Shown piece by piece: positions 1 through 64,000 of a DNA stretch of 64,000 bases; the first letter of the stretch is position 1, and the number at the start of each line of letters is the position of its first letter. The notes beneath the pieces are model-generated. The model was not told where the DNA came from, searched no databases, and worked only from the letters and a program-made list of their open reading frames with translations. The stretch is from Loxodes magnus (taxonomy: Eukaryota > Ciliophora > Karyorelictea > Loxodida > Loxodidae): positions 372,001 through 436,000 of the forward strand of contig CAMPDV010000106.1 of the NCBI GenBank assembly GCA_946699065.1, in the 5' to 3' direction. The position numbers and the translations under genes are program-made.

Positions 1-1421
1 CACCAATAAAAAGATAAGCGTTCAGATTACTTTAAACAAGCCTAATATTTTTCAAAGTTATCCAAAAATAAAAAAATCTCTTATTCTTTTGCTAAGTTCT
101 TACTAGTTAATTAACTTAACTTTTTTACTAAAAATAAATAAATTTAGTAATTGTTAAATTAAGAAGGAGAAAGGATAGATTCATACATCTCAAAGAAAGT
201 AAATAACTTAAATTGTTTTAATAATACCCTTTAGATCTGATAATCATGTTCGTTTATTCATTTTTTTTTTTAATTTCATTTTTTCTGTTTAAGTTAAATT
301 TGTCTGCTCTGTAAATTCTTATCTAGCTATATGATAATATGATATAGTTAGCTTTAACAAAAAAATTTCTCGAATTATAAAGAAAAATTAAATGATAAAA
401 TTAAAGAATGTTTTCCCTTTGGTTCTTAAGTTGTTTATGTAATTCTATTTTATAATAAAATTTAAAGTATTTTCGTTTATTAGCTTTTAAAAATGATTTT
501 TTAGCTTTTTGTCGAAGTTTAGCTAAACTTTCTTTTATTATTGTTTAAAATCTTCTTTAATTTTTTTTAACTTTCTTAAATATATTCAAGAGTGAAAAAA
601 TAATAGATCACTTTAATCAAAAGTTGTTGAAAGAAGATTCTGACCTAAATAAATACTTCATTATATTTAAGTTTATAAGTGTCATATCACTTTTCTCACC
701 TTGTTCCGACCTTCTATCTTATTATAAATTCTCGAAATATTTTGTTCTTCATATATCTCTAATTATCTTTATGCCCTTTTTCAAGTAATATTTGTCTTTT
801 ACTTTTTAAATTTCTTTGGAAAGATACGTCTAAACGTGATTTTTCCTCCTTACATAAAAAGTTTATCGTTTACTTTTCAAAGGATAATTACGCAAAAATG
901 AGTAATTTTGAAAACTATAAGAATGAGTTGCGGCTTAAAGATGCAGATGATTTCTTTATCTTTATTTCTCGTTAAATTTAATATAATTTATTTCTGGGAA
1001 TTTATAAATTCCTTTAAGTTTATCTCTGAATATCTTTTCAGAGGGCATGCCTCTATAGTTTAGATTTGCTTCCTAACCAAATTTTTTCTAACCCATCTTC
1101 TTTAAATTTCTCATTAGAAAATTAGATATAAATAATGGCTTGCTTCTCATTATTTATTCCATAAAGCTAAAATATTTTCTTACTAACTAAAAGAATAAAG
1201 ATTTTTAGTTTCAATTATATTCAAAATTTTTTCCTATATCATATTCTGGACAATTTATAGCTTTTTATTGTATTTTAAAGTAGAAAAATCCATTTTACCA
1301 TAATATGTTAAAATGGAAATAAAGATATATCACTTAATTTATTTTTGATCTATAACCTTCTATTGTCATATTTAAGTTTAATCTTTTAGCCATTTTTTTA
1401 AAGCAATTGTATAATTTCACA
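1..1421 (-). other. A-rich coding-like tract, possibly the downstream part of a LINE
   Basis: The minus strand is A-rich and keeps one long frame under TAA/TAG=Q and TGA=W, rich in K, N, I and Q, from the insertion site near 1430 to the window edge. It lies downstream of the LINE reverse transcriptase in the same orientation, so it could be that element's C-terminal part or an unrelated host gene. No family motif is recognisable. Because stops are so rare in this code, the open frame alone is weak evidence. Confidence 0.3.
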
Positions 1422-1436
1422 CTTACTAGTGTTTAT
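1422..1436. repeat. Target-site duplication, left copy (15 bp)
   Basis: CTTACTAGTGTTTAT occurs here and again at 2414-2428, on either side of the minus-strand zinc-knuckle element. Perfect over 15 bp; the next bases on both sides differ. Confidence 0.7.
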
Positions 1437-2413
1437 AATTAGCAAGCCTCTTATTAAGTTAGCAGCACTTCCTATAATCATTTAAAGATATTAAGCCTTT
1501 ATTGGTACTAATGGTATCTTTCAACCTCGTGTTCACAGGACCAGTTTGATAACCTGGCTGGAACCAGCTCCCTTCAGGACTCTTTCTTCAGTCGCCTTGG
1601 ATTGTATACCACTTCGGTTTGTAGATTTGACCTCCTGACGGATAAAATTAGTTACATAATTCTCGTCTAATCTTATCCTAATATTAGTACTATTATTTTT
1701 CTTATTATTTTCTATTCCAGTACTATTATTCAATTAATTTCAATTTCTAACATTGTCTATATTTATGTCCAGTTTGTTTGCATACAAAACATCTTGGTTT
1801 ATTCCTAATTCATTTCTTATCTGGACTCCTCGGTAAATTAATAGCTCCTTCTTTGTCCATTGGTACTTGAATTGTCTTAACTTTGAATTCCTACTACTGT
1901 TGCTACTTGCTGTTCTCTTCAAGCACAGTTGTTCTCTGCTGCAGCAATCCCATTTCCCTGAAGAAAGTGTTTTGCTCTCGATCGTAGACTTCCCAGAAGC
2001 TTTCTTTCCATTCCTTGAGCTCAGTAACTTGATTTTTTAGAGCTCTATTCTCTAATCGTAGCCTCTTTACTTCCTCCTTCAAGTCAGAGAATGCGACTAA
2101 AATTTATGCCTGTTCTTCCTGAAACTATAGCATCGCAAACTCTCGCACGGCTGCTGCTTCTTGCGTCTCCAGTACCTTTCTAGGTCCTTCCTCTTCAGTT
2201 GGTGTCATCGAGGTAGCTTTTTGGCGCTTTTGTCCCATCTTTTAGGTTGGCCTAGAAGTTCCTAGTTGAGTCTATTATTCTTGAAGGTTTTGAGAAGAAG
2301 ATTATTTCTAGGAAGAAGACGTGTTAGTTAGAGATGAGGGTTCTTACTTTCTCTCCCCTTTTTAGGAGGTGGTATAAAAGCCTTTCTTGAACCCTTCTAC
2401 CATTTTATTTTGT
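1437..2413 (-). mobile_element. Zinc-knuckle retroposon copy 1 (gag/ORF1-like)
   Basis: Reads on the minus strand from the conserved 5' head near 2400 (ATGGTAGAAGG followed by AAAGGCTTTTATACCACCTC), through a coiled-coil region, to a clear C-x2-C-x4-H-x4-C knuckle (CFVCKQTGHKYRQC) near 1770. The conserved 3' end is at about 1522; a further 70 bp precede the flanking repeat. Same subfamily as the copies at 14.5 and 52.1 kb. No polymerase is attached. Looks like a broken non-LTR-type copy; family assignment (LINE ORF1-like or another gag) is inference. Confidence 0.7.
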
Positions 2414-2428
2414 CTTACTAGTGTTTAT
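2414..2428. repeat. Target-site duplication, right copy (15 bp)
   Basis: Second copy of CTTACTAGTGTTTAT, directly upstream of the element's 5' head. Confidence 0.7.
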
Positions 2429-2439
2429 TTACGAAAAAA

Positions 2440-3200
2440 ATCCATTGAAAAACTCTGTTACATTAATCAATTAACTATTACAGCCTCTATATAGAGCAGG
2501 AAAGAATTATTAAGTCAACTATCCAAGCCCTGTATACAAAGTTCATGTTATGCAAATTGATTCCTGATTGAGTTTTTCTTTCCTACAAATACCTTATTAT
2601 TGTATCATATCAAAGAAGTGAGATCAAAGGACTATGAGAACTCCATTGAAAACTCTATTATTGAAATAAAAACAACGAGCCATTTATCCATCAATGAGAA
2701 AAGACGAATTCAGATTTTAAAATAGAAAGACTCAAGTGTTAGAATCAATTCCAGAGGAACCTTTAATCTCCTTATATATTGAAAAAAAAAGTTTACTCTT
2801 AAAACTATCAAACATTTTCTCTACATCAATAAGATTGGTAAGTATCTTTGCTTATCATCTCCAATCAGTTTAATATAAATCAATTATCTACCACATTACT
2901 CTGATTTAATGTGCCGTTTGTTTTTTTTTGAGAAAAACGAATGGGTTGAATGAATAAGGTTTTTCATCCAAATTTTGAAAGTTTTCAAAGTTAAAACCTT
3001 GTCGCAGGTTTTGATTTTTGTATTACTGAGTGAAATTGATCTTCAATTTTTCATCTCTTTTGCTACTTTTCTTGAATATAAGAACAATGATAGAGGTATT
3101 TAATTCCTCTGGAATTCTTTAAAGTCTTAGCCTGATATTGTTAAAGCAGAAATAATTAATATTAAAGAGTATTAAATAGCTTCTTGTAGAGATTTAAAAA
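2440..3200 (-). mobile_element. Decayed L1-like LINE reverse transcriptase fragment
   Basis: Three RT palm blocks appear in order on the minus strand. NWRSISLSNTKIK (about 3010-3050) matches the NYRPISLLN-type block. IDVEKMFDSF (about 2806-2836) matches motif A. FLIDGQMARCF with a following FNN..NG (about 2650-2705) matches the block before and at motif B. Spacing is about 70 and 43 residues, as in L1 RTs. The first block is in a different frame from the other two, so at least one frameshift exists. The FADD motif C is not visible before the zinc-knuckle insertion. The endonuclease domain was not recognised upstream. A dead LINE is the best reading; the complementary strand is also open but has no family match. 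Confidence 0.65.
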
Positions 3201-3359
3201 ATCATAATGATTATATAAATGAGGCTTTTAAATAAAGTAGGAATATATGTTTTGCTTATAAATTAATTAATTTAAAAGTTAAGAATTTTAATGAAAAGAA
3301 ATACACTAACATTTTATTTAATTTGTCTGAATCTTTTGATTAAAAATAATAGATATAGC

Positions 3360-4660
3360 CTTAATATCATAATAAGCACTTATAAACTTTCTATTTAATT
3401 TTAAATTTTTCCTTAATATTATTATTTTTTCCAAATTCCTTTATATTTCTATATTATCATATTTTATTCATTTGTTTTCAATATAACTGATTCAATATGA
3501 AACTTAAACAACTATAAAAAGCTATCTACTTAATTATTAGTAGCTTCATTTAAGCTTTTTAATTTTATTTCCTATTTCATACTCATTTTTAAAAAGTAGA
3601 ATAAATAATTAAAATCAGCAAGGAAAGCATTTTTAATGTAAAGTTTAATAAAATAAGTAAGTGTTAAATAAAAAAATACATTTAATATATATAAATATTA
3701 TATAAAATGTTTTCTACCTACAATCAACAAAAAATATATTATACGCACAAACTAGAAACTTAAAAATTAAGTTAATCAGCTAAACCAAATAATTATAAGC
3801 CTACTATCAAATGCTGTGGAGATTCATCAAGACAATAACTTATTAAAAAAGGAAATAAGCAATAAATCTGAATCTTCGGAAGTGAATATGAGATTATCTT
3901 GGATAGAAGAAAAATCTAAAAAGATTACAGCATAAAAGTAATCAATTTAATTCAAAAATAACCCAATGAAGATCTTATGGATATTGAGACGGAATTACTA
4001 CCAATTTGTAAGCAATGAACGATACTTAGATGCTGTTTTCGTAAGAGAAAAGGGGAAGTTCAGTTAAATAATGCTGATAATTTACGAAAAAACAAAAAAT
4101 AGAAGAAATAAAACTCTTAAATAAGCTGAATTAATTATATTGCATGCAATAAGAACTAATTTATAGAAGAAAATTATACTAAGAATTAGTTCTGCATGAA
4201 ACAATAACTGAAGCAAACAATATTAAAATGAAGAAGATACTAGAAGGAGCTTAAGGGCAATCATATTACAAGAGAAAAAAGAAGACTGAGCAATTTATAA
4301 AAAAAGACCAAGAAATCTATAAGTAACTTCGTAGGAAGAATTCTATAAGAATAAGTACGATTAAGCTTAAAAGTGGTTAGCCTAATAATGACAATGTTAC
4401 TATAATTAATAGCTTTTAAACCTTTATAATTATAGGATATACTTTCTATGAAATAACTTTTTTTCTATATTTCGATAAAAAGGCATAGTATATTTTTATA
4501 TTTGCACAACTAATAAAATATAGGAAATAATTATAAAAATTAATTGAAAAAAAGCTAAATATAATATAATTTTTATCAAGTTTTAAGTAAAATTAGAAAC
4601 TTAATTTTGATAATATTATATATATTACATTTTTTAATATCTTATATCAAATAATATAAT
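3360..4660. other. AT-rich stretch with a possible worn zinc-knuckle copy
   Basis: The plus strand from about 3790 to 4380 is A-rich and coding-like. Around 3965-4050 it reads LMDIETELLPICKQ followed by Cys-rich sequence, recalling the PMDIEG..CFVCKQ part of the copy at 14.5 kb. It may be a very degenerate plus-strand copy. Nothing else is recognisable. Confidence 0.25.
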
Positions 4661-4675
4661 TCAAAAGATGGCGGA

Positions 4676-5470
4676 ATGGAACAAAGCCTTTCTCGACTAA
4701 AAGGCTTCTCGTAGCTCCTTAGATCAATCTTTCCAGCTCTAACTAACTCCAACAAAGACAAAAAAGAAATAATATTGTAACATCTCAGAAGAAAAATAAT
4801 TTACTTCCAAGATTTTTAAAAAAAAAGTTACACCTTCGAACAACTTATGAACTTAGATAAAAAGTCTCTTGTTTAAATCATTTTTGATTACATTGATAAG
4901 GTAGAGAACCTCGAACATTACGTCATGAGTTTACAATAAGACTTATAAGATCATGTCGAGGACGAGAGACCGCATAATGAATTTGTGACCAAAGAGGACA
5001 TTAACAACAGATATTAAGAAATAGAATGCGATATAGTAAGAATTGATGAATAAATGGGAACAGATTTCTTAAAGTATGAAAACGCATTTTAATAAATAAC
5101 GGACATAAAAAAGAGATTAGGAAAATTAGAGGAATAAGACCTAAAAAGAAATAATGATCCAATGGTAATAGAAGAATAACCTATGACGACAGAAAAATTT
5201 TTCAAGGAAAAATGTTATATATGCGACAGTTTATTCCACTTATGAAAAAAGTGTAGGAGGAATTGGTAAATAAGAAAAAATATTTGGAAAGAACTTACAA
5301 ATTTTTATTCTTCCTCGGATGATTAGCTTTGAGAAAAAAGATAACTCCAAGACCATTCGGAAAGCTCGGAAGTGAACTTGGGCGGAGACACCGGCGAGTC
5401 CGAGACCCTGTAAAAGGTAATGCAGGGGTTATGGACCTATTAAGGAAACATTCCATTATCCATAAAATGT
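4676..5470 (+). CDS. Zinc-knuckle gag/ORF1-like protein, copy 2, looks whole
   Basis: From the ATG at 4676 one frame stays open (TAA/TAG=Q, TGA=W). It begins MEQSLSRLKGF, passes through a predicted coiled coil (blocks FEQLMNLDKKSL, DYIDKVENLE and MSLQQDLQ around residues 60-100), and reaches a perfect zinc knuckle CYICDSLFHLWKKC near 5217-5260, then a polar tail. The knuckle suggests nucleic-acid binding. The stop is uncertain; coding-like composition fades near 5470. No polymerase follows. It is the most intact-looking member of the family in the window and is related to the worn copy at 60.2-61.0 kb (shared IRKNIWKELTNFY-like block after the knuckle). Whether it is a mobile element protein or a domesticated gene cannot be told from one copy. 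Confidence 0.55.
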
Positions 5471-5479
5471 TTAATTTAA

Positions 5480-6000
5480 TTTAATCTTATATCAAATAAA
5501 TTATTTACATTTATTATAAAGAAAAGGCTACACTGGAAGTAAAACTAATCAAGTAATTTTAATGCTTCCATATTGTGAAGATTATAAATAATGAGAATGA
5601 AAATTAAATAAAATTTTTAATTAAACTCATTAGTAAAAAAGAACTAATATTAATTAGCTGAATAATTTACTTAGTCAAATATTTTATAAGATATATCTAT
5701 CAATTATATACCTAAACTTCTCATATAAAAAATAAAATATTTCACATTAACTATATATTGCCTTTATTATTTAAAAGCTTCTTAGAAAAATATTAATTAG
5801 ATAGTTGAATAAACATAAATTAGTAATTTATGCTTCATTTTGGTTCATTAAGATAAATCAAAAATAATTAAAAATTAAAAATCTTTATCGAAATAAAAAA
5901 TACACTGATGATGTTCTTTAAATAAATATCTTATTTTAATATGCTTAACTTATTCATAATAAATAAAAAAAGAGATCTTAGCATTTAAAGAAATTAAAAA
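5480..6000. other. AT-rich spacer
   Basis: Very AT-rich and mixed in strand composition. I see no motif, repeat or convincing coding segment. Confidence 0.4.
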
Positions 6001-6014
6001 ATAATATATATAAA

Positions 6015-6470
6015 TAAATAAGATTAGAGAGTGTGTAGTATCTCAATGGTGGTAGCTCTTTAATAAAAATTAAAAAATAATTTTTTTCTGAAGTCTTACA
6101 GTACGGATGCCTATTGAAATATTCAAACTGACTGTTCTTAGTAAGTATAGTAAATGAAATTAGGCTCATAATCATAATTAATTAAATACAGAACGTGCAT
6201 AATAGCCAGAACCAATTGCGATATTGGGGCAAAATCAAATTTAAGAATAATTTTAAAACAATTAGCAAGGTTGTCAAATGGAAATTGAAAAAGGACCAAA
6301 AATTTATCAGAATACAATGAAGAGTAGAAAGGGCTATTACTGCAAGAAAAAAGGACACTAATACAAATAGTGTAGAAAATGCATTCAAGAATGAATTTAA
6401 TTAGAGAGTTAAGAGACTGACAGAAAGAATTTATATTACTGAGAGAGGATCTATTTATCAAATTAAAGAG
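6015..6470 (+). mobile_element. Zinc-knuckle retroposon fragment, copy 3
   Basis: Begins with a diverged copy of the recurring head (GATTAGAGAGTGTGTAG, compare 15959 and 43533) and has a knuckle-like block (YYCKKKGHQYKQC) near 6330-6375 followed by basic sequence. A separate subfamily from its neighbours. Broken, with several changes. Confidence 0.45.
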
Positions 6471-6659
6471 ACAAGCGCCAAAAGAATAGTAGCAAGGTAG
6501 ATGGATGAAAGATGGAGAGAGAAGAGAAATACAAGATTTAAGACAAGAAAAAATAGAAATGAAACAATTAAACTTTTCTTTTTATTCACCAGACTATTCT
6601 GGTTGGAAAGAGGGAAATTGGTGAAAATCCAAGAAGACCTCTAAACAATTTTATCTATT

Positions 6660-7015
6660 ATTATTATCAAAGAGGATAATTAAAAATAAAAAAGAAATGT
6701 TTCTGCTGTGGAAGCGTATGATATCTTTATCGGAAGTGTTATAAATTTAAATAGAAATAAAGAAATTATTGTATAAAAGAGCAAAAAAAGAAGAAAAAAG
6801 AAGAAGCAAGATAGAAAAGAATGAATAGAATGTATTGTAACCCAGATGGTTCAATATACAAGATCAAGGTGGAACCAAGGCAAGTTAAAGGAGGGAAAAC
6901 CTGGAGAAACCCGAGTTCCCAATCTCGCTAAAATTGGGCGACCCAAACTTTTATATTTAACAGCAGGGAGCATGAACTGCTGTCCTCTTGGAGTTAAAAA
7001 TGCCTAAAACGAAAA
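6660..7015 (+). mobile_element. Zinc-knuckle retroposon 3' portion, copy 4
   Basis: Holds the degenerate knuckle region near 6690-6740 and the family's conserved 3' end (GGAGGGAAAACCTGGAGAAA, then CCTAAAACG at about 7002). The 5' half is absent because the inverted-repeat boundary falls here; the partner at 58.94-59.86 kb is longer. Same subfamily as the copies at 21.1 and 45.5 kb. Confidence 0.6.
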
Positions 7016-7019
7016 ACAT

Positions 7020-7486
7020 AAATTAATAGTATTATATATATAATGGTTGCATTATTACCATAGCTACATAATAAAATATAAGTACTAAAATAGTTAATAT
7101 GTTTAATATAGCATATCTGTTCTATCTAAATGGAAATAATCAACAATTAAAATTGTAAAATGATTGTATGGTAAAATATTGAGATTGAATAAACCAAAAA
7201 TTAAAATATTAGCAAAGAATTCTTTATCTAAAGAAGCTAGATTTAAGTTATAAGAAACTTGTTATTTTAAAAGATAAATAAATGAAAGTTAGACTTTATA
7301 ATTAAATATTGCAAGCTAATAAGGTTAGGAAAATATCTATAAACTATCAAATCTTAACACCAAACCTAGCTTTTAAAATTCTTTTATATAGTTAAATTAA
7401 TTTGTTGGCTACTTATCTATCTGTATTCTAAGTCTTGCTTATAAAGACAAATATTTATTCAAAGTTTGGCTATAAAACTATAATCT
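7020..7486. other. AT-rich spacer inside the left arm
   Basis: Duplicated in the right arm at about 58.46-58.93 kb. No domain, RNA or coding signal recognised. Confidence 0.4.
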
Positions 7487-7500
7487 TAAATACACTGCTA
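7487..7500. repeat. Target-site duplication, left copy (14 bp)
   Basis: TAAATACACTGCTA, repeated at 8994-9007 after the element's (TAA)n tail. The right arm keeps the same pair at 57447-57460 and 58444-58457. Confidence 0.75.
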
Positions 7501-8495
7501 AAGTATAATACAAATATAAAATGGTGGAAGGTTTCAAGAAAGGCTTCTATACCACCTCTTCCTAAGCCAAAAAGGAAGGGAGGAAGCAGGAAACCACTTC
7601 TTGGCAGTCGTCTTCTTCACAACTTTAGCCTTTTTCTTAATATTAACAACCATAACAACCTGGAATTTAACAAGAGGAACAGAAGAAAGCTCAGAAAAGC
7701 AAGCATACTGAAACACTGACTTCACTAGAGAAGCCTAGAAAGCAGGTAAAGTCTGCTTTACACCAGGAGGTGTCGGAATTTAATCATTCTGGCCAGATTA
7801 GCATGGAACAGCTCATCAAAGTGGTACTAAACCTCCAGGAAAAAGTCAAGAGACTAAAGAAGGACAAAGACAGGCTAACGGAGAATCTGAACAAGCAAGA
7901 GGAAATCGAATCAAGACTTATGTCTTAAGAAAGGGAATTAAGTGCATTTTAGAACATATCACAGAGTCAGAACTTCTAATCCTAAAATTAGCAATAGAAA
8001 TAGACGGAGCTGGGCAACAAGCTTGGAGAAATAGAAGAGAAGCTGCAACAGCAAATGAAATTTAATGAGTAAAGAGGTGATCCAATGATGATAGAGGTAA
8101 TTAACAAGAAGAAGAAGGCTAAGCCAATCAAAGTAGTTAAAAGGTGCTACTATTGTAATTCAGAGAAACATCTATGAAGAAGATGTGAATAATTCCTAAA
8201 CTTTAAGAACCAGTATTGGAGAAAATAGATGAAACAGCAAGCGTAGCAAAAGAAAATGAGACAATTATAACAAAGGAAAATTAGAGAGAGACTATTCATG
8301 AATTAGCTTGGAAATATTTATAGGAAGAAACCTTTGCTGAACGGAAGACATAGTTAGAGACAACAAGAACAAATGGGTGGGAGAGGAGTAGAGACCTATA
8401 AACCTTTTTTTAATCCCGGAACAATCTGGGATCGGCATGAAGAAGTGAAAATCCTCAAAAATTGTAAAACTTAACTATTTAAAAAAAAATTTTTT

Positions 8496-8973
8496 GATTA
8501 TAGGGTACGTAGCACTCTCATTGGTGCGCAGCTCTTTAAAAAAAATGTTTCATACTTACAAGAATGTTTGTTACTGATAAAATTATCAGATACTGGTAGA
8601 CTTTGTTCAATACTGGTATAATTATTCAGTACTGATAAAAATGTTCAATACTAATATAATTTAAGAATACTCGTAATCTTTAATACTTGTTGGAGGTTCA
8701 AGGACATGGCAGGATTGTGTCTCATTGCATCACCAAAGCAGAGGACGACATGTGTCAATTATGGGTACTTAAATTGCCCACCTTTGATGAAAACTCGCAA
8801 TATTATTTCTTTTTCGTTCCAGAATTAAAACTAAACTAAGCCAGAGTCGAAGGTCTAAGAATCTTATGTCTCGAGGCCAAACCAAAGCAAAGGAAGACAT
8901 AAAGTCGATTATGGGTACTTAACTTCCCCGACCTCTGATGAAGATGATCTTGTTGCTAACCTTCGAACAACTA
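8496..8973 (+). repeat. 480-bp interspersed repeat, copy in the left arm
   Basis: Nearly identical in layout to 43533-44014. Order: head GATTATAGGGTACGTAGC..GCGCAGCTC, an A-rich run, a short tandem array (8572-8688), then two related 60-bp boxes containing ATTATGGGTACTTAA, and the end CCTTCGAACAACTA. The right-arm element lacks this block and reads straight through from body to tail, so this is an insertion here or a clean deletion there. Confidence 0.7.
8572..8688 (+). repeat. Short tandem repeat, about 6 units of 16-21 bp
   Basis: Degenerate units each starting TACTGGTA/TACTGATA/TACTAATA, lying inside the 480-bp repeat. The same array is at 43610-43727. Confidence 0.6.
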
Positions 8974-8993
8974 TATAATAATAATAATAATAA

Positions 8994-9007
8994 TAAATAC
9001 ACTGCTA
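8994..9007. repeat. Target-site duplication, right copy (14 bp)
   Basis: Second TAAATACACTGCTA, following the (TAA)n tail. Confidence 0.75.
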
Positions 9008-9009
9008 GG

Positions 9010-9395
9010 TTTTCTTAGCAATAAATTTGTAAGCATAAATTTTAAATATTTATCTCATAATTTATAATTTTGAATATTGATTTATCATTTAAAAAAGTAT
9101 CAACACTTAATATTTTAGATTTTAAATCAATGCATAAATTTCGGTATTTAGACAATAAATAAGCTTTTAATATCTTAATATCTTATTTAAATAAAGCAAA
9201 GGTCTAATTTATCTTAGAAGCAACAATATAAACTATATAACTGTTTCCCAGTATTTTATTTTTAAATAAATAAGCTTTTTATCTAATTTAGTTACCAATA
9301 AATTATATTTAATTTAAGTTTAATTTATTCTTTTATTAATAAAACAAATCATTTATTGAACTAGTATTTAAAGCCACATTTATAGTTATATTATA
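9010..9395. other. AT-rich upstream region of kinase copy A
   Basis: No coding signal. The last 60 bp (ACTAGTATTTAAAGCCACAT onward) are shared by all three kinase copies, so some of it may be promoter or 5' UTR; no defined element is visible. Confidence 0.3.
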
Positions 9396-11051
9396 ATGAA
9401 GTCTCAACTGCCTTTTACAATTAAAAACTATAAATGTGTCAAATTAGTTGGAGAGGGCTCATTTGCTTAAGTCTTTGAAGCATATAAAGAAGGTAGTGTA
9501 ACGAAATTAGCAGTTAAAAGATTGAGTAATAAAAAAATTACCGAATAAAAAGTAAAAAAAGAGATAAATATATTAAATAAATTCTGAAAGTCCTAACATG
9601 TTATCACTCTATTCGATTTCATCGTAACAAAAAGCAATTTCTATATAGTAACTGAGTTTGTAGAAGGAGGAAGTTTGAAGTAATATATCAGATAAAATGG
9701 AAAAATTCCTATGCTGACAGCTTAGAATTTGTTTAGGTAAATTATTCTAGGTATATAAGAAATCCATTAAAAAGAAATAATTCATAGAGGTTTAAAACCT
9801 GACAATATCTTACTTACTTCTGGAAATCCTTCAGAGGCCATCTTAAAAATAGCTGATTTCGGTTTAGCAAATTTTATAAAGTAGTCTTATTCAATAGTAG
9901 GAAGTCCAATTTATAGTGCTCCTGAAATATTCAATAAAATGCTTGGAAGTTAATCTTTTTCGTGTGATATATGAAGCGCTGGAACTATTTTATATGAAAT
10001 GATAACAGGAAATTATGCATTTCCAGCTACTTCTTTGACAGAACTCTTTATTATGCAGTAGAGAGGATTCTAGCATTTGTAATGGCCTGCTGATGCTTAT
10101 ATTTCGAACGAATGTAAAGACCTTCTAGAGAAAATTTTAAAATATGAACCAAAATAAAGACTAACAATCTAAGAAATTCTAGAGCATCCTTTTATTTAAT
10201 CTCAACCATAGGAATAAAATTTAGAAGAAATAGATTATTCCTTAATATACGAAGAGATAAAACAAATCAACGAAGAAGCTAATTAATCTATTGAGGAATA
10301 CTAAAAACTAAAAAATTCCTTTAACACTCAAAATTAAATTTCAGACCAAGACTAATAAAAAATACTAAATTAAGGTTAACTTTAAATCAGTAATTTTTTA
10401 GAAAGTTCAGATAGTAAGTTGAATCCAAATGTGGAATTAGCTTTCCTATTTGCTAACTAAAAAAAGATTCAAACAGTAGTTTAAAAATATAAAAACCTAA
10501 AATAAAACATTTTCGATGAAGATATTTTTTAGATTGAAAAGAATCGCTAAAGTGAATTAAATTAAGTATTGGATGAAAATAAAGACTTAAGAGAAAGCAT
10601 TTCATATTAGATTGAAAAAGTGAAGTTAATAAGTTTCAAATACTAGTAAAGTGAATTTAATGAAGAGTAAAGCATCAGCATGTTGAACTCAAGTTAATCT
10701 ATATGAGAATCTTCTATATGATTAAACGAATTCGAGAATGTTCTTAAAGTGAATTAATTAGTTAATATTTGAGGTTAGAGTAATGATAAATTAAGTAGTT
10801 CAAATGAAGATTCTTAAAATACTTTAATCTAGATAAAGGAAAATTCATAATATAAAAAGGAAGAATATATCAAAGAGTCTAATGCAGAATTCTCTTATAA
10901 TCTTGAATAAATGTCATAAGAGAAAGATCTATAAAGCAAACATAAACTTTAAATTTATACAATTATTAAAAAATAATAATATCTCTTATATTTATTAGCA
11001 TCTATTATTCAAGAAATAAAGGCTATATTGCTGGATATCTTAAAGCTTTGA
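9396..11051 (+). CDS. Atg1/ULK-like Ser/Thr protein kinase, copy A (catalytic Asp replaced)
   Basis: A 551-codon frame read with TAA/TAG=Q and TGA=W. The kinase domain occupies about residues 10-270: Gly loop VGEGSFAQVFEA, VAIK-type Lys in KLAVKR, catalytic loop HRGLKPDN, DFG in ADFGLANF, activation end GSPIYSAPE, subdomain IX DIWSAGTILYEM with W as TGA, and HPF at the end. The GSP.Y.APE pattern resembles Atg1/ULK kinases; that family call is inference. The catalytic loop has HRG where copies B and C have HRD, a GAT to GGT change that should abolish or strongly cut phosphotransfer. A Q/N/S/E-rich tail with short coils follows. The TGA stop at 11049 aligns with copy B's stop, and coding similarity ends there. 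Confidence 0.88.
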
Positions 11052-11339
11052 TTTAATTAAGTTTAATAAAAATAATATTTATTAAGGTTAATTAAAATTA
11101 ATTTAGTTAGATATTATACAAAAACATTAATTTAAATAAGTTTAATTTATAAGGATTTAAATTTTAAGACTTATAAATTAAACAGAAGAGATATAGCAAT
11201 AACTTACTTTATTTAAACTTAATTATAATAAAAAAATGGCACCTAAAAAATAAAATATTTCCAAACTAGACCAATAAAATATAAAAATTAAATATAAATT
11301 TATCTTTAACATCTATAAAACGAAAATCTTAAACTCTAA
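11052..11339. other. AT-rich region after kinase copy A
   Basis: Shared with the right arm. Contains ATGGCACC at about 11236, from which an open frame runs, but no domain is recognisable before the gag-like sequence that follows. Confidence 0.3.
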
Positions 11340-11773
11340 CTGGTAGATAAGAACTTTCAAACAAAGTATGTGTTCTAATTTAGCAAATTGATTAAATGAA
11401 ACAGAAAAGCAATTAATTAAAATAAGATATTGTAAGTAGACCTTCTTATTATCAAATATACTCATTAAGCCAGCAGACTGAATAAAAATTACAAAGAATA
11501 AATTATGAAAAGAATCAGGAAATACAAAATAAGATAAACTATTATTCCATGAATGTAGAGAAGAGAGAGAAGAAATAAATTAAGTATTAATTTTACATAA
11601 AATCGACCGATAATAAGGTTCTGAAACTGCAAGAAGCAAGGTTACAAGGTAAGAAAATGTTGGAAATTTTAGGAAAAAGAAAAACAGAAGAACAAAAGGC
11701 ATGAATAAAATATTTATAGAATATACTGCACAAAAGAAGCAAAATTATATAGAAGAAAAGGACAATAAATCAT
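11340..11773 (+). mobile_element. Zinc-knuckle retroposon fragment, copy 6
   Basis: A basic region with a degenerate knuckle (NCKKQGYKVRKC) near 11615-11655, closest to the copy at 6.0-6.5 kb. Duplicated in the right arm at about 54.69-55.12 kb. Broken; ends are not defined. Confidence 0.4.
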
Positions 11774-12076
11774 TCAAGCAATACCTCAAATACTAATAGA
11801 AGTAAGAGAATGGAGTAAAAGACAATACAGATTTTATGTAGGAAAGCTTATGAAGGTATCCTCAGTGGAAACAGGGAAAGCGAGAAATAATACAAGTCTA
11901 CTCCAAAGAAGATTTCTGATAAGAAAAAAACTTATACAAACTCTAATTTTGTGATAACCAAATAAAGGTAAAGTAACTTTAATAAATGATGTTATGTTAT
12001 TATTTATCATATTTGGAAAAATAAATATTTGAGATATTTTAAATAGCTTTAATAACATAACTAGTTCATAAATCAT
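11774..12076. repeat. 303-bp segment present only in the left arm
   Basis: ATAAATCAT is found at 11765-11773 and again at 12068-12076. The right arm has a single ATAAATCAT with nothing between (near 54680). Either a 303-bp insertion with a 9-bp duplication or a deletion between short repeats in the right arm. The segment itself is A-rich with no recognised domain. Confidence 0.6.
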
Positions 12077-12606
12077 AAAATTTTCCTTTGTCTTTAAATG
12101 TCTAAAAATAAATAAATAAAGTTGAAATAGAAGCGTTAACATTTTAATGTTAGAACTTTAAAGATTTAAGAGTAACTCAATGTCAAATAAAGATTATAAA
12201 TTTTATTATAATATTAGTTATGATATTTTTAAAGATTTATATCAAATTGATAAATGCTTTAATTTTAATTTTAGAAAATGAAATAATTATAAAATTTATT
12301 ATTAAAATTACTACCTATCATATGAAATTGATTAAATAAAAAACTATATTAATAATTTCAATTATTAAGTAAGCTTTTAAAATGCCAGATAAAAATTAAG
12401 ATTTAATATTTTATTTATTTAAGAACTAAAGATTATGGACTTCCAGAATTCATTAAGTACAGTACATAGTTCCTCACAAGTAGTTATTTTTAAAGATTGA
12501 TCTTCTTAGACTAATATGTTGGTAATGCCAAGCCACCATTGACTCTACAATTCAAAAAAGATATATCAAACTATTTTTGCAAGATATATTTATTATATGT
12601 AAGTTT
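12077..12606. other. AT-rich tract shared by both arms
   Basis: Pairs with about 54.15-54.68 kb. No coding, RNA or motif signal that I can support. Confidence 0.35.
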
Positions 12607-13380
12607 ATACTATTTCTGATCCCAGCTGCTCTTTATAGGATATTGGTTCTTTTATTATTTTAAAATATTGTAGAGTTACTCAGCTTGCTATTGAAAATGT
12701 TTCTATTTTTGTCATATTTAATGTAAATAATTTTATTTTCTTATAGATTCAGATTTATTAATAAAACTTGCTTTATTTTTATCTTTATATGATGACGTAA
12801 ATAATATGATTTTAATTATTTTGGCTTATTTCCTAACTTTGTTTGTTAATTTTTGGATATTTTGGTATGGATATTTTCCTAAAATATAGTTTGCAATATG
12901 ATTTGATGATAAAGTTGGTCTTTTAATAAGATCTAATAGATGAGGGAAATTGTTTGAATATATTGATTTACTAAATATTTGAATTAAAATATATAATATT
13001 AAGAGCATGTTTGATTTGTTATTTGTATTGAATTGAATATTTGTATATTTTTAGTTTCTTAAAAGACTTAATAAGATTATTAGTATACTTAATGTTTGGT
13101 TAAATAAATAATTGTTAATGATAAATTTCTATTATAATTATAAAATAGTTTCTTAAACTTAAACAACGCTTTAAGATATTTCTAAATTTGATTGGTTTAA
13201 ACTTATTTTTTATATTATCATATATTATAATGTTTTAATGTAGCTAAATTATTCTATGGCTACAAACTTAATTGAAGTTTAATTTTAAATTTTATTTAAA
13301 TTAGCATTTATCTTAATGAATAATTTTAATTTTCTTTTTATTATAAATATCTTAAGAATCTAATTCTAAACTATTTTCAG
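12607..13380. repeat. About 770-bp segment present only in the left arm
   Basis: In the right arm TATTATATGTAAGTTT joins directly to TATGCTTTCC (near 54150). In the left arm the two are separated by about 770 bp. AGTTT is repeated at both junctions, compatible with a 5-bp target duplication. No terminal inverted repeats and no domain are visible. Confidence 0.55.
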
Positions 13381-13654
13381 TTTTATGCTTTCCATTAAAA
13401 AGCTGTTTTTGCAGGTATTTATAAATAGATTAAACTTTAGTCTTGTTTTTCATTAATCTGTCAATAATTTATCTATACGCTATTTAGATATATTAAAATT
13501 TTAAGCAGAACCCTTAAGATAATTTATTTACTAAACATTTTATTTCAAATTAAGTTATATTGGAAATAAATATTTTCTCTTAATTAAAAATTCCAAATAT
13601 CAATATAGATCTTTACACTATATTTTTATTAACCTTTTTAATTAAAAATTAGTT
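13381..13654. other. AT-rich upstream region of the 202-codon gene
   Basis: Shared by the two arms. No promoter element recognised. Confidence 0.3.
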
Positions 13655-14263
13655 ATGAGAATTGAACCTAGAGCAAAGTATTTATTTTTCAATAGTAATA
13701 TTCTTTTTTATTTATAGTTTAAAATTATATTTCTTTAGACATTTTTATAGGTATCAATATTATATTTTTCTATTTAAGTAGCTTTAGATCAATTTAATAT
13801 CTTTTCTATTATCTTACAGATTCTTATTATCAAAACAAAATCCCAACTTAACTCACAGACAGTGGCTAAATATTATTACAATACCCTTAATCAATTCTTC
13901 TCTAAAACTTAAGTATTTAACAAGAAAATTAATCACTTAGTTTCTAAATAAAGCCACTCAGAAACCTTCAAGTTTAATCTCAGTATGACTTTAGTAAAAT
14001 AAGAAAACCAAAACTTTAACAATTAATTAAGTAAACATAATTATACGAAAGAGCTTAATATGCTTAATCATCAGATTAAAACATAAGTCTATTTCTAAGA
14101 TCACACAAACTTTATTCTTTAAAAAACTTCTCACATAACCATCCCTGGGAGAAAATCCAGAATTATAGTCACCATTGCCAATAAAAATTTAAATGCTCAA
14201 TTTCCAAAAACTCTGACATTTCATAAGATTTTGCTATCTTTTCTAAATAGTGCAAAAAACTGA
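13655..14263 (+). CDS. Hypothetical protein, 202 codons, left-arm copy
   Basis: Starts MRIEPRAKYLFF and runs in one frame to a TGA at 14261; the right-arm copy (53270-53878, minus) has the same length. The first 60 residues are strongly hydrophobic (FKIIFL, ILYFSI, IIL blocks), possibly one or two membrane helices; the rest is polar and N/K/Q-rich, ending FHKILLSFLNSAKN. I do not recognise the family. Sequence after this TGA is also coding-like in another frame (KLYVTPEDIIYLL, to a TAA-TGA at about 14337), so the true 3' end could lie there if a short intron exists. Equal length in two arms that differ elsewhere supports a real gene. Confidence 0.5.
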
Positions 14264-14498
14264 AAATTAGAATCTCTGAAGAAAAACAGGTAAACTGTAT
14301 GTTACTCCTGAAGATATTATTTATTTACTAAAATAATGAATGAAATTATTAAATTAATAAAGTTGAAGAATCTAACAACAGCGGCATTAATAAATTATTT
14401 GGCAATAATTTGAATTTCAACTTAATACCTAAAATGAAGACAAGAGAAAAGAGCACCGCTAGATATTTTTAATTTAACATAAAAATTAAGATGAACTG

Positions 14499-14512
14499 TA
14501 AATTTTTCTGTT
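14499..14512. repeat. Target-site duplication, left copy (14 bp)
   Basis: TAAATTTTTCTGTT, repeated at 15459-15472. The right arm keeps the same pair in reverse complement at 52074-52087 and 53021-53034. Confidence 0.75.
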
Positions 14513-15458
14513 TAAGAAAAAATGGTAGAAGGATTAAAGAAAGGCTTTTATACCACCTCCTAAAAAGGGGAGAGAAAGTAAGAACCCTCATCTCTAACTC
14601 ACACATCTTCTTCCTAGAAATAATCTTCTTTTCAAAACCTTCAAGAATAATAGACTCAACTAGGAACTTCCAGGCCAACCTAAAAGATGGGACAAAAGCG
14701 CCAAAAGGCTACCCCGATGACACTAACTGAAGAGGAAGGACCTAGAAAGGTACTGGAGACGCAAGAAGCACCAGCCGTGCGAGAGTTTGCGATGCCACAG
14801 TTCCAGGAAGAACAGGCATAAATTTTAGTTGCATTCTCTGACCTGAAGGAGGAAGTAAAGAGGCTACGATTAGAGAATAGAGCTCTAAAAAATCAAGTTA
14901 CTGAGCTCGAGGAATGGAAAGAAAGCTTCTGGGAAGTCTACGATCGTAGAGCAAAACACTTTCTTCAGGGAAATGGGATTGCTGCAGCAGAGAACAACTG
15001 TGCTTGAAGAGAACAGCAAGTAGCAACAGTAGTAGGAATTAAAAGTTAGGAAAATTCAAGATCCAATGGACATAGAAGGAGCTACTAATTTACCGAGGAG
15101 TCCAGACAAGAAATGAATTAAGAATAAACCAAGATGTTTTGTATGCAAACAAACTGGACATAAATATAGACAATGTTAGAAATTGAAATTAATTAAATAA
15201 TAGTACTGGAATAGAAAATAATAAGAAAAATAATAGTACTAATATTAGGATAAGATTAGACGAGAATCATGTAACTAATTTTATCCGTCAGGAGGTCAAA
15301 TCTACAAACCGAAGTGGTACACAATCCAAGGCGATTGAAGAAAGAGTTCTGAAGGGAGCTGGTTCCAGCCAGGTTATCAAACTGGTCCTGTTAACACGAG
15401 GTTGAAAGTCCTCCAAGTTCACTAAACTCCAATTTAAACTTTTTAATTTAGTAATATA
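14513..15458 (+). mobile_element. Zinc-knuckle retroposon copy 7
   Basis: Begins a few bases before ATGGTAGAAGGATTAAAG, shows a long charged coiled coil (LKEEVKRLRLENRAL, near 14840-14885) and a perfect knuckle CFVCKQTGHKYRQC near 15132-15173, and ends about 60 bp after GAGGTTGAAAG. A 14-bp direct repeat flanks it. Same subfamily as copies at 1.4 and 52.1 kb. GC content is visibly higher than in the surrounding DNA. No polymerase. Broken, with few changes. Confidence 0.78.
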
Positions 15459-15472
15459 TAAATTTTTCTGTT
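15459..15472. repeat. Target-site duplication, right copy (14 bp)
   Basis: Second TAAATTTTTCTGTT. Confidence 0.75.
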
Positions 15473-15709
15473 AGGGAAATAACTTCAATAACATTAAGCA
15501 TATATTCAGTGACGAATCTAATTTAAGGTGGTATCAATATATTTATTATTACTATTACTTTTTTTATAATTCTATAAATCTATTTAAATAAGATTTTTCA
15601 ATAAAAACAAAGATAACTAAAAATATTGGAAATATTTTAGAATTTATTCTTCCAAAATAAAAGATAAAGTAACTTTGATATTGATACTTCTCAACATATA
15701 AAGCACTGC

Positions 15710-16840
15710 TATGGCTTCGATAACTTAGAAGATAAGATATCTAGAAAATTTGAAGAGGATCAACAAGATTGTTAATGAATTGAAATATAGTCTACAAAAA
15801 AAATTATACAGAATATTCTTAGTAAGATGAAGGGGAGTAGTAGCAATATAATTAAGAAAATGATCGAAATTCCATCCTTGATTAAAAAGGACGGCCAGAA
15901 TTGGTTTAAAATCCATGAAAAGCAAACAATTCTTGACTTTTTGTTGATAAATAAATTCGATTATAGAGCGTGTAGCACTCTCGTTGGTGCGCAGCTCTTT
16001 AAATTAATTTTATTTAATGTACAAAATTAAAATTTTATGGATCTCTCTATCCTTGTTTTCTCTTCCTGCAGTACGTCTCTGTAAATTTTCCTTCCAAAGC
16101 ATAGGATGCAATATGCGATTGCGGGTACATCTTTCCCCGATCTATGATGAAGAGGTTTTCTCCTGACATTCAGAGTTCTCCAGCTTGTCGAATCTTTTTT
16201 CTCTTGTTATTGGTTTCTATTTCTCCGATTTATCCTCCGTCCGCGCTCATTTTTATGTTATTAAGACAAGAACACGACCTAGCTAAAGGATTTATCGGTG
16301 GAACAAGAATAAAAAATTAAACTCCTAAAAGAATCAAGAATGGATAAATGAATACTGGATCTATCCCAATGATCGTCGAATCATAAGTTGTACCTCAAAT
16401 GAGACTAATTCCGATCAGGCAGATATGCTTCTGCTGCGGAAGCAAACAACATCTATATCGGAAGTTCCAATAGAAACAATGGGATCTCTGATAAGCAAAG
16501 CGATAAGAAAAAATCAGACTAAACAAGATTTTCTGCAATAAGAATGAAAATATGTACAAGAGGAAGAAGACGGAACTATAACCAAGACCTGACAGGAATG
16601 TAGGACGGAAAACCTACTAAAAAACTCACGGATGGGAACGCATAATCTTCCTTTTGCTTCGAACATTTTAACAAACAGCGAGGAGCTTGAAGCGCTGTAC
16701 TCTGACAGAATGAAATTCCCTAATAATGGAGAAACATTTATATATAATATAACCTTTTATAAAATAATTTATTAAAAGAGTTACATCCCATAAAGGAGCT
16801 ACGCACTCTAAAATCTAAGTTATTTATATTATTACAAATT
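15710..16840 (+). mobile_element. Zinc-knuckle retroposon copy 8
   Basis: Starts at ATGGCTTCG (15711). Its N-terminal region reads IPSLIKKDGQNWFKIHEK and runs into the recurring head, which in this frame is DYRACSTLVGAQLFK (from 15960). One 60-bp box with GATTGCGGGTACATC lies near 16096-16152, and a degenerate knuckle (CFCCGSKQHLYRK) near 16427-16470. Near 16812-16835 there is a partial inverted copy of the head (GCTACGCACTCTAAAATC). The right-arm partner is 50.70-51.85 kb. Broken. Confidence 0.6.
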
Positions 16841-17099
16841 TGTAGTGATTAACTTTTTTTTAAATTTATATTAATAGAATATAAATTTTTAATTGAAAGC
16901 CATTTAATATTTTGGAGATTTTCAGATTAAAAAATTATTGCGTTAATTAACTTAAAATGCTATTTTAAATTTAATTAAAAAAATATATATAATATCTAAT
17001 AATTATCTTTTAAAGCTAAATATTTAATAAATTCATTAATTTAATAATTTAAATTTTAGCAAAAATATTTTAATAAAGAATATTATAAATTAAAATTTA

Positions 17100-17950
17100 G
17101 TTTTATTATTAAGCTCATATAAAGTTTGTCTTTCAGCTAGAAGTTTGAAATTTTTTAAAGCTTGTAGGAATCTTCTTTCTCTAATAGTAAATAGATTTCA
17201 ATCCAGTGTTTTTTAGATCTTTTCAGCACTCGATGGAAAGAAAGTCGTTTTTTACATCAGATCGATCTTCGGATTGTTCTTTTTATTTTCTTTTGATATT
17301 ACCATTTCCATCAAAGGTATCTTCGACTTTTGCGAATGTTGCATAAATTTTCTGATTTTTTTGGTTTTATTTGCGCTTATTTATTCTTTTTCTATATTTC
17401 CATTGGAATACAACTTCTCTATAATTATTTCAGTTTTATTTCAATCTCTTTATTTGTCTTGCCTCACCCAATTTTCTCATCTTTTTCTTGAAAGATTCAG
17501 ATGTCGTTTTCCTTGTCTGAACTATTTCTCTTACCATTTCTTATCTTGTGACGTTTCTAAATTTTCAGCTGAAGTGAGGTTCATCATTTTCAATCTGGTT
17601 CTCAACTTCTTCTTTTTTTTGCGTTTGATCTACTTCCAATGTTTGGACTCTTAAGATCAGTGTTCAGATTAGTTCCGCATCTAAGTTGAAATCCATATTT
17701 TTTATAGTTTTCTCATCCAAGTCGTTTCAACTTGTTCCGGCGTCAAAGTGGTTTATTCCTGGCTATTAAATAAATTGATTTTTTGGAGGAGTTTAAATTT
17801 CTCCCTATTATGGTTATTTTCTCTTTTCAAGTGATGGATCGAGAGAGTGGCACTTCTATGAATTTTTTAAGGCCTGGCCCCTTACTTTGGGCCTTAATCT
17901 TTCTGCATTCCTCCTTCCCAAAGAGAAATCCGCTTTTAAGAGGTTGCATT
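17100..17950 (-). other. Uncharacterised A-rich coding-like block, left-arm copy
   Basis: On the minus strand, from an ATG at 17908, open frames run towards 17100; one ends in convincing protein-like sequence (KTLDWNLFTIRERRFLQAL and LLAERQTLYELNN). No zinc knuckle or other domain was found. Preserved in the right arm at 49.60-50.44 kb with indels. It may be another retroposon ORF or a host gene. Confidence 0.35.
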
Positions 17951-17954
17951 TTAT

Positions 17955-18291
17955 AATGGAATTATAATGAAATAAGGTTAAAAAATGTATAACTTTAGAC
18001 ACTTAAATTTTGATTGGTATCCCTTTGATTTAAATTGAGCGCTAAATAAGTTTCTTAGATAAATTAGTTTAATTACTTATTTCATTATAATTTGAGTTAG
18101 ACTTATTTATGTTGAAAATAAAGCGTAATTATAATGTAATTTTAGTTAAATTGCATCAAACATCAAAAGCCTTTATAAGCGTTTTGTATTAGCTGCTTTT
18201 TGAAACCTAATTAGTAGTAATCTACAGACAATTTATTATGCTTAGATTGCCTTGCTGGTCACTCCATCGCTTATTGGAATGTTTCTAGTGA
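17955..18291. other. AT-rich upstream region of the RING gene
   Basis: Shared by both arms; no motif recognised. Confidence 0.3.
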
Positions 18292-20508
18292 ATGAAGACA
18301 AACGTTAGAAATATGAAAAGTGAGGTATAGAAATTATAAAATAACGTAGAATAAATCTAATAAATGTACAAGTCTAATAAAATAGTTCTATCAAAACTAG
18401 TAAATTAGAGCTAAACAAATTAGGCATAATACAACTAATCCTAAATAGACTAGTGCATTCAAAATTTAGAAGACCTTAAATTTAAAATTTTTACTATATA
18501 AAGCAAATCGCATCCAGATACTTATTAAATGTGGTAGGATCTTTTTTAAATAGCTAATCTTTACAAAGAAATAAATGACTTATTCAATTATTTATAAGTC
18601 ATCCCTACTAATTAGAATATTCTCTATATGTTCGCATCAACCATATCTGAATAATCTCTTAAATTAGTACCCCATATATTCAACTGAAACTTTTAAGAGA
18701 GGTAAGAAAATTAAAGAATAAAGCAAGATTATGAATAGGAAGTTTTGTAAATAAAGAAGAACTATGAAAAATAAATAGAGAGCTTAACATAATAGATGAA
18801 TATACAACCAATTGAAAACAATAAAAAGGTTGATAAATTAAAAAAAGAAAACTAAGAATTATAAGAATAAATTACTTTCCTGCAAAAGTAACTTCAAGTG
18901 AAACAGAAACCACTTATCACTTCTAATCCTTAGAATGCTATAACTTCCTTATCACTTTTTTAATAACCATCAAATCCAAAAAATTAACATTTTTAAGTAA
19001 TCAAAAACTAAGCTAATGAAGAAGTGAAGACTTAAGTTTAAGGGAATTAGAATTTAGATTAAAAATAGCAGAAATAATAAGAAGAAAGATTCTAAATAGC
19101 ACCTCTTAGCTGTGATTATTGCAGTATTTAAAACTCGTTTTTATTAGTTTGCTAGCATAAATTTTGTTAAAGCTGTTTTGCTTAATTTGCATAATCATAG
19201 TTTGAAGAAATGACTGAAATAATGCAAAATTATGATAATTTAATTCAGGATAATTATTTCAAATTCAAATGTCCCATATGTTCCAGTTAATTAGACTTCA
19301 TATAAACTATGAATACAGTAATGGCCTACATTTAAATAGGTTAATAAAGCACCAAAATATTTGAATTAATTAAAAAAAGATTAAATAGAGAGTCATTAGG
19401 TATTAAAGAGGGTAGATCTCTTAATCCTTAAAATAGAGATTCAAATATTTATAATAAAGAGAACTCTCAAAATTCATAAGATTTATTAGTTGACTAAGAG
19501 TTGCAAAATTCCTAAAACATTTAAGAGTAAAGTGAGTAGGGCGAACTAAGTTATTAATAAAAGGAATAAATATTTAAGTAATATATCTTTGGTCTTCAAA
19601 TGTAAAATCCTCAAAAGATGCATATAGAAAATAATTTCTAAGGTGAAATCAAAAACTAGGCTATTAATATGGTGATTTAATGTGATTTTTGCCAAATCTA
19701 GGTATTTGGCTTTAAAAATAAGTGTGGACATAAGTTATGTGTTTAATGCTTTATAATGATTCAATAATCCATGCAAAATGAATAGTAGAATCCTATAGCT
19801 TAAAGCTAAAAATTAAAACTTGACCTAAGCTAACTATCTCTGACTAAAGGAATAGGTTGTCTAGTATGGTAAGAGCTCGATTTTTAAATGCTAAATGGTT
19901 TTATTATGCAGTTATAGAAGATTATGAAGTTAGCCTTGAACTAAGTTTTTACAAGAAATTAAACTTATATTAAAATATAACCTTTTAAAATAATTATTTT
20001 TATTAAAGGTGTGTTGAATGTAAAAAGTTTGCTTCTGGGAATTTCAATCAATTTCCGAGCTTCTTTATTGGTTGGAATAATTTACTCTACACTCTTCTGT
20101 TTTAATTAAGGATAAATGTCCATTACTTACTTGATATAATTTCCAGGAGAGAAATAGTTTTTGATGCTTAGAGTGGAGCTAGATTGATATAAATAATCGT
20201 AAAAAGAAGGCAGAGGAAATAGCTGATTTAAAGCAAATATAGTTAGCTTACTAAATGAACTTCAAGTAAAGAAGAATCTTGATTAAATAAAGCTAATGTA
20301 CCAGAAAAGTATTTAAAATACATTTTCTTCAAATTAGCAACAGTAACAGCAATAAATCTAAAGGATAAAGAAATAATAGACTAATGCTGCTAAAATGAAT
20401 AGCAGCTATATAAAGTTAAAGCTTGTAAAGCAAACTTTTTGCTTAGGATGTTTTTGGTCTAAGTTTCTGGTATTATTTGTTTCTTAGTTCTTAAAAATAA
20501 ATAAATGA
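18292..20508 (+). CDS. RING-finger protein, left-arm copy
   Basis: The frame from ATG 18292 (just after a TGA) stays open with Q/W decoding to a TGA at 20506, 738 codons. An N-terminal region is followed by a coiled coil (KVDKLKKENQELQEQITFLQ, about residue 180-200). A RING follows at about residues 265-330: CDYC..VCQHKFCQSC..KCPIC, the full C3HC4 layout. A second, half RING-like block, CDFCQIQVFGFKNKCGHKLC, lies near residue 465. RING proteins are usually E3 ubiquitin ligases; the substrate is unknown. Between 19860 and 20200 another frame looks better (NAKWFYYAVIEDYEV, CVECKKF), so one or more tiny introns may exist. The 3' part is Q-rich. The right-arm copy (47038-49250, minus) is out of frame relative to this one. 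Confidence 0.72.
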
Positions 20509-20509
20509 T

Positions 20510-21130
20510 ATCACAACGCTCTACAATAAAAATAGTAACTCTGTAACTTAAATTTTGAAGATGAGTATTGTTTGCTTACTAAGAAATAAATATTCTTAAT
20601 TAGGGTAAATAATAATATTTAGTAAACTAGCGATTTGATATATTCTCATAGATATATAAGATAAAATAATTAAAGGTATACTCTATAATAAATTTATTAT
20701 ATAAATCCATATCTAGTTACTTTCAATCTATTTCAAAAGAAATTAATTAATGGTATATCATAATATTAATTCAATAGATAATTAAAATTATCTTGCTACT
20801 TAAATTACTTTCTAATTTATAGAAGCTAACTAAATGAAGAAGCAGATAGCTTTATTTTTATATTATAAATATTTATTTTGAAGTGCTTCAGAAATAACTA
20901 ATACTTGCTAGATTTATTATATCTAAACTAAATACCTCATACAGCTAGTAACTAAGAAGTTTTATATACTATTAACAAACTCATTAATAGTCTAAATACC
21001 TTTCAAATATCATATTAACTCTTAAAAAGTACCATTATATAGAGCATAAGCTTATACTTACTTCCAATATTGTACAGATATAAATTTTAAGCCTCTTATA
21101 TCCATTAACTATAATTATTATAACTATCTA
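20510..21130. other. AT-rich spacer in the left arm
   Basis: Closely conserved in the right arm (46.42-47.03 kb). No coding or RNA signal that I can support. Confidence 0.35.
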
Positions 21131-21146
21131 TATTTAGAAGCTAAAT
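21131..21146. repeat. Target-site duplication, 16 bp with one mismatch
   Basis: TATTTAGAAGCTAAAT here and TATTTAGAAGTTAAAT at 22078-22093 flank copy 9. The right arm keeps both at 45454-45469 and 46400-46415. Confidence 0.7.
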
Positions 21147-22077
21147 ATAATAATATTAATTTTAAGTTTTCCGTTTTAGGGATTTCCAACCCCGTCAGGA
21201 GGACACCAGTTCATGCTCCCTGCTGTTAAAATAAATGTTTGGGACGTCCAATTTTAGCGAGATCGGAACTCGGGTTTCTCCAGGTTTTCCCTCCTTTAAC
21301 TTGTTATGGTTCCATCTTGATCTTGTATATTGAACCATCCGGGTTGCAATACATTCTTGCTTCTTCTTTTTTCTTCTTTTATTGTATTTATATCCAATAG
21401 TTTCTTTATTTCTATTAGAATTTCTAGCACTTCCGATAAAAATGTCATATGCTTCCACAGCAGAAATATTTCTTTTTTATTTTTAATTATTTTCCTTTAT
21501 TTGTTTGCTCTTTCTAGGCTTCGATTTCCATTTGTATAGCTCCAGTTTCGCTTTAATCTTTCTTAAAAGTTTACAATTTCTCTTCTACTTTTCCGAGTCT
21601 GTTATCCAGTTCAGTCTGCTTTTAAAGCTAATTTTAGGATTCGTTAAACTGACTTTGTGAGATATTCCAAAAAGGCGTTAAGATCTCTTTCCTAGGACAT
21701 AAGTCTTGAGTCAATTCCTTCTGCTAGGTCTAGTTTTGCCCTCAGCATATCATTGTCCTTCTTCAATCTCTTGAGCTCTTCCTGGGGGTTCAGTACTACT
21801 TTGATGAGCTAAACCATGCTCATCTGGCTAGAAGAGTTGAACTCTGATACCTCCTGGTGGAGAACAGACTTCAACTGTTTCCTCGGTTTTTCACTTGAGG
21901 TTGGAGTTTCCGTGTGTATATTCTTCAAGGTTGGCTTTAGTTCGTTTTGTTAGATTCCAAGTTGTTAGTTCAGTGTTGGTTAAGGTTGAGATAGAGAAGA
22001 TTGTTAAGATTATTAAGACTTGGTTTCTTGCTTCCTCCCTTCCTTTTTGGCTTAGGAAGAAGTGGCATAGAAGCCTG
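21147..22077 (-). mobile_element. Zinc-knuckle retroposon copy 9
   Basis: On the minus strand it begins in the conserved head (GGCTTCTATGCCAC), has the coiled-coil module near 21760-21800, a degenerate knuckle near 21430-21475, and the family 3' end (GGAGGGAAAACCTGGAGAAA, then CCTAAAACGG). Flanked by a 16-bp near-perfect repeat. Partner at 45470-46399. Broken. Confidence 0.7.
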
Positions 22078-22335
22078 TATTTAGAAGTTAAATAAACTTT
22101 TTAAATTATAATATCTCATTAAGCTTAGATCTTAGAAACTAAATATTTATACCAAAATAATATTTCTCAGATCACAGTTCTGAAATAAATTATGCTTTCA
22201 TAGCAAATAAAGAGATTTAAAAGATATATTATCTGTAAATAGAAATTATTATCGTTATTTTTGAAATTTAAGCTATTAATAAAAGAAATTATTTATGAAA
22301 CTAGTATTTAAAGCCACATTTCTAGTTATATTATA

Positions 22336-23973
<1,638 letters not shown>

Positions 23974-23974
23974 C

Positions 23975-24640
23975 TTAATTATTCAATTAGTAATATTTAG
24001 CTAGGTAATTTAAGTTTTATTAAATTAGTCAATTTGAAAAGCATTAAAATATAATAAGGCTTAATTCTAAGTTATTAGAACAGAAAGGATATATCATTAA
24101 CCAGCTTTATTTAAACTGCATTTACTATTTATCATATAAGGTAAAATGAATTTATTTGTGAATTTAAGATAACCTTTATAAGTAGTTCATGAAGCATAGT
24201 ATATTTCTAAGATTTTTACATTTAAAAAATAAAGCATTATTTAAAACTTTAGATAGAGTGATAAAATGCTTACATCAACTTTTAATAAATATAATAATTA
24301 TAAAAATTATAAATTAAAACTATTTCTCTATTTCTAACTATCCCTTAACATCAAATGCAATTATCTTAATTATTTTATTAGTTAATTAATCAAGTACTAA
24401 TTGCATAAATAAATGAGTAGATTGTGAATTTCTTTTAGAATAGTTTTGTTCACTCCTCTTCTGGAAAATTAGAAACTTTTATTCTAAAAATCTATTTTGA
24501 AAACGTTATAAATTAGATGCTTATATTTAAAAAGATTGAGTTTCGAAGTTAAATAAAAATAAGGATATTCCAAACTAATATTATTATAAAGATCTGTGGG
24601 TTTGCTAGTTGATAATTATACAATCAAGATACATTTTTTC
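23975..24640. other. AT-rich spacer
   Basis: The first 100 bp retain faint similarity to sequence after kinase copy A. Otherwise nothing recognised. Confidence 0.35.
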
Positions 24641-24646
24641 AATAAT

Positions 24647-25132
24647 TCAAATGAAGCTTTAAAGTTAATATGCTATATAATTTTATCTATTTTTATTTAT
24701 AAATCTATTAATAAAATTTACCTTTATCATGTATTATTCATTTTAAATTTTTATTATTTTTATGTTTCTTTGTAAATCTTAAGTTATTGACTAATTACTT
24801 GTGATCTTATCCTCGTTCTTTTTATTCGTTATTTTCTTTAGTGCTTTTTTGAAAAAGAACGTGAAGCTTACTATTGTTAAATTATTATTAAATCTTCAGC
24901 TTAATTTTTCATTTAATTGGTTTTAATTAAATTTCATGAAAATTTTTATTTTTTTATCATCAAACTAGTATCTGTTTTATACTTAGAAGTTAATAGGAAT
25001 TTATTTCTTGGCATAACTTTTCTAAAAAAATATGTTTTAAACTTAAGATTTATCATCTTCATATCTACGTTTCTTAATTAATAATAGACATTAATTATCT
25101 CCTCGAATACCACCCCCAAAGCCCAAAGCCAT
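24647..25132 (-). CDS. Hypothetical protein, 161 codons
   Basis: Minus-strand frame from ATG 25132 to TGA 24647. It begins MALGFGGGIRGDNQCLLL, continues KKRRYEDDKSQ and has a basic, N/K/I-rich C-terminal half. The GC-rich Gly stretch stands out from the AT-rich surroundings, which argues for selection. I do not recognise the family. Upstream on the same strand another frame is coding-like (MVENKKRISQYKQAL), so the gene may be longer with a short intron. Confidence 0.4.
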
Positions 25133-25699
25133 TAACTCTTTAACTTAAACCTAAATTTTACACATTTTTATGAATGTTTTCAGAAAGTGCTTATTTGTAT
25201 TAACTGATTCTCTTCTTATTTTCTACCATTTAAAAGAGAAACTTTTACATTCATTAAATTAAAACTTCTTTCTTAAATATTCCAAAAGTTTTAATCATTC
25301 AAAGACTTGAAATATGTTTAAAGAAATTAAAAAATTAGAGGAAAGCTTTTGAAATTTATTAGCTTATGTATCTTTTTCTTTTATAGTTTTAAAATAATAT
25401 TTTATATTTACTTTTATTAATTTTAGAACTCCAGCATTATAGAAATTATTTTAAATGTTTAATAGTTCATAAAGAGAATTAGTACTTATATTTACTTATC
25501 AACATTATTAGTTTTATCCTTTGAGAACTTAATTAAATCAAAGCTCTTAGTTTATTTAATCCATTACTTGGCTTTTAGAGAAATAGCTATTTAGTTTTAT
25601 TAAGGCTTCTTTTATTCCTAGTCAATTATAATTAATATTTTAGAGTCACTTTAGTTATTTTCATTAGTGGTTTTTAAAAATTTTAAGTTTCTGTTTTGA

Positions 25700-27520
25700 T
25701 AGAATTATATGAGATGTATTTAAAAAGGAAATAAGGATAGATAATATATCAATAAAGAAAAGCTAACCTAAAAGGTATATCCTAAGTAGTTAATAATCAT
25801 AATGCGGGAGGTATTAAAGGATTAATATTAGCTAATAGTTCTACTAATATTTTAAATGCCTCTAGACTAGCATTCTGATTATTTAAAGCTTCTATTCATT
25901 AAAGAAATAAAACTTTATTCTTAATTATGAGAATAATTAGATAAGCAGATAGAAGACTTTAAGCTTAGATCTATCTTTAGAAGATATCAAAGTTATTAGC
26001 TTCTTAGGTAATAGATTAAAATAGGAAAAGATATCTTTATCTAAGTAGCGTTAACACTCAAACACTAGTTATCAATAAATTCTTAGGTTTTTATTTTATT
26101 TAATAACCATCATTTTTGGAAGCTAATAAATAACTATTTAGTTATAGAAGTAAATGAAGAATAAAAAAAAGGCTAGATATATAAATTTGGGAAATGGAAG
26201 GATAAGTTAAGTTTCAAATTTAAAAGATAAATATAGCTAATATAAATAATATATAAAAGAGGATACTTAATTCATTCCAATCACTTAAAAGATCATCAGA
26301 AGAAAAACTTTGTTTAAGGATCAGTGTGTGCTCTTAATTACGTTTGTACTAAAATTCTCATTTTATAAAATCTACACTGCTAACTTAAGAAATTTTGTGC
26401 TAATGCTTTATTTAAGATTCTATTTTAGTTGATAACTTTGAAAATTGCTATAATTTAAGAGAAAAAGAATAATAAAATATAGATAAAGTATATAAAGCTT
26501 AATTAAATTACCTATTTATAAGGAAGGCTTTGAAACTAAAGGCTAAATAAATGAAAAAAGATAAAAAATTTTATAAAAAAGGGGATTAAGATTTAAGTCC
26601 TAGCTTTGTAGAAAAGGAAAAGAAAAATTCGTTTAAGATTATATCAAAACTTTCTCATCAATCTTAAATTCAATCTCTCTTTTTCTCTATTATAAGAATA
26701 AAATACATAAAGTAATAAGCTTTCAACTAATATAGGGTATAATAAAGCAGATTATAAACAAGCTTTTGCTTTTAGATTGAATGTTTAAAGCAGAGCTAGA
26801 AAAGTAATAACTAGAAATAATTAAAATTTAGAAGAAGCAAACTTAGCAGATCTAATTAGAAAACAAATAAAGATAGCATGAGTTTATGAACTAACTAGTA
26901 GATGGTTAGGTTAAGTTTTTAAATCGTCTTTAAAATAATGAAATACCAATGCGTAATAGCTTATATTCAATTCTAGATTTAAGAAAAAATTTATTTAAGA
27001 GGAAATACTTTATAAATTATAAATAGCATGAACTGATTTATATTAGATCTTCAATGAAATATTAAGTAAATTAAAGCAAACTTAATTAAATTCGAAGGAA
27101 GTGAAAAATCATGCTTACCATTATTTTATTTTTTTGAGTAAATTTCTATATTTAAGGAAACTGTAGCTGAAATTTAGGTTTATTCTAGTCATTCAAAAAT
27201 CTAAAAATGGCATAAATACAAAGCTCTTTTATTTGAATTTTTCTTACAAGTAAGCAAGAATAAAAGTATCCCAAGTCAGATTCAAAAATTTAATTAACTA
27301 AAGCTTTTGTTATGGTAAAAAATCAATTGCACCTAGTAAAAGAAATCTATTTCATACCTTTCAACTAAAATAAAAAGAGTAAGCAAAAAAGGAAAAATAA
27401 AAAATAGGATTCAACAAAAAATTAATTAAATAGAAGCATCTTCAAGAGATATAAAATAATGATCTCTGTTAGGTTTATGAATATAAAATGAAGAGAAATG
27501 AACATAAATAAAATATTATA
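25700..27520 (+). other. Coding-like region, frame unresolved
   Basis: The plus strand is A-rich and several frames give protein-like sequence, the best from about 26640 to 27490 (for example KAELEKQQLEIIKIQKK and FLNRLQNNEIPMRNSL, ending in RFMNIK before a TGA). No domain is recognised, so boundaries and frame are uncertain. It lies about 100 bp upstream of the B-box/Kelch gene on the same strand. Confidence 0.35.
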
Positions 27521-27586
27521 TTATAATTTAAAATTTGTTTGTTTACTTGAAGCTTATCGATTGATTTTATGCAAACTTATATAAAA

Positions 27587-29581
27587 ATGAAATAATAATC
27601 TAATCACTAAAAAATCTTAAGCTATTAAAATCAATTTATCCAGGATAAATAGAAGATAGAAAATAGCTCTAATTTCTAAGCAGGAAACTTTTGTTAAGAT
27701 TTAAAAAACTTAAGATTTAATTAATGGCTTTAATAGTGTACAGTCCATTGCTTACCAAACATTTATGTCTGCAAAGATCATTTCCTTCTATTTTGCTAAA
27801 GATGCTCGTTTGAAGTTCATAAAAATTGCAAATAATTAGTAACTTTAAAGCAATTATTCTACCAATTAGAGTAAAGCTAGAATTAACTGTCCAGCAATAC
27901 TTAAAATAATGCTTCATAGCCGTAGTAAGAAAGTGAAGAAGTAGATTTATGCTTGGCATTATTATAACGATAAATGATAAATTAAAATATGAAAATTGGG
28001 CAATAAAGCTCAGAACTGCAAAAGTAAATTTAGATAATTGCTAAATTTATTTCATAAAATTGGACTAAAAGTTATAAGTTATAAATAATAAAATACCAAG
28101 AATTAAAATAAAAGCTAGAAAGACAAGCTTAAAGTGCTTAACGAAAGAACAAGTATTATGAGATGCAAATGGAGTAGACTGGATAAAAATATTTTTAAAC
28201 TTAATCAGCTGGAATTGAAGTTAAAGATAAAATAACTCATTTATAAATCCCCGATGAAATTTCAAATGAAGATATATTTGGTATTATATTTTAAAATCTG
28301 ATGAGAGACAAAGATCTTCCTGCACTTAAGAAAGAATAAGTAGATAATTTGGAAATAAGGCAGCTTCAGGATGAAAATAATAAGTTAAAAATAAAGTGTG
28401 AAGAATATTTAGTTTAAAAGCAAACCTTTGCTTATAATTATTAAAATTTAGAGACTCAAAAATGTGAAGCTTAGCTTTTATATTAATAACTCAAAGAAGA
28501 ATAAAAGCAGAGGACTTAAAAATTTAAAACATAATTTCAAGAATTTTAAATTGAAAAAAAGTAAATGCAAATAGAAAACTAGAGATTGAAAATTGAAAAT
28601 GAAAACTTAATTAAAGTAAATAGGTAGAAAGATGAAACTATAAGAAAATTGCAAATCTAAATATAGTAAGTGTAGGAGGATTTAAAAAATGAAAGCTAGG
28701 AGTTCAAAAATTTTAAAGATAATCCTTATAATTAATCGTAGATTAAAAGAAGAAAAACGAATTTTCAAAACGAATTTAGTAATTATTAAATTATTAGATT
28801 TGGAAGCTAAAATTTACTTAAATTCAATTTCCAAACTCAGAGTTATAACTAATTGGATTTAAATATCCAACCCATTAAGGATAATTTTACCTACTCCTAT
28901 TAAATAAATGATTCGCAATTAATTTTAGCAGGAGGATTCGGCAGTGATTAGAACGACCTCTTGAAGATAAACAACAACTAAGAAGTAGAGTACTTTAATT
29001 TAATCCATCCTAGGAAATATACTACTATAGTACACGATAATCTTCAAACTGTTTTCGTAATAGTTGGAAGAAGTTTAGAATAAAGCAATGTAATGACAAA
29101 CAAATGCGAAATGTTTAATATTTAGAACCATAAGTAAGATGAAATAGCTAACCATATTTTTTCAAGTGGATTGAGTGGGATGAGCTATGCTCATAGTCTC
29201 GTTTTTACCTTTGGAGGTTCCTTTGGAAATTGTACTAATAAAATTTGCTTCTATGACATGTTCAATAATAGCTGATTCCTGTTTTAAAGGGACATACCTA
29301 GGAGTGCATAACATTGCTCTGCTTAATTCTCAACAGATTCTGATTCAATTTTTTTGTTTGACAAGAGCAATAATTTACAAAACACATTAATATTTGATTT
29401 CAAAGATAGCAAAGTGCATGGCAAATAATTTCCTTTCATAAACGAAAACAAGTAAGCGGCTTGGTTCAATCCAATTTACTAAAGATAAAAAATATTTATG
29501 TTCGATCGCTTTGAAGATTTATATTCCTATGACATCAAGTTAAAGGAGTGGATTAAGCAAGATAAAAGACTTAATGCATGA
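27587..29581 (+). CDS. B-box, coiled-coil and Kelch-repeat protein
   Basis: A single 664-codon frame to the TGA at 29579. Residues about 45-80 hold a B-box-type zinc finger: CTVHC, then VCKDHF, FCQRC and FEVHKNC, the C-x2-H..C-x2-D/H..C-x2-C..H-x2-C layout. A long coiled coil spans about residues 150-400 (QLQDENNKLKIKCEEYL and LKIENENLIK are typical). The C-terminal 250 residues show Kelch-like blades: ILAGGFGS, NKCEMFNIQN, FTFGGSFGNC, ICFYDMFNNSW with W as TGA, LYSYDIKLKEW. The order resembles TRIM-like adaptors without a RING; B-box and Kelch parts usually mediate protein binding, often in ubiquitin ligase complexes. No intron is needed. Confidence 0.8.
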
Positions 29582-31150
29582 TTCATATATAAATATATAC
29601 TTATAAATTCTTATTTCTACTCATTTTAAATCTTTCTCTAACCCAAAATTATTATAATATCTTCTGTCGATTTAAATACATTATAAATAAACAGCCTATT
29701 ATCTATTTTATAGATTGCTTTTATCTTTAGACTGCTTTTTATATTAGTGCATTTAAAATCAAAGGGGTACTTTACTTTCTTATAGCATGGCTAATCATTT
29801 TTCTTTAGTAATTATATTAGTTTTTTTTATGATGATAGCTCTATATTATAATAAGTTTAATTATTATATTCTAAGCAAATATTTCAATCACTTAGCTTAT
29901 ATTTCTAGGAATCAATTTTTAAATAGTAGCATCTAAGTTAATCCAATCTATAAGAGGAAATAGAAGAAGATTCTGTTAAATAATTAAAATTAAGATATAA
30001 CGAGCAAGTTAATTGTTTAACCTTACTTCTCTCTTTTGATATCCTTTAAGTTTTTATCACTCTTAGTGGAAACATAAATTATCACCTTACTTTAAATTTG
30101 AGTTGATTAACTAGTCTTTATGAAAATAAATTTATTTATAGCTGCAAGTAGAAATTATAAAATAAAAGAAAAGTCTTTTAACTCTAAATATCAATTGCGT
30201 TATAATCAAATTATATAAAGTACTAAGTACAGTTGTTCTATTACTATTTAGACTTAAGTTAATTTTAAAGTTATTAAAGAATAATTGTTACTAAAAGCAT
30301 TTCGTTTATCAAATTAAAAATTAAGTTGTAAATTAGTTTTTTAAATATCTATTATAAACAATCAAAGGGTAATAATAAAATAGATTAGAATCTTATTGTT
30401 CTTGCTTTATACTTACCAAATCCTGAAAAAATAATCTTAAGGCATTTATTATTTTAATATGCTATAAGTTTATATCATTTTTAATAGCTTTATTCTATTT
30501 TTCCAAATTAAAAGCTTTTAAACTATTTTTATATTTAGTTTACCTTACATAGTGAAATTAGAAGTTATTTAATTAAAGTTAATGAGACTGTATTTGACAA
30601 ATTTTTGTTCTATTTAGAGAACTTACAAATACAGTTATAAATAGAATTAGGCTATTTGAACTTTTATTATTTCCTTAAATGATTTTTATATTCAAAACTC
30701 TTTAAATTTATATTGGCTTTAGTTACTCTTTTAAATTGGTGAATTAGAGGATTAGCAGTTTAAATTATAAACATTCATTATGATTTTTAGCTTACCTTTA
30801 TTTATCTATTAATATCGTTTTGCTTCTAAAAGTTATTAAATGAATATATTCATAAAATATCTTTAGGAATGATAAATTCTGAAAAGTTACTAGAGAAATA
30901 ATAAAATATCTCTTACAATTTTCTTTTACTATTCAATCTTATTATTATCTCATGATAGTGATAATCTAACTATATATCAATCATTATCAAATCTTACACT
31001 ATTTTCTTTCTTTATTGATTATAGTTTTGATGAAAGTTAGTTACCTAAGTTTATTTCATTAAAATCTAAGCATAAACTTATCTATTTCCCTATTTAGTAG
31101 TTTTTACCAATTTTTTCTAACTTTTCTATAAAGAAACTTTTTTAATTATT
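29582..31150. other. AT-rich spacer
   Basis: T-rich on the plus strand with patches of A-rich sequence. No domain or repeat recognised; unrecognised short genes cannot be excluded with this code. Confidence 0.3.
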
Positions 31151-31153
31151 TTT

Positions 31154-31900
31154 ATGGTTATTCAAACTAAGAAGGTTATTAAGATAGGCAAACGAAATAA
31201 TGAAGGAAAATAGCTTAATTTTTTAATTTGTATGAATTGCATTGATAAATGTATGAAAATTTAATTATAAAAGCTTCTTGATAAATATTTCGTTCCACAG
31301 TGGAAAAAATTATTAAAAGAATTAACTTTAAGCTTAACAAATAATTTATCGTGAACGTTTATATTCTCCTTCTGCTAATTAAATTCGTTCTTTAATTATT
31401 TACTAAGCAGATTTAAAGCATTTTGTTAAGTTTAATGTTTATTAGTAATAAAAAGAATTTAGAAGAGAAAAAAGCACAAAACTGTATAAAACAGCTAAAG
31501 ATAAAAAAATTTTAGCCATATGAACTTAAACTAAATGATTTTATATATAAAGCTAAAAGAAATTCCATAGTAGATATTATTTTAAAATAAGTTATAATCT
31601 CATATGATATTAATTTCCATAAGTCAAAGTATATATCAGTTCCATTTTTCAAAATTGCTTGATTTTATAATCTCGATGCATATATATAATTCAAATGTCT
31701 TGCTTGTAATTACTAATAAATTTAAAATAATTTAAAGTTTATAATTCTGAATAAAGTTTGCTTCTATGATTATTTTTTAAATAAAATTGTCTATTCTCCT
31801 TCAAAACATTTATTAAAGTTTAGCTATATAAATTTCAAAGTTTCCTTATCAAATGTAGTATACTTATTTACTATTAAGGAAATTATTTATAATCTGATAT
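31154..31900 (+). other. Possible small gene(s), unresolved
   Basis: An ATG at 31154 opens a 66-codon frame ending in TGA at 31352 (contains CMNCIDKC and YFVPQWKKLL). An overlapping frame from about 31280 to 31850 is also coding-like (RERLYSPSANQIRSL, KLYKTAKDKKILA). They could be two exons of one gene with a short intron. No family recognised. Confidence 0.3.
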
Positions 31901-32049
31901 TATTATATATTAAGCTTTGAATATTTAGTAGAGCATTCTATTTTATTTATTCAATTAATTATTTACAAAGAAGTATCTTCATTTGTAATAATGATGCTGA
32001 GAAACTTTAGTTGGTATAACTTTTTTGTTTGTCTGAAATTCTTAAACTA

Positions 32050-33830
32050 CGATGAGTTTTTTAATTAAATTGCTTTAGAAAAATAGCAAGAAAAGAATAA
32101 AGCTCTTTTTATTTATTGTAAAGATCTTTTAGGCCAAAAATTATATATACCTAAAAAAGAAAATAAGATTTGGCTTGCAAATAAAAACTTGACAAATTAT
32201 AAAAAATTTTTCTTAATTTCACTTTTGAAATTTATTTGTATGCTTTGCTTCAGAAATATTTTTGATTCTATCTCTTTTTTCTTTTTGCTTGTAAACATTT
32301 TCTCTTTAATTTTTTCTGTTGCTCTTTATTGATAAAATCATTTAAATTTATTTATTTATATCAAAATATCTATCTTCCGGAGAAAAGCATTCTAAGTGTG
32401 AATTCTATTTTTTGCTTGATTTCTGCTTCTTATTTTTACGCAAGGTTTCATTGATTTTTTTAGAGCATCTTTTTTCTAAACTAGTCAGATTTGAAGGAAT
32501 TAGAACTGATATTTATGAATCAAATTTTAAGAAATCTAAGAGATTGCTTTATTTTCTTTCTAGATGTTCGCTCTCTTTGACTTTTAAAGCTTATTTATTT
32601 AATAGATTTATACTCCTAAGATTCCAAATTTTTTTGTCGATACCTTTTAATACTTATTGTATTATGTCTTCTTCCAATTATTATATCTCTATTAAATAAT
32701 TGAAGTAGATTGCTAAGCTTTTATTTCTTTTTCTTTTGATTTGCTTGAACTACTTTTTAGTTTTTTTATGAAAAGTTATAATCAAATTTGTGAGATTTCT
32801 TTTCCTAATATGTAACTATTTAATAATGCAAAGTTCTTGCAGGATTTTCTTTTAATAACTATATATTTTCAGAAGGAATAATTTCTCTCTCTAATCCTTT
32901 TGCTACTAGTTTTAAATTTAGTTAGCATCCTTGTTTATCTAAAATTATTCTGAATCCAAAGAAAAAGATATTAAATAGAAGCTGATTCTGGCTATAGAGC
33001 CTAAAATATTTCTATAGCTTCAATATTTTTATCATCTACGATTAATTATTAATCACGAATGAATTTGCATTATCAATTAGACCTAGTTTAAAGTTAAGGC
33101 TTTTACCATTTTTTGGACTACTTAAACTGGAAAAAGCCCCTGAGTTGTGTTTTTTGTAGTATTTGATTGTTATTTGCCTAAGATGATAAGTAGATATATA
33201 TTTCTACTATAGAATCACCAGGTGAAAGATATGCTTGAGAGTTAAAATACATCCATTTTACTCAAATCTAATAGCAATATCTTTTTGATATTGCTTTAAA
33301 CCTGCAAACGCTAAAAAAACGCAGTTTCTGTTTCAATGAATGCAGTGTTATGTAAAGGACCATTTAAAGGACTGATAATTATAAGCATAAAATAATTAGA
33401 GCTTTAACTTATGCCTCAGGTATATTATTGTACTGAATTGCAAGCTTTTTTTCTTTAATAAAGTTTCCATATTTAATATAGCTAAAATTTTTCTGGAATA
33501 GCAATAAATATAATATCTTCTTAATTATCCGCTCTTGATTTATATTTATTTGCTTGTTCTGCAAATAGATACACAAGTGTGAATATATTTCAAAGTCATT
33601 AAAAACAATCAGCTTTGGAAAATAAAACTGCTTAGTTATAAATCTGATGTTTTTGTGATAGTTTGAGAAGGAATAAAAATTAAGATTGATAGTTTTATAT
33701 TTCATTAGGAGCAATAACTAATACTAGATATTAAGCATCTTTGCTTTAATATCTAAATCAATCAAACCAGAAACTTTATTTTCTACAAAATGTAACAAAC
33801 TTAAGTGAACAATTATAGCTTTTCATATTA
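32050..33830 (-). other. Coding-like minus-strand locus, weak two-component-like matches
   Basis: Several minus-strand frames look coding. One near 33540-33620 (VFNDFEIYSHL, then LQNKQININQERI) resembles the linker after a histidine-kinase dimer domain. Another near 33000-33060 (QLIVDDKNIEAIEIFQAL) resembles the first strand of a response-regulator receiver. Further down, LKGIDKKIWNLRSI and LERKQSNLLDFLKFD are charged and protein-like. No H box, ATP-binding G box or receiver phospho-Asp block is convincing and the frame changes several times, so either there are introns or this is a decayed gene. Confidence 0.28.
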
Positions 33831-34139
33831 TAGAAACGATAATAACAAATATTTAAGCCACGAGAAAAAATGACAATTGCAAACCTTTATCAGGATAAGT
33901 ATATCATTATGCTAAGAAATTGGATGTATAATAGCTTTGTAAGATTCAAAGCTATAAAAAAAGACCCTTTTAAAAATCTAAAATTCACTATCTGCTTAGT
34001 CCATTTAGAAATAAAAATACGCTTTTCCAGCAATGCAATACATATAAGTAGCTCCATAGTTTTTTATCAACCATTTGATATAATTAAAGCTTTTTATATA
34101 GGCAGAAATCAAGGAGCAATCCATCAGATAGTTTAATGA

Positions 34140-36970
34140 TAAAGAAACTTTTAAAATTTAACTAATTTAAAATTTATTTCTTTAATTATTCTTTTATTAA
34201 GATATCTATGAGAAGATTCCAGACATATCATTAATAAATTTTTGGATTAAAATTTTAAATAGATAGCAAATATTTTCTTCACTTATATAATATTTCTTGA
34301 CTTTATTTCTTTTTTTAAACTTTTAATTCGAGATCTTAAATTAATCAACTGATACTCGAAAGAAAGTTTAAAGAAACCAAATTAAAATTATCTGGCGTGA
34401 AATTTATTTTAATCTCTATTTAATTAAAAATAAGTTTAGAATACAATCTTTTCTTCAGGTTTACTTACTTTGATTATAGTAGTTCTTTTAATTATTTATA
34501 TTAAGTGTTCATATCTTTGCTTTACATTTAGCATTCTAATTTTTTATTTTTCTCTTTCTATTGATATAATTTTAACTTTTACTTAAATCCCTTCTCTTTT
34601 GATATCAACAAATGAACTAATTGTTAACTTACCTTTATTATTTTTAACCATAAAGTTAAGCAGAATCAAAATTAAAGAAAAGATAACTACTTCAGCTTAG
34701 ATACTTGATAATGAAATGATTATTATTTTAAAGTGATGGATACTTTAACTTTCTTCTCTTCATATTTCTATTTATATCTTAGTTATTGGCAATCAGTTAT
34801 TATCACTTCTATTTCTTTTTCTCCTTTATTTTTAGATAGTACTTGATAGTTAAAAAGCTTTAATTAAGTATCGGATTATTCTCTTAGTATATATTTACTT
34901 TAACTTTTTAAATTTGCTTTATAGAAAATAAAAGGATCTAGATATATCAGAATGGACATTCATAAAGAAAGGCTTTAAATAGTAAAATTAATTATATGGA
35001 CAAAACTTCTCACTCAAAGCTCTGACTCTAAAATTATTTTAAACTGAAGTAAACAAATTTAATAATATAAGTGAGATAAGAGTAGAAAGAGTGTCTAAAT
35101 CAAAAATAATTGACTTATATATAAGTTTATTTATACAGTTTAACTTAAAGCTTCTATAAATAACCCTAAATTGTTTAAAACTATACAAGACTAGCTAGAA
35201 AAGAGAAAAATTAAAATAAAGGAACAAAGCAAGATAAATGTTTATTCATAAAAGATAATTATCTAAAGCTTTTTTATCTAACTAAATTAAATAAATTATA
35301 AAAACGAAAAAGCTTATTAAGACTCTCTTCAATTTCTTTTAAAAGCTGAATTAAATTTTTCATAGATTTAATTATCTTTACTTAAATTATATGTGCACAT
35401 TTTATTAAAAAAATTAAAGTTAATAAAATAGATTGTGATAAAAGTAAAAATATAAGGGTTAGCAAAAGTATAAGCAATAAAAACTATTAAGGTTAAAATA
35501 TATTAAATTAAGATGATAGAGTAGTAATTTATTAATCAATTATGCTTATAAATTAACATATTTATTTTGCTTTTACGCTATACTTTATTGGATATCATGA
35601 ATATATATTTCCAATTTTCATCTTAAATGTAGCTTTATCGCTTTTTGTTTTTTATATTATTAAAGAAATTAAAGGAAAATAAGTTTTGCAAACGAGTTAA
35701 TTTTTTTTTAATTTAATGATGAACTTTTTTAAATAAGTTTGATTAAATAAAAGCGAAATTTTCGATGATTAAAGTCTTATTGAAAAATTTTAACCTTTTT
35801 ATCTTTCTTCCTATTCATTTTCGCTCTAAAATATTTTTTTAATTAAAAAAGGTAATAGAAAAGTTAATTTTCACTATTAATACCTAACCGGTCTAATTTA
35901 TTAAACTTAGTAACTTAAATGTAAATATTCAATTCAAGGATAAATATAACTAGCGAAGATGTTATAACCTTTCTAGTGAAAAATATATTTCAAATTAGCG
36001 GATAAATAGCAATGCTTATATTAAAAGATATAATATATTGGCTTTATCTTCTCATTTTAAAATTTATTTAAATCATTCTTTTTGCTTATTGGGTAAACTT
36101 TTAGCTGATTAAAGTTTATTCTGATATGAAGCTATTACTCATTCTTAAATTAAAAGCTTTTAATTTTATAACTTTAAGTATGCTTTATTAATATTCAGCT
36201 CTAATAGATTAGATCTTTCTAGAAAATTTTTAATCCTTAGCTCAAACTTATTAATTTTAGTCCTATACATCTTATATAATTTCCTAAGATTTGAATAATT
36301 CCAAGAGTATTTTATCTCATTACCTAAAGAAGTCCTTTACTACCTAGTAGGAAAAATAATGGTAGTATTTTAAATTTTTGAGTACTTCACCTTCATTTTG
36401 ACTTTTATAGAAAAAACCTTATTGATTTATCTTAAAAAATATAAAATGTGATGCCTTTATATATATATGATTCCATATAATTAATTAATACAATATATAA
36501 ACTATTTTATACATTCATACTCCATATAGTATAACTAATATTTTATTAGTTTAGTCTGCGTAATCAAAATGATTTAATTTTTTAAGATCAAAGAGAAAAT
36601 ATTACAGTTATCAAAATTTACTTATTTTCTTGGTATTTTAGAATTTCCTTGACATCAACCCTAAGAGATTTTTTACATTAGCGTCATTATTTTAAATTAA
36701 GGCTATTAATTAAGAGGGCTTAAATTTGTCACTTACCTTATATCTTTATTCTATTTACTTATTAATTTTAAATATTTAGGCTAAAATTTACTTTACTTGC
36801 TTAAACTCAAAATATAATAATTTCCTTTTTAGTTCATACATAGTAGCTTAATTTTAGGTATGATTTAATTTATAATCCCCTTCTTTAAATATCTTAATGA
36901 TTTATGAAGATAAACACAACTTTTTCTATATTGTAGTAGCTTAATTAATCAGTTAAGCAAAAATTAAACT
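34140..36970. other. AT-rich tract without a recognised gene
   Basis: Mixed strand composition and long T or A runs. I see no domain, RNA gene, or tandem or inverted repeat. Confidence 0.3.
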
Positions 36971-36979
36971 TGAATTTAT

Positions 36980-37531
36980 ATGCGAAAGTTCATTGAAATT
37001 CAGTTTTTTAGGATATCTTTGATATGCTTTCTTTTTAGTATAGCTGCCTTTCTATTTTCTCTGTCCATATTTATTATCTTTGGCACTACTTCATCAAATC
37101 ACGCTGGAAATATCGAAACAAGCATAAATTACATTATAACATAAAAAGATTAAAATTAAGAAAGTCACTTCAACATATAGCAAGGCCAAAAAAGCTAAGC
37201 ATTAATAGAAAGTTTAGGTTGTAAATACAAAAAGGATGATATATCATTAGCACTAGATATACCACATAAGATAAAGAGAAAATAATATCATTAACATTAT
37301 TTATTGATAAGAATAAATCTAGATATTTAAGTTGCTTGGTATATTGTTTAACTATTTCATGCTAAGAATGATAGGTATAAAGTTTAAGTTGTATCTAGTA
37401 AAAAAATAGTAGGTTATTATTATAGTCATGCTAAAATTATGCAGCTTTTTGATTTGAAAAAAGTTGAATTTAAAGCAGAGGAAAAGAAATATGAAGAGGA
37501 AGAAAAGTTGCAAATTAGATATAGAAAATGA
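36980..37531 (+). CDS. Small single-pass membrane protein, hypothetical
   Basis: 183 codons from ATG 36980 to TGA 37529. An N-terminal hydrophobic segment (LICFLFSIAAFLFSLSIFII, residues about 15-34) looks like a membrane anchor or uncleaved signal. A soluble part follows with EALIESLGCKY-like and QVAWYIVQLFHAKNDRYKV blocks, then an acidic, lysine-rich tail (KAEEKKYEEEEKLQIRYRK). It needs no intron, the stop is the only TGA, and AT-rich non-coding DNA resumes at once. The family is unknown. Confidence 0.55.
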
Positions 37532-37534
37532 TAT

Positions 37535-39420
37535 ATATTATAGATGTAGAAGCAAAAATGAAATTAAGCAAGGTAGCTAGCTATTTAATTTTTCTAACAA
37601 TGTATAAAAATATTAAAGCTTTGAAGCTTATAACTACTGCTTTATAACAAATTTATAAAAAATTAATTAATATTAAATAAAAAAGAAAGATAAGCAAAAC
37701 TATTTGATTATTAACTCATACTTACTTTTTAAATTGTATGATTAAATTTATTTATATTACATTGGAGTTTAAAAATCCATCAAAGTTAATTTATAAAATG
37801 CGAAATTTTAAGAATGACCAAGAGCAGACTTATTAAGAAACCAGTTAAAAATTGAATTAAATGCTCTTAAATATAGTTATCTATTAAATTCAAGTCACAT
37901 ATTTTCATCGTCAATGCTTTTTTATTTGTTGACAAGTTTTTTCCGAAATCCTATAAAAAAGGCTTTAAACTAAAAAGTCAAAATTTTAGTAAGCACTATC
38001 TTAATCTTTTTTTAATTCCTGTTATTTCATAAATTTTTAAAGTTATTTTTAATAACCTTCCCTTTAATAATTTTTTTGATTCATAAAATATTCGGAAAGA
38101 ATTATTGAAAAAAGTGAAGTTTTAGGTTTTATATTAAGTTGATTAATAAATTTTATCACTTTTTTCATATATAATCATTGTGCTAAAAATATTAAAAATT
38201 AGCCTTAATAAATTATCTAGATTAAACTCGTTTTGAAGTAACCAACTTTATAGCCAAGTGTTTGCTCTCTATGCATTTGTAATTCAAGCATCTTATTATA
38301 TCCGATAATTTTTTGAGTTTGAAAAGCCTTTTTTAAATTTGGGTTCTAGATAAAAAAATTATTTTGCAAATCTATTCCAAACTCTTAAATACACTCATGA
38401 TCTCAAAATTCCTAAGCTTATTTTTGAATCTTCCATATATAAATAAAGATTTAAAGGATTCAATTTTTAATACCAGCTTAATTTTCAATAAATTATACTT
38501 ATTTAACTATCCAGATAGTTCAAAAATAACTAAAATACTTAAAAAATAAAGAAAATCTGATAAATGAAGCTTAGTCTAACAAGAATAATGTCTTATAAAA
38601 TCAAACTATAATTAGATAAAAATCTGAATATACTATCCTTTTATATTAAGCTTCAGACTCTTACTTAATTTTTACATAATAAACGAAATTAACCATCAAC
38701 AGATACTCATAAATTAAATTATTTCATAAGAAAATAAAATTTTAAGATATTTTAAGCATTTAATCGTCTATAGCTCTTAATTTAAAGCAGGGAAAATAAG
38801 AATTAATTTAAATAATAGCTTACTGATTTTAAGTTTACTAAGCAAAGAATTATTAGTAGAAATTAACTATTTTATTTAAACTAAATAAATCGAATGAAAT
38901 ATAGTGCGCTTAGAAGCAAAGTATTATAAACCTATTTTTTTCGTTTACCATCTATAAGTCCAAATAGAAGAATATTAGCATTTTTTAATTATAGTTAATC
39001 CTTTAATAATAAAATAGTATTCTCTTACTAAAACTCTCTGATGTAATACCTTTATTTTATCTATTAGACAAATATCTCTTCTCATATTTATATATATAAA
39101 ATATAATATATCTAATCTTTCGATTCTGATCTAAATTTTACTAATTTTTAATATAAGTGATCTTCATTTAAATCAAACTTAATAAATACACATGAGTTTA
39201 TGAGCAACTATCATTAATAAAGGTTAATCTATAACTATTTTATTATTAAGATCTTTTTTAAGTTCATATTAGTTTAATTAATTTTATAAAGTTTAGTCTC
39301 TTTAATTATTTTAACTATTATTTCATTATCTTTTACTTTTTTCCTCTTTTTTATTTAATTCTCCTTTAAATTTCAGTAATTATTCCCTTTCTTATAACTA
39401 CCTTATTTAAACTCGCCCTT
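37535..39420. other. AT-rich tract, possible plus-strand coding from about 38360
   Basis: Sequence near 38520-38900 is coding-like (QLKYLKNKENLINEAQSN, KLTILFKLNKSNEI) but no start, stop or domain can be fixed. The rest shows nothing. Confidence 0.25.
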
Positions 39421-39424
39421 CTTT

Positions 39425-40012
39425 AGCTTTTATAAAATATAAATGAATATCTCAAAGTTAACTATAAGCTCCAGTAATCGAAAATACGTTAAAGTCGAGT
39501 GGACTCAAGAAGAAGATTATCTAATGGAAACTTTTGTGCTTAACAACTTCGCTAAAAAGGTTAACTGATGTGAAGTAGCTAGATAACTCAATTCAGTCTA
39601 TCATAAGTATGAAGTTAGAATAGGAAGATAATGCTAGAAAAGATGAATATAAGTACTAGTTCCTCTCAAATCTCTTTCCTGGACTTCGATAGATGACATG
39701 TTACTACTAAGTATATGGCAGAAGCATAAATATGTTTGTGATAAGTTTTACGTAGATTGTGGAATAAACTTTGCTTAGTATAGTTAAGGATAGTTGTAGG
39801 TGAAGTTAAGAAACTTATTGAAAGAACAAGATAAGAGAAGAGAGGAAGAAGGAAGAAAGGAGAGTTTAGAAGAGTAAGGATAAAGGAAGATAAGAAAGAT
39901 AGATGACGTGAGGGTGTTGTGTATATCTTTAAGTAAAGTGTGAGAAAAGGTGTGAGAAAAAAGAGATATTATTTAATATATTTTTCATAGTTTATTATCT
40001 ATTAATAAAACT
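39425..40012. repeat. Left arm of a 0.6-kb inverted repeat carrying a Myb-like gene
   Basis: Matches the reverse complement of about 42024-42605 with few mismatches. The match begins near TAGCTTTTATAAAATATAA and stops after CTATTAATAAAA beyond the stop codon. The arms are separated by about 2 kb of unrelated AT-rich DNA. Confidence 0.8.
39443..39943 (+). CDS. Myb/SANT-domain protein, copy 1
   Basis: 166 codons plus TGA. The first Myb-like repeat covers about residues 18-72: VEWTQEEDYLMETFV, VNWCEVARQL (second W as TGA) and RIGRQCQKRW (last W as TGA), with the spaced tryptophans and the GRQCQKRW recognition-helix end typical of R2R3-type Myb. A second, poorer repeat starts at LSWTSIDDMLLLSIW. 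A lysine/glutamate-rich tail follows. Probably a DNA-binding regulator or telomere-type binder. The stop is TGA 39941; a second in-frame TGA lies four codons later, so 39955 is the alternative end. Confidence 0.8.
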
Positions 40013-40014
40013 AT

Positions 40015-42020
40015 AAAATAATTTCTTAAGCTTTTTAAAAAAAATAAAGGCTACTTAATTAAATTTAACTAAATCGGAAGTTAGTAAGAGAATTTAAAAG
40101 TTTGCTTAGTGTATTGACATCTAAAGATATGATAATTTTATAATAAATAGTCCATTGAAGCATTATATCTTAAGGTTGTGAATTAAATATGCATTTAATA
40201 TCGTAATTAATAAGCATCAATGAAAACAAATGTATTTATTGTAAAAAAATGATTCTTAGTGTTATAAAAATTAAAAGCAGCGACATAAATAATTCATTTA
40301 ACGATGAAAAAAAGTTAATCTAATAAAAATAAAAAAACGTAAAGCAAATTTAGAATTTGCACTAAAACTTGGAAGCTAATAAATTTTTAATAAAGATTTA
40401 TTGCTTATTTAAAGTTTTACTTGCAAATAGCCTGTTCGATTATTAATTTTACAAAAGGTTATTTCTTAAAATATTTAAAAAGAGAATCAAATCATACTTA
40501 AAATGTTCTCAGAAATATATTTATTTCAAGCAACTTTTTTACAATAAATCAGATGTGTGGTCTTAAAGCTTATACTTTCAATAAATTAATTAAGAAAGGA
40601 TTTTAACTTTATAAGCTAAAACAAAAGATTTGGTAGGATATATCTTTTTTTATGGATCAAAAATAAAAAAGGTTCATTATCTTGTAGTGATAACTCAATT
40701 TTATAATTTTTTTTAACTATAAGTTTCATAAAATGCAGGAAAATGTAAATAAATAAACATACTAAAGGCCAAAATTCTTTTAATACATCATTTATTTCTA
40801 TAACTCTCTCATTGAATTCCAAGAACAATAGTTCTTTAAATTATTAAAATAGACTGTATTTGAACCTCTAATGTTCAAGTTCAAATAAATTGATTTTAAT
40901 TAAAATGCAAAGCTTATGAATGCTACATTCAAAACATTTTGATGATATCTCTGCTAAAGGCTTGGTTTATCGTTCTAAAAGTATAAAAATCTAATTGGGT
41001 GATAAAATTACTTGGATAAATCCTTATGCTTTTCTTTCATACAGAACTTGTGAAGAACTTTTTGGATTTATACTTAATTTAATTATAATATATTTAGTCA
41101 GGTTAAATCAACCTTCAACTTTCTAATTTTATGATACCAAATACTTACATTTTTAATTTTTTAAGATTTATTGCTGCTAAATATTTTTAAGTTTAGACTC
41201 TATAAAAATTATAAAAGCACCTAGTAAAACTAATCTATAAACTCCTAGATTAATAAAGAACAAAAAGAGAATGAACCTTAGTTTAAGTTACTGAAAATAT
41301 AGTAATTGGAAATAAAGGTATAAAATATTGTTTGAATACTCATTATTTTGACTATAAATATAACTTTTAGTCTTATTAATTATAAATATATAAAGTATAA
41401 TAAATAAAGAACTATGCTTACTCTATTTATATAAGGAAAGTTGTGAGAATGAAGTTTTCTTAAGTAATAATTTCAATTAAACAAGACTTGATATAGTTTT
41501 GAATAAGATGGAATAATAATAAAATATAGATATGATAGGAGATCATTGATTTTTTTTAACTAGTATTTGATAAATTTTAATACTTAAAGCATATTAAAAA
41601 AATAGGTAAAAGATAAAAAATAATAATATTGTTATTATATATTTCTCTAATTATGAAATTCTATCAAAAATAAATTAAACAGATAGTGAGAAAAGTTTGG
41701 TAGTAATGAAAGATAAATGTTTATTTGTTTAATTTACTTAATACACTCGTTAACTCTATTAATTTTGAGAATTTAAAATCACAAAAAATTTAGATTTAAA
41801 ACCAAGATTTAGTTATCACTCAAAATTTTTGTGAAGAAAATGTGTGAGATCTTTTAAGCTAAGAATTTTAAAGAATTATTAAGGTATAAGTAAAAGGTTA
41901 TTAAAAATATTATCTATATTAAAAATATCTTCATAGAGCTTTCATTTATTCTATTAATTAAAAATTAACTAAGAAATATTTTTGCTTAACTTAGGAAAGT
42001 GAAGATGCTAATAAAGAATT
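40015..42020. other. AT-rich spacer between the Myb copies
   Basis: No similarity to the Myb arms, no recognised domain and no repeat. Confidence 0.35.
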
Positions 42021-42023
42021 TTT

Positions 42024-42605
42024 ATTAATAGATAATAAACTATGAAAAATATATTAAATAATATCTCTTTTTTCTCACACCTTTTCTCACACTTTACTTA
42101 AAGATATACACAACACCCTCACGTCATCTATCTTTCTTATCTTCCTTTATCCTTACTCTTCTAAACTCTCCTTTCTTCCTTCTTCCTCTCTTCTCTTATC
42201 TTGTTCTTTCAATAAGTTTCTTAACTTCACCTACAACTATCCTTAACTATACTAAGCAAAGTTTATTCCACAATCTACGTAAAACTTATCACAAACATAT
42301 TTATGCTTCTACCATATACTTAGTAGTAACATATCATCTATCGAATTCCAGGAAAGAGATTTGAGAGGAACTAGTACTTATATTCATCTTTTCTAGCATT
42401 ATCTTCCTATTCTAACTTCATACTTATGATAGACTGAATTGAGTTATCTAGCTACTTCACATCAGTTAACCTTTTTAGCGAAGTTGTTAAGCACAAAAGT
42501 TTCCATTAGATAATCTTCTTCATGAGTCCACTCGACTTTAACGTATTTTCGATTACTGGAGCTTATAGTTAACTTTGAGGTATTCATTTATATTTTATAA
42601 AAGCT
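42024..42605. repeat. Right arm of the 0.6-kb inverted repeat
   Basis: Reverse complement of 39425-40012, a few substitutions apart. Confidence 0.8.
42087..42587 (-). CDS. Myb/SANT-domain protein, copy 2
   Basis: Same length as copy 1 (501 nt to the first TGA, tandem TGA 12 nt further). The Myb residues W, W and GRQCQKRW are kept. At least one replacement lies in the first helix region (WTQEED becomes WTHEED). Transcribed towards copy 1, so the two genes converge across the spacer. Both look intact, consistent with a recent inverted duplication. Confidence 0.78.
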
Positions 42606-42609
42606 AAAA

Positions 42610-43530
42610 AAGAGAAAATAAAAAATGATGTAAATGATTAGAAAAATAATGAAATAAATAGCGATTAAGTTAATAAATTAAGTTGAAGGAAAATTAAGGA
42701 ATAAAGAATTGAAAATAAAGTTCATTAATAGTTAGATTTATCATCAGTAAGAAAAAATTATAAATTTATTATCTACATAATTGTGAAAGAAATTCTAAAG
42801 AACATAATAACTTTAGTTAATATATACATAAAAATATATACAATTAAAAGCCAATAGATTCTTGATCCAGGATAGTAAAAAATTTTTTTATATCCAATTT
42901 CTGAAAAAAAATTGTATAGAATTAAGATATTTTGAACATTCCGTAATTTAAACAAATATAAGCATAATTAAGTGTAAGTTTATTCAAATCGAAAAGGCCT
43001 AGATACTCAAAATTTAAAAGACACTAAAAATAATGAAAATTTTATTTTATTTTAGCTATGAAATTTCTAATGGAAATTGAAAAATGACAACAATAGTTAA
43101 ATATAAACTAAAGCAGGAATTTATAATGATATTTGATTTCATTTACTCTAGCAATATTAAAAGTATTGCTAAATATTCTTAAAATAGATTAAAACTTTTG
43201 ATTTTGGATCTAAATAGTTATTTTATTAATACAATCCTAAGGACTTTTAATTTTATTTCCTTCTATCCTCATGACTCATAAATTAGTCATTAATAATTTT
43301 TGGTATTCAAACCTTGTTTTCTAAAAATATAAACAACATGATATATCTTTGTTAACTTTTTAGCTCAAAGTAGATTTTTATTTATTAATGATAAGATTGT
43401 ATAATTATTAATTAAAAATGACTAAGGAAAGAAGGAAATACCTTAAAGAGGTATTACTAAGATTAAAAAGTTTGAATTAGATTTTTTATCCAAAAAGCTA
43501 TTATTAACTCCAATGATTAAATAAATAAAT
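42610..43530. other. AT-rich spacer
   Basis: No coding, repeat or RNA feature recognised. Confidence 0.35.
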
Positions 43531-43532
43531 TT

Positions 43533-44014
43533 GATTATAGAGCGCGTAGCACTCTCGTTGGTGCGCAGCTCTTAAAAAAAAAATGTTTCATACTTACAAG
43601 AATGTTTCTTACTGATAAAATTATCAGATACTGATAAATCTTGTTCAATACTGGTATAATTATTCAGTACTGATAAAAATGTTCAATACTGATATAATTT
43701 TAGAATACTCGTAATCTTTAATACTTGCTGGAGGTCCAAGGACATGACAGGATTGTGTCTCATTGCATCACCAAAGCAGAAGACGACATGTGTCGATTAT
43801 GGGTACTTAAATTCCCCACCTCTGATGAAGCTCGCAATATTATTTCTTTTTCGTTCCAGTATTAAAAATAAACGAAGCCAAGTCAAGCCAGTGTCGAAGG
43901 TCTAAGAATCTTATGTCTCGAGGCCAAACCAAAGCAGAGGAAGACATAAAGTCGATTATGGGTACTTCCCCAACCTCTGATGAAGATGACCTTGTTGTTC
44001 ACCTTCGAACAACT
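43533..44014 (+). repeat. 480-bp interspersed repeat, free copy
   Basis: Same architecture as 8496-8973: head GATTATAGAGCGCGTAGC, tandem array 43610-43727, two ATTATGGGTACTT boxes, and an end that can fold (GTTGTTC, six-base loop, GAACAAC at about 43995-44014). It is not inside a recognisable zinc-knuckle element, so it can move or be copied alone. The head translates as DYRARSTLVGAQLL in the frame used by the copy at 15.96 kb. No clear target-site duplication. Confidence 0.65.
43610..43727 (+). repeat. Short tandem repeat, about 6 units of 16-21 bp
   Basis: TACTGATA-type units matching 8572-8688. Confidence 0.6.
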
Positions 44015-44219
44015 ATGGCGGTTTTAAAAAAATATATATTAATAATTAAAGATTACTCTAAGTAACTATTTTAACTAAATCTTAGTATTCTGATAAATTA
44101 ATTTTAATATTAAGAAAAAATTTGTAAGCTTAATGTAAAAAATAAATAAAAGTTTATTTCTTTAGCTTTATCATATTACTTATTTAAAATATAAATACAA
44201 AATTAAATGTGTGAAGTTC

Positions 44220-45050
44220 TTGGAGATATTTCAACTTCTTTCCCTTCAATCTCTAGATTGCTTTAGAGGCTAAATAAAAAATTGAATATCTCTTCAACTC
44301 TTCTCGTTGCTATGTTTATGATTCTTGAATTATTTTTTCACTTAGATATTGCTTTGTCATTTTTTATTTCAAAATTTTTCTAATTTAACCAATATAATTT
44401 TTCTCTTTCTCTTTTAGTAACTGATTTTGTCTCTTCTTTTTGTTCTCTTACTTTTATTAGTAATTTCAGTACTCTCATTTGAAGATTCGAAATTTCACGC
44501 GTTTTTTCTATATATATATGAGAGTTAAATTAATAATATCTTATGTTTCTCGTTTAGATTTAAATCTTGAGTTTTTTCTACTTAATTTATCATTTTTCAT
44601 TACCTTGCTCTCTTAGTTACATTTAGTTCTTTTATTTTTTTATTTTTTTTCTATCTTATATCCAATTTTTTGCTTTTATTGCTAGCTTTATATTGACTGA
44701 TCTGGCCTTACGAAATATTTCAGAAAGTATTATGATTTTTCTTATGTTTAAAGTCTTGATTCAATTTTCTCTGTAATTTAAAGTTTTCCTTTAACTTCTT
44801 ATAGTCTTTCTTCAACTTTTTGATCTCTTCCTTGAGATCCAGGACCACTTTAATCAGGTAATCATAATTTATTTACTTTTTTATTGTAAAATATGAGATT
44901 TTCGAATATATATATTTTTTGGCTTATTTTCTATTTTTCTCTTTGGAGATGGTAGATTCAATTTGGTGGGAAGCCTTTTTGGAATTCTTTTCTTGAAAAT
45001 AGCTTCTCTATGTCTTTATTAACTCTTGTTTTTTTGGAGCCGCGAAAAAT
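44220..45050 (-). mobile_element. Worn zinc-knuckle retroposon, coiled-coil portion
   Basis: The minus strand carries LIKVVLDLKEEIKKLKKD near 44810-44865, the module seen in the copies at 7.5, 45.5 and 59.5 kb. A-rich, degenerate sequence follows and no clear knuckle remains. Old and broken. Confidence 0.45.
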
Positions 45051-45469
45051 TCTTATTGACTACTTACATCTTTTTTACCTACTAATAGCTGTTTACTTAA
45101 ATGTCTAAAACTAAAGATGATCTAATTAGAGTAAATATATATTTAAATTGTACTCATATGAAGAAATTGATGTAATCAAAAGTGATAAGCATTTTCTTTA
45201 AGAAACCAGTTGCTTAGATTCATAAGATTATCAATTTCAGATAAAATGGTCTTAAATATTCAGTTTCCTAGTAATTAACATTTTCCCAGATATTTGAATT
45301 TTTTTCATTTTGACAATATTTAAATTATGGAAAGGAAAAATGGTCTATATATTGAGCCTGTTAAATAAAATATTTCTTTAATTTAAGTTGATAACGCAAA
45401 TATAATCTTATCTAAAAGAAAATTTTACTATATTAAAATATTTAAAAAGGCTTATTTAACTTCTAAATA

Positions 45470-46399
45470 CAGGCTTCTATACCACCTCTTCCTAAGCGAA
45501 AAAGGAAGGGAGGAAGCAAGAAACCAAGTCTTAATAATCTTAACAATCTTCTCTATCTCAACCTTAACCAACACTGAACTAATAACTTGGAATCTAACAA
45601 AACGAACGAAAGCCAACCTTGAAGAATATACACAAGGAAACTCCAACCTCAAGTGAAAAACCGAGGAAACAGTTGAAGTCTGTTCTCCACCAGGAGGTAT
45701 CAGAGTTCAACTCTTCTAGCCAGATGATCATGGTTTAGCTCATCAAAGTAGTACTGAACCTCCAGAAGAGCTCAAGAGATTGAAGAAGGACAATGATATG
45801 CTGAGGGCAAAACTAGACCTAACAGAAGGAATTGAGTCAAGACTTATGTCCTAGGAAAGAGATCTTAACGCCTTTTTGGAATATCTCACAAAGTCAGACT
45901 AACGAATCCTAAAATTAGCTTTAAAAGCAGACTGAACTGGATAACAGACTCGGAAAAGTAGAAGAGAAATTGTAAACTTTTAAGAAAGATTAAAGCGAAA
46001 CTGGAGCTATACAAATGGAAATCGAAGCCTAGAAAGAGCAAACAAATAAAGGAAAATAATTAAAAATAAAAAAGAAATATTTCTGCTGTGGAAGCATATG
46101 ACATTTTTATCGGAAGTGCTAGAAATTCTAATAGAAATAAAGAAACTATTGGATATAAATACAATAAAAGAAGAAAAAAGAAGAAGCAAGAATGTATTGC
46201 AACCCGGATGGTTCAATATACAAGATCAAGATGGAGCCAAGGAAAGTTAAAGGAGGGAAAACCTGGAGAAACCTGAGTTCCGATCTCGCTAAAATTGGAC
46301 GTCCCAAACATTTATTTTAACAGCAGGGAGCATGAACTGGTGTCCTCCTGACGGGGTTGGAAATCCCTAAAACGGAAAACTTAAAATTAATATTATTAT
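45470..46399 (+). mobile_element. Zinc-knuckle retroposon copy 10 (partner of copy 9)
   Basis: Head GGCTTCTATACCACCTC at the start, coiled-coil module near 45745-45800, degenerate knuckle near 46085-46130, and 3' end CCTAAAACGG. Flanked by ATTTAACTTCTAAATA (45454) and ATTTAGCTTCTAAATA (46400). Broken. Confidence 0.7.
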
Positions 46400-46415
46400 A
46401 TTTAGCTTCTAAATA

Positions 46416-47037
46416 TAGATACTTATAATAATTATAGTTAATGGATATAAGAGGCTTAAAATTTATATCTGTACAATATTGGAAGTAAGTATAAGCTTAT
46501 GCTCTATATAATGGTACTTTTTAAGAGTTAATATGATATTTGAAAGGTATTTAGACTATTAATGAGTTTGTTAATAGTATATAAAACTTCTTAGTTACTA
46601 GCTGTATGAGGTATTTAGTTTAGATATAATAAATCTAGCAAGTATTAGTTATTTCTGAAGCACTTCAAAATAAATATTTATAATATAAAAATAAAGCTAT
46701 CTGCTTCTTCATTTAGTTAGCTTCTATAAATTAGAAAGTAATTTAAGTAGCAAGATAATTTTAATTATCTATTGAATTAATATTATGATATACCATTAAT
46801 TAATTTCTTTTGAAATAGATTGAAAGTAACTAGATATGGATTTATATAATAAATTTATTATAGAGTATACCTTTAATTATTTTATCTTATATATCTATGA
46901 GAATATATCAAATCGCTAGTTTACTAAATATTATTATTTACCCTAATTAAGAATATTTATTTCTTAGTAAGCAAACAATACTCATCTTCAAAATTTAAGT
47001 TACAGAGTTACTATTTTTATTGTAGAGCGTTGTGATA
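46416..47037. other. AT-rich spacer in the right arm
   Basis: Mirror of 20510-21130; nothing recognised. Confidence 0.35.
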
Positions 47038-49250
47038 TCATTTATTTATTTTTAAGAACTAAGAAACAAATAATACCAGAAACTTAGACCAAAAACATCC
47101 TAAGCAAAAAGTTTGCTTTACAAGCTTTAACTTTATATAGCTGCTATTCATTTTAGCAGCATTAGTCTATTATTTCTTTATCCTTTAGATTTATTGCTGT
47201 TACTGTTGCTAATTTGAAGAAAATGTATTTTAAATACTTTTCTGGTACATTAGCTTTATTTAATCAAGATTCTTCTTTACTTGAAGTTCATTTAGTAAGC
47301 TAACTATATTTGCTTTAAATCAGCTATTTCCTCTGCCTTCTTTTTACGATTATTTATATCAATCTAGCTCCACTCTAAGCATCAAAAACTATTTCTCTCC
47401 TGGAAATTATATCAAGTAAGTAATGGACATTTATCCTTAATTAAAACAGAAGAGTGTAGAGTAAATTATTCCAACCAATAAAGAAGCTCGGAAATTGATT
47501 GAAATTCCCAGAAGCAAACTTTTTACATTCAACACACCTTTAATAAAAATAATTATTTTAAAAGGTTATATTTTAATATAAGTTTAATTTCTTGTAAAAA
47601 CTTAGTTCAAGGCTAACTTCATAATCTTCTATAACTGCATAATAAAACCATTTAGCATTTAAAAATCGAGCTCTTACCATACTAGACAACCTATTCCTTT
47701 AGTCAGAGATAGTTAGCTTAGGTCAAGTTTTAATTTTTAGCTTTAAGCTATAGGATTCTACTATTCATTTTGCATGGATTATTGAATCATTATAAAGCAT
47801 TAAACACATAACTTATGTCCACACTTATTTTTAAAGCCAAATACCTAGACTTGGCAAAAATCACATTAAATCACCATATTAATAGCCTAGTTTTTGATTT
47901 CACCTTAGAAATTATTTTCTATATGCATCTTTTGAGGATTTTACATTTGAAGACCAAAGATATATTACTTAAATATTTATTCCTTTTATTAATAACTTAG
48001 TTCGCCCTACTCACTTTACTCTTAAATGTTTTAGGAATTTTGCAACTCTTAGTCAACTAATAAATCTTATGAATTTTGAGAGTTCTCTTTATTATAAATA
48101 TTTGAATCTCTATTTTAAGGATTAAGAGATCTACCCTCTTTAATACCTAATGACTCTCTATTTAATCTTTTTTTAATTAATTCAAATATTTTGGTGCTTT
48201 ATTAACCTATTTAAATGTAGGCCATTACTGTATTCATAGTTTATATGAAGTCTAATTAACTGGAACATATGGGACATTTGAATTTGAAATAATTATCCTG
48301 AATTAAATTATCATAATTTTGCATTATTTCAGTCATTTCTTCAAACTATGATTATGCAAATTAAGCAAAACAGCTTTAACAAAATTTATGCTAGCAAACT
48401 AATAAAAACGAGTTTTAAATACTGCAATAATCACAGCTAAGAGGTGCTATTTAGAATCTTTCTTCTTATTATTTCTGCTATTTTTAATCTAAATTCTAAT
48501 TCCCTTAAATTTAAGTCTTCTTCATTAGCTTAGTTTTTGATTACTTAAAAATGTTAATTTTTTGGATTTGATGGTTATTAAAAAAGTGATAAGGAAGTTA
48601 TAGCATTCTAAGGATTAGAAGTGATAAGTGGTTTCTGTTTCACTTGAAGTTACTTTTGCAGGAAAGTAATTTATTCTTATAATTCTTAGTTTTCTTTTTT
48701 TAATTTATCAACCTTTTTATTGTTTTCAATTGGTTGTATATTCATCTATTATGTTAAGCTCTCTATTTATTTTTCATAGTTCTTCTTTATTTACAAAACT
48801 TCCTATTCATAATCTTGCTTTATTCTTTAATTTTCTTACCTCTCTTAAAAGTTTCAGTTGAATATATGGGGTACTAATTTAAGAGATTATTCAGATATGG
48901 TTGATGCGAACATATAGAGAATATTCTAATTAGTAGGGATGACTTATAAATAATTGAATAAGTCATTTATTTCTTTGTAAAGATTAGCTATTTAAAAAAG
49001 ATCCTACCACATTTAATAAGTATCTGGATGCGATTTGCTTTATATAGTAAAAATTTTAAATTTAAGGTCTTCTAAATTTTGAATGCACTAGTCTATTTAG
49101 GATTAGTTGTATTATGCCTAATTTGTTTAGCTCTAATTTACTAGTTTTGATAGAACTATTTTATTAGACTTGTACATTTATTAGATTTATTCTACGTTAT
49201 TTTATAATTTCTATACCTCACTTTTCATATTTCTAACGTTTGTCTTCATT
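47038..49250 (-). pseudogene. RING-finger gene, right-arm copy, frame-disrupted relative to the left copy
   Basis: Mirror of 18292-20508, with start and TGA end both present, but 2213 nt against 2217 nt. A 5-nt deletion near 48518-48532 (AATGAAGAAGAC against AATGAAGAAGTGAAGAC), plus at least one further single-base difference, shifts the frame just before the first RING block (near 48400-48420), so the RING would not be translated in frame with the N-terminus. The RING codons themselves are intact at DNA level. It could be a pseudogene, or the difference could fall in an unrecognised intron. Confidence 0.55.
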
Positions 49251-49599
49251 CACTAGAAACATTCCAATAAGCGATGGAGTGACCAGCAAGGCAATCTAAG
49301 CATAATAAATTGTCTGTAGATTACTACTAATTAGGTTTCAAAAAGCAGCTAATACAAAACGCTTATAAAGGCTTTTGATGTTTGATGCAATTTAACTAAA
49401 ATTACATTATAATTACGCTTTATTTTCAACATAAATAAGTCTAACTCAAATTATAATGAAATAAGTAATTAAACTAATTTATCTAAGAAACTTATTTAGC
49501 GCTCAATTTAAATCAAAGGGATACCAATCAAAATTTAAGTGTCTAAAGTTATACATTTTTTAACCTTATTTCATTATAATTCCATTATAAAATGCAACC

Positions 49600-50440
49600 T
49601 CTTAAAAGCGGATTTCTCTTTGGGAAAGAGGAATGCAGAAAGATTAAGGCTCAAAATAAGGGGCCAGGCCTTAAAAAATTCATAGTTTGCCACTCTCTCG
49701 ATCCATCACTTGAAAAGAGAAAATAACCATAATAGGGAGAAATTTAAACTCCTCCAAAAAATCATTTATTTAATAGCCACGAATAAACAATTTTGACGCC
49801 GGAAGAAATTGAAATGACTTGGACGAGAAAACTATAAAAAATATGGATTTCAACTTAGATGCGGAACTAATCTGAACACGGATCTTAAGAGTCCAAACAT
49901 TGGAAGTAGATCAAACGCAAAAAAAAGAAGAAGTTGAGAACCAGATTGAAAATGATGTACCTCACTTCAGCTGAAAATTTAGAAACGTCACAAGATAAGA
50001 AATGATAAGAGAAATAGTTCAGACAAGGAAAACGACATCTGAAACTTTCAAGAAAAAGATGAGAAAATTGGGTGAGGCAAGATAAATAAAGAGATTGAAA
50101 TAAAACTGGAATATTATAGAGTGGTTGTATTCCAATGGAAATATAGAAAAGGAATAAACAAGCGCAAATAAAACCCAAAAAAATCAGAAAATTTATGCAA
50201 CATTTGCAAAAATCGAAGATATCTTTGATGGAAATGGTAATATCAAAAAGAAAATAAAAAGAACAATCCGAAGATCGATCTGATGTAAACAACGATTTTC
50301 TTTCCATCGAGTGCTAAGAAGATCTAAAAAACACTGGATTGAAATCTATTTACTATTAGAGAAAGAAGATTCCTACAATCTTTAAAAAATTTCAAACTTC
50401 TAGCTGAAAGGCAAGCTTTATATGAGCTTAATAATAAAAC
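49600..50440 (+). other. Uncharacterised A-rich coding-like block, right-arm copy
   Basis: Mirror of 17100-17950, with several small indels between copies. No domain recognised. Confidence 0.35.
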
Positions 50441-50699
50441 TAAATTTTAATTTATAATATTCTTTATTAAAATATTTTTGCTAAAATTTAAATTATTAAA
50501 TCTATGAATTTATTAAATATTTAGCTTTAAAAGATAATTATTAGATATTTTATATATCTTTTGATTAAATTAAAAATAGCATTTTAAGTTTATTAACGCA
50601 ATAATTTTTTAATCTGAATATCTCAAAAATATTAAATGGCTTTAATTAAAAATTTATATTCTATTTATATAAATTTTAAAAAAAAGTTAATCACTAAAA

Positions 50700-51850
50700 A
50701 TTTGTAATAATATAAATAACTTAGATTTAAAGTGCGTAGCTACTTTATGGGATGTAACGCTTTTAATAAATTATTTTATAAAAGGTTATATTATATATAA
50801 ATGTTTCTCCATTATTAGGGAATTTCATTCTGTCAGAGAACAGCGCTTCAAGCTCCTCGCTGTTTGTTAAAATTTTCGGAGCAAAAGGAAGATTATGTGT
50901 TTCCATCCGTGAGTTTTTTAGTAGGTTTTCCGTCCTATATTCCTGTCAGGCCTTGGTTACAGTTCCGTCTTCTTCCTCTTGTACATACTTTCATTCTTAT
51001 TGCAGAAAATCTTGTTTAGTCTGATTTTTTCTTATCGCTTTGCTTATCAAAGATCCCGTTGTTTCTATTGGAACTTCCGATATAGATGTTGCTGGCTTCT
51101 GCAGCAGAAGCATATCTGACGAAATTAGTCTCATTTGAGGTACATAGGATTCGACGATCATTGGGATAGATCCAGTATTCATTTATTCCATTCTTGATTC
51201 TTTTAGGAGTTTAATTTTTTATTCTTGTTCCACCGATAAATCCTTTAGCTAGGTCGTGTTCTTGTCTTAATAACTAAAAAATGAGCGCGGACGGAGGATA
51301 AATCGGAGAAATAGAAACCAATAACAAGAGAAAAAAGATTCGACAAGCAGGAGAACTCTGAATGTCAGGAGAAAACCTCTTCATCATAGATCGGGGAAAG
51401 ATGTACCCGCAATCACATATTGCATCCTATGCTTTGGAAGGAAAATTTACAGAGACATACTGCAGGAAGAGAAAACAAGGATAGAGAGATTCATAAAATT
51501 TTATTTTTGTACATTAAATAAAATTAATTTAAAGAGCTGCGCACCAACGAGAGTGCTACACGCTCTATAATCGAATTTATTTATCAACAAAAAGTCAAGA
51601 ATTGTTTGCTTTTCATGGATTTTAAACCAATTCTGGCCGTCCTTTTTTATCAAGGATGGAATTTCGATCATTTTCTTAATTATATTGCTACTACTCCCCT
51701 TCATCTTACTAAGAATATTCTGTATAATTTTTTTTGTAGATTATATTGCAATTCATTAACAATCTTGTTAATCCTCTTCAAATTTTCTAGATATCTTATC
51801 TTCTAAGTTATCGAAGACATAGCAGTGCTTTATTATATGTTGAGAAGTAT
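50700..51850 (-). mobile_element. Zinc-knuckle retroposon copy 11 (partner of copy 8)
   Basis: Contains the mirrored head (GCTACACGCTCTATAATC at about 51559-51576), the N-terminal IPSLIKKDGQNWFK region near 51600-51670 and the degenerate knuckle near 51080-51120. A partial opposite head copy (GATTTAAAGTGCGTAGC) is at about 50725. Broken. Confidence 0.6.
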
Positions 51851-52087
51851 TGAAATATCAAAGTTACTTTATCTTTTATTTTGGAAGAATAAATTCTAAA
51901 ATATTTCCAATATTTTTAGTTATCTTTGTTTTTATTGAAAAATCTTATTTAAATAGATTTATAGAATTATAAAAAAGTAATAGTAATAATAAATATATTG
52001 ATACCACCTTAAATTAGATTCGTCACTGAATATATGCTTAATGTTATTGAAGATTATTTCCCTAACAGAAAAATTTATATATTACTA

Positions 52088-53020
52088 AATTAAAAAGTTT
52101 AAATTGGAGTTTAGTGAATTTGGAGGACTTTCAACCTCGTCTTAACAGGACCAGTTTGATAACCTGGCTGGAACCAGCTCTCTTCAGAACTCTTTCTTCA
52201 GTCACCTTGGATTGTGTACCACTTCGGTTTGTAGATTTGACCTCCTGACGGATAAAATTAATTAAGAATTCTCGTCTAATCTTATCCTAATATTAGTACT
52301 ATTATTTTTCTTATTATTTTCTATTCCAGTACTATTATTTAATTAATTTCAATTTCTAGCATTGTCTATATTTATGTCCAGTTTATTTGCATACAAAACA
52401 TCTTGGTTTATTCTTAATTCATTTCTTGTCTGACTCCTCGGTAAATTAGTAGCTCCTTCTATGTCCATTGGATCTTGAATTTTCCTAACTTTTAATTCCT
52501 ACTACTGTTGCTACTTGCTGTTCTCTTCAAGCACAGTTGTTCTCTGCTGCAGCAATCCCATTTCCCTGAAGAAAGTGTTTTGCTCTCGATCGTAGACTTC
52601 CCAGAAGCTTTCTTTCCATTCCTTGAGCTCAGTAACTTGATTTTTTAGAGCTCTATTCTCTAATCGTAGCCTCTTTACTTCCTCCTTCAGGTCAGAGAAT
52701 GCAACTAAAATTTATGCCTGTTCTTCCTGGAACTGTGGCATCGCAAACTCTCGCACGGCTGCTGCTTCTTGCGTCTCCAGTACCTTTCTAGGTCCTTCCT
52801 CTTCAGTTGGTGTCATCGGGGTAGCCTTTTGGCGCTTTTGCCCCATCTTTTAGGTTGGCCTGGAAGTTCTATGTTGAGTCTATTATTCTTGAAGGTTTTG
52901 AAAAGAAGATTATTTCTAGGAAGAAGACGTGTTAGTTAGAGATAAGGGTTCTTACTTTCTCTCCCCTTTTTAGGAGGTGGTATAAAAGCCTTTCTTTAAT
53001 CCTTCTACCATTTTTTCTTA
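52088..53020 (-). mobile_element. Zinc-knuckle retroposon copy 12 (partner of copy 7)
   Basis: Mirror of 14513-15458, between AACAGAAAAATTTA repeats at 52074-52087 and 53021-53034. Long coiled coil and a perfect C-x2-C-x4-H-x4-C block near 52350-52400. Broken, with few changes. Confidence 0.75.
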
Positions 53021-53269
53021 AACAGAAAAATTTACAGTTCATCTTAATTTTTATGTTAAATTAAAAATATCTAGCGGTGCTCTTGTACCTTGTCTTCATT
53101 TTAGGTATTAAGTTGAAATTCAAATTATTGCCAAATAATTTATTAATGCCGCTGTTGTTAGATTCTTCAACTTTATTAATTTAATAATTTCATTCATTAT
53201 TTTAGTAAATAAATAATACCTTCAGGAGTAACATACAGTTTACTTGCTTTTCTTCAGAGATTCTAATTT

Positions 53270-53878
53270 TCAGTTTTTTGCACTATTTAGAAAAGATAGC
53301 AAAATCTTATGAAATGTCAGAGTTTTTGGAAATTGAGCATTTAAATCTTTATTGGCAATGGTGACTATAATTCTGGATTTTCTCCCAGGGATGGTTATGT
53401 GAGAAGTTTTTTAAAGAATAAAGTTTGTGTGATCTTAGAAATAGACTTATGTTTTAATCTGATGATTAAGCATATTAAGCTCTTTCGTATAATTATGTTT
53501 ACTTAATTAATTGTTAAAGTTTTGGTTTTCTTATTTTACTAAAGTCATACTGAGATTAAACTTGAAGGTTTCTGAGTGGCTTTATTTAGAAACTAAGTGA
53601 TTAATTTTCTTGTTAAATACTTAAGTTTTAGAGAAGAATTGATTAAGGGTATTGTAATAATATTTAGCCACTGTCTGTGAGTTAAGTTGGGATTTTGTTT
53701 TGATAATAAGAATCTGTAAGATAATAGAAAAGATATTAAATTGATCTAAAGCTACTTAAATAGAAAAATATAATATTGATACCTATAAAAATGTCTAAAG
53801 AAATATAATTTTAAACTATAAATAAAAAAGAATATTACTATTGAAAAATAAATACTTTGCTCTAGGTTCAATTCTCAT
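53270..53878 (-). CDS. Hypothetical protein, 202 codons, right-arm copy
   Basis: Same length and ends as 13655-14263: ATG at 53878, TGA at 53270. Hydrophobic N-terminal third, polar remainder, unknown family. Equal frame length in both arms contrasts with the RING gene, where the arms differ. Confidence 0.5.
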
Positions 53879-54689
53879 AACTAATTTTTAATTAAAAAGG
53901 TTAATAAAAATATAGTGTAAAGATCTATATTGATATTTGGAATTTTTAATTAAGAGAAAATATTTATTTCCAATATAACTTAATTTGAAATAAAATGTTT
54001 AGTAAATAAATTATCTTAAGGGTTCTGCTTAAAATTTTAATATATCTAAATAGCGTATAGATAAATTATTGACAGATTAATGAAAAACAAGACTAAAGTT
54101 TAATCTATTTATAAATACCTGCAAAAACAGCTTTTTAATGGAAAGCATAAAACTTACATATAATAAATATATCTTGCAAAAATAGTTTGAGATATCTTTA
54201 TTGAATTGTAGAGTCAATGGTGACTTGGCATTACCAACATATTAGTCTAAGAAGATCAATCTTTAAAAATAACTACTTGTGAGGAACTATGTACTGTACT
54301 TAATGAATTCTGGAAGTCCATAATCTTTAGTTCTTAAATAAATAAAATATTAAATCTTAATTTTTATCTGGCATTTTAAAAGCTTACTTAATAATTGAAA
54401 TTATTAATATAGATTTTTATTTAATCAATTTTATATGATAGGTAGTAATTTTAATAATAAATTTTATAATTATTTCATTTTCTAAAAATAAAATTAAAGC
54501 ATTTATCAATTTGATATAAATCTTTAAAAATATAATAACTAATATTATAATAAAATTTATAATCTTTATTTGACATTGAGTTACTCTTAAATCTTTAAAG
54601 TTCTAACATTAAAATGTTAACGCTTCTATTTCAACTTTATTTATTTATTTTTAGACATTTAAAGACAAAGGAAAATTTTATGATTTATT

Positions 54690-55120
54690 GTCCTTTTCTT
54701 CTATATAATTTTGCTTCTTTTGTGCAGTATATTCTATAAATATTTTATTCATGCCTTTCGTTCTTCTGTTTTTCTTTTTCCTAAAATTTCCAACATTTTC
54801 TTACCTTGTAACCTTGCTTCTTGCAGTTTCAGAACCTTATTATCGGTCGATTTTATGTAAAATTAATACTTAATTTATTTCTTCTCTCTCTTTCTCTACA
54901 TTCATGGAATAATAGTTTATCTTATTTTCTATTTTCTGATTCTTTTCATAATTTATTCTTTGTAATTTTTATTCAATCTGCTGGCTTAATGAGTATATTT
55001 GCCAATCGGAAGGCCTACTTACAATATCTTATTTTAATTAATTGCTTTTCTGTTTCATTTAATCAATTTGCTAAATTAGAACACATACTTTGTTTGAAAG
55101 TTCTTATCTACCAGTTAGAG
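54690..55120 (-). mobile_element. Zinc-knuckle retroposon fragment, copy 13 (partner of copy 6)
   Basis: Mirror of 11340-11773, with a degenerate knuckle near 54800-54840. Here a single ATAAATCAT marks the site where the left arm has 303 bp more. Confidence 0.4.
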
Positions 55121-55402
55121 TTTAAGATTTTCGTTTTATAGATGTTAAAGATAAATTTATATTTAATTTTTATATTTTATTGGTCTAGTTTGGAAATATT
55201 TTATTTTTTAGGTGCTATTTTTTTATTATAATTAAGTTTAAATAAAGTAAGTTATTGCTATATCTCTTCTGTTTAATTTATAAGTCTTAAAATTTAAATC
55301 CTTATAAATTAAACTTATTCAAATTAATTTTTTTGTATAATATCTAACTAAATTAATTTTAATTAACCTTAATAAATATTATTTTTATTAAACTTAATTA
55401 AA

Positions 55403-57058
<1,656 letters not shown>

Positions 57059-57059
57059 T

Positions 57060-57446
57060 ATAATATAACTATAAATGTGGCTTTAAATACTAGTTCAATA
57101 AATGATTTGTTTTATTAATAAAAGAATAAATTAAACTTAAATTAAATATAATTTATTGGTAACTAAATTAGATAAAAAGCTTATCTATTTAAAAATAAAA
57201 TACTGGGAAACAGTTATATAGTTTATATTGTTGCTTCTAAGATAAATTAAACCTTAACTTTATTTAAATAAGATATTAATATATTAAAAACTTATTTATT
57301 GTCTAAATAATGAAATTTATGCATTGATTTAAAATCTAAAATATTAAGTGTTGGTACTTTTTTAAATGATAAATCAATATTCAAAATTATAAATTATGAG
57401 ATAAATATTTAAAATTTATGCTTACAAATTTATTGCTAAGAAAACC
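57060..57446. other. AT-rich upstream region of kinase copy C
   Basis: Mirror of 9010-9395; no defined element. Confidence 0.3.
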
Positions 57447-57460
57447 TAGCAGTGTATTTA

Positions 57461-58443
57461 TTATTATTATTATATATAGTAAGTTTGACAATTTTCGAGG
57501 ATTTTCACCTCTTCATGCCGATTCCAGATTGTTCCGGGATTAAAAAAAGGTTTGTAGGTCTCTACTCCTCTCCCACCCATTTGTTCTTGTTGTCTCTAAC
57601 TATGTCTTCCGTTCAGCAAAGGTTTCTTCCTATAAATATTTCCAAGCTAATTCATGAATAGTCTCTCTCTAATTTTCCTTTGTTATAGTTGTCTCATTTT
57701 CTTTTGCTACGCTTGCTGTTTCATCTATTTTCTCCAATACTGGTTCTTAAAGTTTAGGAATTATTCACATCTTCTTCATAGATGTTTCTCTGAATTACAA
57801 TAGTAGCACCTTTTAACTACTTTGATTGACTTAGCCTTCTTCTTGTTTTCAATTACCTCTATCATCATTGGATCATCTTTTTACTCATTAAGTTTCATTT
57901 GCTACTGCAGCTTCTCTTCTATTTCTCCAAGCTTGTTGCCCAGCTCCGTCTATTTCTATTGCTAATTTTAGGATTAGCAGTTCTGACTCTGTGATATGTT
58001 CCAAAAGGGACTTAATTCCCTTTCTTAAGACATAAGTCTTGATTCGATTTCCTCTTGCTTGTTCAGATTCTCCATTAGCCTGTCTTTGTCCTTCTTTAGT
58101 CTCTTGACCTTTTCCTGGAGGTTTAGTACAACTTGGATGAGCTATTCCATGCTCATCTGGCCAGAATGATTAAATTCCGACACCTCCTGGTGTAAAGCAG
58201 ACTTTACCTGCTTTCTAGGCTTCTCTAGTGAAGTCAGTGTTTCAGTATGCTTGCTTTTCTGAGCCTTCTTCTGTTCCTCTTGTTAAATTCCAGGTTGTTA
58301 ATATTAAGAAAAAGGCTAAAGTTGTGAAGAAGACGACTGCCAAGAAGTGGTTTCCTGCTTCCTCCCTTCCTTTTTGGCTTAGGAAGAGGTGGTATAGAAG
58401 CCTTTCTTGAAACCTTCCACCATTTTATATTTGTATTATACTT
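57461..58443 (-). mobile_element. Zinc-knuckle retroposon copy 14 (partner of copy 5, without the nested repeat)
   Basis: Mirror of copy 5 between TAGCAGTGTATTTA repeats at 57447-57460 and 58444-58457. It keeps the TTA/TAT tail next to the first repeat, the knuckle near 57770-57820 and the head near 58385-58430, but lacks the 480-bp repeat. Broken. Confidence 0.75.
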
Positions 58444-58939
58444 TAGCAGTGTATTTAAGATTATAGTTTTATAGCCAAACTTTGAATAAATATTTATCTT
58501 TATGAGCAAGACTTAGAATACAGATAGATAAGTAGCCAACAAATTAATTTAACTATATAAAAGAATTTTAAAAGCTAGGTTTGGTGTTAAGATTTGATAG
58601 TTTATAGATCTTTTCCTAACCTTATTAGCTTGCAATATTTAATTATAAAGTCTAACTTTCATTTATTTATCTTTTAAAATAACAAGTTTCTTATAACTTA
58701 AATCTAGCTTCTTTAGATAAAGAATTCTTTGCTAATATTTTAATTTTTGGTTTATTCAATCTCAATATTTTACCATACAATCATTTTACAATTTTAATTG
58801 TTGATTATTTCCATTTAGATAGAACAGATATGCTATATTAAACATATTAACTATTTTAGTACTTATATTTTATTATGTAGCTATGGTAATAATGCAACCA
58901 TTATATATATAATAATATTAATTTATGTTTTTCGTTTTA

Positions 58940-59860
58940 GGCATTTTTAACTCCTCCAAGAGGATGCTCCCTGCTGTTAAAATAAATGTTTGGGACGTCC
59001 AATTTTAGCGAGATCGGAGTTCGGGTTTCTCCAGGTTTTCCCTCCTTTAACTTTCCTTGGCTCCATCTTGATCTTGTATATTGAACCATCCGGGTTACAA
59101 TACATTATTTTCATTCTTGCTTCTTCTTTTTTCTTCTTTTTTTGCTCTTTTATCCAAAAGTTTCTTTATTTCTATTTAAATTTATAACACTTCCGATAAA
59201 GATGTCATACGCTTCCTCAGCAGAAACATTTCTTTTTGATTTTTAATTATCCTCTTTGATATGTTTGCTCTTTTTAGGCTTCGAATTCCATTCTTATTGC
59301 TCAGTTTCGCATTGCTCTTTCTTAAATGTTTACAATTTCTCTTCTATTTTTCCGAGTCTTTTATCCAGTTCAATCTGTTTCTGAAGCTAATTTTAGGATT
59401 AGCTATTCTAACTTTGTGATATGTTTCAAAAGGCGCTTAGCTCTCTTTCCTAGGACATGAGTCTTGATTCTATTCCTTCTGCTAGGTTAAGTTGCTACAT
59501 TGGCTTCTCAATGTCCTTCCTTAGCTTTTTAACCTCTTCCAGGAGGTTTAGTACAACTTTAATGAGCTGCTCATGCTCATCTGGCCAGAAGGGTTAATTC
59601 TGAGCTTTCCAGGTGCAAAGCAGATTTCGCCTGTTTTCTAGGTTTCTCCTTCGACGTTGGAGTAGGCACATGAGTGCTTTTCTGAGTCTATTTCCGTTCT
59701 TCGTAGTTCTATTAAATTCCAGGTTACTAAGATTATTAAAAATAGGGTTAAGGTTATGTTTAAGAAGACTTTCCGAGATTTGCTTCTGGTTTCCTCTCCT
59801 TCTTGAAGGAAGTGGTATAGAAACCTTTTTTTAAAGCTTCGATTTTTTTAATTAATGCAA
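58940..59860 (-). mobile_element. Zinc-knuckle retroposon copy 15, extends beyond the arm boundary
   Basis: Has the family 3' end (CCTAAAACG near 58940), a degenerate knuckle near 59200-59235, the coiled-coil module EQLIKVVLNLLEEVKKLRKD near 59515-59575, and a diverged head GGTTTCTATACCACTTCC near 59830. Only the part below 59262 is shared with the left arm. Broken. Confidence 0.65.
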
Positions 59861-60179
59861 GCCTTATTAATTTTAAATTTTCCTTATTTATTTTAAAATT
59901 TCGTAGTTAGATTTACTATCTAGCAAACAATAATTACTAGACTTAAAATTTAAAAAAGAAAGCTTTAAGTTCTATATTTACTAAAATGTGATATTGACAA
60001 GTTTAAGCTTTAAAGTGGTTGAGAATATTTGAAAGTTAATAGATATACATGCATATACTATAATATTTTTAATTAAATATAAACTAAAAAGCACATTCCC
60101 TTTAAAGATGCAGGCCTTTTGATTTAACTTATAAAGTGTTTTATATTTAGAATTATTATATTCATTCATAAAAATAATT

Positions 60180-61000
60180 AAATGGACAGACTTACCAAAG
60201 AATTTATGCTATCAAAAGAGGAGAGAAAGACCAGAAAAGATAATAAAAATTCATTTATTACATCTACTTTTTCAAGAAAGGTAAGCAAGCACTAATATCT
60301 TTTTACTTAATAAACAAAAATACCTAGAAAAAAGTAAAAAATATCGGAGGAAGGAACCACTGTAAGAATATTACGACAAATATTGACAGAAGTAGCCTAA
60401 TCAATAATAAATCCTTGGAATAGATTAGAAGTAGATTTCGAAAATGATTTTTTGCTTTATTGAAACTGTTATTGAGTTGAAAAAAGAATTTTAATCACTC
60501 TAATATGATATCGACATTCAAGCTTCAACTTAAACTTATATACACACTACACTATTTCCAAAGATTAGTACGAAGCTAAGTTGAAAGAGCTAAACCTTAA
60601 GTAGAAACAAATCGAAAAAGATTTTATGAAGAAGAAAAGATAACTTTGGTAAAGAAGAAAAAGTGGAAAAATAGAAAAAATCTTTTAAAAAATGGAATAA
60701 TAAAAACCCTAAAAGACCAAATAAGCAATCCCAACAGAAATAGAAAGAGCTTAAATAAGGGCATAAGACTGTCAAGAAGAAATGCTGTATCTATAGTAGT
60801 ACTGATACCTCTAGAGAAACTGTAAATAAAATAAAATAATTCGCAAGAAGATTTGGAAATACCTTACTACCTTTTACCCAACAAGAGATGAAAAACTATG
60901 TAGGAATAAACTGCATCAATAGACATAGCATAAACTTAGAATTAAACTGGCTTTAAAGTAGGGAATTTGCGAACCTAATAACTACTGAGGGGAAGTTTTT
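60180..61000 (+). mobile_element. Worn zinc-knuckle retroposon, copy 16
   Basis: Opens at ATG 60182 (MDRLTKEFMLSKEERK). A coiled-coil-like stretch (VIELKKEFQSLQYDIDI) is near 60470-60520, and a degenerate knuckle region near 60780-60830 is followed by IRKKIWKYLTTFY, matching IRKNIWKELTNFY of the copy at 4.7 kb. Same subfamily as that copy but broken in several places. Confidence 0.5.
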
Positions 61001-61130
61001 AAAGCATTTTAATTTTGGTAGAAAAGTTTTGAATTTGATTGTATATAAATTGATTTGGTTGAAATAATTAGATGTTTTATAGAAGTTATTTAAATATAAT
61101 TGATTTACATGCAATTTAATATATAAAAGA

Positions 61131-63044
61131 ATGGTTATTTTAAAGGGTTGGTTTTAAATATTAGTTTGGAAATTAAAAAAGGGTTTTTAACTTATTGATT
61201 TCAGAAATATTGATGAAACTAAAATGAATGATAATATAATCTTGAGTGGTTATGATTAATAAAAAGATCTAGTTAATATTAGCATTTAATATAAGAATGA
61301 GTTTAGAAAAGAAATTTAAGCTATTCATAATAACTATATATAAATCAGAACTTCTTAGTATTATTTTTAGTTTATTTATCATTTAGAGCCTAAAGAAAAA
61401 AGATTCTCAAAAGGTTTGCTAATCTTTCTTTAAGAGATTGATATTTAACATGATTCATATATTTCTAAGGGTCTTATTTATCCAGCTAATCTACTTTCAT
61501 TAATTTTCATAAAATGAAGGTTATTTTTATTTGCACTAAATATTACTAAAAGCTATAGAAATTCCATATAGTTAAAGCTATTTAGAAATTAATATAATTT
61601 TTAGAATCTGATGATATAAAGAAATAGTGATAGGTTGAAAGTATAGAATAGTAATTCTTCAATAATAAATGAAATGTCTTATCAAGCAATATATAGAAAT
61701 GTAAGCATACAAGAGATAGAAAGATATTATTATAATTATTATGATATAATACTTTCTGCTAAATATAGCGATAAAATATAAACCAGCTAAATAAATACCT
61801 TCCTAATAAACGATTATTATAAAAATCATACTTTATCATTATTTAAGATTTTAAATCTAGAGTATTTATCAAAAATACTTAGAATCATCTGTTGCTTTCA
61901 TGAACTTTAAGAAAATAAAGCCAGTTTAAGATAATTAAACATCATCATTTATTTATAAATAAACTTACCTAAATTTAAATAATAAAAGATTAATAAAGAA
62001 CAAGTCACTACTCTAAATGGCTGACACTTTTATTCATTTTAAAATCGGAATTCATATGAAGGATTTTGAGAATAAGGTAAAAGAAAAGCTTGAGCAATAT
62101 TATACTACAAAGATGCAAAGATATACAAAGGAAATTGAGAAAACTATTACAAAAATGGATATGGCGTATTAGATAACTAAAACGGAAATAAATATGAAGG
62201 CTAATGAGTAAATGATAAAAGATAAGGAAAAGGAACTCAATAATATAAAGGCGGAGGAGTTTATGAAGGAGAGTGATTTGAAGATAAGTAACATGGTTAT
62301 GGAATATTTACTTTCAATAATTGTGATAAATATGAAGGAAATTGAATAAAAGGTTAAAAAGATGGCTTTGATACTTACTATTATTCAGAAGGAGAAGCTT
62401 GCAAGGGAAATTGGGCATATGACATGAAAAATGGATATGGCATTTTTAAATATACAAATGGAGCTAGATATGAAGGAGAATGAACTAATGACAAGAAATA
62501 ATATAATGGAATATTTACAGAATAGAATGGAGAATTTTACGAAGGATAATTTTTAAATGATAAATACTATGGTTTTGGATTTAAATAATATCTTAATGGA
62601 AACAAATATTAAGGATAATGAGTAGAAGGAAAAAAGGAAGGAAAAGGAACATAATACTATATAGTAAAAGGAGATAAATATGAAGGAGAATGAAGATAAG
62701 ATAAGTAGCAGGGATATGACATTTATGAGTTTTAAAATGGAGATAGATATGAAGGATAATGAGTAAATGGTGATTTTTAAGATTTTGGTACTTTTCATTA
62801 CTCCGACGGATAAAGTTTATAAAAAGGAAGATAATATGAGGGAAATGGAGTAATTAAATATTAAAATGGAACTATTTATAATGGATCATTAGTTAATGGC
62901 TAAAAGTAAAGTTAAGGAAAATTCTTATTCTTGAATGGAATAGTCTGAGATGGAGTCTCTTTTAGTGTTGACTTAAAAAAGTACGAAAAAAACAAGTTTA
63001 GAACAAAAAAAATATAAAAAATTCACAATTTGCAAAAAATTTGA
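61131..63044 (+). CDS. MORN-repeat protein, probably continuing into F-box/LRR
   Basis: One frame runs from ATG 61131 (61224 is the alternative start) through the MORN region. An N-terminal polar/hydrophobic region of about 300 residues has no domain that I know. From about 62055 to 62900 there are roughly 13 MORN repeats of 22-24 residues with cores YEGFW, YKGNW, YEGQW, YEGEW, YEGNW, CKGNW and YQGQW and a following GYG/GKG turn. W in these cores is TGA, which makes this the best proof of the code here. MORN repeats usually bind membranes or scaffolds. A TGA at 63042 may end the gene, but the same frame reads on into an F-box, so a fusion is likely. Confidence 0.8.
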
Positions 63045-64000
63045 ATAAACAAGAACATTTTACACTTAGTAACTAAATTTCTGAACTTGAAAAGCATTTG
63101 TAACCTGTAAATAGCAAACAAGTATTTCTATCAATTTAACTACTGCTACGAAACTCTAAAAATAGAAAAGTACTAGAACAATAGGGAATTAATTGAAAAT
63201 AAATTAAGCTGAATATTTAAACAAATAGCTCATAAAGAAGTGAGAAGAATAATAATTGATTTGTAGGAATTTTCTTAAGAAAAAGTAGATTTTATACATG
63301 ACTAATTTTATTAAAGCATTTTATTAGTGAAATCATTTATTACTCAATTAAGTTGAAAAATTAGAGGAATTATAGATCTATACTTGAATCATTTGAGAAT
63401 ACGTTTCTGAATTATTTTTGTAGTAATATGAGGTTGAAAGTATTAAAATTAAATAGCCTATTCATAAACGAGGAAATCTTAAAAGAGTACTTATTAACTA
63501 ATGGATCTACAGTCTAGATGCTATATTTAAATAATGGCTTAGTAGCAGACTAGTGATTAGAAGTTTGTCCAAATTTATCTAGCTTTAAAACATAATTTTA
63601 AGAATAATCAGCATAATAACTGAATAAAGCTTAGATTAGTAACCTTTAACATTTAGAAATATTTCAAACTTAATCGTAAGAAGTATTCTCTAATTTTTTT
63701 ACTTAGCAGTGTGTAAAACTCTAATTTGTTAGTGTCTCATAATGTTCTAACTTTAGTGGTATGAATTTACTCATTTTGCTTAAAAGCTCTCCAAATTTAG
63801 AAGAAATACACTTAACATCATTATAATAATTGAAAGATAAAGAGCTATAATAAATTGGTAACTTTGGTGCTAATTACAAATCTATTAAATTCGAAGACAT
63901 GAAAGTAGATGACGAAACTTTATAGTTTATTTTTTCCAGATGCAGAAAATTAAAGAAGTTAGAGTTAAATAGAATTAATGATATAAGAAGTAAAACTTTG
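63045..64000 (+). CDS. F-box and leucine-rich-repeat region, 3' end beyond the window
   Basis: Same frame as the MORN region first: INKNILHLVTKFLNLKSI, then CNLQIANKYFYQF, fits an F-box (L..FL.LK.IC.L...NK.FY). No ATG precedes it after 63044, so it most likely belongs to the MORN gene with the TGA read as Trp. From 63353 a different frame carries cysteine-containing LRRs: MRLKVLKLNSLFI, CPNLSSF, LQHLEIFQTQ, SPNLEEIHLTSLQQLKD, CRKLKKLELNRINDI, as in AMN1/FBXL proteins. F-box/LRR proteins are substrate adaptors of SCF ubiquitin ligases. A 26-nt GT..AG segment (63327-63352) would join the frames. Confidence 0.7.
63327..63352 (+). other. Candidate 26-nt intron
   Basis: Begins GTGAAATC and ends CAATTAAG. 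Removing it links the F-box frame to the LRR frame exactly (codons TTA then TTG). Inference only; the 5' end GTG is not the commonest donor. Confidence 0.4.

Follow-up and report, generated by a model that had tools for sequence, protein, structure and literature searches.

The window, a 64,000-nt stretch of the Loxodes magnus genome, contains 14 loci homologous to the zinc-knuckle (ZK) elements described here (E ≤ 1e-4), several of which are fragments without the head or the knuckle. An earlier sequence-only reading had counted at least 15 copies in several subfamilies. The count is lower, and the division holds, with subfamilies I, II, III, and IV among the window copies. A subfamily I element occupies 1437–2413 on the minus strand, and its frame, MVEGFKKGFYTTS...CFVCKQTGHKYRQC, is open from an ATG at 2403. 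A divergent subfamily IV coding region, CYICDSLFHLWKKC, lies at 4676–5461 (plus strand). The subfamily II element at 7501–8993 (plus strand) is interrupted at 8487–8970 by a SINE-like element on the minus strand that carries a LINE A 3′ tail. A second subfamily I element, at 14513–15458 (plus strand), is frameshifted, as is the subfamily III element at 21147–22077 (minus strand), whose head is about 20 nt short. Fragments lie at 6668–6865 (plus strand), 16336–16560 (plus strand, with inverted LINE A-type tails on either side at 15947–16002 and 16767–16833), 44675–45076 (minus strand, found by similarity search), and 60605–60973 (plus strand, a weak match at E 7.5e-5).

An inverted duplication of about 15 kb (6665–22114 versus 59261–45430, 95–99% identity) repeats several of these loci; thus, about 10 of the 14 are independent. 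The match to arm B begins at 6665, beside the 6668–6865 fragment, and runs from 59261 downwards. Arm B holds copies of the 21147–22077 element (45451–46404, plus strand), the 14513–15458 element (52075–53020, minus strand), and the subfamily II element (57480–58440, minus strand, frame open from 58423), all with approximate ends, as well as a counterpart of the 16336–16560 fragment (50978–51109, minus strand). The remaining locus is a frameshifted subfamily III-like element at 58904–59843 (minus strand, ends approximate). The subfamily II copy in arm B lacks the nested insertion at 8487–8970, which is a later event. No LINE A or LINE B coding sequence is found within the window.

Full ZK copies are 0.8–1.0 kb long and start 1–20 nt upstream of the ATG that opens the MVEGFKKGFYTTS... 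frame. The leader reads AAAAATGG. The protein is laid out as an N-terminal MVEGFKKGFYTTS peptide, a long coiled coil, and a CCHC knuckle. The common 5′ head and the C-x2-C-x4-H-x4-C knuckle proposed from sequence alone are both borne out. The head motif has nine matches with at most three mismatches in the window, versus 0.10 expected, one of which (1599) is internal to a ZK copy and is not a head; exact matches number 1579 genome-wide and 0 for the reversed control. The knuckle has six exact matches in the six window frames (TAR = Q, TGA = W), as compared to a simulated mean of 0.01. In a profile search, zf-CCHC of Pfam matches only one of five ZK proteins, below the cut-off (E 0.078). The coiled-coil module is supported by a predicted helix at 74–178 in a structure model of the protein that is of low confidence elsewhere (mean pLDDT 57).

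Changes between subfamilies fall mostly at third codon positions (47/48/99 by codon position, p 1e-6), whereas no such excess is seen within subfamilies in four pairs tested (e.g., 15/15/14). The within-subfamily pair L003–L007 (6/12/15, p 0.15) leans the opposite way without significance. The copy set comprises 20 rows, two of which are both arms of one insertion; L044, which has no start pattern, was left out. These counts indicate purifying selection on the ZK frame between subfamilies, with none detectable within them. In the frame opened by the head, changes over nt 0–270 are distributed 17/14/35, with a small third-position excess in the first 90 nt alone (5/4/7). Because it opens a frame in which third-position changes prevail, the head is probably coding. 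A role as a noncoding promoter was first suggested by its sharing with LINE A, but the codon-position counts lean toward a coding start, and do so clearly only across nt 0–270.

The sampled copies encode an ORF1-like protein alone, without ORF2. For 10 of 15 exact subfamily I 3′ ends on contigs C1–C22, an exact head lies 826–847 bp upstream, leaving no room for pol in those copies. At equal stringency, subfamily I has 518 5′ ends and 631 3′ hairpins genome-wide. As for 5′ truncation, 39 of its 40 scored DNA matches are complete or almost complete, beginning no more than 6 nt from the 5′ end, in a ranking that favors full copies. The earlier suggestion of elements with only an ORF1/gag-like frame stands for the full copies sampled, together with the absence of LTRs from the four elements scanned.

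Most ZK copies end in a hairpin followed by a short, AT-rich tail of variable length. The TAA tail reported for one copy is real and is a (TAA)n tail on the 7501 copy; other subfamilies carry (TA)n, (ATT)n, or TTTAATTTA. The hairpin consists of an outer stem and a GAGG-TGAAA-CCTC inner stem, followed by AACT and the AT tail. A two-tier hairpin of similar form is possible in five subfamilies whose 3′ sequences differ and whose outer stems have changed yet remain paired. Four of the five 3′ ends fold to the common hairpin on their own, whereas that of subfamily III does so in a longer stretch and not in a short one. The folding z-scores, from −0.2 to −2.35, are modest. The stems were compiled manually; no pairs were counted on the MAFFT alignment (A1) because the inner stems of two groups sat one column apart. 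The last ~80 nt of the 1437 copy (1437–1517) bear no relation to the 3′ end of subfamily I despite its 15-nt duplication, and they match none of the sequences of this analysis that were compared with them. This copy duplicated its target without the subfamily 3′ end, suggesting that the hairpin may be dispensable or that RNAs were joined. The tails also bear on whether ZK copies are processed pseudogenes, retrocopied from host genes of a zinc-knuckle family. The short leaders would fit compact mRNAs such as those of L. magnus, with a median 3′ UTR of 41 bp. However, the copies end in (TA)n, (TAA)n, or TTTAATTTA and not in poly(A), near-identical copies are many (all 40 subfamily I matches scored, of 901 candidates, are at 95–100% identity), and a LINE carries the same head, making this origin very improbable.

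Three of the four flanking repeats proposed earlier are exact: 15 bp (CTTACTAGTGTTTAT) at 1422–1436 and 2414–2428 around the 1437–2413 element, 14 bp at 7487–7500/8994–9007, and 14 bp at 14499–14512/15459–15472. The fourth, given as 16 bp at 21131/22078, is imperfect, with 15 of 16 positions identical and a longest exact run of 10. When flanks were collected, repeats of at least 12 nt were found at 20 of 26 sampled ZK insertions, as compared to 13 of 1000 mismatched flank pairs. The duplications range from 12 to 18 nt, and an exact 12-nt repeat is missing at the other six insertions. Each of the 26 represents a distinct flank, and the flank windows of nine were set by hand; a tail filter dropped two rows (L054 and L056) with repeats of 15 and 14 nt. 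Uninterrupted pre-insertion sites exist for two of three insertions tested, the 1437 and 14513 elements. Matches run across the joined flanks in 38 of 40 and 35 of 40 cases scored for these two insertions, and one of each was read. CTTACTAGTGTTTAT is present as a single copy (14/15 identical) at a paralogous empty site on contig C7766. A search for an empty site of the 7501 element found none. The sampled insertions are interstitial and duplicated at their targets, not tandem at chromosome ends, and the variable length of the duplications at unrelated sites fits products of target-primed reverse transcription. LTR gag proteins can also have CCHC knuckles and coiled coils, as gag-only remnants of LTR retrotransposons would. 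Yet the four elements scanned have flanking duplications only, with neither LTRs nor terminal inverted repeats, the duplication length varies from 12 to 18 nt, and the 3′ tails are retroposon-like, so that such remnants, or a DNA transposon, are scarcely credible. Both readings were rejected for these reasons; that of host pseudogenes was rejected too, on the tails, the many near-identical copies, and the head on a LINE.

That LINE, LINE A, is ~5.5 kb long, encodes endonuclease (EN) and reverse transcriptase (RT), and is probably one of rnd-1_family-27/-19 of PMC11441545. Five LINE A copies share the head with ZK at 75–84% identity over about 44–72 nt, in the same place and with the same 5′ start. 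The protein start MV..FKKGFYTTS and a short 5′ leader are common to both, and the head differences, judged by eye, mostly affect the third position of codons. A CCHC knuckle is likewise present in LINE A ORF1, and one LINE A/ZK chimera, L013, is joined at a 9-nt identity, GTATTGAAA; its exact junction is found in 1 of 107 near matches, as expected if RT had jumped between LINE A and ZK RNAs. These likenesses would fit ORF1-only elements of the HAL1 kind, partly derived from LINE A and using its enzyme in trans. We consider this unlikely. Past the head, ZK and LINE A have only short, weak BLAST matches, and the LINE A 3′ hairpin and (TTTA)n tail differ from those of ZK. None of nine LINE A insertions (L015 and L016 left out as duplicates of L012) has an exact 12-nt target repeat. 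The LINE A tail is found instead on a separate SINE-like family, with window members at 8487–8970 and 43518–44016. The flanks of L013 show no clear duplication, the best being an 8-nt AT-rich match at chance level; DNA recombination could explain the chimera. The head and L013 at first pointed to LINE A as the donor, a view that lost favor with its absent duplications and different tail.

Reading of LINE A, B, C, and D, as far as it extended, found ZK homology only in the LINE A head, and the ZK 3′ end is on none of the LINEs read (LINE A, A′, B, and D). The EN search, in which 150 of 2075 candidates were scored (for RT, 150 of 3403), shows that LINE families other than A and B are present. 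We give nearly an even chance to a donor among such LINEs (LINE C, which is the C90 family, or the C230 family, or a further one) that recognizes the ZK 3′ hairpin and makes 12–18 nt duplications. The similar hairpin across five subfamilies, with its changed but paired stems, suggests one recognizing enzyme. However, no such LINE was found among the 3′ ends read, the 1437 copy, having entered its target with a different 3′ end, lowers the odds from even, and the folding z-scores are modest. Subfamily I hairpins are also not far above heads (631 versus 518), making an abundant relative with the exact subfamily I 3′ end unlikely. More tentatively, ZK may be a long-lived, diversified lineage of its own rather than a set of recent deletion products, with a subfamily-specific selected protein and a rewritten but paired hairpin, and with the start cassette as its one link to LINE A. 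The long duplications, which LINE A does not make, would then reflect the endonuclease of the donor or a ZK protein that alters how a borrowed enzyme completes insertion.

The sampled copies combine insertion with target-site duplication, lack of pol, selection on the frame, and retroposon-like 3′ tails. From these sequence features, ZK elements are probably non-LTR-type retroposons that encode a single gag/ORF1-like protein, lack a polymerase, and are moved in trans. Mobilization in trans is inferred, because no LINE among those read has the ZK 3′ end. In the proposed mechanism, the element RNA would be translated, and the protein would mainly package the RNA that encodes it; such preferential packaging would explain the intact frame in source copies. 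A LINE EN/RT would then be recruited in trans, and the RNA would be copied at the nick by target-primed reverse transcription. The long duplications and retroposon-type tails support the earlier proposal as far as retroposition goes; the RT may come from a partner, but LINE A, with a different 3′ end and no duplication in nine insertions, fits this part poorly.

The sequence-only reading held that this kind of element may be undescribed, which is too strong, given that HeT-A and HAL1 are known polymerase-less elements with only gag or ORF1. Drosophila telomeric HeT-A is described in PMC5537684 as a non-LTR element with gag and without pol that is believed to rely on Pol from TART or TAHRE, and signs of negative selection are seen in the HeT-A gag. 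ZK likewise has a gag-type frame with a CCHC knuckle and no pol. In contrast to the head-to-tail HeT-A arrays at chromosome ends, ZK is interstitial, is about 0.8–1.0 kb long, has 12–18 nt duplications, and forms several subfamilies. Mammalian HAL1 (half-L1), according to PMC5753468, is a nonautonomous L1 derivative of several origins with only ORF1p, probably served by L1, as PMC4161310 has it. ZK also has an ORF1-like protein only. However, HAL1 comes from L1, whereas ZK has only the 5′ head and knuckle in common with LINE A and departs from that LINE in body, 3′ end, and duplications. No co-resident LINE, as far as the LINEs were read, has homologous ORF1 and UTRs. LINE A itself resembles ZK in its 5′ start, short leader, and knuckle and differs in having EN and RT, another ORF1 body, the (TTTA)n tail, and no 12-nt duplication (0/9). 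SINEs with LINE-derived 3′ tails are, like ZK, short, retroposed, and without a polymerase, but the ZK frame is selected and hence appears to be coding, and the window’s SINE-like elements form a family distinct from ZK that bears the LINE A tail. What is new here is that ZK shares its head with LINE A, yet has a different 3′ end and duplications that LINE A lacks (0/9). None of the words non-autonomous, SINE, zinc, CCHC, or ORF1 appears in the main text of the paper on the L. magnus genome.

Polymerase-less elements that keep a protein of their own are few and hard to explain, as a parasite’s parasite should lose its gene. Selection on the ZK frame between subfamilies, with none detected after insertion, suggests that the protein must benefit its own encoding RNA. 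Because L. magnus combines hundreds of copies with empty sites and with LINEs in the same genome, the long-standing question of the purpose of ORF1p would be directly testable there.

The reading frames of the window open only when TAA and TAG are read as glutamine and TGA as tryptophan. This reading agrees with NCBI table 27 and with the 706 Mbp L. magnus macronuclear assembly (PMC11441545). A protein-kinase-like gene pair, recognized by eye at 9334–11219 and 22274–24117 (DNA identity 89%), contains in-frame TAA/TAG/TGA sense codons. Genome-wide searches covered 705,730,643 bases in 7843 contigs. The 17-nt 5′ start, or head, of the zinc-knuckle (ZK) elements has nine window matches at ≤3 mismatches versus 0.10 expected, and 1579 exact genome-wide matches versus 0 for the control. 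Exact knuckles number 6 in the window, against 0.01 in simulated sequence. The knuckle family described in the sequence-only reading is confirmed in the main, but the count of at least 15 copies was too high: protein comparison yields 14 ZK-homologous loci, fragments included. Because several of them are present twice, in the two arms of an inverted duplication found by window self-comparison (6665–22114 versus 59261–45430), about 10 are independent. The duplication spans ~15 kb at 95–99% identity around a 23 kb spacer; the segments 8487–8970, 11773–12068, and 12606–13379 are present in arm A but not in arm B.

Mobility was examined through target duplications and empty sites. The best 40 scored of 901 candidates for subfamily I (query 14513–15458) are 95–100% identical to it, and 39 start ≤6 nt from the query 5′ end. 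With one copy counted per distinct flank, exact flanking repeats of 12–16 nt are found at 20 of 26 ZK insertions, as compared to 13 of 1000 mismatched flank pairs. Two further copies, removed by the tail filter, have repeats of 15 and 14 nt. Six insertions lack an exact repeat of ≥12 nt. In two (L040 and L055), mismatches interrupt the repeats, and other copies sharing the L040 flanks have an 18-nt repeat. The third is the window copy at 21147–22077, whose repeat (21131/22078) is present at 15/16 letters rather than exactly as first described; the other three duplications named in that description are exact. The remaining three (L044, L061, and L002) show no clear flanking repeat. Joined flanks of three insertions were searched in the genome for pre-insertion sites. 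For 1437–2413, 38 of 40 scored matches cross the junction at 76–82%, and the remaining two are the halves of the window locus itself. For 14513–15458, 35 of 40 cross at 69–77%; the others comprise four halves, contributed by both window arms, and one partial match. No empty site was found for 7501–8993 in this search. For each of the two insertions with empty sites, one paralogue compared letter by letter contains a single diverged target copy (14/15 and 10/14 letters, respectively), indicating that these insertions brought in the element and duplicated 15 or 14 bp of target.

A full ZK copy measures 0.8–1.0 kb. Its 5′ end lies 1–20 nt upstream of the ATG of a frame that opens MVEGFK(K/S)GFYTTS. 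Next in the protein come a Q/S-rich stretch, a long coiled coil, a CCHC knuckle, and a basic tail. The predicted coiled coil (helix 74–178) is the best-modelled part of the structure model. Pfam zf-CCHC is found in one of five ZK proteins, under the cut-off (E 0.078). In subfamily I, an in-frame TGA at codon 272 is probably the stop, because the substitution ratio changes from 0.55 in nt 0–816 to 1.0 past this point (20 rows); the TGA at codon 198 would then be read as tryptophan. Differences by codon position between subfamily II and the sampled copy L007 are 47/48/99 (p = 1e-6), with the third-position excess running from the start to ~nt 800 and absent after. Three other between-subfamily comparisons give 31/35/59 (p = 0.004), 81/80/119 (p = 0.005), and 81/78/110 (p = 0.03), but none of four within-subfamily pairs is significant (15/15/14, 10/17/9, 21/15/17, and 6/12/15). 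This pattern suggests that the protein is needed by source copies, with drift in inserted copies.

The 36-nt end probes of subfamily I match 518 (5′) and 631 (3′) genomic places at ≤3 mismatches. Among 15 exact 3′ ends on contigs C1–C22, 10 have an exact head 826–847 bp upstream on the same strand, so a reverse transcriptase (RT) cannot fit in those ten copies. No window match at E ≤ 1e-6 is obtained with six-frame translations of LINE A and LINE B. Elsewhere in the window, short DNA matches at 3020–3173 (71% to LINE C copy L085) and 599–680 (78% to the C230-family copy L093) are perhaps LINE fragments.

Most sampled ZK copies end in a hairpin followed by an AT-rich tail. A similar two-tier hairpin, followed by AACT, is possible in five subfamilies, with outer stems GTGAAC/GTTCAC, GGCG/CGCC, AGCA/TGCT, GGCA/TGTC, and CTG/CGG and an inner stem GAGG/CCTC or GGGG/CCCT; four of the five fold this way in short stretches. 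A common form is suggested by these five sequences at modest z-scores, and it is missing from the 1437–2413 copy. That otherwise typical subfamily I copy retains the hairpin only as far as GAGGTTGAAAG, followed by ~80 nt (1437–1517) unrelated to the subfamily 3′ end and without a match among the sequences compared. It is nevertheless flanked by 15-bp repeats, and two RNAs were perhaps joined during copying. Its flanks (1287–1436 and 2429–2578) belong to an abundant repeat, with 38 copies scored across the junction.

Possible enzyme donors were sought among the LINEs, with 150 of 3403 RT candidates and 150 of 2075 endonuclease (EN) candidates scored. LINE A, sampled at 30 RT loci with the 5′ end read in five copies, is ~5.5 kb long and contains ORF1 with CCLCKVKGHTDQQC, EN, and RT. 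It is one candidate donor of the enzyme for ZK. In favor, it starts at the head common to ZK (MV-SFKKGFYTTS; 577 genomic places within 3 mismatches), and a LINE A/ZK chimera, L013, exists. This LINE A copy is cut at its 5′ side, and its last part is exchanged for ~250 nt of ZK 3′ end at a 9-nt identity, the join (with the sampled locus L073) being at GTATTGAAA. The exact junction occurs once among 107 places within 3 mismatches; the other 99 of 100 matches listed read as ZK by their letters. The arrangement is compatible with a template switch by reverse transcriptase, although recombination could also have produced it, and no duplication is seen in the flanks. Against LINE A as donor, its tail differs from that of ZK: at 29 of 30 loci it consists of a GAGC...GCTC-type hairpin and (TTTA)n. 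Target duplications are also missing: none of nine insertions has an exact flanking repeat ≥12 nt, and the maximum is 11 nt of TTATTATTATT. The lack of a recognizable duplication (L009–L038, L087–L090) is unusual given an APE-type endonuclease. Three LINE B copies, two with common flanks, show no flanking repeat above 11 nt of AT-rich sequence, and LINE D (L086, L076/L084) has a TTAA-type tail. A ZK-like 3′ end is absent from the LINE 3′ ends read, those of LINE A, A′, B, and D.

The final ~60 bp of LINE A also occur on SINE-like elements, including the nested one at 8487–8970 and another at 43518–44016. The arms at the former overlap by ~14 AT-rich nt, possibly a short imperfect duplication; the latter has no clear target duplication around it. 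At 15947–16833, a pair of LINE A-type tails, inverted relative to each other, encloses ~880 bp with a ZK fragment.

In the copies sampled, ZK elements insert with target duplication, carry no polymerase, and maintain a selected frame. The ZK protein would package in cis the RNA that encodes it, and a LINE enzyme would copy this RNA in trans. The families may be listed in supplementary files of the L. magnus genome paper (PMC11441545). ORF1/gag-only non-LTR elements are already represented by HAL1 and HeT-A. ZK would work in a similar way, without fully fitting either definition.
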